Assembly (NCBI GenBank): GCA_934045905.1 | Contig: OW203763.1 | Location: forward strand, 45,967,941-46,031,940 | DNA from: Leuctra nigra | Taxonomy: Eukaryota > Arthropoda > Insecta > Plecoptera > Leuctridae | Direction of reading: 5' to 3' | DNA length: 64,000 nt | Shown here: positions 1 to 64,000 of the stretch, in pieces | How the letters are laid out: every line of letters starts with the position of its first letter | Position numbering within the stretch: position 1 is the stretch's first letter | The notes under the pieces: generated by a model | What the model was told of the DNA's origin: nothing | Databases searched by the model: none | Seen by the model: only the letters and a program-made list of their open reading frames with translations | Position numbers and translations under genes: made by a program

Positions 1-1600
1 ATAATTGTTTTAAAGTTTATACTATGATGGTTCACATAGAGATTTTTTCAATCTCAAATTTGGGTACAATGTTTGGTTTATAATGTTGTGCTTGGCGGCA
101 GTAACTGGGCGAAATGATTTCACGAATTTTAAGTGCGAAAATGTTTCAACAATATATTATTGCTGCGACCTTCTTTTAGATCTCAATCTTTTTAGGGGGA
201 AAGGTGCTTGGCAGTCTATATACAAGTTTTTGTTTTTGTACAACATGTCACATGAGGTGGTAGTTTACAGTAGCTTTCATTGATCATTGAGTGTTACCTA
301 TCATTACATTGTTAACGCCAACAACGTCACTTCTTGTCTAAAAATTTCTGTTTTTCTTCCAATAGTTCCCAAGTTAGTATAACGAAAGGGTCAATTTCTT
401 TTGGTTGAATATGAGTTATCTCAACTTTTAAATTGCTAAAAGTTCACAACTTGTGAATAACGTAAATTGTAGGTGTATTGTTCCGGTGTAGACCGGAATT
501 TGTGCGTCATCTCGTACTACGCATATTAGTTGCCAGTTGGTAAACTGAAAGGTACACGAAAGGTAGATGATTGTAAATGCGTTTCCTTAATTTTAAATTC
601 TTCTAAGTTCACTTTTTTGTGTAATTTAAACTCTATTGGTAAAGCGTTAAGGCTTACAGATGTTTACAGCACATTTTAAATAAAATCCGGATGTGTTTTG
701 GAAGGCAATATAACTTAAAAGGAACTTATTTCATAAGTTAACTTTCCAGTTTCTGGAAACTTTCCAGGTAGGTAACTAACCAGTTCTTTATTTGAACTGG
801 AACTAGTTCCTTTTTTTGAGGAACTAATCCAACACTGCTGTTTAGTGATAGTTCCATAACATGGATTATGCCGCAAATTTTTCCGCCAACAGTTTAAAAA
901 CGTACCAAAGATCACGAGTGGGGTTATGCAGAATATGCATATATAATTTTCTATTATTCATGCTTTGCACGTGACGTCATCTCATTGTTGCGCGGCCATT
1001 TTGGGGATACATGTCGGAACGGCTGTCAATCTGTTGTTCAGTACTTTTTGATATTATTTATGGTTTACCTGTGTAATTGTAAGCTGCAGAAGAAGTTCAT
1101 ATAGGTATAAAACCACTTATTTACAAACTATCTTTGACTATAACCGATAATAATTAGTTTAAATCGAATTGACAGCTATCACCAATATGGCCGAAAATAT
1201 ACTTTTTTACATTGTTGATGTAAAACAAAAGACGCACGTGCAAAGCATGAATTACCTACGGGTGATTTTTTAAATTAGGGGATGTTGGAAGGGATCAAGT
1301 ATCATACGGTATGGGTTATTTCATATAGAATGAGTACACCAAATTTGGTTGAGATCGGTCAAAGGGTGTAGGAGAAAATAAGAACGTTCATACCAAGAAG
1401 CCTTTTCCTTTGTTCATGCGCAGAGAGACACTACTGAAAGTTAAAGGAATTACGGCAAAGGATGTGGCCATTTGATATTGCGGATGTGGCCATTTGATAT
1501 TGCCTTGTTGTGAAAATTGATTTTGAAGATGTCAACCTAGAGTTCCTTTCAGATTAACTAGCTGAGCCACCTGGTGTTTATAGTGCTGGTTGGGAAGGAG
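1..1600. other. Intron 20 sequence, no gene seen
   Basis: AT-rich intronic DNA downstream of exon 20. I searched the minus strand for the rest of the vWFD domain and found none. Short open frames have no recognisable content. Confidence 0.6.
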
Positions 1601-1604
1601 TAGG

Positions 1605-1880
1605 ACGTATCTAGTGGAGCGGTCGCTCCACGCCAGCCAAGTCGTACGGCGCGCACACTCTCAAATAAAGGCTGGAGCAAACCCACTTTTACTGTAAGCA
1701 TCAAAGTGGCATTTTCGGCCTACTGGATCTTAAAATTGGGAAATCTCACATTGTTGCGATATATCTTAATTTCGAGCTATGGCCCACCCTACAACATATA
1801 CCAAATTTGGGAACAATAGGTTACGCCCTTTGCACGCTAGAGGGCCGTGAAAACAGTGTTTTAGGGCGGTTTTCATAGTA
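1605..1880. repeat. Dispersed repeat copy A
   Basis: Shares with 55,432-55,720, in the same orientation, the segments TCTAGTGGAGCGGTCGC, TTTTCGGCCTACTGGATCT, ATCTCACATTGTTG and GAGCTATGGCCCACC. Probably a non-autonomous transposon relic; no ends resolved. Confidence 0.7.
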
Positions 1881-1934
1881 ATAATCAGTAATAATCTCAG
1901 TAGTAGTAGTAGTAGTAGGCTGGAGCTAAAATCC

Positions 1935-2905
1935 GGTAAACAGGCCACAGCCTAAACGGCTGAACCGATTGATCTCACATTTTTACCACGTGTGCACTTT
2001 TGGCGTCTGATTTAACCTTCACCCCATGAATTTTTTGTGCCGCCATTTTGAAACCGGAAGTGACGTCATATCTCAACAACGGCTAGACCGATTGGAACGA
2101 AAATAGCGCCAAACGATTCGGACGGTCATCTATATGGATAATCAATAGCAACAGACTAAAATTTATGTTAACGAAACCGGAAATGACGTCATGAAATTTA
2201 ATTCATCGATTGGCATTTCGGCAACAAATTTGATCCAATTATTTTGATACTTATGTAACGTATGTTCTTTTGTGATATTATTTGACTTGATATAAAACCA
2301 GCCGGAAGCCGCCATTTTGAAACCAGAAATGACATCATATCTTAATAACGTCTTAATAGATTTAAACGAAACCAACGCTAAACAATTTAGACGGTCAACT
2401 TTATGTATTATCATCAATAATATTTGCAGTTTCCCATACTGAAACCGGAAATGACGTCACACATTTTAAAAATCGCACAAATTTACATTTTGATGCAATA
2501 AATATACTATTTGAGACTGCTTATAATAAAATGAAATCATGTTTAAATTATAATTCAAGAGGTCAGTGATTTCAGCAGCCATTTTGAAATCGGAAGAAAC
2601 GACGTAATATCTCGAAAACTGGTTGACAGATCGGTATGAAACTAGTGCCAAACGATTCGGAAGGACATCTCTATGGAATAGGAACAGTCAAACTAGAATT
2701 TTCCTATTTATGAGGCCGGAAATGACGTCATTCAAATTTATAAATCATTATAATCCCCTCCTATACAATAAATACATATTCAGAAAGCTAAAAATGATAC
2801 ACATCATTTATAGTTATAAATTCTATGTGACAGTGCAGAAAGTTCAGCGGCCATTTTGAAAACCGACGTGTTGCCATATCTCGGAACTGGGTTGACCGAT
2901 TGGAA
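1935..2905. repeat. Diverged tandem repeats, period about 270 bp
   Basis: At least four units, each with GCCATTTTGAAACCGGAAGTGACGTCATATCTC-like sequence (near 2,041, 2,311, 2,577 and 2,850) and a following ACGGCT.GACCGATTGGAACGAAA segment. Spacings are about 270, 266 and 273 bp. The same family occurs in the arms of the foldback at 41.3-43.3 kb. Confidence 0.85.
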
Positions 2906-3035
2906 TGAAACCTTTGTTTTTTTCATGAGAATAACCAAATTGTAAAGGGTAATTTTTTTTAAAGGATTTAGTAATTGTTCATGTGATATGTGTCACACGT
3001 AAGTTGTAAGAATAAACTAAAAAAAGTAGTGATAT

Positions 3036-3434
3036 CCCCATAAAAAACACTCCGTGTAAAAATACCAGCCAAGTCTCTTCAACTTAAAAAAAATAATGAA
3101 ATCTAAAAATTCTGCACTGAAAAGTAGTGATATCAAAAAATTAGCCAAGTCAAAACTTTATTTGAAAATCAAAAAATACTTGGCGCATCGTTTTTTTAGG
3201 GCATTATAGGTATACTATGTATATGTATATTTCATGTATAATTTATAATTGGCTTATACTTCCAAGCTATTTATGTACACGATGCGCCAAGTATTTTTTG
3301 ATTTTCAAATAAAGTTTTGACTTGGCTAATTTTTTGATATCACTACTTTTCAGTGCAGAATTTTTAGATTTCATTATTTTTTTTAAGTTGAAGAGACTTG
3401 GCTGGTATTTTTACACGGAGTGTTTTTTATGGGG
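3036..3434. mobile_element. Near-perfect foldback element (long palindrome)
   Basis: Left arm 3,036-3,191 (from CCCCATAAAAAACACTCCG to CTTGGCGCATCG) is repeated almost without mismatch as inverted right arm 3,280-3,434, around an 88-bp spacer. About 155-bp arms, no coding capacity: a snapback MITE. The high arm identity indicates a recent insertion or gene conversion between arms. Confidence 0.85.
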
Positions 3435-5095
3435 TATCATTAACAGTCACAAAACACACCAACACACGAACAAACCAACAAAGAACGGTCAACCTGATTG
3501 TACCTGACTGATTGCCAAGATACCCGAGAAGCTAAAGCACTATTTTTGCCGGAGAACAGACGCATAATCCTTGATCACACGCTTATAAATTCCCTAAGGT
3601 GTCTACCGCTTACATCGGTATGTACCTACGAGGGACAATCAATTAAAAATCAATGTACCTACACATATTTTGTTTAAATCTCACTAAATGATAATTAACA
3701 TAAAAAATCTCAAATGATTAAAAAAAAATATTTATAAATATATGATAACAATGAGAAAAAATGGTAACACGGAGCGTATTTTATCTCCTCGGTCCCATTC
3801 AGTGCGTACCTATACATTTAAAAAAATCTGTTTCTCGTCAAGACTCAAGTGAAAAAAACATTGTTTAAAATATGACTTTATCCAACACGTCATGTAATAT
3901 ACAAGCTAATGTTCAAATTCTTTTAAAAAGTACCAAATATAGTTATGAATGTAATTTATGAATAAGATTTTTTTATTTCATTTTGAATGAAATGGCTTTA
4001 AATAAAAGTCCTTTACGATTACTAATTTTACCCTGGGGACGTCTTCGAACGAGTCGTGTGCTTACTCATTGTCTTGAAGTATACAATTTTACAATAAATA
4101 GTGTGAAAATAAGTTATTTGAAAATACAATTGTGCTAGAAGACAGCCTCCTACTGCAGCAGAATCTATTATGTTATATTCCAAAACAAGTGTCATCTACG
4201 TACATTTGTATTCGTTTAAAAGTGTCAAGACAACATAGGAAACCAAACCTCTGATACGCTCACAACACAACCCCCACCCCTAATCCACCAGCCACTGAAT
4301 AGATCTGAATGTGAATTGTTTATTCTCCAAGCAATGACGATTCACGATATTAAATGACCTTTTATTGTTGTTGTTTATTGATTATGGTGTGTGTGTGGGG
4401 GGGGGGGGGAGGGGGTGTATGTGTTTATTACGCATAGATCTTACAATCAATTAGTCTACCGGTCTTTATTCCTGATAGTGATGGCATATTGTTGATGCAT
4501 CTAATTGATTTATTGTTTGTTTTGATATTTTAGACAGTATGAATTATTTCGTGCATTAGGTATTCTTTTAAAAATGCCATTGCATAATTGACCATGTTTG
4601 TAAACACCTTTCGCACAAGGCATTCGATTGGCGTCAGAATACCATTGTTCATTGTGCGTAGTTAATCTATTATTCTTTATTCTACACAAAACGAAGTTTC
4701 CATACTCTCGAAACTGAAATAAATTTAGATATTATAATATTCATACGTGAAGTAGTAGAAATAAAGATGTCATTATGGAACGGAATCGATGTCTGTTATT
4801 CGTTTGTATTATTGTCCCAATACTTGAATATCCATAAATACTATCCAAACTAGTTTTCTCAAATGGTTGATACTACGTCATATTCTGTCGTCATATTGAG
4901 GTACCTATATTTGAGGTTTGAATCTTTCAATGTGACAAAATTATGAAGTGCATAATGAATTCTTCTATGAACAGCACAATTAGTCGACAAATATCTATCG
5001 AGACGCAGTCTGCTGCCGATTTCTATAACAAGCAAATGGGCGAAGATTTCAACATGCAGTAAGTTAGTAGATGAAGGGGAAGAGCGGAACGCTTA
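3435..5095. other. Intron 20 sequence, no gene seen
   Basis: AT-rich, without recognised repeats apart from the simple G run. No coding signal. Confidence 0.6.
4389..4414. repeat. TG/G low-complexity run
   Basis: GTGTGTGTGGG followed by a G run; simple sequence. Confidence 0.8.
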
Positions 5096-5374
5096 ATATT
5101 GATAAATTTTCCACTTCCGGTTTGAAATTTTTGTTTTTTCTTGAAGTGGAGTGTCTAGCAATACATTGTCTTTAATGTTGCCAAATTTCAAAACTGTCGA
5201 TGGACCCGTTTGACTTTTGAAAAAAATTAAAATTTAAAATTGGATAAATTCACTTCCGGTCAAAATATTTCAGATTTTCTTTCAGAAGTACGCGTGAGAA
5301 GGGGGACTCTATGTGTCTACCAAATTTCAACTCTCTAGACCAAACCGTGCAATCTGTAGAAAAGGGCAAGCAAA

Positions 5375-5408
5375 ACGACGTGCCTAGCCAGCCAGCCAGC
5401 CAGCCAAC
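5375..5408. repeat. Short GCCA microsatellite in a repeat-derived stretch
   Basis: AGCCAGCCAGCCAGCCAGCCA lies in a stretch (5,100-5,470) that contains two CACTTCCGG words resembling those of the 270-bp family. No coding signal. Confidence 0.6.
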
Positions 5409-5848
5409 ATGAAAGTCAATCCTTGCATGTTTGAGGCCCAAAATTCACCCCGAAGGGATGAACGCAGCACTTTGATATTTGGTTAGGTGTTGTCAGGTGG
5501 CTAAATATACCCGATAACCATGATTTTCAACTTTCATTTCTCACTGCATGTATGCCTGTCGACACCTCGTTTCGACCACTTAAGCCGTTGCGGTATAAGT
5601 CTCTGGTAGTAGCTCGCACGTTGTATTAGAGCGGTGCTTGGCAGCGTCGAGCTAACGCCCGACTAGATTACCATTCTCAATCTCAAGTTATAGCGTACTC
5701 ACTCATATACAATATGCGGAATATAATGTACTCATTTTAACAACAGGCATCGGTGTATATCAGTTGTAAATTGTAATCATGTTCATTTTATTTCACAATG
5801 CAAGGAATTTACTGAATACGTCAAATTATTTTGAATAAGAAATATAAT

Positions 5849-6356
5849 CAGTGTCGTAGCGTAACTTCAGATTTCGGCGAACCCCACCACCTGATATTTT
5901 TCAGGACCCCCATCTTTTTAGTATCCTATACCTACCGTAAACAATCTGTTATAATGTGTGTATCCTTTTGTGTCAATTTTGAATTCGCATGACACATTTT
6001 CAATGGTGTAGGTATAATAGAAGAAGGTAAAATAATATAGCATCAGAACCGAATTGAGTCTGGAGGAGGGTCTCGAAACATTACGCGGGTCTGCACCGTG
6101 GAGGCCCTGAAAGTAACTTGAATTTCCCCATAGAATTAAGTACATTTGAACGCGATTCCAATAACATGGTTATGATCAATTTGATAACTTAAATTCTTTT
6201 AATTGCTACTAAGAATGTTTATTAGCTACTATAGCTTATCAATATGATTTACTTTTGTGGTATTCATTCAATTCAAATTTTAGGCCTCTCCGCCCCCCCC
6301 CCAGACATGGGACCCCCGCAATGGCGGGGGGTGCAACGTCGAAGTTACGCCAGTGA
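5849..6356. mobile_element. MITE-like element with CACTGGCGTAACTTC ends
   Basis: Left CAGTGTCGTAGCGTAACTTC and right GAAGTTACGCCAGTG are imperfect inverted repeats about 500 bp apart. A related half-copy (CACTGGCGTAACTTTGATA) occurs near 13,972. No ORF of interest. Confidence 0.55.
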
Positions 6357-6486
6357 ATATACAAATTATTAAATAAACTGGTATACGAGTTCTGTATAGA
6401 TATAAATCAAAAATCTCACTCAACAAATTTCCATGGAAGAGAGTAAATGGTAATTCTATTACCGGGGGTGTATAGTAAGATGTTAC

Positions 6487-6717
6487 CTGGATGAGTACAG
6501 TCTCGTTGTTGTAGATTAACTCTAGATTGTGTTCTGGCAAGAACATCTTCACAGCCCCGTCAACACTGGGATACATCTTGATCAGCAACGCTTCCGCCTG
6601 ATCCTTGAGGACCACCACATCGCTGTCGCTCATGGAGATGGCTTTCTTATTCACAGAGACATTAGACGCAGACATCAAGTTGACCACTTTGTAGTTGTCC
6701 ACGTTCACCTCCACTTC
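6487..6717 (-). CDS. Vg: Vitellogenin exon 20; acceptor end lies in a 71-bp array
   Basis: Residues about 1538-1614 (77 codons, phase 0). Encodes EVEVNVDNYKVVNLMSASN, then DGAVKMFLPEHNLELIYN, ending ETVLIQ|GTAACATC. The K.FLPE..LE..YN pattern is the middle of the vWFD domain; the expected GLCG follows in a later exon outside the window. Acceptor CATGTTCAG|GAAG is the last of about 28 tandem copies; the first 30 exonic nt are part of the repeat. Confidence 0.92.
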
Positions 6718-9700
6718 CTGAACATGAGGATACATTCACTTAGTACATGTGAGGATACTTTGTAGTTGTCCACGTTCACCTCCACTTCCTGAACATGAGG
6801 ATACATTGACTAAGTACATGTGAGGATACTTTGTAGTTGTCCACGTTCACCTCCACTTCCTGAACATGAGGATACATTCACTTAGTACATGTGAGGATAC
6901 TTTGTAGTTGTCCACGTTCACCTCCACTTCCTGAACATGAGTATACATTGACTAAGTACATGTGAGGATACTTTGTAGTTGTCCACGTTCACCTCCACTT
7001 CCTGAACATGAGGATACATTCACTTAGTACATGTGAGGATACTTTGTAGTTGTCCACGTTCACCTCCACTTCCTGAACATGAGGATACATTGAGTTAGTA
7101 CATGTGAGGATACTTTGTAGTTGTCCACGTTCACCTCCACTTCCTGAACATGAGGATACATTCACTTAGTACATGTGAGGATACTTTGTAGTTGTCCACG
7201 TTCACCTCCACTTCCTGAACATGAGGATACATTCACTTAGTACATGTGAGGATACTTTGTAGTTGTCCACGTTCACCTCCACTTCCTGAACATGAGGATA
7301 CATTGTGTTAGTACATGTGAGGATACTTTGTAGTTGTCCACGTTCACCTCCACTTCCTGAACATGAGTATACATTGAGTCAGTACATGTGAGGATACTTT
7401 GTAGTTGTCCACGTTCACCTCCACTTCCTGAACATGAGGATACATTCACTTAGTACATGTGAGGATACTTTGTAGTTGTCCACGTTCACCTCCACTTCCT
7501 GAACATGAGGATACATTGAGTTAGTACATGTGAGGATACTTTGTAGTTGTCCACGTTCACCTCCACTTCCTGAACATGAGGATACATTGACTAAGTACAT
7601 GTGAGGATACTTTGTAGTTGTCCACGTTCACCTCCACTTCCTGAACATGAGGATACATTGAGTTAGTTAATGTGAGGATACTTTGTAGTTGTCCACGTTC
7701 ACCTCCACTTCCTGAACATGAGGATACATTGAGTTAGTACATGTGAGGATACTTTGTAGTTGTCCACGTTCACCTCCACTTCTTGAACATGAGGATTTAT
7801 TGAGTTAGTACATGTTAGGATACTTTGTAGTTGTCCACGTTCACCTCCACTTCCTGAACATGAGGATACATTGAGTTAGTACATGTGAGGATACTTTGTA
7901 GTTGTCCACGTTCACCTCCACTTCCTGAACATGAGGATACATTGAGTTAGTACATGTGAGGATACTTTGTAGTTGTCCACGTTCACCTCCACTTCTTGAA
8001 CATGAGGATTTATTGAGTTAGTACATGTTAGGATACTTTGTAGTTGTCCACGTTCACCTCCTCTTCCTGAACATGAGGATACATTGAGTTAGTACATGTG
8101 AGGATACTTTGTAGTTGTCCACGTTCATCTCCACTTCCTGAACATGAGGATACATTGAGTTAGTACATGTGAGGATACTTTGTAGTTGTCCACGTTCACC
8201 TCCACTTCTTGAACATGAGGATTTATTGAGTTAGTACATGTTAGGATACTTTGTAGTTGTCCACGTTCACCTCCACTTCCTGAACATGAGGATACATTGA
8301 GTTAGTACATGTGAGGATACTTTGTAGTTGTCCACGTTCACCTCCACTTCCTGAACATGAGGATACATTGACTTAGTACATGTGAGGATACTTTGTAGTT
8401 GTCCACGTTTACCTCCACTTCCTGAACATGAGGATACATTGACTAAGTACATGTGAGGATACTTTGTAGTTGTCCACGTTCACCTCCACTTCCTGAACAT
8501 GAGGATACATTCACTTAGTACATGTGAGGATACTTTGTAGTTGTCCACGTTCACCTCCACTTCCTGAACATGAGGATACATTGAGTTAGTACATGTGAGG
8601 ATACTTTGTAGTTGTCCACGTTTACCTCCACTTCCTGAACATGAGGATACATTGACTTAGTACATGTGAGGATACTTGGTAGTTGTCCACGTTCACCTCC
8701 ACTTCCTGATTGTTTTGTTACACACGGCTGCATTGTTATAAGTAATGAACTATCTCTCAAACTGTGGTTAGGGCTTGATAGATATCACAATTGGTGGCAC
8801 GGGTTGGTACTGTATTCACTGATATCAGCGATTTCATGATTTTAAATAATACTCTATCACAATGCCCAATACAATGAAAAGTTATCAGTTAATTGCGGAT
8901 TAGGTGTTAGCATATTGCGTTGTTTTATTATTGTAATTAAGAGAAAAGAAGTCATGTCGGTTTGCCGCCATAGGATTCCGATTTAGAAAAACTACACACT
9001 TTTGTATCCATGTCGTGTATTTAAAAGTAGTTCAACACATATTCATATTTTTTATATAAGGTCCTTGGTTAAAATAAGGCCCGGTGGGAACAAGGTCCAC
9101 TCTTACTATCTCAGAGGTTTAATATCGGTCGCACAATTTATCATTCCTGGATTGTTAAATGCCACTAGTGTGGTGTATTAGCAAAGTTTTGACTTTAATA
9201 TAACGTCCAATGATGCATTTTCTACACCTCTCTTCTTATTGAAAAGCAATGAGTACTTTCCTCTTGTCATTGAAACACAGTAATACGTTTGTATCCTATT
9301 TATATATATTAACTAATAAGTTTTCTTTAATATCAATACGTTTAAGGTGGTATCAGGGTAAAATACGTAGTCAGAGACCTCTCTTTAATTATTCCATAGA
9401 CTAAATAGGCAGTTATTTAGTCTATGATGATACCCAACGGCTGGTGTATTGAGGCTGCATATTATACCGTTTGTATCCAAACGCCCAGATTTCCTATCCT
9501 TTTATCATTGTGACGTTATCACCTGGGCGTGACCTTGAGTCCAATCTCGTCGAAGAAGTGGAATATCATACATGATCTTAAGAAGTGCAGATAATGTGAG
9601 AGGATCTGTTGAGAGAGATCTTACCAAGTGATGGTCATTTCTTCTGGCCAGCACCACGAAGCGACTCTTGCCAGACACGTCCTTGGTCAACACATGCCAG

Positions 9701-10722
9701 CAGTTGCTGATGTTGTATTTCAAGAGGACCTCATCGTACGTCACCACTTGGTTCAGCGACACTCCGCAATAACCTCAAACATAACCATACAAGTTACACT
9801 CAGGTCGTATTTGAAACATTTCAAAAGAAATAAGACTTCTGGGCCTCAATAATCGGTAGTTACCTAATCTGCCCACCAACCTAGCCAGCATGAAATCTGT
9901 TTCTAGTAAGGTTGCCAGGAAACCCGTGTCGGATTCTCCGGGATTGTTTGGGATTCTCTTCCTTGGCCCGGAATTTGCAAGTATCATTCCTGGACAGCAA
10001 TAGTCCAGAAAATCTGAATCTAGTACTTTCAAACTAAATGTTCAAAATAACTACCAATAGGCAATATATATTATTTACCTATATGTTATCAAAATAGCTT
10101 AAATTTTAAGTAAAAAGTTAAAATAATTGTCTCTAATTAATTCTTGAAATTCAACATATCAACATTCCGTCTTCTGTCCCGGATTACACACTTTGAAAGT
10201 AAATCGATGCCCCAGAATTACAAGGTTCTATCTGCCACCAATGGTTCTGTGATATGAAGGATTGAAAATTTACGAGAACTCGTATGAGTAAATTTAAGTC
10301 TTGAAACACACACATTCTGATCAATTAAATATGTATATTATTCTGCTGATAGAATCAGTAGGATGTAAATAACATAAAATATATATAATAACACAATTAA
10401 AATATTTGAATATCTGTATGGAACTTTGTTATACACTGAACTTCTCTCCATGTTACAGAATCACAAGGTTCTATCTGCTTTAGCATTGTACTTCCATAAG
10501 AAATGAGCATGGAAATTATCATTTTTAAGTACCTTTATAAAAAAAAGTATAAAGTACACAGTTTTAAAGCTCAAAGTTTCAAAGTATGAAGTTACAAAAG
10601 TATAAAAATCTGTGAATCTTTTCCCCAGAAAATAGGAATGCATTCCTAGGTAGGAATGCTAGGTAGGTAGGGGTTCACCCTACTCCTACTGTCAGCAAAT
10701 GCACAGTGTGTGTTTGAAATAA

Positions 10723-10765
<43 letters not shown>

Positions 10766-13700
10766 GTAAATATCAATTTTTATATACAATAAATACCATC
10801 AGGCAAATAAAATATGTTTTTAAAAATATTATTGTTTTTGCAAATAATGCAAATTGCAAACGAATTTCTTGAAATTTTGTGCTCCAAATGCCACAAGACT
10901 TAGGTACGTTCCCTTGACCTTTATGTCATACTGGAAGTTTAAGGTTAGGGTTATGTATCAACTGCTGGGTATTTTTACAAGCACTTACGATTGGTTATTT
11001 ATAAAGGGTCCCATCATTAGAACGTTCATCTTCTTCATCGGATAAATGAGGCTGATACTCACTGTCAGCCTCAGAGTCCGAAAAATCATTTTTGTCTCAC
11101 AAACTACGAGCGTAGGAGCCATCAAAAATGCGCCCATCTGATTGTTTATTTACCAAGGTACTGAAGATGACAACACGTGCGTGTACGCATAGAACACCAT
11201 CATAGAAACTTCATATTTGTTATTGTAGTTACTATTTGTATTTGTATTTGTTTATTTGTAACCTTTGACTCTCTTCCGAGGAAATTGGTACATTCATGTT
11301 ATATATTCTATATATATGACACTCTTATTGAGCGAGAGTAGCGAGCGTCTCCACTTGAAACTTACGGCTCGAATCTCTGTTTTTTTTTGTTTTTTTTTTG
11401 TCTGTGTGTGCATCTGGCGTTTCCTGCCGAACGAAGTACGAAACTAAAATACGAAATGTCCTTGGTCTTTTAAGCTAGAAAACCCAACAGAAGTGATATA
11501 TATTTCTGAGAAAAATACAGATAAAACCTTGTAATTCCGAAATCATCAGCTCAAGCTTAGATAGAACTATGTAATTTGTTTAATTGTTAAATATTTAGCC
11601 ACAATAGAGCGTTTCTAGTAGCATTAAACAATTATATATGCAATGAAAACCCCAAAAATTTCAATTTTGTCAGATAGAACCTTGTAATTCTAGGGCAACA
11701 AAATGAAGACTTGGGGAACGAAAATTATCTGCTGATTCCAGCGATACCAATAATGCAATAACTTAAAATAAATCACTTAGGTCACATAGGTCACATATAG
11801 CACTTAGGGCACTTAGAGCACTTTAGGGCACTGCTCTGCAACTAAGCCAAAGCGACCAACGTGGTTTTGATTCAAGGCATAAGAACGGGTAAGGATGGAC
11901 GGTGCGAAGGAGCATGTGCATGGTTTTTAGCAGGAAACCTTCCCAACATTTACCTCTCGACTGAGAGAAACCCCACATAATCCTCAGTCAGGAAGGACGG
12001 CCTTGGAATCGACCCAGGGACTTCCGGAGTTATAGAACTGACCGACCCAAACATTTCAGATGGAAGCAATAGTTCATTCTTTGTTTCAATGCGGGATAAT
12101 GGTTTGGGGTAATTCTTTAAATGTTCACAACTATTTAAAACAGAAATAATTGGTGCAATAAGGTTGAAACTTCCCAATGCATGAAGATCATAATGCATGT
12201 CAGTGTGTATCAAGTGTTCATTTCCTCCTCCACAACTCTGTGACAGAAAAACCAAATGCTCCAAGAAACAGGTCCAACTCATTTTCAAAGTGTCTATAAA
12301 ATAAGTGTATAAATACACTAGTTTAGTATAAATAGTAAATAAGTGTAGGTATTAAGTTATTAACAATAGTGGTGACACTCAAATGTTATGTTTCTTAGGT
12401 TAGCATTATTTATAAGTATTTTTGCAAGAAACACATCTTCTATTCATTCTGGACAATTATTTTCATGATGCAATATAATTTTTTTGTATTGTGACATTTT
12501 GTCCCAACCTGTTTTAAAAAGTACAATTGTAATTCTACACATTACACACTGACACACCTACACATTTTCAATGTATTCAATAAGGAAATAAAAAAATACT
12601 ATCAAACTATTCTATAGTGTCTCGGGTGATAAATTGTTGGGGATGCTCAATTAGTCCTGGTTTACTAACAGCTAGCTCACTTTTAGTTCGAATTCAAAAT
12701 ATATTATACCACGGTGGATTATACTAATATCTACACTGGTACAACTAAAAATGACCGCTCAATAAATCTGATTGACTGAAAAATGTTAGATCGCACCATC
12801 AGAAGTCCGTCTAAGCGATCTCCTTGTCTCACTCTAGTAGGTGACCTCTCATTTCAATGAATGATAATAACAAGCAGCAGTCATTCAAATTTGTTCACCG
12901 ATCATTTTTTATTTGACCAAGTGTACCTGTTGATAACGGATCATCAATCACAAACTATAAACAACAACATAAGCTATAAGACTGCATTATAGTGATTCTA
13001 TTCTTGACTCAAGTTTCCGAGCTGCCCTCATTCGAGAGTCAAACTGAAAGTTTCACTTTTCATCCTTATTTTTCCTTACATCATGGCCATAGGCTAGGTG
13101 CAGAACAGTGATCCGTTAAATAGGCAGTATCTATTTAAAGTTTTGAGTATCCATGGTCTGCTTGTGAGATGATGGATGAATAAGGGTGCATATTAGTTGG
13201 GATTTGAAACAATGGCTCATCCCTCATCTATCCCGTGACATTGATTGCATCAGGAGGATCTTGAAGGGAATAATAATTGACTGGAAGAAGAGATGTAATG
13301 TAACGAGGTGGATTGCATTGAGCAGTTTATTGCTCCGCAGTTAAACGTCAGGCATTATGTCCCTGGAATATAAACATTTAATCACTTCATAAATTAAGAT
13401 CATAATGTACATTTAATAAAAGGTTCAATAAAAGTAAAGATAAAATGTACGGTTGTATTATATTTCAGTGATAAATTTCAACTGTGCTTACAAGTGTATA
13501 AGCGCTTGATATTTCAATATGAATTTGTCAAGAATACATTTGATTTGATTCGAATAGGAACATCTTCATTCCACTTTATGATGCAGATGCAAATGTCTCT
13601 CCAACTCCGAGTGATATGTTATTATAATATAGTATTTAACGTCGCACGGTTATACAACTTGGCTAATGACGATTGAATGAAAGGTAATAATGATTATGAA

Positions 13701-16700
13701 TGATTTTATAGAAGACATGAAGGTAAGATTGAACGGTGGAAAGGAGGTGGTCGTGGCCTCTTAATGGGGAACATTAGAGCATTTGCAGATTGCCTCTCGA
13801 CTGAGGAATAACAAACAAAACCCCGTACACCGGCGTTCAGCACCAGAGAGTTGTTTGTCAAAAGGGCCCATCAAACACGTCAATAGGAGGTCAGTCGTGG
13901 CCTATACGTGGATGAGATTTGACTACTACGATCGGCCTTCAGCGCATACCTAGCGGTCAGCTCAAGAACCACTGGCGTAACTTTGATATTGCACTTAGAT
14001 GTTTTGGGGGGAGACGGGTGGGGGGGGGGAGTCAAAATTTTGTATCGAATGAATACCATAAAAAGCAAAACCATATGATGAAAATAAAAACATTATTGGA
14101 TAAAACAAAAATTTAAAAATTATTTTGACTTATTTGCTATTTGGTACTGATTAACCTTAGACGACTTATCATCAGTTTGACACTGGGAGAATTTCGTCCA
14201 AAAACATGAGAAAATAAAATCACAGCATTTTCAAAATTAAAATTGGAGTATTTTAAAGATATTTACTTAAAGAAATCTACCAAAATGTGTGTTTCAATCG
14301 AGTTAAAAAGCAGTAAAGTAAAGTCAAGTAAATTCAATAGTAAAGTCAAACATTATTCCGGGCCTACCATGAGACCCGACGCACATATTGCTCTGACAAG
14401 TGTGTTCTCGGGACTATTGAGCCCTCTGACATGTGTGTTCTCGGGACTATTGAGCCCTCTGACAAGTGTGTTCTCGGAACTATTGAGCCCTCTGACAAGT
14501 GTGTTCTCGGGACTATTGAGCCCTCTGACAAGTGTGTTCTCGGGACTGATAAGCCCTCTGACAAGTGTGTTCTCGGGACTATTGAGCCCTCTGACAAGTG
14601 TGTTCTCGGGACTATTGAGCCCTCTGACAAGTGTGTTCTCGGGACTATTAAGCCCTCTGACAAGTGTGTTTTCGGGACTATTGAGCCCTCTGACAAGTGT
14701 GTTCACGGGACTGATGAGACCTCTGACAAGTGTGTTCACGGGACTGATGAGCCCTCTGACAAGTGTGTTCTCGGGACTGATGAGCCCTCTGACAAGTGTG
14801 TTCTCGGGACTGGATCGCAACAAGCGAGCAGCAAGTGGTGTGTTAAAGTATTGTATTCACCTGGACTGATGAGCCCTCTGACAAGTGTGTTCTCGGGACT
14901 GGATCGCAACAAGCGAGCAGCAAGTGGTGTGTTAAAGTATTGTATTCACCTGGACTGATGAGCCCTCTGACAAGTGTGTTCTCGGGACTGGATCGCAACA
15001 AGCGAGCAGCAAGTGGTGTGTTAAAGTATTGTATTCACCTGGACTGATGAGCCCTCTGACAAGTGTGTTCTCGGGACTGGATCGCAACAAGCGAGCAGCA
15101 AGTGGTGTGTTAAAGTATTGTATTCACCTGGACTGATGAGCCCTCTGACAAGTGTGTTCTCGGGACTGGATCGCAACAAGCGAGCAGCAAGTGGTGTGTT
15201 AAAGTATTGTATTCACCTGGACTGATGAGCCCTCTGACAAGTGTGTTCTCGGGACTGTATCGCAACAAGCGAGCAGCAAGTGGTGTGTTAAAGTATTGTA
15301 TTCACCTGGACTGATGAGCCCTCTGACAAGTGTGTTCTCGGGACTGGATCGCAACAAGCGAGCAGCAAGTGGTGTGTTAAAGTATTGTATTCACCTGGAC
15401 TGATGAGCCCTCTGACAAGTGTGTTCACGGGACTGATGAGCCCTCTGACAAGTGTGTTCACGGGACTGATGAGCCCTCTGACAAGTGTGTTCTCGGGACT
15501 GATGAGCCCTCTGACAAGTGTGTTCTCGGGACTGGATCGCAACAAGCGAGCAGCAAGTGGTGTGTTAAAGTATTGTATTCACCTGGACTGATGAGCCCTC
15601 TGACAAGTGTGTTCTCGAGACTGGATCGCAACAAGCGAGCAGCAAGTGGTGTGTTAAAGTATTGTATTCACCTGGACTGATGAGCCCTCTGACAAGTGTG
15701 TTCTCGGGACTGATGAGCCCTCTGACAAGTGTGTTCTCGGGACTGGATCGCAACAAGCGAGCAGCAAGTGGTGTGTTAAAGTATTGTATTCACCTGGACT
15801 GATGAGCCCTCTGACAAGTGTGTTCTCGGGACTGGATCGCAACAAGCGAGCAGCAAGTGGTGTGTTAAAGTATTGTATTCACCTGGACTGATGAGCCCTC
15901 TGACAAGTGTGTTCTCGGGACTGGATCGCAACAAGCGAGCAGCAAGTGGTGTGTTAAAGTATTGTATTCACCTGGACTGATGAGCCCTCTGACAAGTGTG
16001 TTCTCGGGACTGTATCGCAACAAGCGAGCAGCAAGTGGTGTGTTAAAGTATTGTTATCACCTGGACTGATGAGCCCTCTGACAAGTGTGTTCTCGGGACT
16101 GGATCGCAACAAGCGAGCAACAAGTGGTGTGTTAAAGTATTGTATTCACCTGGACTGATGAGCCCTCTGACAAGTGTGTTCTCGGGACTGTATCGCAACA
16201 AGCGAGCAGCAAGTGGTGTGTTAAAGTATTGTATTCACCTGGACTGATGAGCCCTCTGACAAGTGTGTTCTCGGGACTGTATCGCAACAAGCGAGCAACA
16301 AGTGGTGTGTTAAAGTATTGTATTCACCTGGACTGATGAGCCCTCTGACAAGTGTGTTCTCGGGACTGTATCGCAACAAGCGAGCAGCAAGTGGTGTGTT
16401 AAAGTATTGTATTCACCTGGACTGATGAGCCCTCTGACAAGTGTGTTCTCGGGACTGGATCGCGACAAGCGAGCAGCAAGTGGTGTGTTAAAGTATTGTA
16501 TTCACCTGGACTGATGAGCCCTCTGACAAGTGTGTTCTCGGGACTGGATCGCTACAAGCGAGCAGCAAGTGGTGTGTTAAAGTATTGTATTCACCTGGAC
16601 TGATGAGCCCTCTGACAAGTGTGTTCTCGGGACTGGATCGCAACAAGCGAGCAACAAGTGGTGTGTTAAAGTATTGTATTCACCTGGACTGATGAGCCCT

Positions 16701-19700
16701 CTGACAAGTGTGTTCTCGGGACTGGATCGCAACAAGCGAGCAGCAAGTGGTGTGTTAAAGTATTGTATTCACCTGGACTGATGAGCCCTCTGACAAGTGT
16801 GTTCTCGGGACTGGATCGCAACAAGCGAGCAGCAAGTGGTTTGTTAAAGTATTGTATTCACCTGGACTGATGAGCCCTCTGACAAGTGTGTTCTCGGGAC
16901 TGGATCGCAACAAGCGAGCAGCAAGTGGTGTGTTAAAGTATTGTATTCACCTGGACTGATGAGCCCTCTGACAAGTGTGTTCTCGGGACTGGATCGCAAC
17001 AAGCGAGCAACAAGTGGTGTGTTAAAGTATTGTATTCACCTTGACTGATGAGCCCTCTGACAAGTGTGTTCTCGGGACTGGATCGCAACAAGCGAGCAGC
17101 AAGTGGTGTGTTAAAGTATTGTATTCACCTGGACTGATGAGCCCTCTGACAAGTGTGTTCTCGGGACTGGATCGCAACAAGCGAGCAACAAGTGGTGTGT
17201 TAAAGTATTGTATTCACCTGGACTGATGAGCCCTCTGACAAGTGTGTTCTCGGGACTGGATCGCTACAAGCGAGCAGCAAGTGGTGTGTTAAAGTATTGT
17301 ATTCACCTGGACTGATGAGCCCTCTGACAAGTGTGTTCTCGGGACTGGATCGCAACAAGCGAGCAGCAAGTGGTGTGTTAAAGTATTGTAATCACCTGGA
17401 CTGATGAGCCCTCTGACAAGTGTGTTCACGGGACTGATGAGCCCTCTGACAAGTGTGTTCTCGGGACTGATGAGCCCTCTGACAAGTGTGTTCTCGGGAC
17501 TGGATCGCAACAAGCGAGCAGCAAGTGGTGTGTTAAAGTATTGTATTCACCTGGACTGATGAGCCCTCTGACAAGTGTGTTCTCGGGACTGGATCGCAAC
17601 AAGCGAGCAGCAAGTGGTGTGTTAAAGTATTGTATTCACCTGGACTGATGAGCCCTCTGACAAGTGTGTTCTCGGGACTGGATCGCAACAAGCGAGCAGC
17701 AAGTGGTGTGTTAAAGTATTGTATTCACCTGGACCGATGAGCCCTCTGACAAGTGTGTTCTCGGGACTGGATCGCAACAAGCGAGCAGCAAGTGGTGTGT
17801 TAAAGTATTGTTATCACCTGGACTGATGAGCCCTCTGACAAGTGTGTTCTCGGGACTGGATCGCAACAAGCGAGCAACAAGTGGTGTGTTAAAGTATTGT
17901 ATTCACCTGGACTGATGAGCCCTCTGACAAGTGTGTTCTCAGGACTGGATCGCAACAAGCGAGCAACAAGTGGTGTGTTAAAGTATTGTATTCACCTGGA
18001 CTGATGAGCCCTCTGACAAGTGTGTTCTCGGGACTGGATCGCAACAAGCGAGCAGCAAGTGGTGTGTTAAAGTATTGTATTCACCTGGACTGATGAGCCC
18101 TCTGACAAGTGTGTTCTCGGGACTGGATCGCAACAAGCGAGCAGCAAGTGGTGTGTTAAAGTATTGTATTCACCTGGACTGATGAGCCCTCTGACAAGTG
18201 TGTTCTCGGGACTGGATCGCAACAAGCGAGCAACAAGTGGTGTGTTAAAGTATTGTAATCACCTGGACTGATGAGCCCTCTGACAAGTGTGTTCTCGGGA
18301 CTGGATCGCAACAAGCGAGCAGCAAGTGGTGTGTTAAAGTATTGTATTCACCTGGACTGATGAGCCCTCTGACAAGTGTGTTCTCGGGACTGGATCGCAA
18401 CAAGCGAGCAGCAAGTGGTGTGTTAAAGTATTGTATTCACCTGGACTGATGAGCCCTCTGACAAGTGTGTTCTCGGGACTGGATCGCAACAAGCGAGCAG
18501 CAAGTGGTGTGTTTAAGTATTGTATTCACCTGGACTGATGAGCCCTCTGACAAGTGTGTTCTCGGGACTGTATCGCAACAAGCGAGCAGCAAGTGGTGTG
18601 TTAAAGTATTGTATTCACCTGGACTGATGAGCCCTCTGACAAGTGTGTTCTCGGGACTGGATCGCAACAAGCGAGCAGCAAGTGGTGTGTTAAAGTATTG
18701 TAATCACCTGGACTGATGAGCCCTCTGACAAGTGTGTTCTCGGGACTGGATCGCAACAAGCGAGCAGCAAGTGGTGTGTTAAAGTATTGTATTCACCTGG
18801 ACTGATGAGCCCTCTGACAAGTGTGTTCTCGGGACTGGATCGCAACAAGCGAGCAACAAGTGGTGTGTTAAAGTATTGTAATCACCTGGACTGATGAGCC
18901 CTCTGACAAGTGTGTTCTCGGGACTGGATCGCAACAAGCGAGCAGCAAGTGGTGTGTTAAAGTATTGTATTCACCTGGACTGATGAGCCCTCTGACAAGT
19001 GTGTTCTCGGGACTGGATCGCAACAAGCGAGCAGCAAGTGGTGTGTTAAAGTATTGTATTCACCTGGACTGATGAGCCCTCTGACAAGTGTGTTCTCGGG
19101 ACTGGATCGCAACAAGCGAGCAGCAAGTGGTGTGTTAAAGTATTGTATTCACCTGGACTGATGAGCCCTCTGACAAGTGTGTTCTCGGGACTGGATCGCA
19201 ACAAGCGAGCAGCAAGTGGTGTGTTAAAGTATTGTATTCACCTGGACTGATGAGCCCTCTGACAAGTGTGTTCTCGGGACTGGATCGCAACAAGCGAGCA
19301 GCAAGTGGTGTGTTAAAGTATTGTATTCACCTGGACTGATGAGCCCTCTGACAAGTGTGTTCTCGGGACTGGATCGCAACAAGCGAGCAGCAAGTGGTGT
19401 GTTAAAGTATTGTATTCACCTGGACTGATGAGCCCTCTGACAAGTGTGTTCTCGGGACTGGATCGCAACAAGCGAGCAACAAGTGGTGTGTTAAAGTATT
19501 GTATTCACCTGGACTGATGAGCCCTCTGACAAGTGTGTTCTCGGGACTGTATCGCAACAAGCGAGCAGCAAGTGGTGTGTTAAAGTATTGTATTCACCTG
19601 GACTGATGAGCCCTCTGACAAGTGTGTTCTCGGGACTGGATCGCAACAAGCGAGCAGCAAGTGGTGTGTTAAAGTATTGTATTCACCTGGACTGATGAGC

Positions 19701-22700
19701 CCTCTGACAAGTGTGTTCTCGGGACTGGATCGCAACAGGCGAGCAGCAAGTGGTGTGTTAAAGTATTGTATTCACCTGGACTGATGAGCCCTCTGACAAG
19801 TGTGTTCTCGGGACTGGATCGCAACAAGCGAGCAGCAAGTGGTGTGTTAAAGTATTGTATTCACCTGGACTGATGAGCCCTCTGACAAGTGTGTTCTCGG
19901 GACTGGATCGCAACAAGCGAGCAGCAAGTGGTGTGTTAAAGTATTGTATTCACCTGGACTGATGAGCCCTCTGACAAGTGTGTTCTCGGGACTGGATCGC
20001 AACAAGCGAGCAGCAAGTGGTGTGTTAAAGTATTGTATTCACCTGGACTGATGAGCCCTCTGACAAGTGTGTTCTCGGGACTGGATCGCAACAGGCGAGC
20101 AGCAAGTTGTGTGTTAAAGTATTGTATTCACCTGGACTGATGAGCCCTCTGACAAGTGTGTTCTCGGGACTGGATCGCAACAAGCGAGCAGCAAGTGGTG
20201 TGTTAAAGTATTGTATTCACCTGGACTGATGAGCCCTCTGACAAGTGTGTTCTCGGGACTGGATCGCAACAGGCGAGCAGCAAGTTGTGTGTTAAAGTAT
20301 TGTATTCACCTGGACTGATGAGCCCTCTGACAAGTGTGTTTTCGGGACTGGATCGCAACAAGCGAGCAGCAAGTGGTGTGTTAAAGTATTGTATTCACCT
20401 GGACTGATGAGCCCTCTGACAAGTGTGTTCTCGGGACTGGATCGCAACAAGCGAGCAGCAAGTGGTGTGTTAAAGTATTGTATTCACCTGGACTGATGAG
20501 CCCTCTGACAAGTGTGTTCTCGGGACTGGATCGCAACAGGCGAGCAGCAAGTTGTGTGATGGGAATGTCGGTGTAGTTGAGAGAGCCGGCAGAGGATTGC
20601 AACATCACATCCATGGTCCTCATGTCGGGGGCCATCTCCAGGACGAGGCGGGCGTTGTTTTCGCTGGACTCTTCTCTTTGCTTGCTTTCTGCGAGGTACG
20701 GGAACAAGTAGTGTTTCGCCACACCCAAAGACATGGAGGCGGCCTCCGAAGTTGCATATTTCACCTGCGAAATAAGAAATGAAACATATTATTGATTAAT
20801 TGAGCACAGGTGCGTAGAAAGGAGGTGGGGGGGAAGGCGATTGTGTGATATATCCTGCCCCCCCCCCCCCCCACTCCCCTCAACTATTTGAGCTGTCTGA
20901 CCCCCAATAATTTCAAAAATATAAGTTTAGCATCGCAGAATCGCTTTAAATTGCTTAAATTCTAACAACATTCTAGCAATTCTAGCAACAATTGGAATGT
21001 TGTTTGATTCAGTTTGTGTATTTTAGAGCCCCAGAATCACTTTTAAATTGTGTTTAAATTTTAAAAATTGCACTCGCCTTCTTTTGGTTTAACAGTCCCC
21101 CCCCCCCCCCCCCCTAATGAGGAACAGTTTCTTACTTGAAGCAATTAATTTTTGTTTATTAGGTGGGGGAAAATATTATCAATATATTTGCATTATGTTA
21201 TTTCTTTTATAAATAGTGATGAAATCTGCTGATTATAAATACGATTATACCTTTATTTTCCATACTCTCAGATGGTGCAACACAGCGAACACACCTAGAA
21301 ATGGTTGTGAAAAAGACACAAAGGACTGAGGGAAAGCGTAGTCGGAATAATATTATGGTAATTTGTCTGAGGGACCAGAACCGGAACAGTTTATAACTTT
21401 CTCCTGAATAACCGGAACCGGAACCAAAGCTTTATACTCAATATTCTCGAAAACTCACCGCATCGTTGTACTGAACGGTAATGTTGAAATGGTCCAGATA
21501 CGCCAAAGAGTCTGCGATCTTGCGGCAAGATGGCTGCAAGTTGTCTCGCTGACGAAGACACTTCTTGTACATCGGCAGTTCTCTGAGAGCTTGCAGACGG
21601 CTGTCAGATCTCGTGATCGTACCCTAGAAACAAGGTGGATCAAGTATATAGGGGAGATGTATCCTAGAAGCAAGGTGGATCAAGTATATAGGGAAAGATC
21701 GTACCCTAGAAGCAAGGTGGATCAAGTATATAGGGGGAAATCGTATCCTAGAAGCAAGGTGGATCAAGTATTTAGGGGGAGATCGTACCCTAGAAGCAAG
21801 GTGGATCAAGTATATAGGGGGAGATCGTATCCTAGAAGCAAGGTGGATCAAGTATATAGGGGGAGATCGTATCCTAGAAGCAAGGTGGATCAAGTATTTA
21901 GGGGGATATCGTATCCTAGAAGCAAGGTGGATCAAGTATATAGGGGGGGGGGGGGGGGGGAGGGGAGACCTTGCCCTAGAAGCAAGGTGGATCAAGTATA
22001 TAGGGGGAGATCTTGCCCTAGAAGCAAGGTGGATCAAGTATATAGGGGGAGATCGTACCCTAGAAGCAAGGTGGATCAAGTATATAGTGGGAGATCGTAC
22101 CCTAGAAGCAAGGTAGATCAAGTATATAGGGGGGAAATCGTATCCTAGAAGCAAGGTAGATCAAGTATATAGGGGGAGATCGTATCCTAGAAACAAGGTG
22201 GATCAAGTATATAGGGGATATCGTATCCTAGAAGCAAGGTGGATCAAGTATATAGGGGGAGATCGTATCCTAGAAGCAAGGTGGATCAAGTATATAGGGG
22301 GAGATCGTACCCTAGAAAAAAAGGTGGATCAAGTATATAGGGGGAGATCGTACCCTAGAAGCAAGGTGGATCAAGTATATAGGGGGAGATCGTATCCTAG
22401 AAGCAAGGTGGATCAAGTATATAGGGGGAGATCGTACCCTAGAAGCAAGGTGGATCATGTATATAGGGGGAGATCGTACCCTAGAAGCAAGGTGGATCAA
22501 GTATATAGGAGGAGATCGTATCCTAGAAGCAAGGTGGATAAAGTATATAGGGGGAGATCGTATCCTAGAAGCAAGGTGGATCAAGTATATAGGAGGGAGA
22601 CCTTGCCCTAGAAGCAAGGTGGATCAAGTATATAGGGGGGAGACCTTGCCCTAGAAGCAAGGTGGATCAAGTATATAGGGGGAGATCGTACCCTAAAAGC

Positions 22701-25700
22701 AAGGTGGATCAAGTATATAGGGGGAGACCTTGCCCTAGAAGCAAGGTAGATCAAGTATATAGGGGGAGACCTTGCCCTAGAAGCAAGGTAGATCAAGTAT
22801 ATAGGGGGAGATCGTACCCTAGAAGCAAGGTGGATCAAGTATATAGGGGGAGATCGTACCCTAGAAGCAAGGTGGATCAAGTATATAGGGAGGAGACCTT
22901 GCCCTAGAAGCAAGGTAGATCAAGTATATAGGGGGAAACCTTGCCCTAGAAGCAAGGTAGATCAAGTATATCGGGGGAGATCGTACCCAAGAAGCAAGGT
23001 GGATCAAGTATATAGGGGGAGATCGTACCCTAGAAGCAAGGTGGATCAAGTATATAGGGGGAGATCGTACCCTAGAAGCAAGGTAGATCATGTATATAGG
23101 GGGGAGATCGTATCCTAGAAGCAAGGTGGATGAAGTATATAGGGGGGGGGGGGGGGAGACCTTGCCCTAGAAGCAAGGTGGATCAAGTATATAGGGGGGA
23201 GACCTTGCCCTAGAAGCAAGGTAGATCAAGTATATAGGGGGAGATCGTACCCTAGAAGCAAGGTAGATCAAGTATATAGGGGGAGACCTTGCCCTAGAAG
23301 CAAGGTAGATCAAGTATATAGGAGGGAAACCTTGCCCTAGAAGCAAGGTGGATCAGGTATATAGGGGGGAGATCGTATCCTAGAAGCAAGGTGGATCAAG
23401 TATTTAGGGGGAGATCGTATCCTAGAAGCAAGGTAGATCAAGTATATAGCGGTGAGACCTTGCCCTAGAAGCAAGGTAGATCAAGTATATAGGGGGGAGA
23501 TCGTATCCTAGAAGCAAGGTGGATCAAGTATTTAGGGGGAGATCGTATCCTAGAAGCAAGGTAGATCAAGTATATAGGGGGGAGACCTTGCCCTAGAAGA
23601 AAGGTGGATCAAGTATATAGGGGGAGATCGTACCCTAGAAGCAAGGTAGATCATGTATATAGGGGGGAGACCTTGCCCTAGAAGCAAGGTAGATCAAGTA
23701 TATAGGGGGGAGACCTTGCCCTATGCCTCGTCCACACTGTGTACTTAAGTGACACACTTAAGTACATACTAATCTTAAGTCATGTGTAGTCCATCCACCA
23801 GATACTTAAGTCTCGAGTCGACGTAAGATTTGAAAAACTCGTTCGTAAGTAGGTGTTTATCGCAGATCACGAGATCTCGTGCAATTTCTCGTTTTGAAAT
23901 TACCGCGCGAAAAGTCATTTGGAGGTTTTACAATGTATACACACATTTGTTACAATGTAACGATACAATGTATGTACTAACGGAGATATTGTCATGAAAG
24001 AATAATAAAATACCACAATATTAACAACTATAACCTTAAAAACACTCCAAATGTCAAACAGCTGTACAGTTTCCACTGCCAACTTAACATGGTAGTTCCT
24101 TCACACTTTTACCTCAATTTTCAGGCGGTGACTTGTGATTTAAGTTTGTAGTGTAGACGATCATGAAAACTTAATATTAGTAGGTACTTAAATAGGTAAT
24201 GCTTAAGTATGCTGTGTAGACCTTGCCCTAGAAGCAAGGTAAATCAAGTATATAGGGGGGAAACCTTGCCCTAGAAGCAAGGTGGATCAAGTATATAGAG
24301 GGGAGACCTTGCCCTAGAAGCAAGGTGGATCAAGTATATAGGGGGAGGTTGTACCCTAGAAGCAAGGTGGATCAAGTACATAGGGGGAGATCGTATCCTA
24401 GAAGCAAGGTAGATCAAGTATATAGGGGGGAGACCTTGCCCTAGAAGCAAGGTAGATCAAGTATATAGGGGGAGATCGTACCCTAGAAGCAAGGTGGATC
24501 AAGTTTATAGGGGGAGATCGTATCCTAGAAGCAAGGTAGATCAAGTATATAGGGGGAGATCGTACCCTAGAAGCAAGGTGGATCAAGTATATAGGGGGGA
24601 GACCTTGCCCTAGAAGCAAGGTGGATCAAGTATATAGGGGGAGGTTGTACCCTAGAAGCAAGGTGGATCAAGTACATAGGGGGAGATCGTATCCTAGAAG
24701 CAAGGTAGATCAAGTATATAGGGGGGAGACCTTGCCCTAGAAGCAAGGTAGATCAAGTATATAGGGGGAGATCGTACCCTAGAAGCAAGGTGGATCAAGT
24801 ATATAGGGGGGAGACCTTGCCCTAGAAGCAAGGTGGATCAAGTATATAGGGGGAGGTCGTACCCTAGAAGCAAGGTGGATCAAGTATATAGGGGGAGGTC
24901 GTTCCCTAGAAGCAAGGTAGATCAAGTATATAGGGGGGAGACCTTGCCCTAGAAGCAAGGTAGATCAAGTATATAGGGGGAGATCGTACCCTAGAAGCAA
25001 GGTGGATCAAGTATATAGGGGGAGATCGTATCCTAGAAGCAAGGTAGATCAAGTATATAGGGGGAGATCGTACCCTAGAAGCAAGGTGGATCAAGTATAT
25101 AGGGGGGAGACCTTGCCCTAGAAGCAAGGTGGATCAAGTATATAGGGGGAGGTTGTACCCTAGAAGCAAGGTGGATCAAGTACATAGGGGGAGATCGTAT
25201 CCTAGAAGCAAGGTAGATCAAGTATATAGGGGGGAGACCTTGCCCTAGAAGCAAGGTAGATCAAGTATATAGGGGGAGATCGTACCCTAGAAGCAAGGTG
25301 GATCAAGTATATAGGGGGGAGACCTTGCCCTAGAAGCAAGGTGGATCAAGTATATAGGGGGAGGTCGTACCCTAGAAGCAAGGTGGATCAAGTATATAGG
25401 GGGAGGTCGTACCCTAGAAGCAAGGTGGATCAAGTATATAGGGGGAGATCGTATCCTAGAAGCAAGGTAGATCAAGTATATAGGGGGGAGATCGTACCCT
25501 AGAAGCAAGGTGGATCAAGTATATAGGGGGGAGACCTTGCCCTAGAAGCAAGGTGGATCAAGTATATAGGGGGAGGTCGTAACCTAGAAGCAAGGTGGAT
25601 CAAGTATATAGGGGGAGATCGTATCCTAGAAGCAAGGTAGATCAAGTATATAGGGGGGAGATCGTACCCTAGAAGCAAGGTGGATCAAGTATATAGGGGG

Positions 25701-28700
25701 GAGATCGTACCCTAGAAGCAAGGTTGATCAAGTATATAGGGAGGAGATCGTACCCTTGAAGCAAGGTGGATCAAGTATATAGGGGGGAGATCGTACCCTT
25801 GATGCAAGGTGGATCAAGATTATAGGGGGAGACCTTGCCCTAGAAGCAAGGTGGATCAAGATTATAGGGGGAGACCTTGCCCTAGAAAATCTGTGATTCA
25901 ATTCCAGAGTGTATTTTGAAATTGGAAGGTTGCAACGAAAATCAGAAATAATGTTGAAGTTGTCTTTGATTGAGTGGATCGTGTTCGGTTGGATGTTGCA
26001 CATATCGATGCTCGCTCATCAACGCGTTACACTCAGCGTTTTCCTAGAACTTATAAGCTATAATGATCCACTCTTCACCCCATCCTTCCCACGCGTACAT
26101 GTCTTCTACAATGCTTACACTTACCATGTATACACCATGTTTGTAATTAATGTATCATTTTGATACTCTGTGGACAAAACCATTCGAGATTAGAACAGGA
26201 ACTGAAACCGAAATTGAACTATTTGTGTTCGGGTTCTATTTCTTCGGATAGGTTAAAGGGTAACAAATGATATCATACATTTTTAGGTGTCCCGGGCTCG
26301 ATCCCAGTTCGACCCAATTATCTTCTTGATAGCTTCGATTTTTGGCAACCGCAATATTTCGTAACCTTCTTGATAGGCGAACGTCCTAAGGAAATTCTCT
26401 GTCAAGACATTTGTTTAGGTAAAATTTTGAGGCACTTAAACGAGGGAATCAACATTTTCATCAAACAAATATTATTATTATATTATTATATATATTATTA
26501 TATTATTATATTATTATTATTTTATTATTATATATTATTTTATATTTCAAGAAGCATTGAAATGTACTTGAAGCCTTCTTCTACTGGGCCTAGATTCACA
26601 CCGGCATTATTCCAGTATAGCATTAACACTACAACGGTATCTATTACCGTGATATTACCTTGTTTAAACTTGGTGTTTTATCATTTTAAATGACAATCTG
26701 AATAATTATATTCATTAAGATATGCTAGTAAACCATGGTAATAGCTAATATTGATATTAGTTTTTCGGTCATAAAGTTATACTTTTTTGTGAATCCAGCA
26801 CCTGAGGTACAGAACTGATAAGTGAATGAGCTACAAACCTGCAGAGAGAGTTGGTATTTCTCACTGCCGTATTTCTGTCTGTAGTCTGCGTGGAAGCTGG
26901 TGAGCACTGAGGTGTTTGCAATGTCTCCTAGGCTCAACAGCGGAGATGAAGGCAGAACTGCGACGGTGGTGTATGCAATCTGTAAACCAGCCAACATTAC
27001 CTAGACATTGCTTCCCTTAGGGGCCATATTACTACTAGTTTAATCTTCAGTTTTGCTAAGCTCCACTTCGGGAAATGTGGTATATTACCATTATGTATGT
27101 ACACTCAAACCAATAAAAATTGGTACTCGAAAGAAAAGGATTGGGTGCTGGTAAGGTTCCTTGACAATCAATCCATGTTATTATCAATGGAAATAACAGC
27201 GCACCTACTAGAGGTAGATAATGCGTTGACACAGCCTTCATAGAATGATGCCATCAAACCTTAAACATCCAATCCTTTTCTTTTCGTGTACCGATTTTTA
27301 TTTGCTTGAGGTGTACGTCTGTGGTATAGCAAAAAACTGCAGTCAATATAGCCTGAAGTTAATGTTAACTGAGGAAATACGCTCCGGAATTAAATTGCAG
27401 TATATAATTGTAATACACCGAGTTTTTGAAGTGGTGTTTAAGCTAACTGTAGCTTAAACTACTGGTAATACCGACCCTTACACACTAGCACCTGGTCAGT
27501 GGGGTTGTTGATAGTTGCATTGACACTGTTCATTTCAGTTGATTGTCTTTCCAGGGTTAATGAGAGGCCGGCGGCATAAATCGGTCAAATGGAAGAAGAA
27601 TGACGAGATATTCAAGCTGGTTCAACAAAGACTATCTGCCTGTTACAATGCCATACTTGTTTGACTTAGGCGAGGATATATTTATTAATTATTAATTAGG
27701 TACTGACTGGTGACCGTTGGGTATAACAACTCACTACCACTATTTACGTGTCAATAGATCCTCGGTTACAAATGAAAACTATGCTTGAAGTGGGTGTTCG
27801 TTCATTCTTCGTTGGGAAACACAACAAACGTTTTGAAATGTAAATCAGCAGAGCAGTACAACGAAGTAAGGCTATACGTGTAAGTTGTAACCTGAGACTA
27901 ACCTGTGAGTTGTCTTGCTCGTTCATGTAGAAGAATCCGTATCTGTGATGCTTCCTTTTGATGCCTGCCGCATATGTTGTGTAAGCCGCATAACTGTTCG
28001 GCTGCTCGGCGTGAACTTTCATCTTCATTCCAACCACATAAGCATGTCCATCTAATAAGAGAATTCAACTTCATGATTACATATTCATGCATTGCAGTAT
28101 TTATATTTATTGTCATCTCCTGTTTCCTTCACCATTCAATAAGATGGTCATAAAGTCGTGTTCGTGAATAAGTTGTGAATATGATAGGATAGGAAATTAA
28201 GCTCATAAAAAAGTCATCTAAGAAATATCATCTAAGCGTCTCAGACACCTTATTGATACTAGTTTATTTTAAAGGGTTGTAATTGTAAAAGACCGAAATG
28301 GTAACACCAAGTAACAGTATTCGTTGTGAAAGATTACTCAATAAAATGTGTACTCTGGTGTGCAATCTCCGCCTAAGTCGACCACTAGATAGATATTGTC
28401 AGTAATTTGCCAAAACACGGTAATGTTGGTGGAAATTTAACCGTTTTTACCTTGCGTTCACCTCTTAGATTGTCAATATGGTATCAAGTTCTAAAAGTAA
28501 CACTACCTTAGTGAAGTGATGGGAAGGGATTCTTACTGTCGATTCCTTTGAGTACTTCGGTGAGGAGATATCTGTATACGCTGCCATCTTCTTCATTGAC
28601 AATGGATCCAGATTGGCTGCATTGAAATTGGAACTGCTTTCTTCAATGTATGCCGAATATATTTGAACCTTTTCGTCTACTTCTGATTTGTACTTTTTTA

Positions 28701-31700
28701 TATTCCTTTTGTCTTTTAGATTCTGAACTGTCTTTAGTCTCTTTCGTTTCTTTAGCATCTTTATCATCTGTATTATCTTTAGTTTCTGAGCTGGTTGACG
28801 TTGACTGCGTAGTTTTGCTCTGCTCGGTTTTGTACTGGTTGTCTGCGCGGTCGTGGTCTCTGTCTCGGCCGAGTGATTCCATCATCATACGTTGTTTCTG
28901 TTGACGGTGTGGTGCTGACATCACTGTTGTTGTCCCTTCTACTGGCTCCAGGCAGCAGCGTCATGTTGTCCTTCCCATTCACAGCAACAGCCCTGGCTGA
29001 GACAGAACAAGACAGATGAGTATCACACAGATGAAGATGCCTTGTTTGCCATATATTTTCACTGAATCGATGATAAAACTGATGTCAAATGAGCCCATGC
29101 TCGTTTGGCATTTGATTTTGGTCAAACTATAGGTCGATAAAGTGAAGGTCCGTGCTTCCACCCCTTCCCTCCCCCACTCGGGCACTAAATTGAGACTTGA
29201 AAAATTGAAAAATTGAGAATTTTTGTGGGGGATGTGCTTTACGTTGCCACTCCCCCACTGTGTTCACTAATTTCTATACTTTGTCAATATTTTGTGCTCA
29301 ATTAGCGCTCATCAAAAAACAAATGTTCGAATTACTTAGTTGTCAACAGGCTATCAACGGATTGACATCTAGACGCGCTGGTAGCTCGACCGATGCCAAG
29401 CATCGTGCTGCACCACTACTCGAGTATTACTGCAATCAGTTAAGTGCTGTTTTGAGATATCGACTAGTATACACGCACCCAACTTTGGGAATGAGTGAAA
29501 AGTGAAATGAACTAGCTTGAATGAAGACTGAGCTCACAGCAGAAATTACAAACACAACACAAGCCTATTCTGTTGATAATATGAATAGGGTTGCCAAGCC
29601 TATGAAATATGAAAACTTACACTACCGGGTGGCGCAAAAAAATCTCCCTGATTGAGAGGTCACTCTATCACAACTAATATAGATAGGATTCTGAAATTTG
29701 TACACATATTAGAAAACATACCAAAATTTAATATCCTACAAGTATTAAAACACATTACTATTGTAGGAAAAAAAGTTACAGCTGTTCAAATTTGGTTGTC
29801 AAAAAATTGATTATACGGAGCTCAAATAGCGCGCGTCGAGAAAACTTCCAATAGCCGGGACGCTCTTTCTTCAAAACTACGTACGATATCAAGCTAAAAA
29901 TTTCAAATTATATTGAAAATATATTAAGATCGATTGTGTAAAAATTTCAATCAATTTGAAAGAAATTCAAATTACACACGTTATAAAAGTGTGCTCTGTT
30001 CTGTTTTCATGCTCACTTCAAGATCAATAACTTTCGTTCCATATACTGATATTGATTGAATTGAAATTTTTTACACAATCGATCTTAATCTATTTTAAAT
30101 TTTTTTATTATATCAATTAATTAACAATTAATATTACCCCATCCAACTAAAGTCGGGTTGGGGGGTGGAGGTAGCTCCACCTTCTTCTAGGGCCTCCTGG
30201 GATGCCGAAGTCGGCCGGCCATTCCAACTTCTTCCCCGTCGTCTTCTTCCTCATCGTCTTCGCTCTCCTCTGATTCCTCCACCTGCCGCTCCACCAACTC
30301 ATTCCATCTTTCTACATCTTCCCACCACTTCTCTCCTTCCACTCTCCTCCAATCTTCGCCTCTCTCCGCCACATCCTCTTCAATGCTGTCCATCCACTTG
30401 GTCCTCGGACGCCCAGCCTTCTTTTTCTTCACTTGTCTTCCCTTCTCAAATTCTCTTCTAGGAATTCTCTCCTCTCCCATTCTTTTCATGTGCCCGAACC
30501 ATCTCAACCTCTCTCGACTTATCTTCAAACTTAACTTCTCCACTCCCAAGTCTTGTCTTATCTTCTTACTCCCTGATTTTATCCAACTTGGTCACTCCCG
30601 CCACCCCTCTCAAAAACTTCATCTGTGATGCCTGGATTTCTGCTATTTCTCTTCTGCCACTTGGCCATGTAACCGCCCCATATGTCAGGATTGGAATATA
30701 GTACAGTTTGTATATCAGTAGTTTGCACCTCATTGGTATACCCTCCTTCCATAACAGCTTCCGAACACATTGGTAAAAGCTCTCCGCCGCTGCTCGTCTC
30801 TCTTATCTCGCGCTCCACCTTACCATCCCTTGTCACAACACTTCCTAAATATTTAAACTCCTCCCGTTCTTGGCAGCATTGCTCCCTGGATTCCAATCTT
30901 GCACCTCGCCTTCTTTCCTCTGTCCATACACAATGTTTCACTCTTTTCTCTGCTAATATGTAGGCCATACTTTCTGTCACACAATTCCATTTATCCACCT
31001 TCAACTGTATCTCATCTTCCGACTCGCTCCATATCATAATGTCATCTGCATATATAAATGTTTTTGAATCCCTTCCTTCCACTTCGTCATACTCCACTTC
31101 TCGTACCATCTCATCCATTACAACACCAACAGAGTCGGTGACAACACAACTACCTTGCTTTAAGCCTTCATTTACTTGGAACCAATCTGTCCTCCCTACA
31201 CTGCACTGCACACAACTCCAGCTGTTCTAATACGTACTCTTTATCTTCTTTATTAGTTTCTCCACACACTTCTTTCCTCTTCAAACACTTCCACACCATC
31301 TCTCTAGGTAGCCTGTCGTAAGCTTTCTCGAGGTCCAAAAAAACCATCCTTGTAATGGATCCCTCTTCCCATCTGCTTTCCATCAGCTGCCGCAGTGCAA
31401 ATACTAGGTCAATGGTCGACCGCCCCCGCCTAAAACCATACTGCTCCTCCCTTATCTTCTCCTCCAAGTATAGCATGAGCCTTCTCTCTAGTATCTTCTC
31501 GTATATTTTGGCTGCCTGCGATATGATTGTTATGCCTCTGTAGTTGCCAGCCAGTTTTCTATCCCCTTTCTTGAAGATTGGAGTAATTATACCTCTACCC
31601 CAATCTTCAGGTATTTTACATTCCATCCAAGCTGCATGGATTACTCTACGAAGCCATTCCGCCCCCCTCATCGCCAGCTGCCTTTAACATCTCAACATTT

Positions 31701-34700
31701 ATTTCGTCTATTCCAGTAGCCTTTCCATTTTTCATTCTCTTTATCACGTTCTTCACCTCGACTCTACTTGGTGCCTCTTTTACATAGCGGTCATTCACTC
31801 CTATTAGTTGAGCATCCACTTCCCTCACATCTGCGTCTGTATCCTCCCTCTCCTCGTCACCCTTCAACAGGTTTTTAAAGTAGTCCCTCCATATGTTCTT
31901 TAACTCCTCCGGCTTATTTGTCACTGTTCCATCTTCCAACTTCATCACCGACTGCACTTCATTGTCCCGTCGTCTCATCCCAACCATGTTGTACAAACAT
32001 TTTCTTACTACCATCATAATCTCTTTCCAGCTTGTCTGCAAGAACCTCCATCTTCTTTCTCTTCTCCTCTTCAACAATTGACTTCACCAGGATCTTAGCC
32101 GCTTTATAAGCTCTTACATTCTCCTCAGAGTTGTCGTGTACTTTCTTCATCCAGGCCAACTTCTTTTCCTCAACTACTGCTTTCACTCTCTTGTTCCACC
32201 AAGGTGTTTCTTTTTCTTTTCTCTTGCCTGAAGACCTTCCACATACCTCTTCCGCTACCCCCACCATTATTGACTTAAAACCATACCATTCACCTCTACG
32301 TCTTGTATCTCCCCTATTGGAACTTGCTCTGTTATTCTTCTGCAAAAATCTTCCTTCACCGCTTCTTCTTGCAATTTCCATGTTTTTATTCGTTTCACTC
32401 CCGTGTTTCGATTTCCTTTTCCTCTCCTCTCTACCCTCATCTTTGTGACCAGCAGTCTAGGATCACTAATTACTGTCCCAGATGAGACTGCTTCAACATC
32501 CAGCAGATATCTGTCCATGCTTCTGCTTACACACACATAATCTTTACTGATTCCAAAACTGTTCCATTTTGTCCTCGACCGACTCTTGTTATCATTTTGT
32601 CTTTTCTTCTCAAACCAAGTATTTGCAATTTTTAAATTCAACGAACTGCACCACTCTATCATCTTCTTCCCTTCAACATTTGTCCTACCCCACCCATGCG
32701 GACCAAGCACTCACACCCCGTCCGGTTCATCCCTACCATGGCATTAAAATCACCAATAATCAAGACATCCTTTAACTCCACCAAATCCTCTAGCTCCTCC
32801 CAAAACTTGTCCTTTTCTTCTTTTGGTCTCAATGTTTGGGGTGCGTACACTTGTACCAGCTCGACAATGTTTTTATCAATTGCTAGCTTCATCTTGATAA
32901 GTCGATCACTTCTTCTCTCAATCTCTAACACCTTCTCTTTATAAGCGCTGCTTACGACAAATCCTACTCCACTTTTCCCCGTCTCACCACCTGACCACAT
33001 GAGCTTGTATCCCCCTCGCAGCATCTTCTCACCTGCCCCCTTCCACTTCGTCTCACTAAGGCCCAACACATCCAGATTTTTGTCAATCATCAAATCCACA
33101 ATCTGTTCAATGTTGTTCGTTAACGTGACAATATTTAATGTGCCTATTTTCAACAAATACTGACGTCTTCGTCTTCTCGATATTTTCTTCTCATTATTGT
33201 CCAGTGTCCTTCCTTTATTGTCCTGCCTCTTTCTCCTACCTACAATATTCTCCTTGAAAACCAACTTGTCCGAAAAACCCGCTTCGACTGAGTCCATACA
33301 TTCTTCTTGGTAACCACCTTCTCCTCAACCAGCATATTTTTCAGCTTTCTCCCAACTTCTCGGGCCCACTTCCTTCTGTCCATCATGAACCCTGGCGTGA
33401 AGTCTAATTCAATAAACTCCCCCTCATTCTCCTTCACCAACTTTTTCAAACCTTTATTCAAATTGGCTGAGTAGTCTGAATAGTTACTTAGTAGTCCCAC
33501 AATGCCTATTTTTATATTTGGACCAAAAAAGCTTCTAGACACCTCCATCAAACCCCCAAAATCCTCCATTATCTCCCCATTAATTAAATATAATTTGAAA
33601 TTTTCAGCTTGATATCGTACGTAGTTTTGAAGTAACAGCGTCCCGGCCATTGGAAGTTTTTTCGACGCGCGCTATTTGAGCTCCGTATAATCAATTTTTT
33701 GACAACCAAATTTGATCAGCTATAACTTTTTTCCTACAATAGTAATGTTTTTGAAACTTACACATATTAAATTTTGGTATGTTTTCTTACATGTGTACAA
33801 ATTTCAGAATCCTATCTATAATAGTTTCGATATAGTGACCTCTCAATCATGTTTTTTTTTTGGGCCACCCGGTATAATTCAATTCTCAGTAAATAAAAGA
33901 ATCAAATCGCCAAATATGTAGCCCAAAATGCCAAATTGTAGCCCATAACAATTTAAAATTTAAACAATTTAACCTGTTTATATCATACTATTGATAATTG
34001 ATATACTTCAATATTGTTTCATGCTCGACCTCTTGAAAGTTTAAATGATTAAGAAACCTTCAGACAAGCCCTTCGAGACTTCGATAAAAACATGTGAATG
34101 TTTAATTGTATTTTGTGTATTTCTTGTGTTATAATAAAAAAAATGCATTCTCGAAATTAAAAAATTTCCTGAGCCTGTGCGGCTCTGATCCGCATGGTGC
34201 TGGGGGACCCTCTCCTCAGACTCCCCCAATTCGTTCGTGCTAGATCGCCCTTTTGTAAGTACACGTGTTTTTCCAAAAGTTCAACATTTGTGATATTTAT
34301 CCCCGAGAAATACCCCGAGAATTTTACCCCGAGAATTTTATAATTCGATTCTGGGGAAATAGGCAATCCTAAAAATGAAAGATTCAAACATTTGAAACAT
34401 TTTTATTTCTCTTTGTTTTCTGGGAAACTACAAAACATTTAGATGTGAAAAGTTCTTCACTTACCTAAACTAAATGTCATGGTAGTGGGAGCAAGATCTG
34501 TCAGGATCAAGTTGACGGAGAATTCCTCTGGACTTGACGAGATCACTGGGAATCCAAGAACAGTCACAGGCTCGGCCATCGTGGACCGAATTGACGCAGG
34601 AGATCGTCCGCTGATCACTAGGTTGGTGTGTGGAAGAACTGAGATAGCCAACTAAAATCAGAATACAATAATATCTATGAAATTGGCAGGCTACATTTTA

Positions 34701-37700
34701 TTCAGACTGCTTATACATACTGTTAAGGGTGCAGGCAGTTGAGGCCCCCCCCCCCCCCCCCTCTCTCGAAATTAGAGCATCATCTAAGAAATCAGCACAT
34801 TTAAAATAATATGTGACAAAAAAGTATTAAAAAGAGGCGGATCATGTCGAAAGCATACCAAAATTATTGAAATTGAGTTAAATTTAAAAAAAAGTCCCGG
34901 GGCTATGGGCCCCGGATCTGCATTTGAAAGCTCTTACCGATGTGTGCACATTTTTAATTTAATTTGTATTTGTATTTATTTATTTTATTGTTTTCAGCTC
35001 TTTCGCTGGGTTATGTCAAACTAGAGATGAGACCATTGAGCATATTATGATGTCCCCTTGCTCCATGATGTCCCCTTCCCCCACAACAGGCCAGATATCA
35101 TTATTAGAGATCACCAGAAGATGACTTGTGTCTTAATTGATGTAGCAATCCCTTCAGATTACAACATAATATCGAAGGAGGCTGAAAAGAAGACCAAGTA
35201 CAAAGACCTTCAGATTGAAATTGAGATAATGTGGGGGATGAAGACTTGTTTTGTCCCTATAGTCATTGGTGCAACTAGAGCGATCAGCAAGAACTTCCAC
35301 ACATGTCTGCAGAAAGTTCCGGGCTCACATTCCATGATCGAGCTTCAGAAGACGGCGATATTAGGAACAGCTTATATTATTAGGAGATTTATGTAGAGAT
35401 TTTCAGTGCCACTTTTAGATATATGTCATTTTTTAGATTCATTTTCACAAATTGTTGTATTTTATACTGTATTGTAAAATGTTGGCACCCTAGTGATTTG
35501 GGTAATTGCCGGTGCCTTGCATTATAAAACCAAGTGCAAATTGTAATTTCATTTGTGAATAAAAGGAAATAATAATAATATTATGACAGTAATAACTAAT
35601 AATAATAATACTTTTACTTGATATAATTTATATCAATATCAATATATATCTAGGTCATAATAATTGCTTCTTATAACAATAAAATAATAAGCAAGAGGTA
35701 AATATGAAATACCTATTTGAAATAAAACTTATTTCAATTTACTCAGACCAATTACTCTTTGAGGTCATCAATAGAATCCGGAAATGTGTCTAGAAGAGAA
35801 TTTGTTTGTTCCCATCAAGAATAGAGGACCCCAAGAATGAATATTTACCAATATCTGTTTCGTAAAATTTCCTGGATAGCCTAGATTCAACATTATTCCC
35901 TCTTCCTATAAATGTGGCTTTTCCTACTGACTTATATAATTCATTCCAGACCGCATGTTCACGGGTTATTTTAAACATGCATGGCAAGCAACATTTTTTC
36001 TCCTTTGAAGAGATTTCCAACCCAGTTCCTCTCATTTCAGTGGGACTGTGCCTTCTACCATTCTTATTAAGGACTTTCCTTGCTGCTCTCCGTTGCACAC
36101 TTTCAATAGAATCTTAAAGTCCTTGTTGGTGGAGATCTCAAGCACTGCTAGCATACGGTCTTACTAGAAGTCGTACTAGGTGTTTCTAGTACCGGTCTTA
36201 CAATGCTTTTATATGCCATCTCCTTTACCTCTGTGCTATACTAACTTTGAGATTTCTCATTACAAAATTGAGGCTTTTCATACCCTTTTTTACAACAAAT
36301 TCAGTTTGATTTTTCCAATTTAATTTGCAATTTAAGATAACTCCCAAATATTTACAGTTTTCAATATATTCTAGCACACCCACCCAGCACACACACACCC
36401 ACCATATTTTGGTGGTAGTTCCAAGTTTTTGCTTAATGCGTCTATAGAGCCTATCCCATTTTCCTATGTTCTCCTCTTCATTGTCAAGTATACAAAAATA
36501 GCTACTCTACCATTCAAAATTGCACCAAATCGAATGAACTTGAACCAGAATATTCTCGGCTGCTTCACCCCTGAACCTCCTGATTTCCACCGTCATTTTT
36601 CATCAAATTCTGACCGACAAGAATAAGATCGCCAAGGACTGTGTACCTGCTTGGAGTCTGCTGGCCTGATGATCTTGGTGGAGTTGACGAGCGTCATGGG
36701 AGTGGTCATGTGAGCATCCATCTGCGCCGTGAAGCTGCGGCTGCTGTGATGAGCGACGCGCGGTGACACGAGATGGTTCAGCATCGAGATGCCGACTTCG
36801 AACTCCGAGTTGGCCACGTCCACTTGCGCCTGGACGCGCATGGGCGGCAGTTGCACGTGGTTGTTGGCGTGCCAGGCGGTCACGTGCACAGTGTTGTCCC
36901 ACGCAGTGAACAGCTTCAAGCAAGCCACCAACTCGGACGTGAACCTGCACAGATCAACATGTTCTCAACAGAGCCAGGCTCCACTAGTGAGAATGTATAG
37001 AGGCAATCCGGTACCGGCATGTAGCCTATACGCTTTATTAAAGATACCAAGTGGGCCAACGGCTTAACGTCCCATCCGAAGGACGGTGTAACAGGCGGAG
37101 GTCGCGTAGGACGATAACAGGTGGAGGGAGGTCGTTATACTAACTCCCAAACACCCCAGTCTCTCTGGCCCAACGGCAGCAACTAGCAGGACAGAGTTGG
37201 ACGGGCACCCATCCAATGCTCAATGCAACTGACTCAATGCTCAATGCTTTGATCTCACGAGAACCATGGTATCCAATACACAAGTCGTTCGGTTCACACT
37301 CACATAGTACCTATCAGGATGACCGAGTGGGGAGTTATACAAGATCTTGCAGTTTCGCTTCCTAGCACCCCGAGTCGTTTCTTATCGATACACATGCGTG
37401 ATGCAATTGTACTATAGCTATAAATGATATACTGGCATTTGGTTTACATGAGTGAGGCATCCAGACGAAGCTCGGTGTCCTGCTTGCTGATTGTAACCTC
37501 GCCAACAGTCCGCAAAGCCCAAGGAACATTGATCTGCATGTAGATGGGTAATCCCATGTCAGTAGTTGTTGACATGACGAAAGAAGTTCGGTCGATCTTC
37601 TGGAAGTGGAATTGTTTCCCAGACCTCATTTGATCTGCTAGTTTTCGTCCAGCTGAAATTAAGAAAATATTATGCTTCTCAGTCGGGGGAAAGTCGCTAG

Positions 37701-40700
37701 GAACAAGACACACAATATCTTACAGACGGAGAATTGGAATATTCCAACACTTCGAACACAAATAAGGGTTTGATGTAAGAGGAAATGAAAAATATTGTCG
37801 AAAGGAATATTGAATTTAGACATCAGATTTTAATTATTATATGACGTGCGTACAGTTCTTACTCAGCGATCTAAAACTTTGCAGGAGGTGGCGAACTCGA
37901 TTAGGTATGTACTATGATTAATAAAATTGCTAAAATTAAAATCAAATTTTTAAAAACATTTGTATCATCTGTTACTTGTAGCCCTACATGAACCTTTTTT
38001 CTAAGTCCTGTTAAAACTCAGAACCGAGTTTCGCGATTATCTCGGAATAATCAAAAGAGCAATCGTTCGCGTTTTGATCCAAAGCTATCCTTATATTTTT
38101 TAAATTGTGTACGTTCCATGAGAGTGAATAATGAACAAAATGTTAGGTGTCATAACTTTGTTATTCTAAAACCCATAGAAAGAATGGTTGAAGAATAGGA
38201 AGAAGAAGTATAAATACGTAAACATCGCAACACTTTATAAGTACACTTGACCAAACTTAAAACAATATTTGAAAGAACCGGATTGGCCGAAAATGATTTG
38301 AAGTCATCGTCTGATGAAGTCTACGCTAATTGTAGGCGAGCTCTTGTAGGTGAGCTGTGATTTCAAGGAACCGAACGAGCAGCCAATCCGGTTCGTTCAA
38401 CGTTCAAATACCTTTTTTAGTTGTGCCAAGTGTAGATACACTCGACAATTCATAAAACGGTAATCGAAAGAAATTGATTGTCTGACAAAAATGTGATGGC
38501 ATCATCTGATGAAGTCTATACTTACTAGTCATCTACCTCTAGTATAGATGAGCTCTGATTTCATTGATAATATCAAGGATTGATTGTCAAGGAACCTGAC
38601 CAGCAGCCATTCCGTTTCGTTCAAATACCGTTTTATGAATTGTCGAGTGTACATAATTTTTGGCCAGATTTAAAAATAATCAATTACATCCAGAGTCTGA
38701 TTTCTCACCTTTAGCAAATTCATCGGCTATTTTGTCGTCGAATGGGAAGAATCTCTCTGTCAGTTTATTGAAACTCAAACGAAGAGCTCCCTCCACACTT
38801 GGTAGGTTCTTTGGAACAAACTTCAAATTCTCTCGAAGCCACTTGGTCGACCTTGGCAAATTCTTCAGCATTGGTCTTGATGCGGCAAAATCTTCTTTCT
38901 TATAGATCATCTCCTTTAGAATGTTAAGGAAGTTCTCGGGATTCGTCAACCACATATCACCATCAAAGTTGATTTGAGAAAACCCTGCCAATCGTCGAGT
39001 GTGGCGGTAGTAAAGATTAGTTGCATTGAGTTCAGGCAACCAAGACAGTTGTTGGAAGATGACTTCTTGAAGTTCGTCCGATGCGCTGGACTGCACAAAG
39101 TTGTGAGCTCTTTGAACACTTGGCGAAAACGGTTTCGAGAGGGGTAAAGCTGACGCGGCCTCTTTCGATCTGTAAAATAAAATCCCGTTGGTTGTCTTCT
39201 TTCAATGGCTAATAAGGAACCTTCTACACGAAAGCAACTTACATTTCCAAGTTAATGGGGTCCTTAACGGTAGCAAAAGATGACAAAGTACTCCTCACGA
39301 ATGTCGCAACAGCAAGATTCGGATCATACCAAGTTGAAACGGCGAGTCTTTGCCAAATCTCAGAGGCAGGTTTGGCATAGAGCATAAGTGAAACTGCTGC
39401 AATACGCACAGATGTAGGATTGCTGGTGTCATCAAACAGATACAGAAGATAAGGTACCATCGTCTTCGGATCTTTGAATACTTGATACTTCATGGCGTAC
39501 ACTGCCAAGGCTCGGTCAATTGGGCTTGCTTTGACATCTTCAGCTGCAGATTGCAGTGGTTTCAAAGCAGCGCTAGATCCAGTGTTACCGAGAGCAGTTA
39601 TGTAGACTTTGCGGAGAGATTGGTCCGAGTGGAGCTGCTCAGAGATTCCTGCGATGTACTTGCTAGCGTCGGATGGAGAACAGGCAGCTTTGCCCATGAC
39701 GTTGACGGAGTAGCGGGAGCGTTGAGTGGTGTTGTTGACGCATGCTACACGGAGAAGGTTGGAGAAGGCCAGGACGGCTGAAATGCGCATCTGCTGATCA
39801 TCACGGACGGGTGCGCTGCGAGACAACTCCTGAAGATACAGATTCATTAATCAATTATTCACACGACAACAACCACAAGGTTTGACATTCTCATAGGTTT
39901 CGACACTTCCCGTATAAACATGCTCTTCCAAAGAGAGTCGTCAAAGATCCAAGAATAGATTATCGTTAAAAAATTATTAGAAGCTGGAGTGTTATAAATA
40001 ATGAAAGCACTTAAAATGTATTTAGATACACCATAACTAATGCGTTGCAAGCTACTCCAAAAATAGTAAAAAGATATCAATTACGTACTTTGTTTTAAGT
40101 AAGGTTTCCTTGCCTTTGAACCGTCAGTTATAACGCGTAATCAACTTATTGTGAACTTACGTAAAATCTTTGGACCAAGTCTTTTGTTGGAGTCAAAAGA
40201 TGTGATGGAAGTGAGGCAATAATCTCCGCCGCGGCTTCTCCTTGAATTTTCTTTTTCTCGATCCAGAATTTAACTATTTGGAAAGCAGGTGATGTGCCAC
40301 ACATTGCAAACACATCTCGGTAGAGTTTCCTGTTGACAAAGTGAAATTAAATAAAAAATCATCCGGAATGGGCTGTTTATATTAAAAGTTCCTAACCATT
40401 GAGGCAGTACCTTTCTGTTTTCTGAGTATTGCTTCCACCATAAGGATTGTCCATGATTCCTCCTACTGCTTTTTGAAGTTCTTGGAGTGACATAAGTCGA
40501 CAAGTGTCAATCGCTCCGTTTACTTTCTCCAGAGTCATATCCTCAGGAATAGTGTTCGAAGTTTCGAATGCATGAGCCACGTCTTCAATAATATCCCTGA
40601 GTTGCTCACTCAGCCTCGTTCTCTGTGCATTTCCCTGTTGAGATAACGAGAACGGCGAGAATGGAATGTAAGGAGCTTGATCAGAATCCAGACGTGGCAG

Positions 40701-43700
40701 TTGCCAGGTTGATTCTTCACGGCTGTCATGACTTGAGGCGGGCTTGTGCTCTTTCACAGCTGAAGGCGTCACTCGGATGGCTGTTCTCGGCGACTTCTTC
40801 GAATCCTTATTTGGCTTTTCCCTTTTTGGTCGTTTGTGTGACCTGTGCTTTTGAGTGGATTCTGATGATGATGAAACGGGTGCCGGATCACAAGGCTCCT
40901 CGGTGGTATGTTTGTCAGATGACTGCTTGTTGCCCTTCTATTAAATAAAATCTCAATTATTTCCTTTTTATTAATTTTTTCTAATAGTCCAGTTTGGAAA
41001 TTTGAAAGAAGCAAACAAGTTTCTCCGCAAAATTAGGCAAATACCTATAGTATTTCATATTTTATCTCCTCGCTTGAGACAAACTAAGCGATCAAAATGT
41101 TTAGGGTAGAAATTAAAATAACCTAATACATATTGCTCAAAATTTTGAAACGTGTCGATTTAAACGATGATTCTTATAATATATTATCTTGGTTACTATT
41201 TCACAATTCTTTGAACCCATCGTTAACCCAACGCTCCAATAATATTCGGCAAAATCAGCCTATGCGCTGCTGTTTCGCAATAACGCATAGGCCAAGCAAC
41301 GAAGGCTAAAAACAGGCCGAACCCGGGACAAATTGCAAGATTTGTCTTTTTCATCAGACCTTATTCAGAAAAATTCGCTGATTACAACAAAAAAAGTTTT
41401 ACGCAGAGATGTGAAGGGAAATTGCCCAAAATTACGTGTAAAGTTCAAATTTTGAGAACATAAAATATTTTTTTTTAAGAATCACAGAACACATTTTGAT
41501 ATTTGTTTTCAATAAAAAGTATGTATTATATTAGGATACAATACTCGAAAAAAAATTGGGTGATAATATTAATTATTTTGGATTTATTCAATGATTTAAT
41601 AAAATGACGTCATTTAAATAATTAGTCGTAGTGACGTAACTAAAGGAGCTAGAATAAATGTTTTTACGGGAAAATGTTGGTAATAAAGCCTTATATTTTT
41701 GGTATGAATATGATCAAAAGTTCACCACGCATCTACTCATTGTTGTCAAACAAAATTTTAATCAAATTATATAAAAAATTAAACATCAATATAACGCAAT
41801 TATTGGCATAACGGCGGAACTGTTTGATCAGAAAATGTTGTCCCTTATAGAATTTTGGTGCCTGATAAAACCTAGCCCAGAGAGAGATTTGGGACGCCAT
41901 TTTGAAACCGGAAGTGGCATCATCTTGAAAACGGCTGAACCGATTATAACGGAACTGGTGGCAATTGACTCCAACGGTCATATGACAAAACAGATCAATA
42001 GTAAAACCAGAAATTACCAATACAAATACCGGAAATGACGTCACAAGTATTCAAAATTCTTCTAAAACCCCCTGTTCAACAATAAATACATTATTCTGGC
42101 TTGTTATAATGTAATATATGAATTTATTAAAAAAAAGTCTATGTGGCATTGTTTTCAGTCGCCATTTTGAGCTCGGAAACGTTTTTTTATAAAATCTTTA
42201 TTCACACATGTACATGGATTTACAATCACAGTTGATATACAAACAGCAAAGTGAATAATAGGAATACTTAGAAACTAATAAAGAAATCAGGGTCTTTAAC
42301 TTCCTGACAAAAGGAAACGTATTGGAATGAAATCAAATACCAATTAATTAAGTGGATACCACTCTGTGTCTGGAATTAGAAAAGGTTTTAAGCCTTATGC
42401 CGGCATAATTTTATGTCGGTACAGCATTATAACTAGGTACCAATATTTTTATTACCAACTTATTATTTTATCATTATAAATAGCGACTTTTACAATTTAA
42501 TTCATAAAGATATGCATTTAGGTATTTATTTAATGTACTTATTGTTAAGTAGGGGGTTTTAGAAGAATTTTGAATATTTGTGACGTCATTTCCGGTATTT
42601 GTTATTGGTAATTTCTGGTTTTACATTTGATCTGTTTTGTCATATGACCGTTGGAGTCGATTGCCACCAGTTCCGTTATAATCGGTTCAGCCGTTTTCAA
42701 GATGATGCCACTTCCGGTTTCAAAATGGCGTCCCAAATCTCTCTCTGGGCAAGGTTTTATCAGGCACCAAAATTCTATAAGGGACAACATTTCCCGATCA
42801 AACAGTTCCGCCGTTATGCCAATAATTGCGTTATATTGATGTTTAATTTTTTATATAATTTGATTAAAATTTTGTTTGACAACAATTAGTAGATGCGTGG
42901 TGAACTTTTGATCATATTCATACCAAAAATACTAGGCTTTATTACCAACATTTTCCCGTAAAAACATTTATTCTAGCTCCTTTAGTTACGTCACTACGAC
43001 TAATTATTAGAATGACGTCATTTTATTAAAATCATTAAATAAATCCAAAAATAATTAATATTATCACCCAATTTTTTTTCGAGTATTGTATCCTAATATA
43101 ATACATACTTTTTATTGAAAACAAATATCAAAATTTGTTCTGTATTCTTAAAAAAAATATTTTATGTTCTCAAAATTTGAACTTTACACGTAATTTTGGG
43201 CAATTTCCCTTCACATCTCTACGTAAAACTTTTTTTGTTGTAATTAGCGAATTTTTCTGAATAAGGTCTGATGAAAAAGACAAATCTTGCAATTTGTCCC
43301 GGGTTAAATGCTTCTTTGCTAGGCCTAGCAGGCGTTTGGCAGATTGGGCCGGTCGATGTGTTCACATCCATGTAATATCCAGAATCTTCTATAAGAACAG
43401 TCTTTGAGGACACGATTTGATTATACTAACAAAGTTTTGCCCATGCAGAGGGGGGCAACATCCACCATATGGATATTTCCGAATATTATTGGAGAGCTGG
43501 GTTCAACCATCGTGAAAAACATCCTTTCTGGACTGACTAAGAGAATTATAAGTGGAAGAGTTAGTTACTCTATCACAATGGGCAATTTCAACGGTATTTT
43601 TCATTGAAAGCAAAGTAATGCCTAAAGTTACTTAACTTTCGATACAGCTATTACCTATATAATACGATATAACAATATTAACATTATCATGTGTTTTATA

Positions 43701-46700
43701 AGTGACCTGTGTCTTGAGCTTGTAGACGAGGCTGCTGAGACGTTGCGGCTGTTTGGGGACGCTGAAGGGCCGCGAAACAGTCTGTGTCGACATCAGAGTC
43801 AGGTTCACGAACGAGTTGACAGAAGCCGTGCTGGAGTTGTGCAGATGTAAGTTAGCGAACAGTCGGGAACTTGTCACTGATGCCAGTAGCATGAAGTCCT
43901 TGCGATCTCCACATCCTTGAGCCCGAGTGACAGATGAGCGCTGCAAGAGAAACAAGACTTTCAGGTGTCACGTCCTCGTCAAGATCCCACATCCTTGAGC
44001 CCGAGTGACAGATGAGCGCTGCAAGAGAAACAAGACTTTCAGGTGTCACGTCCTCGTCAAGATCCCACATCCTTGAGCCCGAGTGACAGATGAGCGCTGC
44101 AAGAGAAACAAGACTTTCAGGTGTCACGTCCTCGTCAAGATCCCACATCCTTGAGCCCGAGTGACAGATGAGCGCTGCAAGAGAAACAAGACTTTCAGGT
44201 GTCACGTCCTCGTCAAGATCCCACATCCTTGAGCCCGAGTGACAAATGAGCCCTGCAAGAGAAACAAGACTTTTAGGTGTCACGTCCTCGTCAAGATCCC
44301 ACATCCTTGAGCCCGAGTGACAGATGAGCCCTGCAAGAGAAACAAGACTTTTAGGTGTCACGTCCTCGTCAAGATCCCACATCCTTGAGCCCGAGTGACA
44401 GATGAGCGCTGCAAGAGAAACAAGACTTTCAGGTGTCACGTCCTCGTCAAGATCCCTCATCCTTGAGCCCGAGTGACAGATGAGCGCTGCAAGAGAAACA
44501 AGACTTTCAGGTGTCACGTCCTCGTCAAGATCCCACATCCTTGAGCCCGAGTGACAGATGAGCGCTGCAAGAAAAACAAGACTTTCAGGTGTCACGTCCT
44601 CGTCAAGATCCCTCATCCTTGAGCCCGAGTGACAGATGAGCGCTGCAAGAGAAACAAGACTTTCAGGTGTCACGTCCTCGTCAAGATCCCACATCCTTGA
44701 GCCCGAGTGACAGATGAGCGCTGCAAGAAAAACAAGACTTTCAGGTGTCACGTCCTCGTCAAGATCCCTCATCCTTGAGCCCGAGTGACAGATGAGCGCT
44801 GCAAGAGAAACAAGACTTTCAGGTGTCACATCCTCGTCAAGATCCCACATCCTTGAGCCCTGAGCGCTGCAAGAGAAACAAGACTTTCAGGTGTCACGTC
44901 CTCGTCAAGATCCCTCATCCTTGAGCCCGAGTGACAGATGAGCGCTGCAAGAGAAACAAGACTTTCAGGTGTCACGTCCTCGTCAAGATCCCACATCCTT
45001 GAGCCCGAGTGACAGATGAGCCCTGCAAGAGAAACAAGACTTTCAGGTGTCACGTCCTCGTCAAGATCCCACATCCTTGAGCCCGAGTGACAGATGAGCC
45101 CTGCAAGAGAAACAAGACTTTCAGGTGTCACGTCCTCGTCAAGATCCCACATCCTTGAGCCCGAGTGACAGATGAGCGCTGCAAGAGAAACAAGACTTTC
45201 AGGTGTCACGTCCTCGTCAAGATCCCTCATCCTTGAGCCCGAGTGACAGATGAGCGCTGCAAGAGAAACAAGACTTTCAGGTGTCACGTCCTCGTCAAGA
45301 TCCCACATCCTTGAGCCCGAGTGACAGATGAGCGCTGCAAGAGAAACAAGACTTTTAGGTGTCACGTCCTCGTCAAGATCCCACATCCTTGAGCCCGAGT
45401 GACAGATGAGCGCTGCAAGAGAAACAAGACTTTCAGGTGTCACGTCCTCGTCAAGATCCCACATCCTTGAGCCCGAGTGACAGATGAGCGCTGCAAGAGA
45501 AACAAGACTTTCAGGTGTCACGTCCTCGTCAAGATCCCTCATCCTTGAGCCCGAGTGACAGATGAGCGCTGCAAGAGAAACAAGACTTTCAGGTGTCACG
45601 TCCTCGTCAAGATCCCACATCCTTGAGCCCGAGTGACAGATGAGCGCTGCAAGAGAAACAAGACTTTCAGGTGTCACGTCCTCGTCAAGATCCCACATCC
45701 TTGAGCCCGAGTGACAGATGAGCGCTGCAAGACAGACGAGCGCTGATCCTAAATATTTGTGTAGTTTTATATTATATTTGCTGATTTAATGAAAAGTGAG
45801 AAAATAAGACATGTATAGGGTACCTGCTATATGGTCTTAATAAATATATTTCAAACTTTAAAATCCATATTATAATGTATTTATAAACCCAATGGAGGCA
45901 TTGACTTAAGTCTATATGAATTTACTGGAAAATAAAGAAAAAGGCAGTCGGAGTCTCGCGATTGTCGTGCGACTCTGTGCGTCAAAGCAAAGAATAAGAA
46001 TCTTACTTTCTTTATTATATGGTCAAAGTAACTACAAAGGTAAGTTTATACCTTATGATGGTAGATGGCCTCAAATCGCTGTCAAATCGCAACTTGTCGC
46101 CTCCAGTAGTCCCCACACTTGCTAGATCTTACCCTCCAGTAGTCCTCACACTTGCTAGATCTTACCCTCCAGTAGTCCCCACACTTGCTAAATCTTACCC
46201 TCCAGTAGTCCCCACACTTGCTAGATCTTACCCTCCAGTAGTCCCCACACTTGCTAGATCTTACCCTCCAGTAGTCCCCACACCTGCTAGATCTTACCCT
46301 CCAGTAGTCCTCACACTTGCTAGATCTTATCCTCCAGTAGTCCCCACACTTGCTAGATCTTACCCTCCAGTAGTCCCCACACTTGCTAGATATTACCCTC
46401 CAGTAGTCCCCACACTTGCTAGATCTTACCCTCCAGTAGTCCCCACACTTGCTAGATATTACCCTCCAGTAGTCCCCACACTTGCTAGATCTTACCCTCC
46501 AGTAGTCCCCACACTTGCTAGATATTACCCTCCAGTAGTCCCCGCACTTGCTAGATCTTGCCCTCCAGTAGTCCCCACACTTGCTAGATCTTACCCTCCA
46601 GTAGTCCTCACACTTGCTAGATCTTACCCTCCAGTAGTCCCCACACTTGCTAAATCTTACCCTCCAGTAGTCCCCACACTTGCTAGATCTTGCCCTCCAG

Positions 46701-49700
46701 TAGTCCCCACACTTGCTAGATCTTTCCCTCCAGTAGTCCCCACACCTGCTAGATCTTACCCTCCAGTAGTCCTCACACTTGCTAGATCTTATCCTCCAGT
46801 AGTCCTCACACTTGCTAGATCTTACCCTCCAGTAGTCCCCACACTTGCTAGATCTTACCCTCCAGTAGTCCCCACACTTGCTAGATCTTACCCTCCATTA
46901 GTCCCCACACTTGCTAGATCTTACCCTCCAGTAGTCCCCACACTTGCTAGATCTTACCCTCCAGTAGTCCCACACTTGCTAGATCTTACCCTCCAGTAGT
47001 CCCCACACTTGCTAGATCTTACCCTCCAGTAGTCCCCACACTTGCTAGATCTTACCCTCCAGTAGTCCCCACACTTGCTAGATCTTACCCTCCAGTAGTC
47101 CTCACACTTGCTAGATCTTACCCTCCAGTAGTCGCCACACTTGCTAGATCTTACCCTCCAGTAGTCCCCACACTTGCTAGATCTTACCCTCCAGTAGTCC
47201 TTACACTTGCTAGATCTTACCCTCCAGTAGTCCCCACACTTGTTAGATCTTACCCTCCAGTAGTCCCCACTTTTGCTAGATCTTACCCTCCAGTAGTCCC
47301 CACACTTGCTAGATCTTACCCTTCAGTAGTCCCCACACTTGTTAGATCTTACCCTCCAGTAGTCCCCACTTTTGCTAGATCTTACCCTCCAGTAGTCCTC
47401 ACACTTGCTAGATCTTACCCTCCAGTAGTCCCCACACTTGTTCGATCTTACCCTCCAGTAGTCCCCACTTTTGCTAGATCTGTCCCTCCAGTAGTCCCCA
47501 CACTTGCTAGATCTTACCCTCCAGTAGTCCCCACGCTTGCTAGATCTTACCCTCCAGTAGTCCCCACACTTGCTTGATCTTACCCTCCAGTAGTCCCCAC
47601 ACTTGTTAGATCTTACCCTTCAGTAGTCGCCACACTTGCTAGATCTTACCCTTCAGTAGTCCCCACACTTGCTTGATCTTACCCTCCAGTAGTCCCCACA
47701 CTTGCTAGATCTTACCCTCCAGTAGTCGCCACACTTGCTAGATCTAACCCTTCAGTAGTCCCCACACTTGCTTGATCTTACCCTCCAGTAGTCCCCACAC
47801 TTGCTAAATCTTACCCTCCAGTAGTCCCCACACTTGCTAGATCTTACCCTCCAGTAGTCCCCACACTTGCTAGATCTTACCCTCCAGTAGTCCCCACACC
47901 TGCTAGATCTTACCCTCCAGTAGTCCTCACACTTGCTAGATCTTATCCTCCAGTAGTCCCCACACTTGCTAGATCTTACCCTCCAGTAGTCCCCACACTT
48001 GCTAGATATTACCCTCCAGTAGTCCCCACACTTGCTAGATCTTACCCTCCAGTAGTCCCCACACTTGCTAGATATTACCCTCCAGTAGTCCCCACACTTG
48101 CTAGATCTTACCCTCCAGTAGTCCCCACACTTGCTAGATATTACCCTCCAGTAGTCCCCGCACTTGCTAGATCTTGCCCTCCAGTAGTCCCCACACTTGC
48201 TAGATCTTACCCTCCAGTAGTCCTCACACTTGCTAGATCTTACCCTCCAGTAGTCCCCACACTTGCTAAATCTTACCCTCCAGTAGTCCCCACACTTGCT
48301 AGATCTTGCCCTCCAGTAGTCCCCACACTTGCTAGATCTTTCCCTCCAGTAGTCCCCACACCTGCTAGATCTTACCCTCCAGTAGTCCTCACACTTGCTA
48401 GATCTTATCCTCCAGTAGTCCTCACACTTGCTAGATCTTACCCTCCAGTAGTCCCCACACTTGCTAGATATTACCCTCCAGTAGTCCCCACACTTGCTAG
48501 ATCTTACCCTCCAGTAGTCCCCACACTTGCTAGATCTTACCCTCCAGTAGTCCCCACACTTGCTAGATCTTACCCTCCATTAGTCCCCACACTTGCTAGA
48601 TCTTACCCTCCAGTAGTCCCCACACTTGCTAGATCTTACCCTCCAGTAGTCCCACACTTGCTAGATCTTACCCTCCAGTAGTCCCCACACTTGCTAGATC
48701 TTACCCTCCAGTAGTCCCCACACTTGCTAGATCTTACCCTCCAGTAGTCCCCACACTTGCTAGATCTTACCCTCCAGTAGTCCTCACACTTGCTAGATCT
48801 TACCCTCCAGTAGTCGCCACACTTGCTAGATCTTACCCTCCAGTAGTCCCCACACTTGCTAGATCTTACCCTCCAGTAGTCCTTACACTTGCTAGATCTT
48901 ACCCTCCAGTAGTCCCCACACTTGTTAGATCTTACCCTCCAGTAGTCCCCACTTTTGCTAGATCTTACCCTCCAGTAGTCCCCACACTTGCTAGATCTTA
49001 CCCTTCAGTAGTCCCCACACTTGTTAGATCTTACCCTCCAGTAGTCCCCACTTTTGCTAGATCTTACCCTCCAGTAGTCCTCACACTTGCTAGATCTTAC
49101 CCTCCAGTAGTCCCCACACTTGTTCGATCTTACCCTCCAGTAGTCCCCACTTTTGCTAGATCTGTCCCTCCAGTAGTCCCCACACTTGCTAGATCTTACC
49201 CTCCAGTAGTCCCCACACTTGCTAGATCTTACCCTCCAGTAGTCCCCACACTTGCTAGATCTTACCCTCCAGTAGTCCCCACACTTGTTAGATCTTACCC
49301 TTCAGTAGTCGCCACACTTGCTAGATCTTACCCTTCAGTAGTCCCCACACTTGCTTGATCTTACCCTCCAGTAGTCCCCACACTTGCTAGATCTTACCCT
49401 CCAGTAGTCGCCACACTTGCTAGATCTAACCTTTCAGTAGTCCCCACACTTGTTAGATCTTACCCTCCAGTAGTCCCCACTTTTGCTAGATCTTACCCTC
49501 CAGTAGTCCTCACACTTGCTAGATCTTACCCTCCAGTAGTCCCCACACTTGTTAGATCTTACCCTCCAGTAGTCCCCACTTTTGCTAGATCTGTCCCTCC
49601 AGTAGTCCCCACACTTGCTAGATCTTACCCTCCAGTAGTCCCCACACTTGCTAGATCTTACCCTCCAGTAGTCCCCACACTTGCTAGATCTTACCCTCCA

Positions 49701-52700
49701 GTAGTCCCCACACTTGTTAGATCTTACCCTTCAGTAGTCGCCACACTTGCTAGAACTTACCCTCCAGTAGTCCCCACACTTGCTAGATCTTACCCTGCAG
49801 TAGTCCCCACACTTGCTAGATCTTACCCTCCAGTAGTCACCACACTTGCTAGATCTTTCCCTCCAGTAGTCCCCACACTTGCTAGATCTTACCCTCCAGT
49901 AGTCCCCACACTTGTTAGATCTTACCCTCCAGTAGTCCCCACACTTGCTAGATCTTACCCTCCAGTAGTCGCCACACTTGCTAGATCTTACCCTCCAGTA
50001 GTCCCCACACTTGCTAGATCTTACCCTCCAGTAGTCGCCACACTTGCTAGATCTTACCCTCCAGTAGTCGCCACACTTGCTAGATCTTACCCTCCAGTAG
50101 TCGCCACACTTGCTAGATCTTATTCTCCAGTAGTCGCCACACTTGCTAGATCTTACCCTCCAGTAGTCGCCACACTTGCTAGATCTTACCCTCCAGTAGT
50201 CGCCACACTTGTTACTCCCGGGCTCGCAGTTCTTGCTCGGCTGCCCGAAGTGGTACTCAGCCCTGGTCTCGCAGTTGTCGTAGTTCCTCGTCTTCGTCAC
50301 TTCCAAGTACGGTTTACTTCCGCACAACTCCGGCTTGGGCAAGACGTCGACGTTGTTCGCGCCCCACGTGTTGGCCAGCTCAGGAGTCAGCTTGACGACC
50401 TCGTAGAGGACCTCGCATCTGCCCACAACGGAGTCCTCCATCACCCGGAACACGGTCTCGTCCCGCTCTCTGCCGTGTTGGATGTTGGAGTTCTTGTCGT
50501 GGATGGCGTTGGTGCCTGTGAGGTCGATCTGGAGTTGACCGACTAAACCTTGCAAGAAGTTCACCTCCCAATCCTCGAGGTCACTGCCAACTGACAGATT
50601 CTCGATCTGTAAATCAAGAAGACCCGCGGCGTCAATTTCTGCTCTTTACAGAATTATTAATTGAGCGAACGAAGCCAGCGTCTTCTTTTCGCTCTTTTGG
50701 CATGGACCTCTTATTTTTGTTACTGACGATCAAGTCGATATACAGGTTGGGGATTTTGAAATCCGTTGATTGGTTCAAATTTAAAAATCTTCCGATTGGT
50801 TGGTCCAATCAATTTGAAATTTTGCCAGGTCATTAAGACCAACATTTTATCACATTTTACAATGTTTTAGTCAAATCCTCAGTTGGTTTAAATATGTAAA
50901 ATATCTTCCGATTGGTCGAAAATTAAAATGCTCCGATTAAGTTTAAATTTGAAATGGTGATCAAGACTAACATTATCTCTTATTTTACAAATTTTCAACT
51001 CAATCGGTCAGTCATTCACAGATGTGTTGCAATTTTAAGATTGTCGAAGTAGTTGTCAAATTAAAGAGATTTTTAGAAAAGTACCTATCTCTATCTATGT
51101 CACGACATGTATCCCAGATGAAAATAACCCATTGGTCCCATTTCTTCACATTATCCTAAGCGCTACCCAAGACCTACTTTTGAAAGACAAAGTAGTACAA
51201 TGGGCCTCATCGTACAAATTCCTAGAACTTCATCTTGATCGCGGCTTAAGATGGACAAATCACATTACGAGGTCCTATCTAGAGCGAACGGGAAACTAGC
51301 CTCATTATATCCACTATTCAAGTCAAGAAACCTCAAGCAAGAAACAAAGCTGCAACTTTATAAAACGATTTTGCTATACCTACCCTCTCATACGCAGCCC
51401 CCATCTGGGCTGGATGCGCCTCACAACACAGCATACACGACATACAAGTTCATCAAAATAAAATAATTCGAATTGTGTTGGACGCAACTATCTTCACCCG
51501 AATCGCAGACCTTCACGACCAGGCACACATGGAACCAATATCAGACCATTTTGCACGACTCGCCCAGCAGTTCTACGCGTCTCTGGAAAATGCACAGAAT
51601 CCGAAGATCCGAGTACTAGCAACACTCTCATCCACCACCCAAGACAGAGTCCAAAGACCATCCGCGACACTGACCATGCGACCTTCAGTTACCAGAAAGC
51701 GAAAGCTTTCAGGTGAAAGTTAAAAGTGAAGTGACATGTAACATTTGTACGCGATCCACTGGGGATCGCCCACCTGGAAAACTTTCCTGGACAAACTTCC
51801 TGGCAATTGATATAGCCGATAAGGCAACAACAATTAAGCGAGCCGCCAGACGGCAAATTCAACACGAGGTCACATTATCCTATACAAATACTAGGAACAC
51901 GCCTTGCGCTCCACCTCCATGATCAGTGTAACACGTTGATAAGCGAGCCTTCGTATTACATGCGGTGAATTAATATTATTAACAGACCTTGGAAAAGGCT
52001 GCAAGCAATGAAATTGTCAAAGGAGCAATGACAATTTCATTGACATTTTCTCTGAGTTCATTTGACAAATATTTCAAAACAAGCATAAATGTCAGCAAAA
52101 TGATAAATACTCTTGAAGTTCTAGCCCGATTTGTCTGAACATTTTCAAAACCACCTAAAAATGTTAGTACCAATGGGCATGCAAAATGTTAAGTTGATCG
52201 TCTAAACGGTTCCATTTTAAAGCTTCAATAAATCACAGGATCATATTCAAAAACTATACACGAGACAGCTCATATGACAATAATGTGAGTGCAAAATTTA
52301 AGATCGATCGGCTATGAACGGTGTGACCTTGGCAGTGAAGGCAAAAACACAAGCAGTGATTGAATGCGATTAATATCCGTATGAAAGTTGCTGCTCTCTG
52401 ATAAACCTTGGCAATAGATAAGAAGACTATAATATAATGATACCTATGTGTAAAGGGAGCTGTGATAATTTCTTGGAATATATTCGAATAAATTAGAAAA
52501 ATATTTAAAAACAAACATAAAATGCAGCAAAATGTTAATTATACTCTTAAAGTTCTTGAACAATGTGTCTGAACATTGACAAAAACACAGGAATGTTGGT
52601 CCCAATGATTATGCAAGATTTCTAGTTGATCGATCAAACCGCTCCAGGTTGAGTTTTCAACCAATCACAAGATCATGTCTAAAAGCTATGTGACAGGTCA

Positions 52701-55700
52701 TATGACATTAGATGTTGCGCAATATTTCAGTTCGGTTGGTTGAACGGTGTGACCTCGGCACTTCAGGCAAAAACAAGAACAAGCAAAATACAGAGAAAAA
52801 GCCAGAAGAGTGATGTGGTGACGTTCGCTAATTATGTGCTTTATGATTTATTGATCCTCAAATCGTGAAAACAATTTCGTTTCCCTTCATTTTAAATATT
52901 ATGTGCTTTTACAATATAGCAAGATTCAAACTTATAGCGTTTCTAACTTTCCAAATTGCAACTAAGTAAATACTTGCTCTAAGATGAACAACATGAATTC
53001 TAATTTATATTGATCTAGGGTATGTCGTCCATTATTCATTATTTTTCCTACATAATTAAAAATATCCATCAACAAAAAATTACATTTAAATATTGTTCTG
53101 AAATACTATATTTTTGAGTTTAAATTATGCAAAGACTAAAGTAACAGTAAAGCATCGTGCAACTCAACGACCACGTTATTATGCAATTCAAATTAGACAA
53201 TTTAAATTTCTTGCCAAAGAAATTGCACTTTACTGATATCGTAGAAAATCCAAAAATATTTAGAGGTGTGTATAAAACAGTTATACAAAACTTAATAGTG
53301 GGAAATCAAATATCGCTACGCGAAATGCAATACAAATATTTTCAGATTGAATTTCTTTTTCTTGGCTGCTGGATTTTACACGGAGAGTTTTTTATTATCA
53401 ATTTCTGTTTTAGGTCTGGCTGTACAATGTCCCGATACTGGCTAATGATTGAATTTGTCCAATTTTAATTGTATAGTCAGATATAGACTTATCGTAATTA
53501 ATGCATTGTCAACAATTGAACTATTTTATTGGACTGATCTTACCACTCCTCGGTCCATCTTGACGCTGAAGGGATTCGAAGTAATGGGGAAGTCTCTAAA
53601 CTTCTCTCGAGCCAGCGGGATTTGATTCCACCAGCCTTCAGGCAGCTTCTCGTGGATCTTGGTGTAGCTCATGTCTTGCAACTAATAACAACAAACACAT
53701 TGTCATTCCTTCTTCAATTATCAGACACAACGAGGAACGCGTTGACAAGCGAGCACAGGAAACGTCCAATACGACTGACCTGTGTTGCAGATGATTATTT
53801 GAGATTGTCAAATAGATTGAGAGACTAAGGAGATATAAGAAAATTAAACACAAGAAGGAATAAGTTGTAGATATTTCACTTTCACATGGCGAAGTAATAT
53901 TCCCAATAGCTGGGTATATAAATTAATTTACATGGTTATTTTGTTTGGGACTGAAATTATTAAAAGTATCGCGCAATACACGCTTAGTCAGCAATACAAT
54001 AAACTGATTGTTTTGCAACACACCGTAAGTTAAAATTACTTCATTTGTTGCAATTTAGTTATCCAGAAAATTTAGCTCAAGTTTGAGAGTCTGATGTTAA
54101 AAATTAAATTATTTGTGGCAGACAAACAAGAAATGAGGGATATTTTCTGATGACTTAGCCATAAGTAATATTGCTCAAATTTACACAACGTCATATCTTG
54201 TTGAGATAAACATTTTTTTGTCTGGGGCTTAACGTCGCACTGTTCTGCAGCGAGGCTAGTGGCGACGGATGAATGATTATGATGATGATTGGGAGATGAT
54301 GGTGAAGAGTAGGTCAGGATTGAAGGTGGGATGGAGGCGGTCATGGCCTATTAGTAGGGTATACCTTCCCAGCATTTGACTGAGGGTCGAGGGAATACCA
54401 CGAAAAAATCAGTCAGGAAGGACGGCCGCGGGTATCGAACCCGGGCCTCCGGAATAAAAGCTCAGAGCGTTACCACTCAACCAACCTGTTCCGTTTTAGA
54501 TAAACATGGTATTACTATAGCATAGTGACTCAATGCTATTACTATTACTATAGTAAGAGTGAATGCTACATATACTGATACTAAAATGTTACATACAATT
54601 ACTATAGTTTGAGTAAATGTTACATACAATTACTATAGTATGAGTAAATGTTACATACTATTACTTTAGTAAGACTAAGAGTAAATGTTACACTCATATC
54701 ATGAGTGAATGTTACATACTATCGCAAGTGTCAATGTTACGTACTGTACTATTATCACAGCATGTTACCTTCATGAGCAGTTGGTTGGAAGTTTGAGCTT
54801 GAACACGGAGGACTCCTCTGTAATGTACCCCGGCATATTGTGCGTCCTCTGATTCCAAACCAGTGAGACTTCTTCCTTGCAGTTGGAACACGTACTCCTG
54901 CTTGGGCCTCCATCCTGCAGGCAGAAACAGAGTTGAGCAGATCAAGCCACTGACTCTCCATGGACTTACACTTCGTCACGTGGATCTAGGCCCCTCAGTG
55001 AAGATAAATTGTTCCTTATCATAGTTCATCAATTTAAAAGAACAGTTTGCACTCTATACACTATCTGTATCATTTCAAATTGATAATACCTAGTTTACCA
55101 TTTAAGATATTAATTACATTTGTTGGAAATAAAAAATGTTATTGCGGCGGTGACTTAGAAAATGTTGATTGCACTCGCATAGCATTGATACGCCATTCTC
55201 GTGCTATCAGTGAATCGAGCAAAGGTGCAGAGACGAACTTACCATAGTCACCACTAACAGCACTGCCTGAAAATATACAAACAAACTATTAGGAAAACTG
55301 GCTAGCGTGGAAAACTTCCAGTGGAGTTGGGATGATAAAAAAAAAATGTGTGAAGCGTAAAATGTCCGACCAAACCGGGTCTCGAACCCTTTAGTGGGAC
55401 TTATGACAGTTCGTAGTCACCATTCCATGTCATCATCTAGTGGAGCGGTCGCGCCACCCTGCCAAGTTGTACTGTATACTGTACACTCACAGCCACTCAA
55501 CATACCGTAAATGCCAACACAAAACTGAGGAGTAGACCAAACACTTTTACTGTAAGAAACAAAATGGTATTTTCGGCCTACTGGATCTCAACAATAGCAA
55601 ATCTCACATTGTTGTGATATGTCTTAATTTTGAGCTATGGCCCACCTAACAACATAATATACATCACGCGAAAACAATCAGTCTTGCCGTTTTTGAACTA

Positions 55701-58700
55701 GAGGGCCGTGAAAATCGTGAAATTGCAATGCTTTCATCATCTTCAGGGATACTGTGTTAGGCCGTGAAAGATTACATTTCGTTTTAGAATGATATTATAC
55801 ACCTAAGACACTGTAATTTACATTTTGAAAGGAATTTGAGAGTACAACAGACTAGCAAAGGATATTGATACTTTAAAACTCATTATCAGAATATGAAAAA
55901 TTACCATCATTTCATCTTGTCATGTTTATAGATAATTGATAAGTGCAAATGTGCCAACGGTATTGTAATAATTAATAATAATTATTGACTGTATTGCATA
56001 TTAGTTCACATTAGATTTGTCTTATGGTATCAACATTCTTTGAGCAGACTGTAATAGATATTTAATGTGTTGTGTTATGATGATGCATGAAATTGTTTAG
56101 TTTATGGATATTTTATTACTATTTCAAGTGTCAGCAAGCGCTTAGTGTAAACATTTGGGTCCAGTTACAGAGAGTGGGAGTGAGACGTGCAGGAATGTAC
56201 CTTCTGTACAAAATATATGGGACCTTCTTGGTGTATAAAACAGTAGCGATTTGTTTTTATATTTATTTGCAGCTAAACGGTTCAATTCACAGAAAATTTT
56301 AAAAGAGATAAAATGAAGAAAACACTCCTATTTATATGTAGCAGAGCTTCTTTTATTTCTATCTATTTTGGTTCTCCTACGTTCCCAATAGACATTTTGC
56401 GTCCAGCTTATTCCTTATGGGACTAAAATTCTTTGCATACTTTCGATTAAAATCACGTTTTTCGATTTGCAGCTCTCACTATCACAACCGGATTGGTACC
56501 TTCTTATATGTCTTACAGATATTAATAGTTTGATGTGTAATGATGGTAATATTATAATTTCTGACCGTTGCCCCCCTTTAAAACTCATTTAAAGACTGTA
56601 ATGAGTTCAATTTCTATGTGACCAATAATCAAAGTTTAAAACAGAGAATAAGTGATGTATTTATGAATATTGAAGGTAGAATAGCATATATTCTAACTAA
56701 AATCATCATAAAAGTCTAATTGCAGTGTCCTAGCATGCTCAAAAGAAGTTGCGAATGCAAGTAGATATTTGCGGATGTCAGTCCTCAACACCGCAAGACC
56801 GTGTGCTAATAATCACATGGCCGGAATCCAGTAGACTCTGGGCACTTGCGTTGATAAATCTAGAAATTATTTGGGGCATAAGGCATTAAGTACATACTAT
56901 AAGTGTAAAAAGAAATGCAGTATTTCACGGCCTTACTTCACATTACTTCTTCAGATGATGACGACCTGGTCTGGTCACCTACAGTCTACTAATGTTTCAC
57001 TTGTTGTTGTGCTCTAGTGACCTATCCTCTACTTGTAAGGCTTGGTTTGTGTTCTGGTCACCTACATTCTACTGATGTTTCTCTTGTTGTTGTGCTCTAG
57101 TGACCTATCCTCTACTTGTATGGCTTGGTTTGTGTTTTGGTCACCTACATTCTACTGATGTTTCTCTTGTTGTTGTGCTCTAGTGACCTATCCTCTACTT
57201 GTAAGGCTTGGTTTGTGTTCTGGTCACCTACATTCTACTGATGTTTCTCTTGTTGTTGTGCTCTAGTGACCTATCCTCTACTTGTAAGGCTTGGTTTGTG
57301 TTCTGGTCACCTACATTCTACTGATGTTTCTCTTGTTGTTGTGCTCTAGTGACCTATCCTCTACTTGTAAGGCTTGGTTTGTGTTCTGGTCACCTACATT
57401 CTACTGATGTTTCACTTGTTGTTGTGCTCTAGTGACCTATCCTCTACTTGTAAGGCTTGGTTTGTGTTTTGGTCACCTACATTCTGCTGATGTTTCTCCT
57501 GTTGTTGTGCTCTAGTGACCTATCCTCTACTTGTAAGGCTTGGTTTGTGTTCTGGTCACCTACATTCTACTGATGTTTCTCTTGTTGTTGTGCTCTAGTG
57601 ACCTATCCTCTACTTGTAAGGCTTGGTTTGTGTTTTGGTCACCTACATTCTGCTGATGTTTCTCCTGTTGTTGTGCTCTAGTGACCTATCCTCTACTTGT
57701 AAGGCTTGGTTTGTGTTCTGGTCACCTACATTCTACTGATGTTTCACTTGTTGTTGTGCTCTAGTGACCTATCCTCTACTTGTAAGGCTTGGTTTGTGTT
57801 TTGGTCACCTACATTCTGCTGATGTTTCTCCTGTTGTTGTGCTCTAGTGACCTATCCTCTACTTGTAAGGCTTGGTTTGTGTTCTGGTCACCTACATTCT
57901 ACTGATGTTTCTCTTGTTGTTGTGCTCCTCAATCCTCTACAACTTATAGTTATTTCTGACACGAAGGGTGGTTATAAAATTATGTGAGTACGTAAATGTC
58001 TGAATTCTTCTTATTTTACTTGTGTATACTTATTACATTCTATGTAATTACTACGAATCAAGCCACATAATCAATTATTTTGGGTATAGTGACTTCATAA
58101 TTGTGAGATTCTTAAAGTCATCCCATTACGTCAGCCCAAATTATAACAAATGTTAGTGATAAAGTCACTCTAAGAAAAGAATCAATTACTGCCCTGATGG
58201 CAACTGCAATGAAACACCAGAAATGGTTACTTAAAATGTTTGGGAAGTTAATCAATGCTTTTAAATTGTATTGATTCCCTTTAAAAGAATTATAAAATTA
58301 GTTTTGATATGTGTTGATGATAATGATGGTTGCGGTCGTGGCCTATTAGTTGGGAACTATGCCGGCTTTGTATTTTCCGACTGGAAGGGATCGAGCCCGT
58401 GTCGCCCAAGACACTGCTCGAACTATCTTGACCTCTGACTCCATGTGAAGACATTTGAAGACATCAAGCAAGGTTCATGGTGTGTGGTTTATGCTTTGAT
58501 TGTGGTTTTCCCACAAATAGCTCAGTCTGAAAGAACGGCCCGGTAATTGAACGTTCTGAGCCAACTGGCTTCATCAAAATTATTTGAAAAGTGTGCGAAA
58601 TATCTAAATATTTTAATCAAAATATTATTCGGTCATATTAACATTTTAATAAATATTAATAATAGTAATGTGATAAAAATGTGTTAAAAAGAAAACGACA

Positions 58701-58925
58701 CGAATAATTTTAAAAGTACCGATCCGGTAAAACTCTTTAAGTCAATAATAATATGTAGAGATTTATCTTCCAGAAATGGCGCAGACAATTTTCTTCCAGT
58801 TATTTAGAAAAGAATCATTGCATTCAAATTGCTATTATTGAAGGCTATTGTTGAAGGCTATTATTGAAGGTATGAGGTAAGTTCTTACCGAGTATCAGCA
58901 CAATGCAGAGCGATAGATGTGCCAT
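6487..58925 (-). CDS. Vg: Vitellogenin gene, exons 1-20 (3' end lies beyond the window)
   Basis: Secreted large lipid-transfer protein that is the yolk precursor; family knowledge places synthesis in female fat body and uptake by oocytes. I assembled 20 exons (22 pieces) with GT-AG borders; lengths sum to 4,842 nt and all phases agree, giving 1,614 codons without a stop. Order: signal peptide (about residues 1-18), lipoprotein N-terminal domain with the typical LTGL, YAGV, MEDSV and YHFG words, a short serine-rich linker with a furin-type RPKR (about 368-371), helical domain, the open beta-sheet domain, a charged low-complexity tract (about 1179-1211) and the first part of a vWFD domain (from about 1487). 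Insect vitellogenins are usually 1,700-2,000 residues, so some 100-400 residues, including the vWFD GLCG region, should lie left of base 1. Apolipophorin and MTP are less likely because of the polyserine/RXXR linker and vWFD arrangement. Introns total about 48 kb, unusually large and rich in minisatellites. Confidence 0.93.
6688..8709 (-). repeat. 71-bp minisatellite carrying 3' splice acceptors (end of intron 19)
   Basis: About 28 units of 71 bp. Pre-mRNA sense order per unit: branch-point-like GTACTAAC or GTACTAAG, CCTCATGTTCAG acceptor, first 30 nt of exon 20 (EVEVNVDNYK), then GTATCCTCACAT. Thus each unit carries a branch site, an acceptor and a weak donor-like AAA|GTATCC. Read on from any upstream acceptor, the exon frame stops at TGA in the next unit (FRKWR-stop). 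Confidence 0.97.
8710..9624. other. Intron 19 unique part
   Basis: About 900 bp between the 71-bp array and exon 19. AT-rich and featureless to me. Confidence 0.6.
9625..9773 (-). CDS. Vg: Vitellogenin exon 19: start of vWFD domain
   Basis: Residues about 1488-1537. Encodes GYCGVSLNQVVTYDEV, then NISNCWHVLTKDVSGKSRFV and LARRNDHHL. The V.T(F/Y)D and C.HV.(T/V)KD words are those of the von Willebrand factor type D domain in vitellogenins. Acceptor TTTGAG, donor CTTG|GTAAGATC; phase 1 to 0. Confidence 0.92.
10209..11697. mobile_element. Possible 1.5-kb element with 26-bp inverted ends
   Basis: GCCCCAGAATTACAAGGTTC at 10,209 and the inverted GAACCTTGTAATTCTAGGGC at 11,697 extend to a 26-bp inverted repeat with one mismatch. 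Further partial copies of the AAGGTTCTATCT word occur near 10,465 and, inverted, near 11,525. Internal ORFs are not convincing. It may be a non-autonomous DNA transposon. Confidence 0.5.
10721..10770. repeat. (AAAT)n microsatellite
   Basis: About 11 copies of AAAT/AATA in tandem. Confidence 0.95.
11860..12060 (-). mobile_element. Degenerate copy of a tRNA-derived SINE
   Basis: Shares CAGTCAGGAAGGACGGCC, CCTTCCCA and CGACTGAGAG... words with the better copy at 54.2-54.5 kb. The box B-like segment is mutated (GGTCGATTCC on the minus strand). Confidence 0.5.
12061..13674. other. Intron 18 sequence, no gene seen
   Basis: AT-rich intron between SINE-like fragments; nothing recognisable. Confidence 0.6.
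13675..13830 (+). mobile_element. Body fragment of the same SINE family
   Basis: AATGATTATGAATGAT, GGAAAGGAGGTGGTCGTGGCC and CTCGACTGAGG match the body of the 54.2-kb SINE in the opposite orientation relative to its tRNA head. 5' and 3' ends are not resolved. Confidence 0.4.
14386..14815 (-). repeat. 33-bp sub-array nested at the distal end of the 89-bp array
   Basis: About 13 units of 33 bp consisting only of exon 18-derived sequence (GAGAACACACTTGTCAGAGG plus flanks). The unit is a fragment of the 89-bp repeat that lost the intronic part: the junction reads CAGTCCCGAG instead of CAGGTGAATAC, so these units have no donor. Two- and three-unit runs of the same 33-mer also appear inside the 89-bp array near 15,420-15,520 and 17,420-17,490. 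The open frames on both strands are by-products of the period. Confidence 0.95.
14816..20556 (-). repeat. 89-bp minisatellite carrying 5' splice donors (start of intron 18)
   Basis: About 64 units of 89 bp, each containing the last roughly 65 nt of exon 18 and the first 20 or so nt of the intron, with GTCCAG|GTGAATAC in nearly every unit. The period is not divisible by 3, so use of donor 2 or 3 shifts phase relative to exon 19. The continuing frame ends at a TAA in the second unit. Units near the exon still carry the exonic CAGGCGAGCAGCAAGTTG variants. Confidence 0.97.
20488..20764 (-). CDS. Vg: Vitellogenin exon 18; donor end lies in an 89-bp array
   Basis: Residues about 1396-1488. Encodes VKYATSEAASMSLGVAKHYL, ARLVLEMAPDMRTMDV and TDIPITQLAARLLRSSPENT. 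Acceptor TTTCGCAG|GTG. The donor used is the first in the array, GTCCAG|GTGAATAC, leaving phase 1 that fits exon 19. Using the next donors would change phase or meet a stop. The last roughly 65 exonic nt are part of the repeat unit. Confidence 0.9.
21459..21623 (-). CDS. Vg: Vitellogenin exon 17; acceptor end lies in a 42-bp array
   Basis: Residues about 1341-1395 (55 codons, phase 0 to 0). Encodes GTITRSDSRLQALREL, then MYKKCLRQ and QPSCRK, matching the family pattern L.RSE.R...L......C..Q....PAC. This frame has no initial ATG so it is easily missed. Acceptor TTTCTAG|GGTACGATC is the exon-proximal copy of about 90 tandem CTAG acceptors; only 9 exonic nt are part of the repeat. Donor GCG|GTGAGT. 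Confidence 0.9.
21615..23723 (-). repeat. 42-bp minisatellite carrying 3' splice acceptors, exon-proximal part
   Basis: About 50 units of 41-43 bp, pre-mRNA sense CCACCTTGCTTCTAG|GGTACGATCTCCCCC. The CTAG acceptor plus 9 exon 17 nt are repeated. Two main unit types occur: GGTACGATC/GGATACGATC and GGCAAGGTC. In the second type ACCTTGC and GCAAGGT flank the acceptor and can form a 7-bp hairpin. Longer G runs occur near 21,943-21,960 and 23,142-23,156. Confidence 0.97.
23724..24220. mobile_element. 497-bp MITE inserted in the 42-bp array
   Basis: Non-repeat DNA interrupts the array and is flanked by 10-bp direct copies of CCTTGCCCTA. Its ends are related inverted repeats (GTCCACACTGTGTACTTAAG at left; reverse complement of right GTCTACACAGCATACTTAAG), with similarity continuing about 55 bp inward. 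No coding capacity. A 9-10 bp target duplication with long TIRs suggests a Mutator-like non-autonomous element, but the array's own repetitiveness makes the duplication length uncertain. Confidence 0.75.
24221..25887 (-). repeat. 42-bp acceptor minisatellite, distal part
   Basis: About 40 further units of the same family on the far side of the MITE. Blocks of several units recur as larger periods: the variant GGAGGTTGTACCC followed by AAGTACATAG appears near 24,347, 24,647 and 25,149. The array decays at its right edge (CTTGAAGC, CTTGATGC variants) and ends at about 25,887. Confidence 0.96.
26468..26540. repeat. (ATT)n microsatellite in intron 16
   Basis: Interrupted ATT/TTA repeats. Confidence 0.9.
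26839..26979 (-). CDS. Vg: Vitellogenin exon 16
   Basis: Residues about 1294-1340 (47 codons, phase 0 to 0). Encodes IAYTTVAVLPSSPLLSLGDI and a SFHADYRQKYGSEKYQLSLQ end. Acceptor TTTACAG, donor CTGCAG|GTTTGT. The downstream intron ends in the 42-bp acceptor array. Confidence 0.92.
27100..27315. mobile_element. TACACT-type MITE, copy 1 (intron 15)
   Basis: About 216 bp with roughly 46-bp inverted ends: TACACTCAAACCAATAAAAA at left and the inverted equivalent ending GTGTA at right, both continuing into GAAAAGGATTGG. Internal GGTTCCTTGACAATCAATCC matches, inverted, the copy at 38,437-38,651. Confidence 0.8.
27903..28051 (-). CDS. Vg: Vitellogenin exon 15
   Basis: Residues about 1244-1293. Encodes GHAYVVGMKMKVHAEQPNSY and a KHHRYGFFYMNEQDNSQ end; amphipathic beta-strands typical of the region before the vWFD domain. 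Acceptor CTTATTAG, donor TCACAG|GTTAGTC, phase 1 to 0. Confidence 0.9.
28537..28633 (-). CDS. Vg: Vitellogenin exon 14c (proposed)
   Basis: Encodes FQFQCSQSGSIVNEEDGSVY followed by RYLLTEVLKGID and joins in phase 1 to NGHAYVVGMKMKV of exon 15. This frame is preferred over an overlapping open frame (DPLSMKKMAAYTDIS) because only it matches the phase of exon 15. Donor GACA|GTAAGAAT is strong. The proposed upstream intron is only 60 nt. Confidence 0.6.
28694..28790 (-). CDS. Vg: Vitellogenin exon 14b (proposed): charged low-complexity tract
   Basis: Encodes SETKDNTDDKDAKETKETKD followed by a lysine-rich end (KRQKEYKK). It sits where insect vitellogenins carry serine- or charge-rich linkers between lipid-binding and C-terminal domains. 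Proposed borders ACCAG|CTC and AAA|GTACAA. Polypyrimidine support for the acceptor is poor. Confidence 0.5.
28891..28996 (-). CDS. Vg: Vitellogenin exon 14a (proposed)
   Basis: Acceptor TCTGTCTCAG|CC, phase 1, encodes ARAVAVNGKDNMTLLPGAS and a serine/threonine-rich stretch. Read straight through, this frame stops about 110 bp later. A GT at 28,890 (AAC|GTATGA) spliced to 28,790 switches frame cleanly. An uncorrected 1-base insertion would give the same effect, so this 3' border is tentative. Confidence 0.6.
28997..29632. other. Intron 13 flank, no gene seen
   Basis: Between exon 14a and the foldback element; no recognisable content. Confidence 0.55.
29633..33874. mobile_element. Foldback/TIR element TACCGGGTGGC, split by a LINE
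   Basis: Inverted ends of about 280-290 bp, roughly 90% identical by eye, begin TACCGGGTGGCGCAAAAAAA at left and end (inverted) at 33,874. Removing the LINE at 30,125-33,578 leaves an element of about 780 bp whose centre also folds (AAGATCGATTGTGTAAAAAT at 29,930 and inverted at 30,072). A MITE-like non-autonomous DNA transposon in intron 13. Confidence 0.8.
30125..33578 (-). mobile_element. Non-LTR retrotransposon (APE endonuclease + RT), decayed
   Basis: About 3.45 kb, flanked by ATTAATTAA at 30,116-30,124 and 33,579-33,587 (candidate 9-bp target duplication). In order on the minus strand: an N-terminal segment with IKIGIVGLL and DFTPGF words (33.5-33.3 kb); an APE-type endonuclease with KIGTLNIVTL, GLSETKW and GDFNAMVG (33.15-32.3 kb); a basic linker with WWNKRVKAVV; a reverse transcriptase with TGIDEINVEMLK, NYRGITI, YGFRRGRSTIDLVFAL, FLDLEKAYDRLPREMVW and YADDIMIW (31.75-31.0 kb); and a C-terminal LRWFGHMKRM tail (30.5 kb). 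At least four frame changes break the ORF, so it is inactive. Clade (RTE-like or related) not settled. Confidence 0.88.
34465..34651 (-). CDS. Vg: Vitellogenin exon 13
   Basis: Residues about 1082-1143. Encodes ISVLPHTNLVISGRSPAS and VTVLGFPVISSSPEEFSVNL; beta-rich continuation of the lipid-binding domain. Acceptor ATTTTAG, donor TTTAG|GTAAGTG, phase 0 to 1. Confidence 0.9.
34985..35575 (+). mobile_element. 5'-truncated LINE, C-terminal fragment
   Basis: Reads FAGLCQTRDETIEHIM, then, after a small duplication of CCATGATGTCCCC, RPDIIIRDHQKMTCVLIDVA, IPSDYNIISKEAEKKTKYKD, VVIG-like and ELQKTAILGTAYIIRRFM. These words are the well-known C-terminus of a widespread animal non-LTR ORF2. A TAG stop at 35,394 is followed by about 180 bp of 3' sequence ending AATAAAAGGAAATAATAAT. 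Confidence 0.8.
35760..36430 (-). mobile_element. LINE fragment (RT C-terminal region)
   Basis: Minus strand reads CKYLGVILNCKLNWKNQTE, KGMKSLNFVMRNLK, then SIESVQRRAARKVLNKNGRR and KCCLPCMFKI, the typical tail of jockey/CR1-type reverse transcriptases. Several frame changes; 5' and 3' ends not defined. Confidence 0.7.
36647..36944 (-). CDS. Vg: Vitellogenin exon 12: open beta-sheet domain
   Basis: Residues about 982-1081. Encodes KLFTAWDNTVHVTAWHANN, PPMRVQAQVDVANSEFEVG and MTLVNSTKIIRP. Alternating hydrophobic strands fit the lipid-cavity wall. Markedly more GC-rich than neighbouring exons. Acceptor TGTGCAG, donor AAGCAG|GTACAC, phase 2 to 0. Confidence 0.93.
37030..37245. mobile_element. 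Possible retroposon fragment in intron 11
   Basis: GC-richer than its surroundings, with GGCTTAACGTCCCATCCGAA, AAACACCCCAGTCTCTCTGG and GACGGGCACCCATCCAA, a style seen in SINE-like repeats. No boxes or ends resolved. Confidence 0.3.
37448..37652 (-). CDS. Vg: Vitellogenin exon 11: lipid-binding beta-sheet domain
   Basis: Residues about 914-982. Encodes FVMSTTTDMGLPIYMQINVP, which matches the family word T.MGLP (start of the DUF1943-type open beta-sheet). Acceptor AATTTCAG, donor CTCAT|GTAAAC, phase 1 to 2. Confidence 0.93.
37700..38241. other. Intron 10 sequence, no gene seen
   Basis: AT-rich intronic DNA without recognised repeats. Confidence 0.55.
38242..38434. mobile_element. TACACT-type MITE, copy 2 (intron 10)
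   Basis: Inverted ends starting TACACTTG, continuing to GAACCGGATTGGC on both sides; about 193 bp. Shares CATC.TCTGATGAAGTCTA with copy 3. Confidence 0.75.
38437..38651. mobile_element. TACACT-type MITE, copy 3 (intron 10)
   Basis: Perfect inverted ends TACACTCGACAATTCATAAA (26 bp in all, through ACGGTA), 215 bp. Lies 2 bp from copy 2. Related to copy 1 by internal sequence and terminal TACACT. Confidence 0.85.
38709..39169 (-). CDS. Vg: Vitellogenin exon 10: end of helical domain
   Basis: Residues about 760-913. Encodes SALPLSKPFSPSVQ, NLYYRHTRRLAGFSQ, and WLTNPENFLNILKEMIY, leading into the lipid-cavity beta-sheet domain. Acceptor TTTTACAG, donor CTAAAG|GTGAGAA, phase 2 to 1. Confidence 0.93.
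39243..39829 (-). CDS. Vg: Vitellogenin exon 9: helical domain, longest exon
   Basis: Residues about 565-760; 587 nt. Begins ELSRSAPVRDDQQMRIS; contains KVYITALGNTGSSAALKPL and RIAAVSLMLYAKP, typical helical-repeat words of vitellogenin and apolipophorin. Acceptor ATCTTCAG|GAG, donor GAAAT|GTAAGTTG, phase 2. Intron 8 before it is short (331 bp) and holds nothing I recognise. Confidence 0.94.
40161..40329 (-). CDS. Vg: Vitellogenin exon 8: helical domain
   Basis: Residues about 508-564. Encodes RKLYRDVFAMCGTSPAF and a following helix pair (SLPSHLLTPTKDLVQRFY), the alpha-helical superhelix of large lipid transfer proteins. Acceptor GTCAACAG, donor TAC|GTAAGTTC; phase 2 to 0. Confidence 0.93.
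40411..40937 (-). CDS. Vg: Vitellogenin exon 7: serine/basic linker with RPKR and helical domain start
   Basis: Residues about 333-508. Begins with a charged linker containing VSSSSESTQ, then KHRSHKRPKREK, whose RPKR (about 368-371) fits the furin-type RXXR at which insect vitellogenins are cut into small and large subunits. It is followed by PYIPFSPFS and a helical stretch (LSEQLRDIIEDVAHAF). Acceptor TTTAATAG, donor GAAAG|GTACTG, phase 2. The serine run is short compared with many insects. Confidence 0.92.
41290..43335. mobile_element. 2-kb foldback element in intron 6
   Basis: Arms of about 780-800 bp: from near AACCCGGGACAAATTGCAAG (41,320) to the inverted end at 43,304, with weaker similarity about 30 bp further out on both sides. 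Arms meet at a loop of about 440 bp near 42,090-42,530 and are almost identical. They contain the GCCATTTTGAAACCGGAAGTG family of the 270-bp tandem repeats. The open frames shared by both arms are palindromic shadows. Confidence 0.85.
42183..42312 (-). mobile_element. 130-bp poly(A) retroposon in the foldback loop
   Basis: Begins with TTTTTTT on the plus strand (A-tail on the minus strand) and is flanked by 8-bp GGAAACGT copies at 42,175-42,182 and 42,313-42,320. Outside it the interrupted motif GCTCGGAAACG-TATTGGAATGAAA resumes, so the empty site can be read directly. Confidence 0.7.
43707..43940 (-). CDS. Vg: Vitellogenin exon 6; acceptor end lies in a 78-bp array
   Basis: Residues about 255-332 (78 codons, phase 0 to 0). 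Encodes RSSVTRAQGCGDRKDFMLL and then RLFANLHLHNSSTASVNSF. The acceptor CTCTTGCAG|CGCTC is the exon-proximal member of about 23 tandem copies. Donor CAG|GTCACT is non-consensus at +3 to +6. The first 32 nt of the exon belong to the repeat unit. Confidence 0.9.
43909..45738 (-). repeat. 78-bp minisatellite carrying 3' splice acceptors (end of intron 5)
   Basis: About 23 units of 78 bp. Each contains the first 32 nt of exon 6 preceded by its intronic acceptor with a strong pyrimidine tract (CTTGTTTCTCTTGCAG|CGC). In the exon 6 frame each upstream unit meets TGA (GACGAGGACG-TGA) after 16 codons, so upstream acceptors are non-productive. A different frame is open for hundreds of codons, but that is a by-product of a period divisible by 3. 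One unit near 44,850-44,870 lacks 12 bp. Confidence 0.97.
45740..46098. other. Unique core of intron 5
   Basis: Only about 360 bp of non-repetitive DNA separate the donor array and the acceptor array. AT-rich, no coding signal seen. Confidence 0.7.
46099..50211 (-). repeat. 33-bp minisatellite carrying 5' splice donors (start of intron 5)
   Basis: About 124 head-to-tail 33-bp units. Each holds the last 24 nt of exon 5 (AAGTGTGGSGACTACTGGAGG) plus the first 9 intronic nt (GTAAGATCT), so nearly every unit has TGGAGG|GTAAGAT, an excellent U1 match. Some units have lost GT (GGGCAAG, GGGAAAG, GGGACAG) or have GTAATAT. Units near the exon have GGCGAC, distal ones GGGGAC. Variant units recur in the same order about 1.62-1.68 kb apart, showing a large secondary duplication. 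Because 33 is divisible by 3, the exon frame stays open to about 49,731. Confidence 0.97.
50190..50606 (-). CDS. Vg: Vitellogenin exon 5; donor end lies in a 33-bp array
   Basis: Residues about 116-254. Contains LVGQLQIDLTGTNA, FRVMEDSVVGRCEVLYEV and a TRNYDNCETRAEYHFG segment, all hallmarks of vitellogenin/lipophorin N-domains. Acceptor TTTACAG. The donor chosen is the first in the array, TGGAGG|GTAAGATC, giving DYWR joined to RSSVTRAQGCG of exon 6, which parallels the usual family sequence. The exon's last 24 nt are the progenitor of the 33-bp repeat, so about 14 downstream donors would also keep the frame open, adding 11 residues each. Confidence 0.9.
51090..51930 (+). mobile_element. Jockey-like LINE fragment
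   Basis: Reads VVQWASSYKFLELHLDRGLR, WTNHITR, KLASLYPLFKSRNLKQETK, LQLYKTILLYLPS, then DHFARLAQQFYASLENAQNP: the YLG..LD..L.W..HI and LY..I...L.Y signatures of the jockey C-terminal region. Frameshifted and truncated. Lies in intron 4, opposite to the gene. Confidence 0.75.
51985..52780. repeat. Two diverged tandem copies of about 400 bp
   Basis: Segments 51,985-52,349 and 52,405-52,770 share in order ACCTTGG..A, CATAAA.TGCAGCAAAATG, CTCTT.AAGTTCT, TTGTCTGAACATT, TTGATCG, CATATGACA and GAACGGTGTGACC. A tandemly duplicated non-coding repeat in intron 4. Confidence 0.7.
52781..53543. other. Intron 4 sequence, no gene seen
   Basis: AT-rich; one 103-codon open frame on the plus strand is of random composition and has no homology I recognise. 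Confidence 0.55.
53544..53681 (-). CDS. Vg: Vitellogenin exon 4
   Basis: Residues about 70-115 (46 codons, phase 0 to 0). Encodes LQDMSYTKIHEKLPEGWW followed by a PFSVKMDRG segment, matching the family pattern KI...LP.GW...IP...PF.V....G of the N-terminal beta-barrel. Acceptor TTATTAG, donor GTG|GTAAGATC. Confidence 0.92.
54212..54495 (-). mobile_element. tRNA-derived SINE
   Basis: On the minus strand: ACGGAACAGGTTGGTTGAGTGG (A-box-like TGGTTGAGTGG at 54,473-54,483), B box GGTTCGATACC at 54,431-54,441, then a GAAGGACGGCC body and an A-rich end (poly-T at 54,213-54,218 on the plus strand). Related body fragments are at about 11.9, 13.7 and 58.3 kb. Confidence 0.75.
54536..54768 (-). repeat. 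Degenerate donor-derived array at the start of intron 3
   Basis: Intron 3 begins GTAACATGC; in the next 230 bp the word GTAACATT (once GTAGCATT) recurs about 7 times at roughly 25-40 bp spacing with TTTACTCATACTATAGTAAT between. The copies are strongly diverged, implying an old array. Unlike the large arrays no exonic sequence is included. Confidence 0.75.
54769..54914 (-). CDS. Vg: Vitellogenin exon 3: start of lipoprotein N-terminal domain
   Basis: Residues about 21-69. Contains the classical beginning of the large lipid transfer protein domain: WRP.QEYVFQLQGRSLTGL, then YAGVHYRGVLRVQAQ and LLMK. Acceptor CCTGCAG, donor AAG|GTAACATG, ends in phase 0. The donor GTAACAT is re-used as the recurring word of a degenerate tandem array that begins at the first intron base. 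Confidence 0.92.
55243..55266 (-). CDS. Vg: Vitellogenin exon 2: 24-nt microexon
   Basis: A 24-nt microexon between TTTTCAG and GTAAGTTC, encoding GSAVSGDYG across its borders (phase 1 to phase 1). It likely completes the signal peptide and its cleavage site. Too short for ordinary ORF detection; supported by strong splice sites on both sides and by exact phase with exons 1 and 3. Confidence 0.8.
55432..55720. repeat. Dispersed repeat copy B (intron 1)
   Basis: Second copy of the family at 1,605-1,880, including CTAGAGGGCCGTGAAAA at its right side (also present near 1,837). Lies in intron 1, 170 bp upstream of exon 2 in gene direction. Confidence 0.7.
56966..57929. repeat. 83-bp minisatellite inside intron 1
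   Basis: About 11.6 head-to-tail copies of an 83-bp unit beginning CTCTAGTGACCTATCCTCTA, with GGTCACC and GTGACC inverted within the unit. Very homogeneous (mostly 1-3 differences). Not in contact with an exon, unlike the other large arrays of this gene. Confidence 0.96.
57930..58888. other. Intron 1, exon 1-proximal part
   Basis: AT-rich intronic DNA apart from the SINE-like fragment near 58.3 kb. Confidence 0.55.
58310..58440 (+). mobile_element. Body fragment of the SINE family
   Basis: GATGATAATGATGGTTGCGGTCGTGGCCTATTAG and GGGATCGAGCCCGTGT-like segments recall the 54.2-kb SINE. Diverged, ends not clear. Confidence 0.4.
58889..58925 (-). CDS. Vg: Vitellogenin exon 1: start codon and signal peptide
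   Basis: The ATG at 58,925 begins MAHLSLCIVLIL, a short N-region followed by a strongly hydrophobic core, as expected of a secretory signal peptide. The exon ends CTCG|GTAAGAAC, phase 1. The start is chosen because it gives a signal peptide and joins in phase to exon 2. No upstream in-frame coding sequence is visible. Confidence 0.88.
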
Positions 58926-59013
58926 CGCTGCCCTCACAGATGAGAGATTAGTGATTGAATCCACACGCGAGGCGCGAGATGACAACAGACTCCGAGGCAG
59001 GAGCATGTCAGCG

Positions 59014-59027
59014 AGGTCAGCAGGTCA
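59014..59027. promoter_or_regulatory. Perfect AGGTCA direct repeat (DR2) upstream of Vg
   Basis: AGGTCA-GC-AGGTCA lies 89-102 bp upstream of the vitellogenin ATG, directly followed by CACGTATAAC. AGGTCA is the half-site of nuclear receptors such as EcR/USP, HR3/E75 and HNF4. Vitellogenin genes are commonly controlled by ecdysteroid and juvenile hormone signalling, so a hormone response element is plausible. No clear TATA box is present; TTATAC on the minus strand near 59,029-59,034 is the closest. Function is inferred. Confidence 0.5.
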
Positions 59028-59099
59028 CGTATAACAACATGCAACCAACACAACATTCACAGCGATTTCTGCTGCATTGGCAGAGATAATGAGTACAAA

Positions 59100-61700
59100 G
59101 TAAGAACATTTGGATTGAAGCTCGTGTCAGGTTTAAACATTTAAATCATGCTCATTTCATTATTGTTGAATTTCTGTTCATTAATTAGATGTATTGGCTT
59201 ACTCTTTATTTTCTTGGAAATTGATCAAAACATATGAATTTTAAAGAAATATTTTACATTATTTTTTTTAAATATAAACTTAGTTAACTGAGTTTTCTTT
59301 TTCGTGATTTCACTCAGTCGGGAGGAAGTCTGGAAAGGTTCCCTATTAGACACACCAGTATCCTTGCCATCATCCATCCGTACCTATTCTTCGTCATCAT
59401 CCATCTGTTATATTCATAACCGTCCATCTGTTGTCATTGGCCTATTTACAAAACAGTGCTAAAATAAAAACATTCTTTATTCTCTTTGTTATCTATTTCA
59501 TAAATAGATTATTGAATTACTTTTTCATATTCTTGTAAAAGGATGAACGTTGTGTTTTATAGATTTTTTTTATAAAGATATCATATATGTGTTTTTTTTA
59601 TTTGTACTTACATTCATTTTTTTTGATAACCATACGTAGACTTCAGCGTATTCTATGCTGACAGTAGAAATGTAAATTAATTTAATTAAAATATTCAAAG
59701 TCATGTAACCAACTTTGTATACGTGAATATATTTCAGAAACTAGTCTCAAGTTTTCTTCTCTTATATTTTACTTTAGTTTTTCCGTAAATCAAAACATAC
59801 TACAGAACAGGGTTTAGCGAGGTGTCAGTTTGCCAGCTCGTAGTCGTCCAAAGCTCCAAAATGCCACTATACTAAGCATCAAAAAGTACTTTTTCACTTT
59901 TTAAGAAACAAAAAGTTTTGAGATTCCATGCTGTATTCGATCCAGCTTCGTCCACCATTGGATCACCGCTTACCAAAGAGTTGGTTCACTCTTGCATACA
60001 AAGTACCCTTAAAAAACATAGCTTGCTAGAGTTATTTTTTCTTTTCTCCAGAAAGGTCTTTCTGGCACATTATCACCACGAAAGTGATGTCCTAGGCACG
60101 TAATTTGAGGTTGATCCCTACGGTCTTCGTCGATGTAAGAGCCCTGGCTTATGGTTTGCCACCCCTCTCACCCTCCACATTTTCACCCCTATAAAGCCTC
60201 TGCAGACAGCATGCAGGCCGCATGGTAACGACTTGATAGCTTCATATTATGGAGTGATACTTCGAAGGCTAACTAGGGTGGTACACTTTAGACCTTTTTA
60301 GAACATATTGTGACCTCAAATTATAATACATTATGTAAATTATGTAGTAGAGAGAAGATAAACCTCAAAATTATTACAAACTCAACGATTTTCTTATCGC
60401 AGCCGTTTCCGTTTTTCTTCATTTAAAATTATAGTAATAGTAGGTATGCAAAACTGGAAAATAAAATAAAATATCGAGTTATACTGACTCTCTATCTGCT
60501 TCCTAATAATGTTAAATGTCGCATATAGTTATCCGACAAGTAAATATGAGCTTATAAGTAGCCGATATTCTATTTGAGAAATTGTTAAGTGATAAGAAAG
60601 ATGGATGAGCAGTATTGCACATTTTTATATATCCGTACAATTTGATCACATGACAGCTTGCTCGAATCTTATTGTGTAAGGAAACATGAATTCAATTGAA
60701 TCAATCCATCGAGTTGATTAGCTAATGGAATCGATATCTCATTGTCTGTCTTGATAACCTATTACAGAATACAAGAATATTTAGTTATTGTTGAACATAC
60801 AATAAGCAAAACAAGTAATGGATTGAATTTAATCGATTTTGTTCCTTCTTCAATGGGAAACGTCATGACTGTCTAATATATTCTAATAATTCAGTGTGTA
60901 TCTGTTGGAGGCACTGACGATGAGGGTGCAAGGGTGTCAGTAAGGGTGAAGACATTAAGCCTCAAACTTGGATACTAATTATGATCGATGCGTGAGGTAG
61001 GTGTCATCACCCCAAGACAAAAGAGAATTTGCTGCTATTCGAGCATGTATTATTTTTTAACTCAATTTCGCACCTTAGTGATGAAAAATCGAAGAACTGA
61101 AGTTAGATTATGTTGATCTTCGTTCACTGGCTATTCGTTCGTTGCAAACGTCTGAAGTGTTAAAAGCAATCGGATAATCTGTCTGTTGTGGACCATATTT
61201 TTAAAATGCCGGTAAGTAAGTCCAATTGTTACCCATTTAGCTCAATTCATTGTATATTAATTGTGTGTATTTTATTTTGTCATAACCATGATTTTCAACA
61301 ATGTCAGTCATCATACTTAACTGTGAAGAAGGGCAGAAATCCACTTCATTTATCTTTGAGGGGGTGCGAGAGGATACTTCAATTTAACTGCATTTGTTGA
61401 CATCAGTCAAATTGCAATTGATAGAGCTTGATTACATTGTTCAAAAAGTGGGCAACGCAAAATCAAGAAATTAGACTTCCGCCCTTTTGCCTCTGAGGTA
61501 CAGATATTTATAGTTAAGTATGTCTAATATTTTTATTGTTGCCTTGGTCACGAAGCTGTAACAATGGCAATATCTGTGTTGGGTGGGTTTATACAAATAC
61601 CATCACATGCCAGTACTGTTTTCTCGCCAAATGTCAACGGAATTTAAAAATTGATATTAAAATTTGACTTTTAAATTTGAGTAAATTATCCAACCAATGA
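59100..61700. other. Upstream of vitellogenin, no gene seen
   Basis: AT-rich intergenic DNA. Open frames are short and of random composition. Distal enhancers cannot be judged by eye. Confidence 0.55.
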
Positions 61701-61719
61701 GAGAGCGTAGGAAACAGAG

Positions 61720-61960
61720 GAGGAGCTTACTTTCAAAATGCAACTTCGTTTTTTTCTGTTAGAGGTGAAAAAACATGAAGAGCAACAAAACAATGTTTAC
61801 GCAGCCTGATACTCGAACTTATAAAAATCACATTAAAGTTGAAACCATTAACGATGTAAACACAGGTTTTCGTATCTCTTCCATGCTAATGTCAATAGAA
61901 AATCGCGTTTATCTCTGTTCAATGTTTTTGGACAAGCTGCATTTTGAAAGTAAGCTCCTC
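61720..61960. mobile_element. Small foldback with perfect 23-bp inverted ends
   Basis: GAGGAGCTTACTTTCAAAAT (23 bp with GCA) at 61,720-61,742 and its exact reverse complement at 61,938-61,960. MITE-like; the open frame inside is fortuitous. Confidence 0.6.
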
Positions 61961-62389
61961 AAGTTATTCAGTAGATAATGTTTACATGGTGGTCGTAATC
62001 CAAACTATAAAACTATTCGAGTATTTTAATATGAATTTACTCTTTGATCATTAGACAGATAATCACAACTATCAACTATCTGTGGTATCATGCTGCAATA
62101 CGTACGTAGCATGCAAATCAGTGCATAGTTTTCTGTGGTTTTGCGTGTGTATTTTGAATGGAGGCTGCAGCAAATCAAGTGGAAGATGATAAATACACAA
62201 CTCGAGAAAGCAAAAGGGTGGAACCGAATCGTTCTCACATCCGGTAGTTCAAAAGAAGCGATGCAAGAGATTCCTGGACAGTTTATTGATAGTTAATATA
62301 AAAGTCAGAAATGTGATTTATATAGAAAGAATCTTCTTCTGGTTTGAAACAAGGTTGATAGGTACTGTAGAGGTATCCGTGGGGTGAAT

Positions 62390-62406
62390 GGACGGGGGGG
62401 GGGGGA
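62390..62406. repeat. Poly-G run
   Basis: GGACGGGGGGGGGGGG simple sequence. Confidence 0.85.
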
Positions 62407-62699
62407 TAGAAGGAAACAACCCCTCATTATCAACCAATTGATCTCATCCCTCTTCATGCTCTCCCCATCCCAGATCAAACCAACAATACAAATTACTAAA
62501 AATGAAGTAAATATGCGAGGAATAAAATTTCCGTTTTTATCTAATAGGGGAGCCTAGCCTAAAATGGCATACTAGGGTAAAATGAATTATCGCTGTAGGT
62601 ATTTCAATGTTCTAGTGATCTTTTCGTTGTGATTAGATTAGATTAGTTTGGTTTAATGGCGCGTCAACGACGAGGTTATATTGCGCACATTATTTGTTA

Positions 62700-63085
62700 T
62701 ATTTAACTTTGTTGATCATAATTGGAGAGCAAGGGGAGGTGGTCGACCTAACGGGCCCGATCCGGAGGAGTCTAGCACTGGTGGGAAGGCCAGGCCGGAA
62801 TGGGGACGGACCGGGGGGTGTGAGGATTCGGGCCGACTGAACCCGATTTCAGGGGGGTCACCATCTCGAGGGGGGAGGCCGGCCCGAGGGGACCGCAAAT
62901 TCACGGGAGGGCATGGTTAGGCCGACCCTGGCTGCTCTTGGTCTGGGCCTCACCACTGATCTGTCCGGCATGGGTAACCCTTACACATGATCATATGCTC
63001 GCCGGCGTAGCTGCAATGGATCATTGGCCAACACAAACCCCACCACCGCGATAAGGTGACAGCCGTCGGTGGGTTTTTCGTTGTG
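62700..63085 (-). mobile_element. GC-rich block resembling a LINE 5' leader
   Basis: A sharp GC-rich island in AT-rich DNA. On the minus strand it begins ACGGCTGTCACCTTATCGCG and continues GTGGTGGGGTTTGTGTTGGC, CAATGATCCATTGCAGCTAC, then GGTGAGGCCCAGACCAAGAG. This arrangement resembles the conserved 5' leader of L2-like non-LTR elements (recognition from general familiarity, not a search). No RT follows in the window. Confidence 0.45.
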
Positions 63086-64000
63086 ATTTATTTATAATAT
63101 GTAGCTGCGAATACACTCAATGGTGTTGATTTATTTTATGTGTTGGATAAAGAATAAATGATATTCAACGGAAAATATCATATAAATTTGCTCATGAAAA
63201 TATACCAATGCCATTACCCTACCTATCCGGGCAAACGGATTTTGGTACTGTTTTATAAATTGCAATTTATAAAATAGAACACCAATTTATCTGGTAATAT
63301 TTATAATATTAGAATGTTGTAGAATATTTTGTCAATAATCATGTAGAATTAATTCGTTTGTGATATATGATAATTCTTTATTTGTAAAAATAGTAATTAT
63401 GTTAAATTGTAAGTGGGGATACCCATATAAGCGAGGGTGGATCCTTACTTGTGTATGGGCACCATAGAGCCAGTAATAATAGTCGGTAATGTGTGTATTA
63501 TTACATACAGATTATCTTAAAACAACACTGATCAGCTAGTCACTATCATCAATAATAAACGTGAGTATGTGATAATTAAAAACATCAAAATAGTAGGAAC
63601 ATATCGGAACACCTATTGTGAACCAACTGCCAACAAAAAAATGTTTCCTTTTGGTAAGCCGTCTTAGGCGATGCTTCCCTAATGAGAGAAGTTTCAATCA
63701 AGACGATTGGACATCATATGTTACTGGAATTTCCTTTAACTTATAGAAAAATGCCACTGCAATATAATATCCTGATTTATTTAACCTTTTGGCGAATTGC
63801 AATAAAGGTGATATCTATGGTGATATATAGTTGTTATAGGAAACTCAAAGGAGAAGTGTTTTCAGTTCAAAACGAAATGTTTGCTCTTGATTTCTAGATA
63901 ATTGCCCTTTCACATGTCAAATGAAAGCAATCAATGAGCTACAATTATTTTGGGTTCAACCATTGCTGAATAGCTACTTGAAATTACTGTCCGAGAAAGA

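Follow-up and report, generated by a model that had tools for sequence, protein, structure and literature searches.

Minisatellite-like tandem duplications lying over an exon–intron boundary, at donors or at acceptors, have been described in amphioxus under the name of mirages, and the passages available from those papers place them in Adh3, TnC, the globins BflGb6 and BflGb9, and PGBD5 (PMC3087553, PMC3902484). According to the same passages, AG or GT signals are present in many of the repeats and normal splicing is reportedly undisturbed (PMC3087553, PMC3902484). A model in which introns are gained by tandem duplication has also been proposed, as far as the accessible part of that work goes (PMC4974935). 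Our literature search, which covered listings, abstracts and passages, returned mirages in the amphioxus papers only and no insect case. In human IFI6 (G1P3), Turri et al. reportedly described in 1995 a minisatellite that contains several splice donors; it repeats the splice donor, as do two of the arrays described below (A and D), and is said to concern one gene and donors only, whereas the gene considered here has repeated donors and acceptors.

This gene lies in a window of 64,000 nucleotides from the insect Leuctra nigra (contig OW203763.1, positions 45,967,941 to 46,031,940). It matches Pfam Vitellogenin_N (E=3.9e-116) and, at the level of structure, honeybee Vg (9enr, E=8.7e-56) and lamprey 1lsh (E=4e-4). 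The exon map runs from E2 to E19 with consistent phases; E1, with the signal peptide, and the 3′ end were not located, and E13 is uncertain and was left out. An earlier sequence-only reading had numbered the array-bearing exons one higher, so that its exons 5, 6, 17, 18 and 20 are our E4, E5, E16, E17 and E19. An Rfam search of the window gave no match. In the following list the gene rests on homology and the exon map, the exons on the exon map and alignment with damselfly P0001, and the arrays on TRF and a reading of unit and junction.

6487..54914, minus strand: vitellogenin-like gene, mapped part E2–E19
50190..50606, minus strand: E4, donor at array A
46100..50211, minus strand: array A, 33 bp × ~126, at the E4 donor
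43904..45732, minus strand: array B, 78 bp × ~24, at the E5 acceptor
43707..43940, minus strand: E5, acceptor at array B, its intron shared with array A
21615..25887, minus strand: array C, 42 bp × ~100, at the E16 acceptor
21459..21623, minus strand: E16, acceptor at array C
20488..20764, minus strand: E17, donor at array D
14391..20558, minus strand: array D, 89 bp × ~65, at the E17 donor
6686..8709, minus strand: array E, 71 bp × ~28, at the E19 acceptor
6487..6717, minus strand: E19, acceptor at array E

The sequence-only reading had placed five arrays on splice junctions, and TRF and the unit readings confirm this: all five units cross an exon/intron junction and repeat its donor or acceptor. 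With a slash for the junction, the donor units are AGCAAGTGTGGGGACTACTGGAGG/GTAAGATCT in array A (24 exonic and 9 intronic bp) and ...CATCAGTCCAG/GTGAATAC... in array D (64 exonic and 25 intronic bp), and the acceptor units are ...TTTCTCTTGCAG/CGCTCATC... in B (46 intronic and 32 exonic bp), ...TTGCTTCTAG/GGTACGATC in C (33 intronic and 9 exonic bp) and ...CCTCATGTTCAG/GAAGTGGAGG... in E (40 intronic and 31 exonic bp). Both ends of introns are thus represented, and arrays A and B occupy the two ends of the E4/E5 intron; the opposite end of array E's intron, the E18 donor, is without an array. The distal end of array D is a 33-bp sub-array (14391-14811) that lacks the donor. By eye, the acceptor units contain a polypyrimidine tract and AG, and array E also a TACTAA-like motif. 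The five units are unrelated to each other, which bears out the earlier claim of independence and rejects a single spreading repeat; a unit search gave 251 matches, and those listed all fall in the locus of this gene. Megasatellites have units of more than ~100 bp and lie inside coding sequence, so the label ‘megasatellite-like’ does not suit intronic units of 33-89 bp.

We consider it probable that the arrays are splice-junction minisatellites of the mirage type, units of 33-89 bp repeated ~24-126 times in introns, likely grown by slippage or unequal exchange and likely tolerated. As in the amphioxus cases, so far as the available passages describe them, the units of all five arrays cross the exon–intron boundary, both 5′ and 3′ intron boundaries are affected, and AG or GT is kept in many but not all copies, array B keeping every one. 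The differences, on the same partial basis, are the insect host, the involvement of five junctions in one gene, the presence of arrays at the two ends of a single intron (A and B) and, at another locus (L020), at those of a single exon, and the copy number, which is ~24 to 126, in up to 6 kb, whereas the number in BflGb6 varies between haplotypes, at 3 or 6. The earlier statement that no such class had been described therefore falls to the mirages as the accessible text presents them (PMC3087553, PMC3902484), and to the human minisatellite.

The gene is a vitellogenin-like paralog. The canonical copy, with the canonical poly-serine tracts, is located elsewhere, at C13:35.32 Mb, and was the sole match when the protein of the window gene was used in tblastn for further lipoprotein genes. 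Its E4/E5, E17/E18 and E18/E19 introns measure 85, 91 and 89 bp and hold no arrays; those of the window gene, identical in position and phase, measure 6249, 10714 and 2907 bp. On this sequence comparison, three of the four array-bearing introns predate their arrays. The tandem-duplication model of intron gain, in the part seen, likewise has splice signals carried along by the duplication, and at the position of the E15/E16 intron, which holds array C, the paralog has an open frame and no matching intron; that the arrays created their introns is nevertheless very improbable, since the shared introns refute it for three of the four, which are older than their arrays, unlike those of the published model (PMC4974935). 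High expression as the cause of the arrays was provisionally set aside, the canonical paralog being, from its sequence, array-free.

Splicing of the window gene likely uses the exon-proximal copy only, as judged from sequence alignment: the exon-proximal joins are gap-free against damselfly P0001 at E4/E5, E15/E16, E17/E18 and E18/E19, with the alignment at E17/E18 poorly conserved and hence weak for array D. If the next copy were used instead, arrays B to E would each introduce a frameshift or a stop, and A an 11-residue in-frame insert. Arrays B to E were rejected as coding repeats, their frames not continuing, and so was A, in which at most 13 more units are in frame before a stop. Intact splice dinucleotides number 109/126 in A, 24/24 in B, 90/100 in C, 62/64 in D and 26/29 in E. 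Selection for many donors or acceptors that raise or regulate splicing efficiency, selection in general having been among the options of the sequence-only reading, could account for the signals in the acceptor units and the perfect record of array B, but across the arrays the dinucleotides are not consistently better conserved than the unit average, the GT of array A falls below it, three copies in E have lost AG, the paralog does without arrays in three of these introns, and in four arrays the next copy disrupts the protein; we regard selection as improbable. An assembly artefact is more improbable still: tandem arrays are readily misassembled, but copies diverge within each array (distinct sequences among full copies: 33/125 in A, 9/23 in B, 53/99 in C, 21/64 in D and 13/28 in E), and arrays of this kind, with units of their own, are present in 12 loci.

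Within the gene the arrays favour junctions. In a comparison of a 50-bp window over each of the 34 mapped junctions with its flanks, the five array junctions score 63-100 and the remaining 29 score 14-23, and the highest of 672 intronic background windows scores 55. Between E2 and E19 there are five large arrays, and every one of them crosses a junction; under uniform random seeding along the introns the post hoc product is ~4e-7, and 2e-6 when seeding is GC-matched (windows with GC of at least 0.42). Uniform seeding fails to account for the placement with or without GC matching, and GC-rich exon seeds were dismissed as a cause, matching having barely altered the odds. Nor is the pattern confined to a single gene, as had been thought: 13 further junction arrays occur in 11 other loci of the 536-Mb genome, including one at a myosin exon and those of L020, where a 34-bp unit reaches 194 copies and arrays stand at both ends of one exon. 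The earlier proposal of junction-specific amplification is supported inside the window gene, by the seeding odds, but was not shown genome-wide: a search for three tandem donor 8-mers returned 152 matches and its control, the reversed 8-mer, 112, and the matches listed up to contig C10 form 9 clusters against 10 for the control, no excess overall. That there is no junction preference, some arrays of a minisatellite-rich genome falling on junctions by chance, is a reading we think unlikely. Arrays are indeed many elsewhere; 8 of the 13 in 20 genomic stretches (length at least 200 bp, period at least 12) are without demonstrated junction placement, one of the 8 being uninspected, and junction arrays occur at only 1 of 13 myosin exons, picked by list rank, and in 1 of 7 inspected control clusters. 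Chance sits poorly with the five arrays of the window gene and with a further 5 of 7 arrays at junctions in lipoprotein-family stretches, which were chosen for family membership.

The best reading is that the arrays reflect neutral mirage-type growth of introns at junctions, on an unusual scale. The founding duplication of a junction-spanning segment would be an event at the level of DNA, and slippage and unequal exchange would likely then enlarge the array. Duplications internal to exons would be purged, and those at the border could grow because the extra copies, as intronic passengers, would leave with the intron; the genes are likely still functional because only the exon-adjacent copy would be spliced. 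Tolerance by itself is insufficient for the junction excess in this gene, which would need a bias, either a hot spot for duplication at the junction or preferential growth of units with a complete splice signal. Four of the arrays (A, B, C and E) have their intron-side edge at the splice junction or at most 6 nt away, a placement not expected if a randomly chosen segment had simply been duplicated. A broader possibility, which we hold only tentatively, is that splice junctions genome-wide are birthplaces of minisatellites, with a raised duplication rate, hundreds of copies and introns extended from ~90 bp to several kb. This would have happened separately from the mirages of amphioxus, and the junction edge would be the trace of the founding event. 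If the bias were genome-wide, it would give introns a way to lengthen from their ends, and intron length in such genomes would partly record junction duplications; mirages would also occur in an animal lineage far from amphioxus. A true junction bias would further offer a natural test of splice-site choice among dozens of adjacent, near-identical donors or acceptors, sharpened by the ruin of the protein that the next copy would bring in four of the five arrays.

Two other repeats of the window were recorded.

56970-57927: array F, 83 bp × 11.5 (TRF), a sixth large array, at no recognised junction
54592..54768, minus strand: possible degenerate repeat starting at the E2 donor, with seven GTAACAT motifs, of which the first is the donor

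A junction position for array F was considered and rejected: no coding sequence was found next to it. The repeat at the E2 donor is doubtful because its junction score is at background; 7 of the 10 minus-strand GTAACAT motifs in the window fall within it, and TRF reports an overlapping 31 bp × 3 at 54584-54678.

Five of the six tandem arrays of at least 200 bp that TRF finds in the window lie within one minus-strand gene, which matches the Pfam Vitellogenin_N profile at 3.9e-116 and, among vitellogenin structures, that of the honeybee at 8.7e-56 but that of the lamprey at only 4e-4. Its exons E2–E19 were placed by requiring GT/AG borders and a continuous phase, E13 being the exception. Each of the five is an independent duplication positioned on an exon–intron boundary, and each repeats one junction:

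Array A, 46100-50211, minus-strand gene: repeats the E4 donor; unit 33 bp, 24 exonic; GT intact in 109/126 copies; mean unit identity 0.966
Array B, 43904-45732, minus-strand gene: repeats the E5 acceptor; unit 78 bp, 32 exonic; AG intact in 24/24 copies; mean unit identity 0.984
Array C, 21615-25887, minus-strand gene: repeats the E16 acceptor; unit 42 bp, 9 exonic; AG intact in 90/100 copies; mean unit identity 0.904
Array D, 14391-20558, minus-strand gene: repeats the E17 donor; unit 89 bp, 64 exonic; GT intact in 62/64 copies; mean unit identity 0.984
Array E, 6686-8709, minus-strand gene: repeats the E19 acceptor; unit 71 bp, 31 exonic; AG intact in 26/29 copies; mean unit identity 0.976

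Arrays A and B occupy opposite ends of a single intron, that between E4 and E5 (E4|E5). Array F (56970-57927, 83 bp x 11.5), upstream of the mapped gene, has no recognisable junction or coding flank; its plus-strand copies contain a polypyrimidine-AG and GTAAGG. The heptamer GTAACAT occurs seven times at 54592-54768, beginning with the E2 donor itself, and may be the degraded remnant of an ancient junction array. The E12-E13 intron holds open frames at 30190-33671 (minus strand) that, from their translation, we take to resemble a non-LTR retrotransposon, with endonuclease- and reverse-transcriptase-like segments.

When the 34 mapped junctions were self-compared with their flanks, 5 scored 63–100 and 29 scored 14–23, against 672 windows of intronic background, whose median score was 18 and highest 55. 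In a chance test devised post hoc, with the pattern already known and the arrays taken as independent, seeds of the five unit lengths were placed randomly on the array-free introns and exon edges of the gene; all five would then span a junction with a probability of 0.026 x 0.035 x 0.065 x 0.072 x 0.083 (about 4e-7), or of 0.034 x 0.049 x 0.101 x 0.11 x 0.132 (about 2e-6) in a version matched for GC (windows with GC of at least 0.42). The intron-side edge of array A is the exact end of the exonic segment and those of B, C and E lie 4–6 nt from the AG, a closeness not expected of a random segment, whose end could fall anywhere. The edge of array D is within its exonic part.

The only relative that a database search found is a vitellogenin-like damselfly protein (Hetaerina americana), identical at 436/1104 aligned residues over joined E2-E12 and at 104/363 over E14-E19. 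The alignment is gap-free at E4|E5, E15|E16, E17|E18 and E18|E19; conservation at E17|E18 is poor, so that it supports exon-proximal use in array D only weakly. Were the next copy spliced instead, B, C and E would each meet a stop codon, D would incur both a frameshift and a stop, and A would gain 11 in-frame residues, with up to 13 further copies staying in frame. The exon-proximal copy is probably the one that is spliced. Measured against mean unit identity, retention of the splice dinucleotide is lower in A and E and higher in B and C, and across arrays A–E this comparison gives no consistent sign of selection on the repeated splice sites.

In a paralog with poly-serine tracts, on contig C13 at 35.32 Mb, the introns that match E4|E5, E17|E18 and E18|E19 in position and phase are 85, 91 and 89 bp long, as against 6249, 10714 and 2907 bp in the window gene. 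There are no arrays of at least 200 bp in the 30 kb around the paralog, and only one of 157 bp. Since these short introns at matching positions and phases are array-free, three of the four array-bearing introns predate their arrays; the E15|E16 intron (5215 bp, array C) is without counterpart in the paralog.

The genome containing the window comprises 536 Mb in 144 contigs. In 20 stretches of about 10 kb each, around other lipoprotein-family matches and neighbours of the window, TRF found 13 arrays of at least 200 bp with a period of at least 12. Five of the 12 inspected, which include one of the two in stretch L026, lie at junctions: an acceptor array of 44 bp (L019), a 68 bp x 9 acceptor array and a 34 bp x 194 donor array either side of one exon (L020 2752-10000; C11:732000-741999), and donor arrays of 60 bp (L022) and 21 bp x 156 (L026). 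Seven further arrays were inspected (L015, L016, L018, and two each in L017 and L027) and none was seen at a coding junction; the two in L017 adjoin masked bases. The large arrays off recognised coding junctions in L015-L018 and L027 are of 14–110 bp, and the genome seems rich in minisatellites.

A genome-wide query for the donor motif AGGTAAGT three times, with gaps of 15–45, gave 152 matches, and its reversed control 112. Among the 100 matches listed for each, clusters up to contig C10 number 9 for the donor motif and 10 for the control, and on this count the donor motif is no commoner in arrays than its reverse. Six of the eight donor-motif clusters whose edges were read, out of nine, begin where an open coding exon has its donor (L041, L042, L043 with L058, L044, L045 and L047), and the other two do not (L046, L048); this proportion alone is no proof of preference, since real donors form a good share of AGGTAAGT in any genome. 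Seven of 11 control clusters among those listed were read: one sits on a donor (L055/L056), another within a coding frame (L049) and a third in an intron, about 100 bp ahead of an exon (L057), and in four (L050-L054) no coding junction was recognised. From their translations, the exons met in this test are presumably FLVCR-, START-, decarboxylase- and gustatory-receptor-like. At the decarboxylase-like exon (L058, L043; C1:63.755 Mb) the first donor is GCAAGT and some later copies read GTAAGT.

The Myosin_head profile gave 93 exon matches, of which 13, chosen by list position, were read with 110–140 bp on each side. One carries a junction array, at the acceptor (C2:19043016; 100 bp x 9.7, covering the first ~57 exonic bases), and the other 12 have no array within the flanks read. 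This array (L070/L069, C2:19042076-19043074), which holds a nested 7-bp repeat, is the only one to stem from a sample not picked by motif or family. Outside the window gene there are thus 13 junction arrays in 11 loci: five from the lipoprotein family (three loci), six from the donor motif, one from the control motif and one from myosin.

For arrays A–E we favour growth of the type seen in the amphioxus mirages, tandem repeats over exon–intron boundaries. A duplication spanning a junction would be harmless provided that the exon-proximal splice site is used; surplus copies would become intron, and the arrays then probably grow by slippage or unequal exchange, being tolerated and presumably neutral. 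Tolerance leaves unexplained the absence of large arrays from the intron interiors of the window gene. Human IFI6 reportedly has a minisatellite yielding multiple splice donors, to go by the title of Turri et al. (1995). The amphioxus arrays, which occur in Adh3 and in the globins BflGb6 and BflGb9 (3 or 6 units in BflGb6 haplotypes), seem not to disturb splicing (PMC3087553), and TnC and PGBD5 are further mirage genes (PMC3902484). Compared with these known mirages, the Leuctra nigra arrays are far larger, occur several to a gene and in many genes, and likely extend the phenomenon to another phylum.
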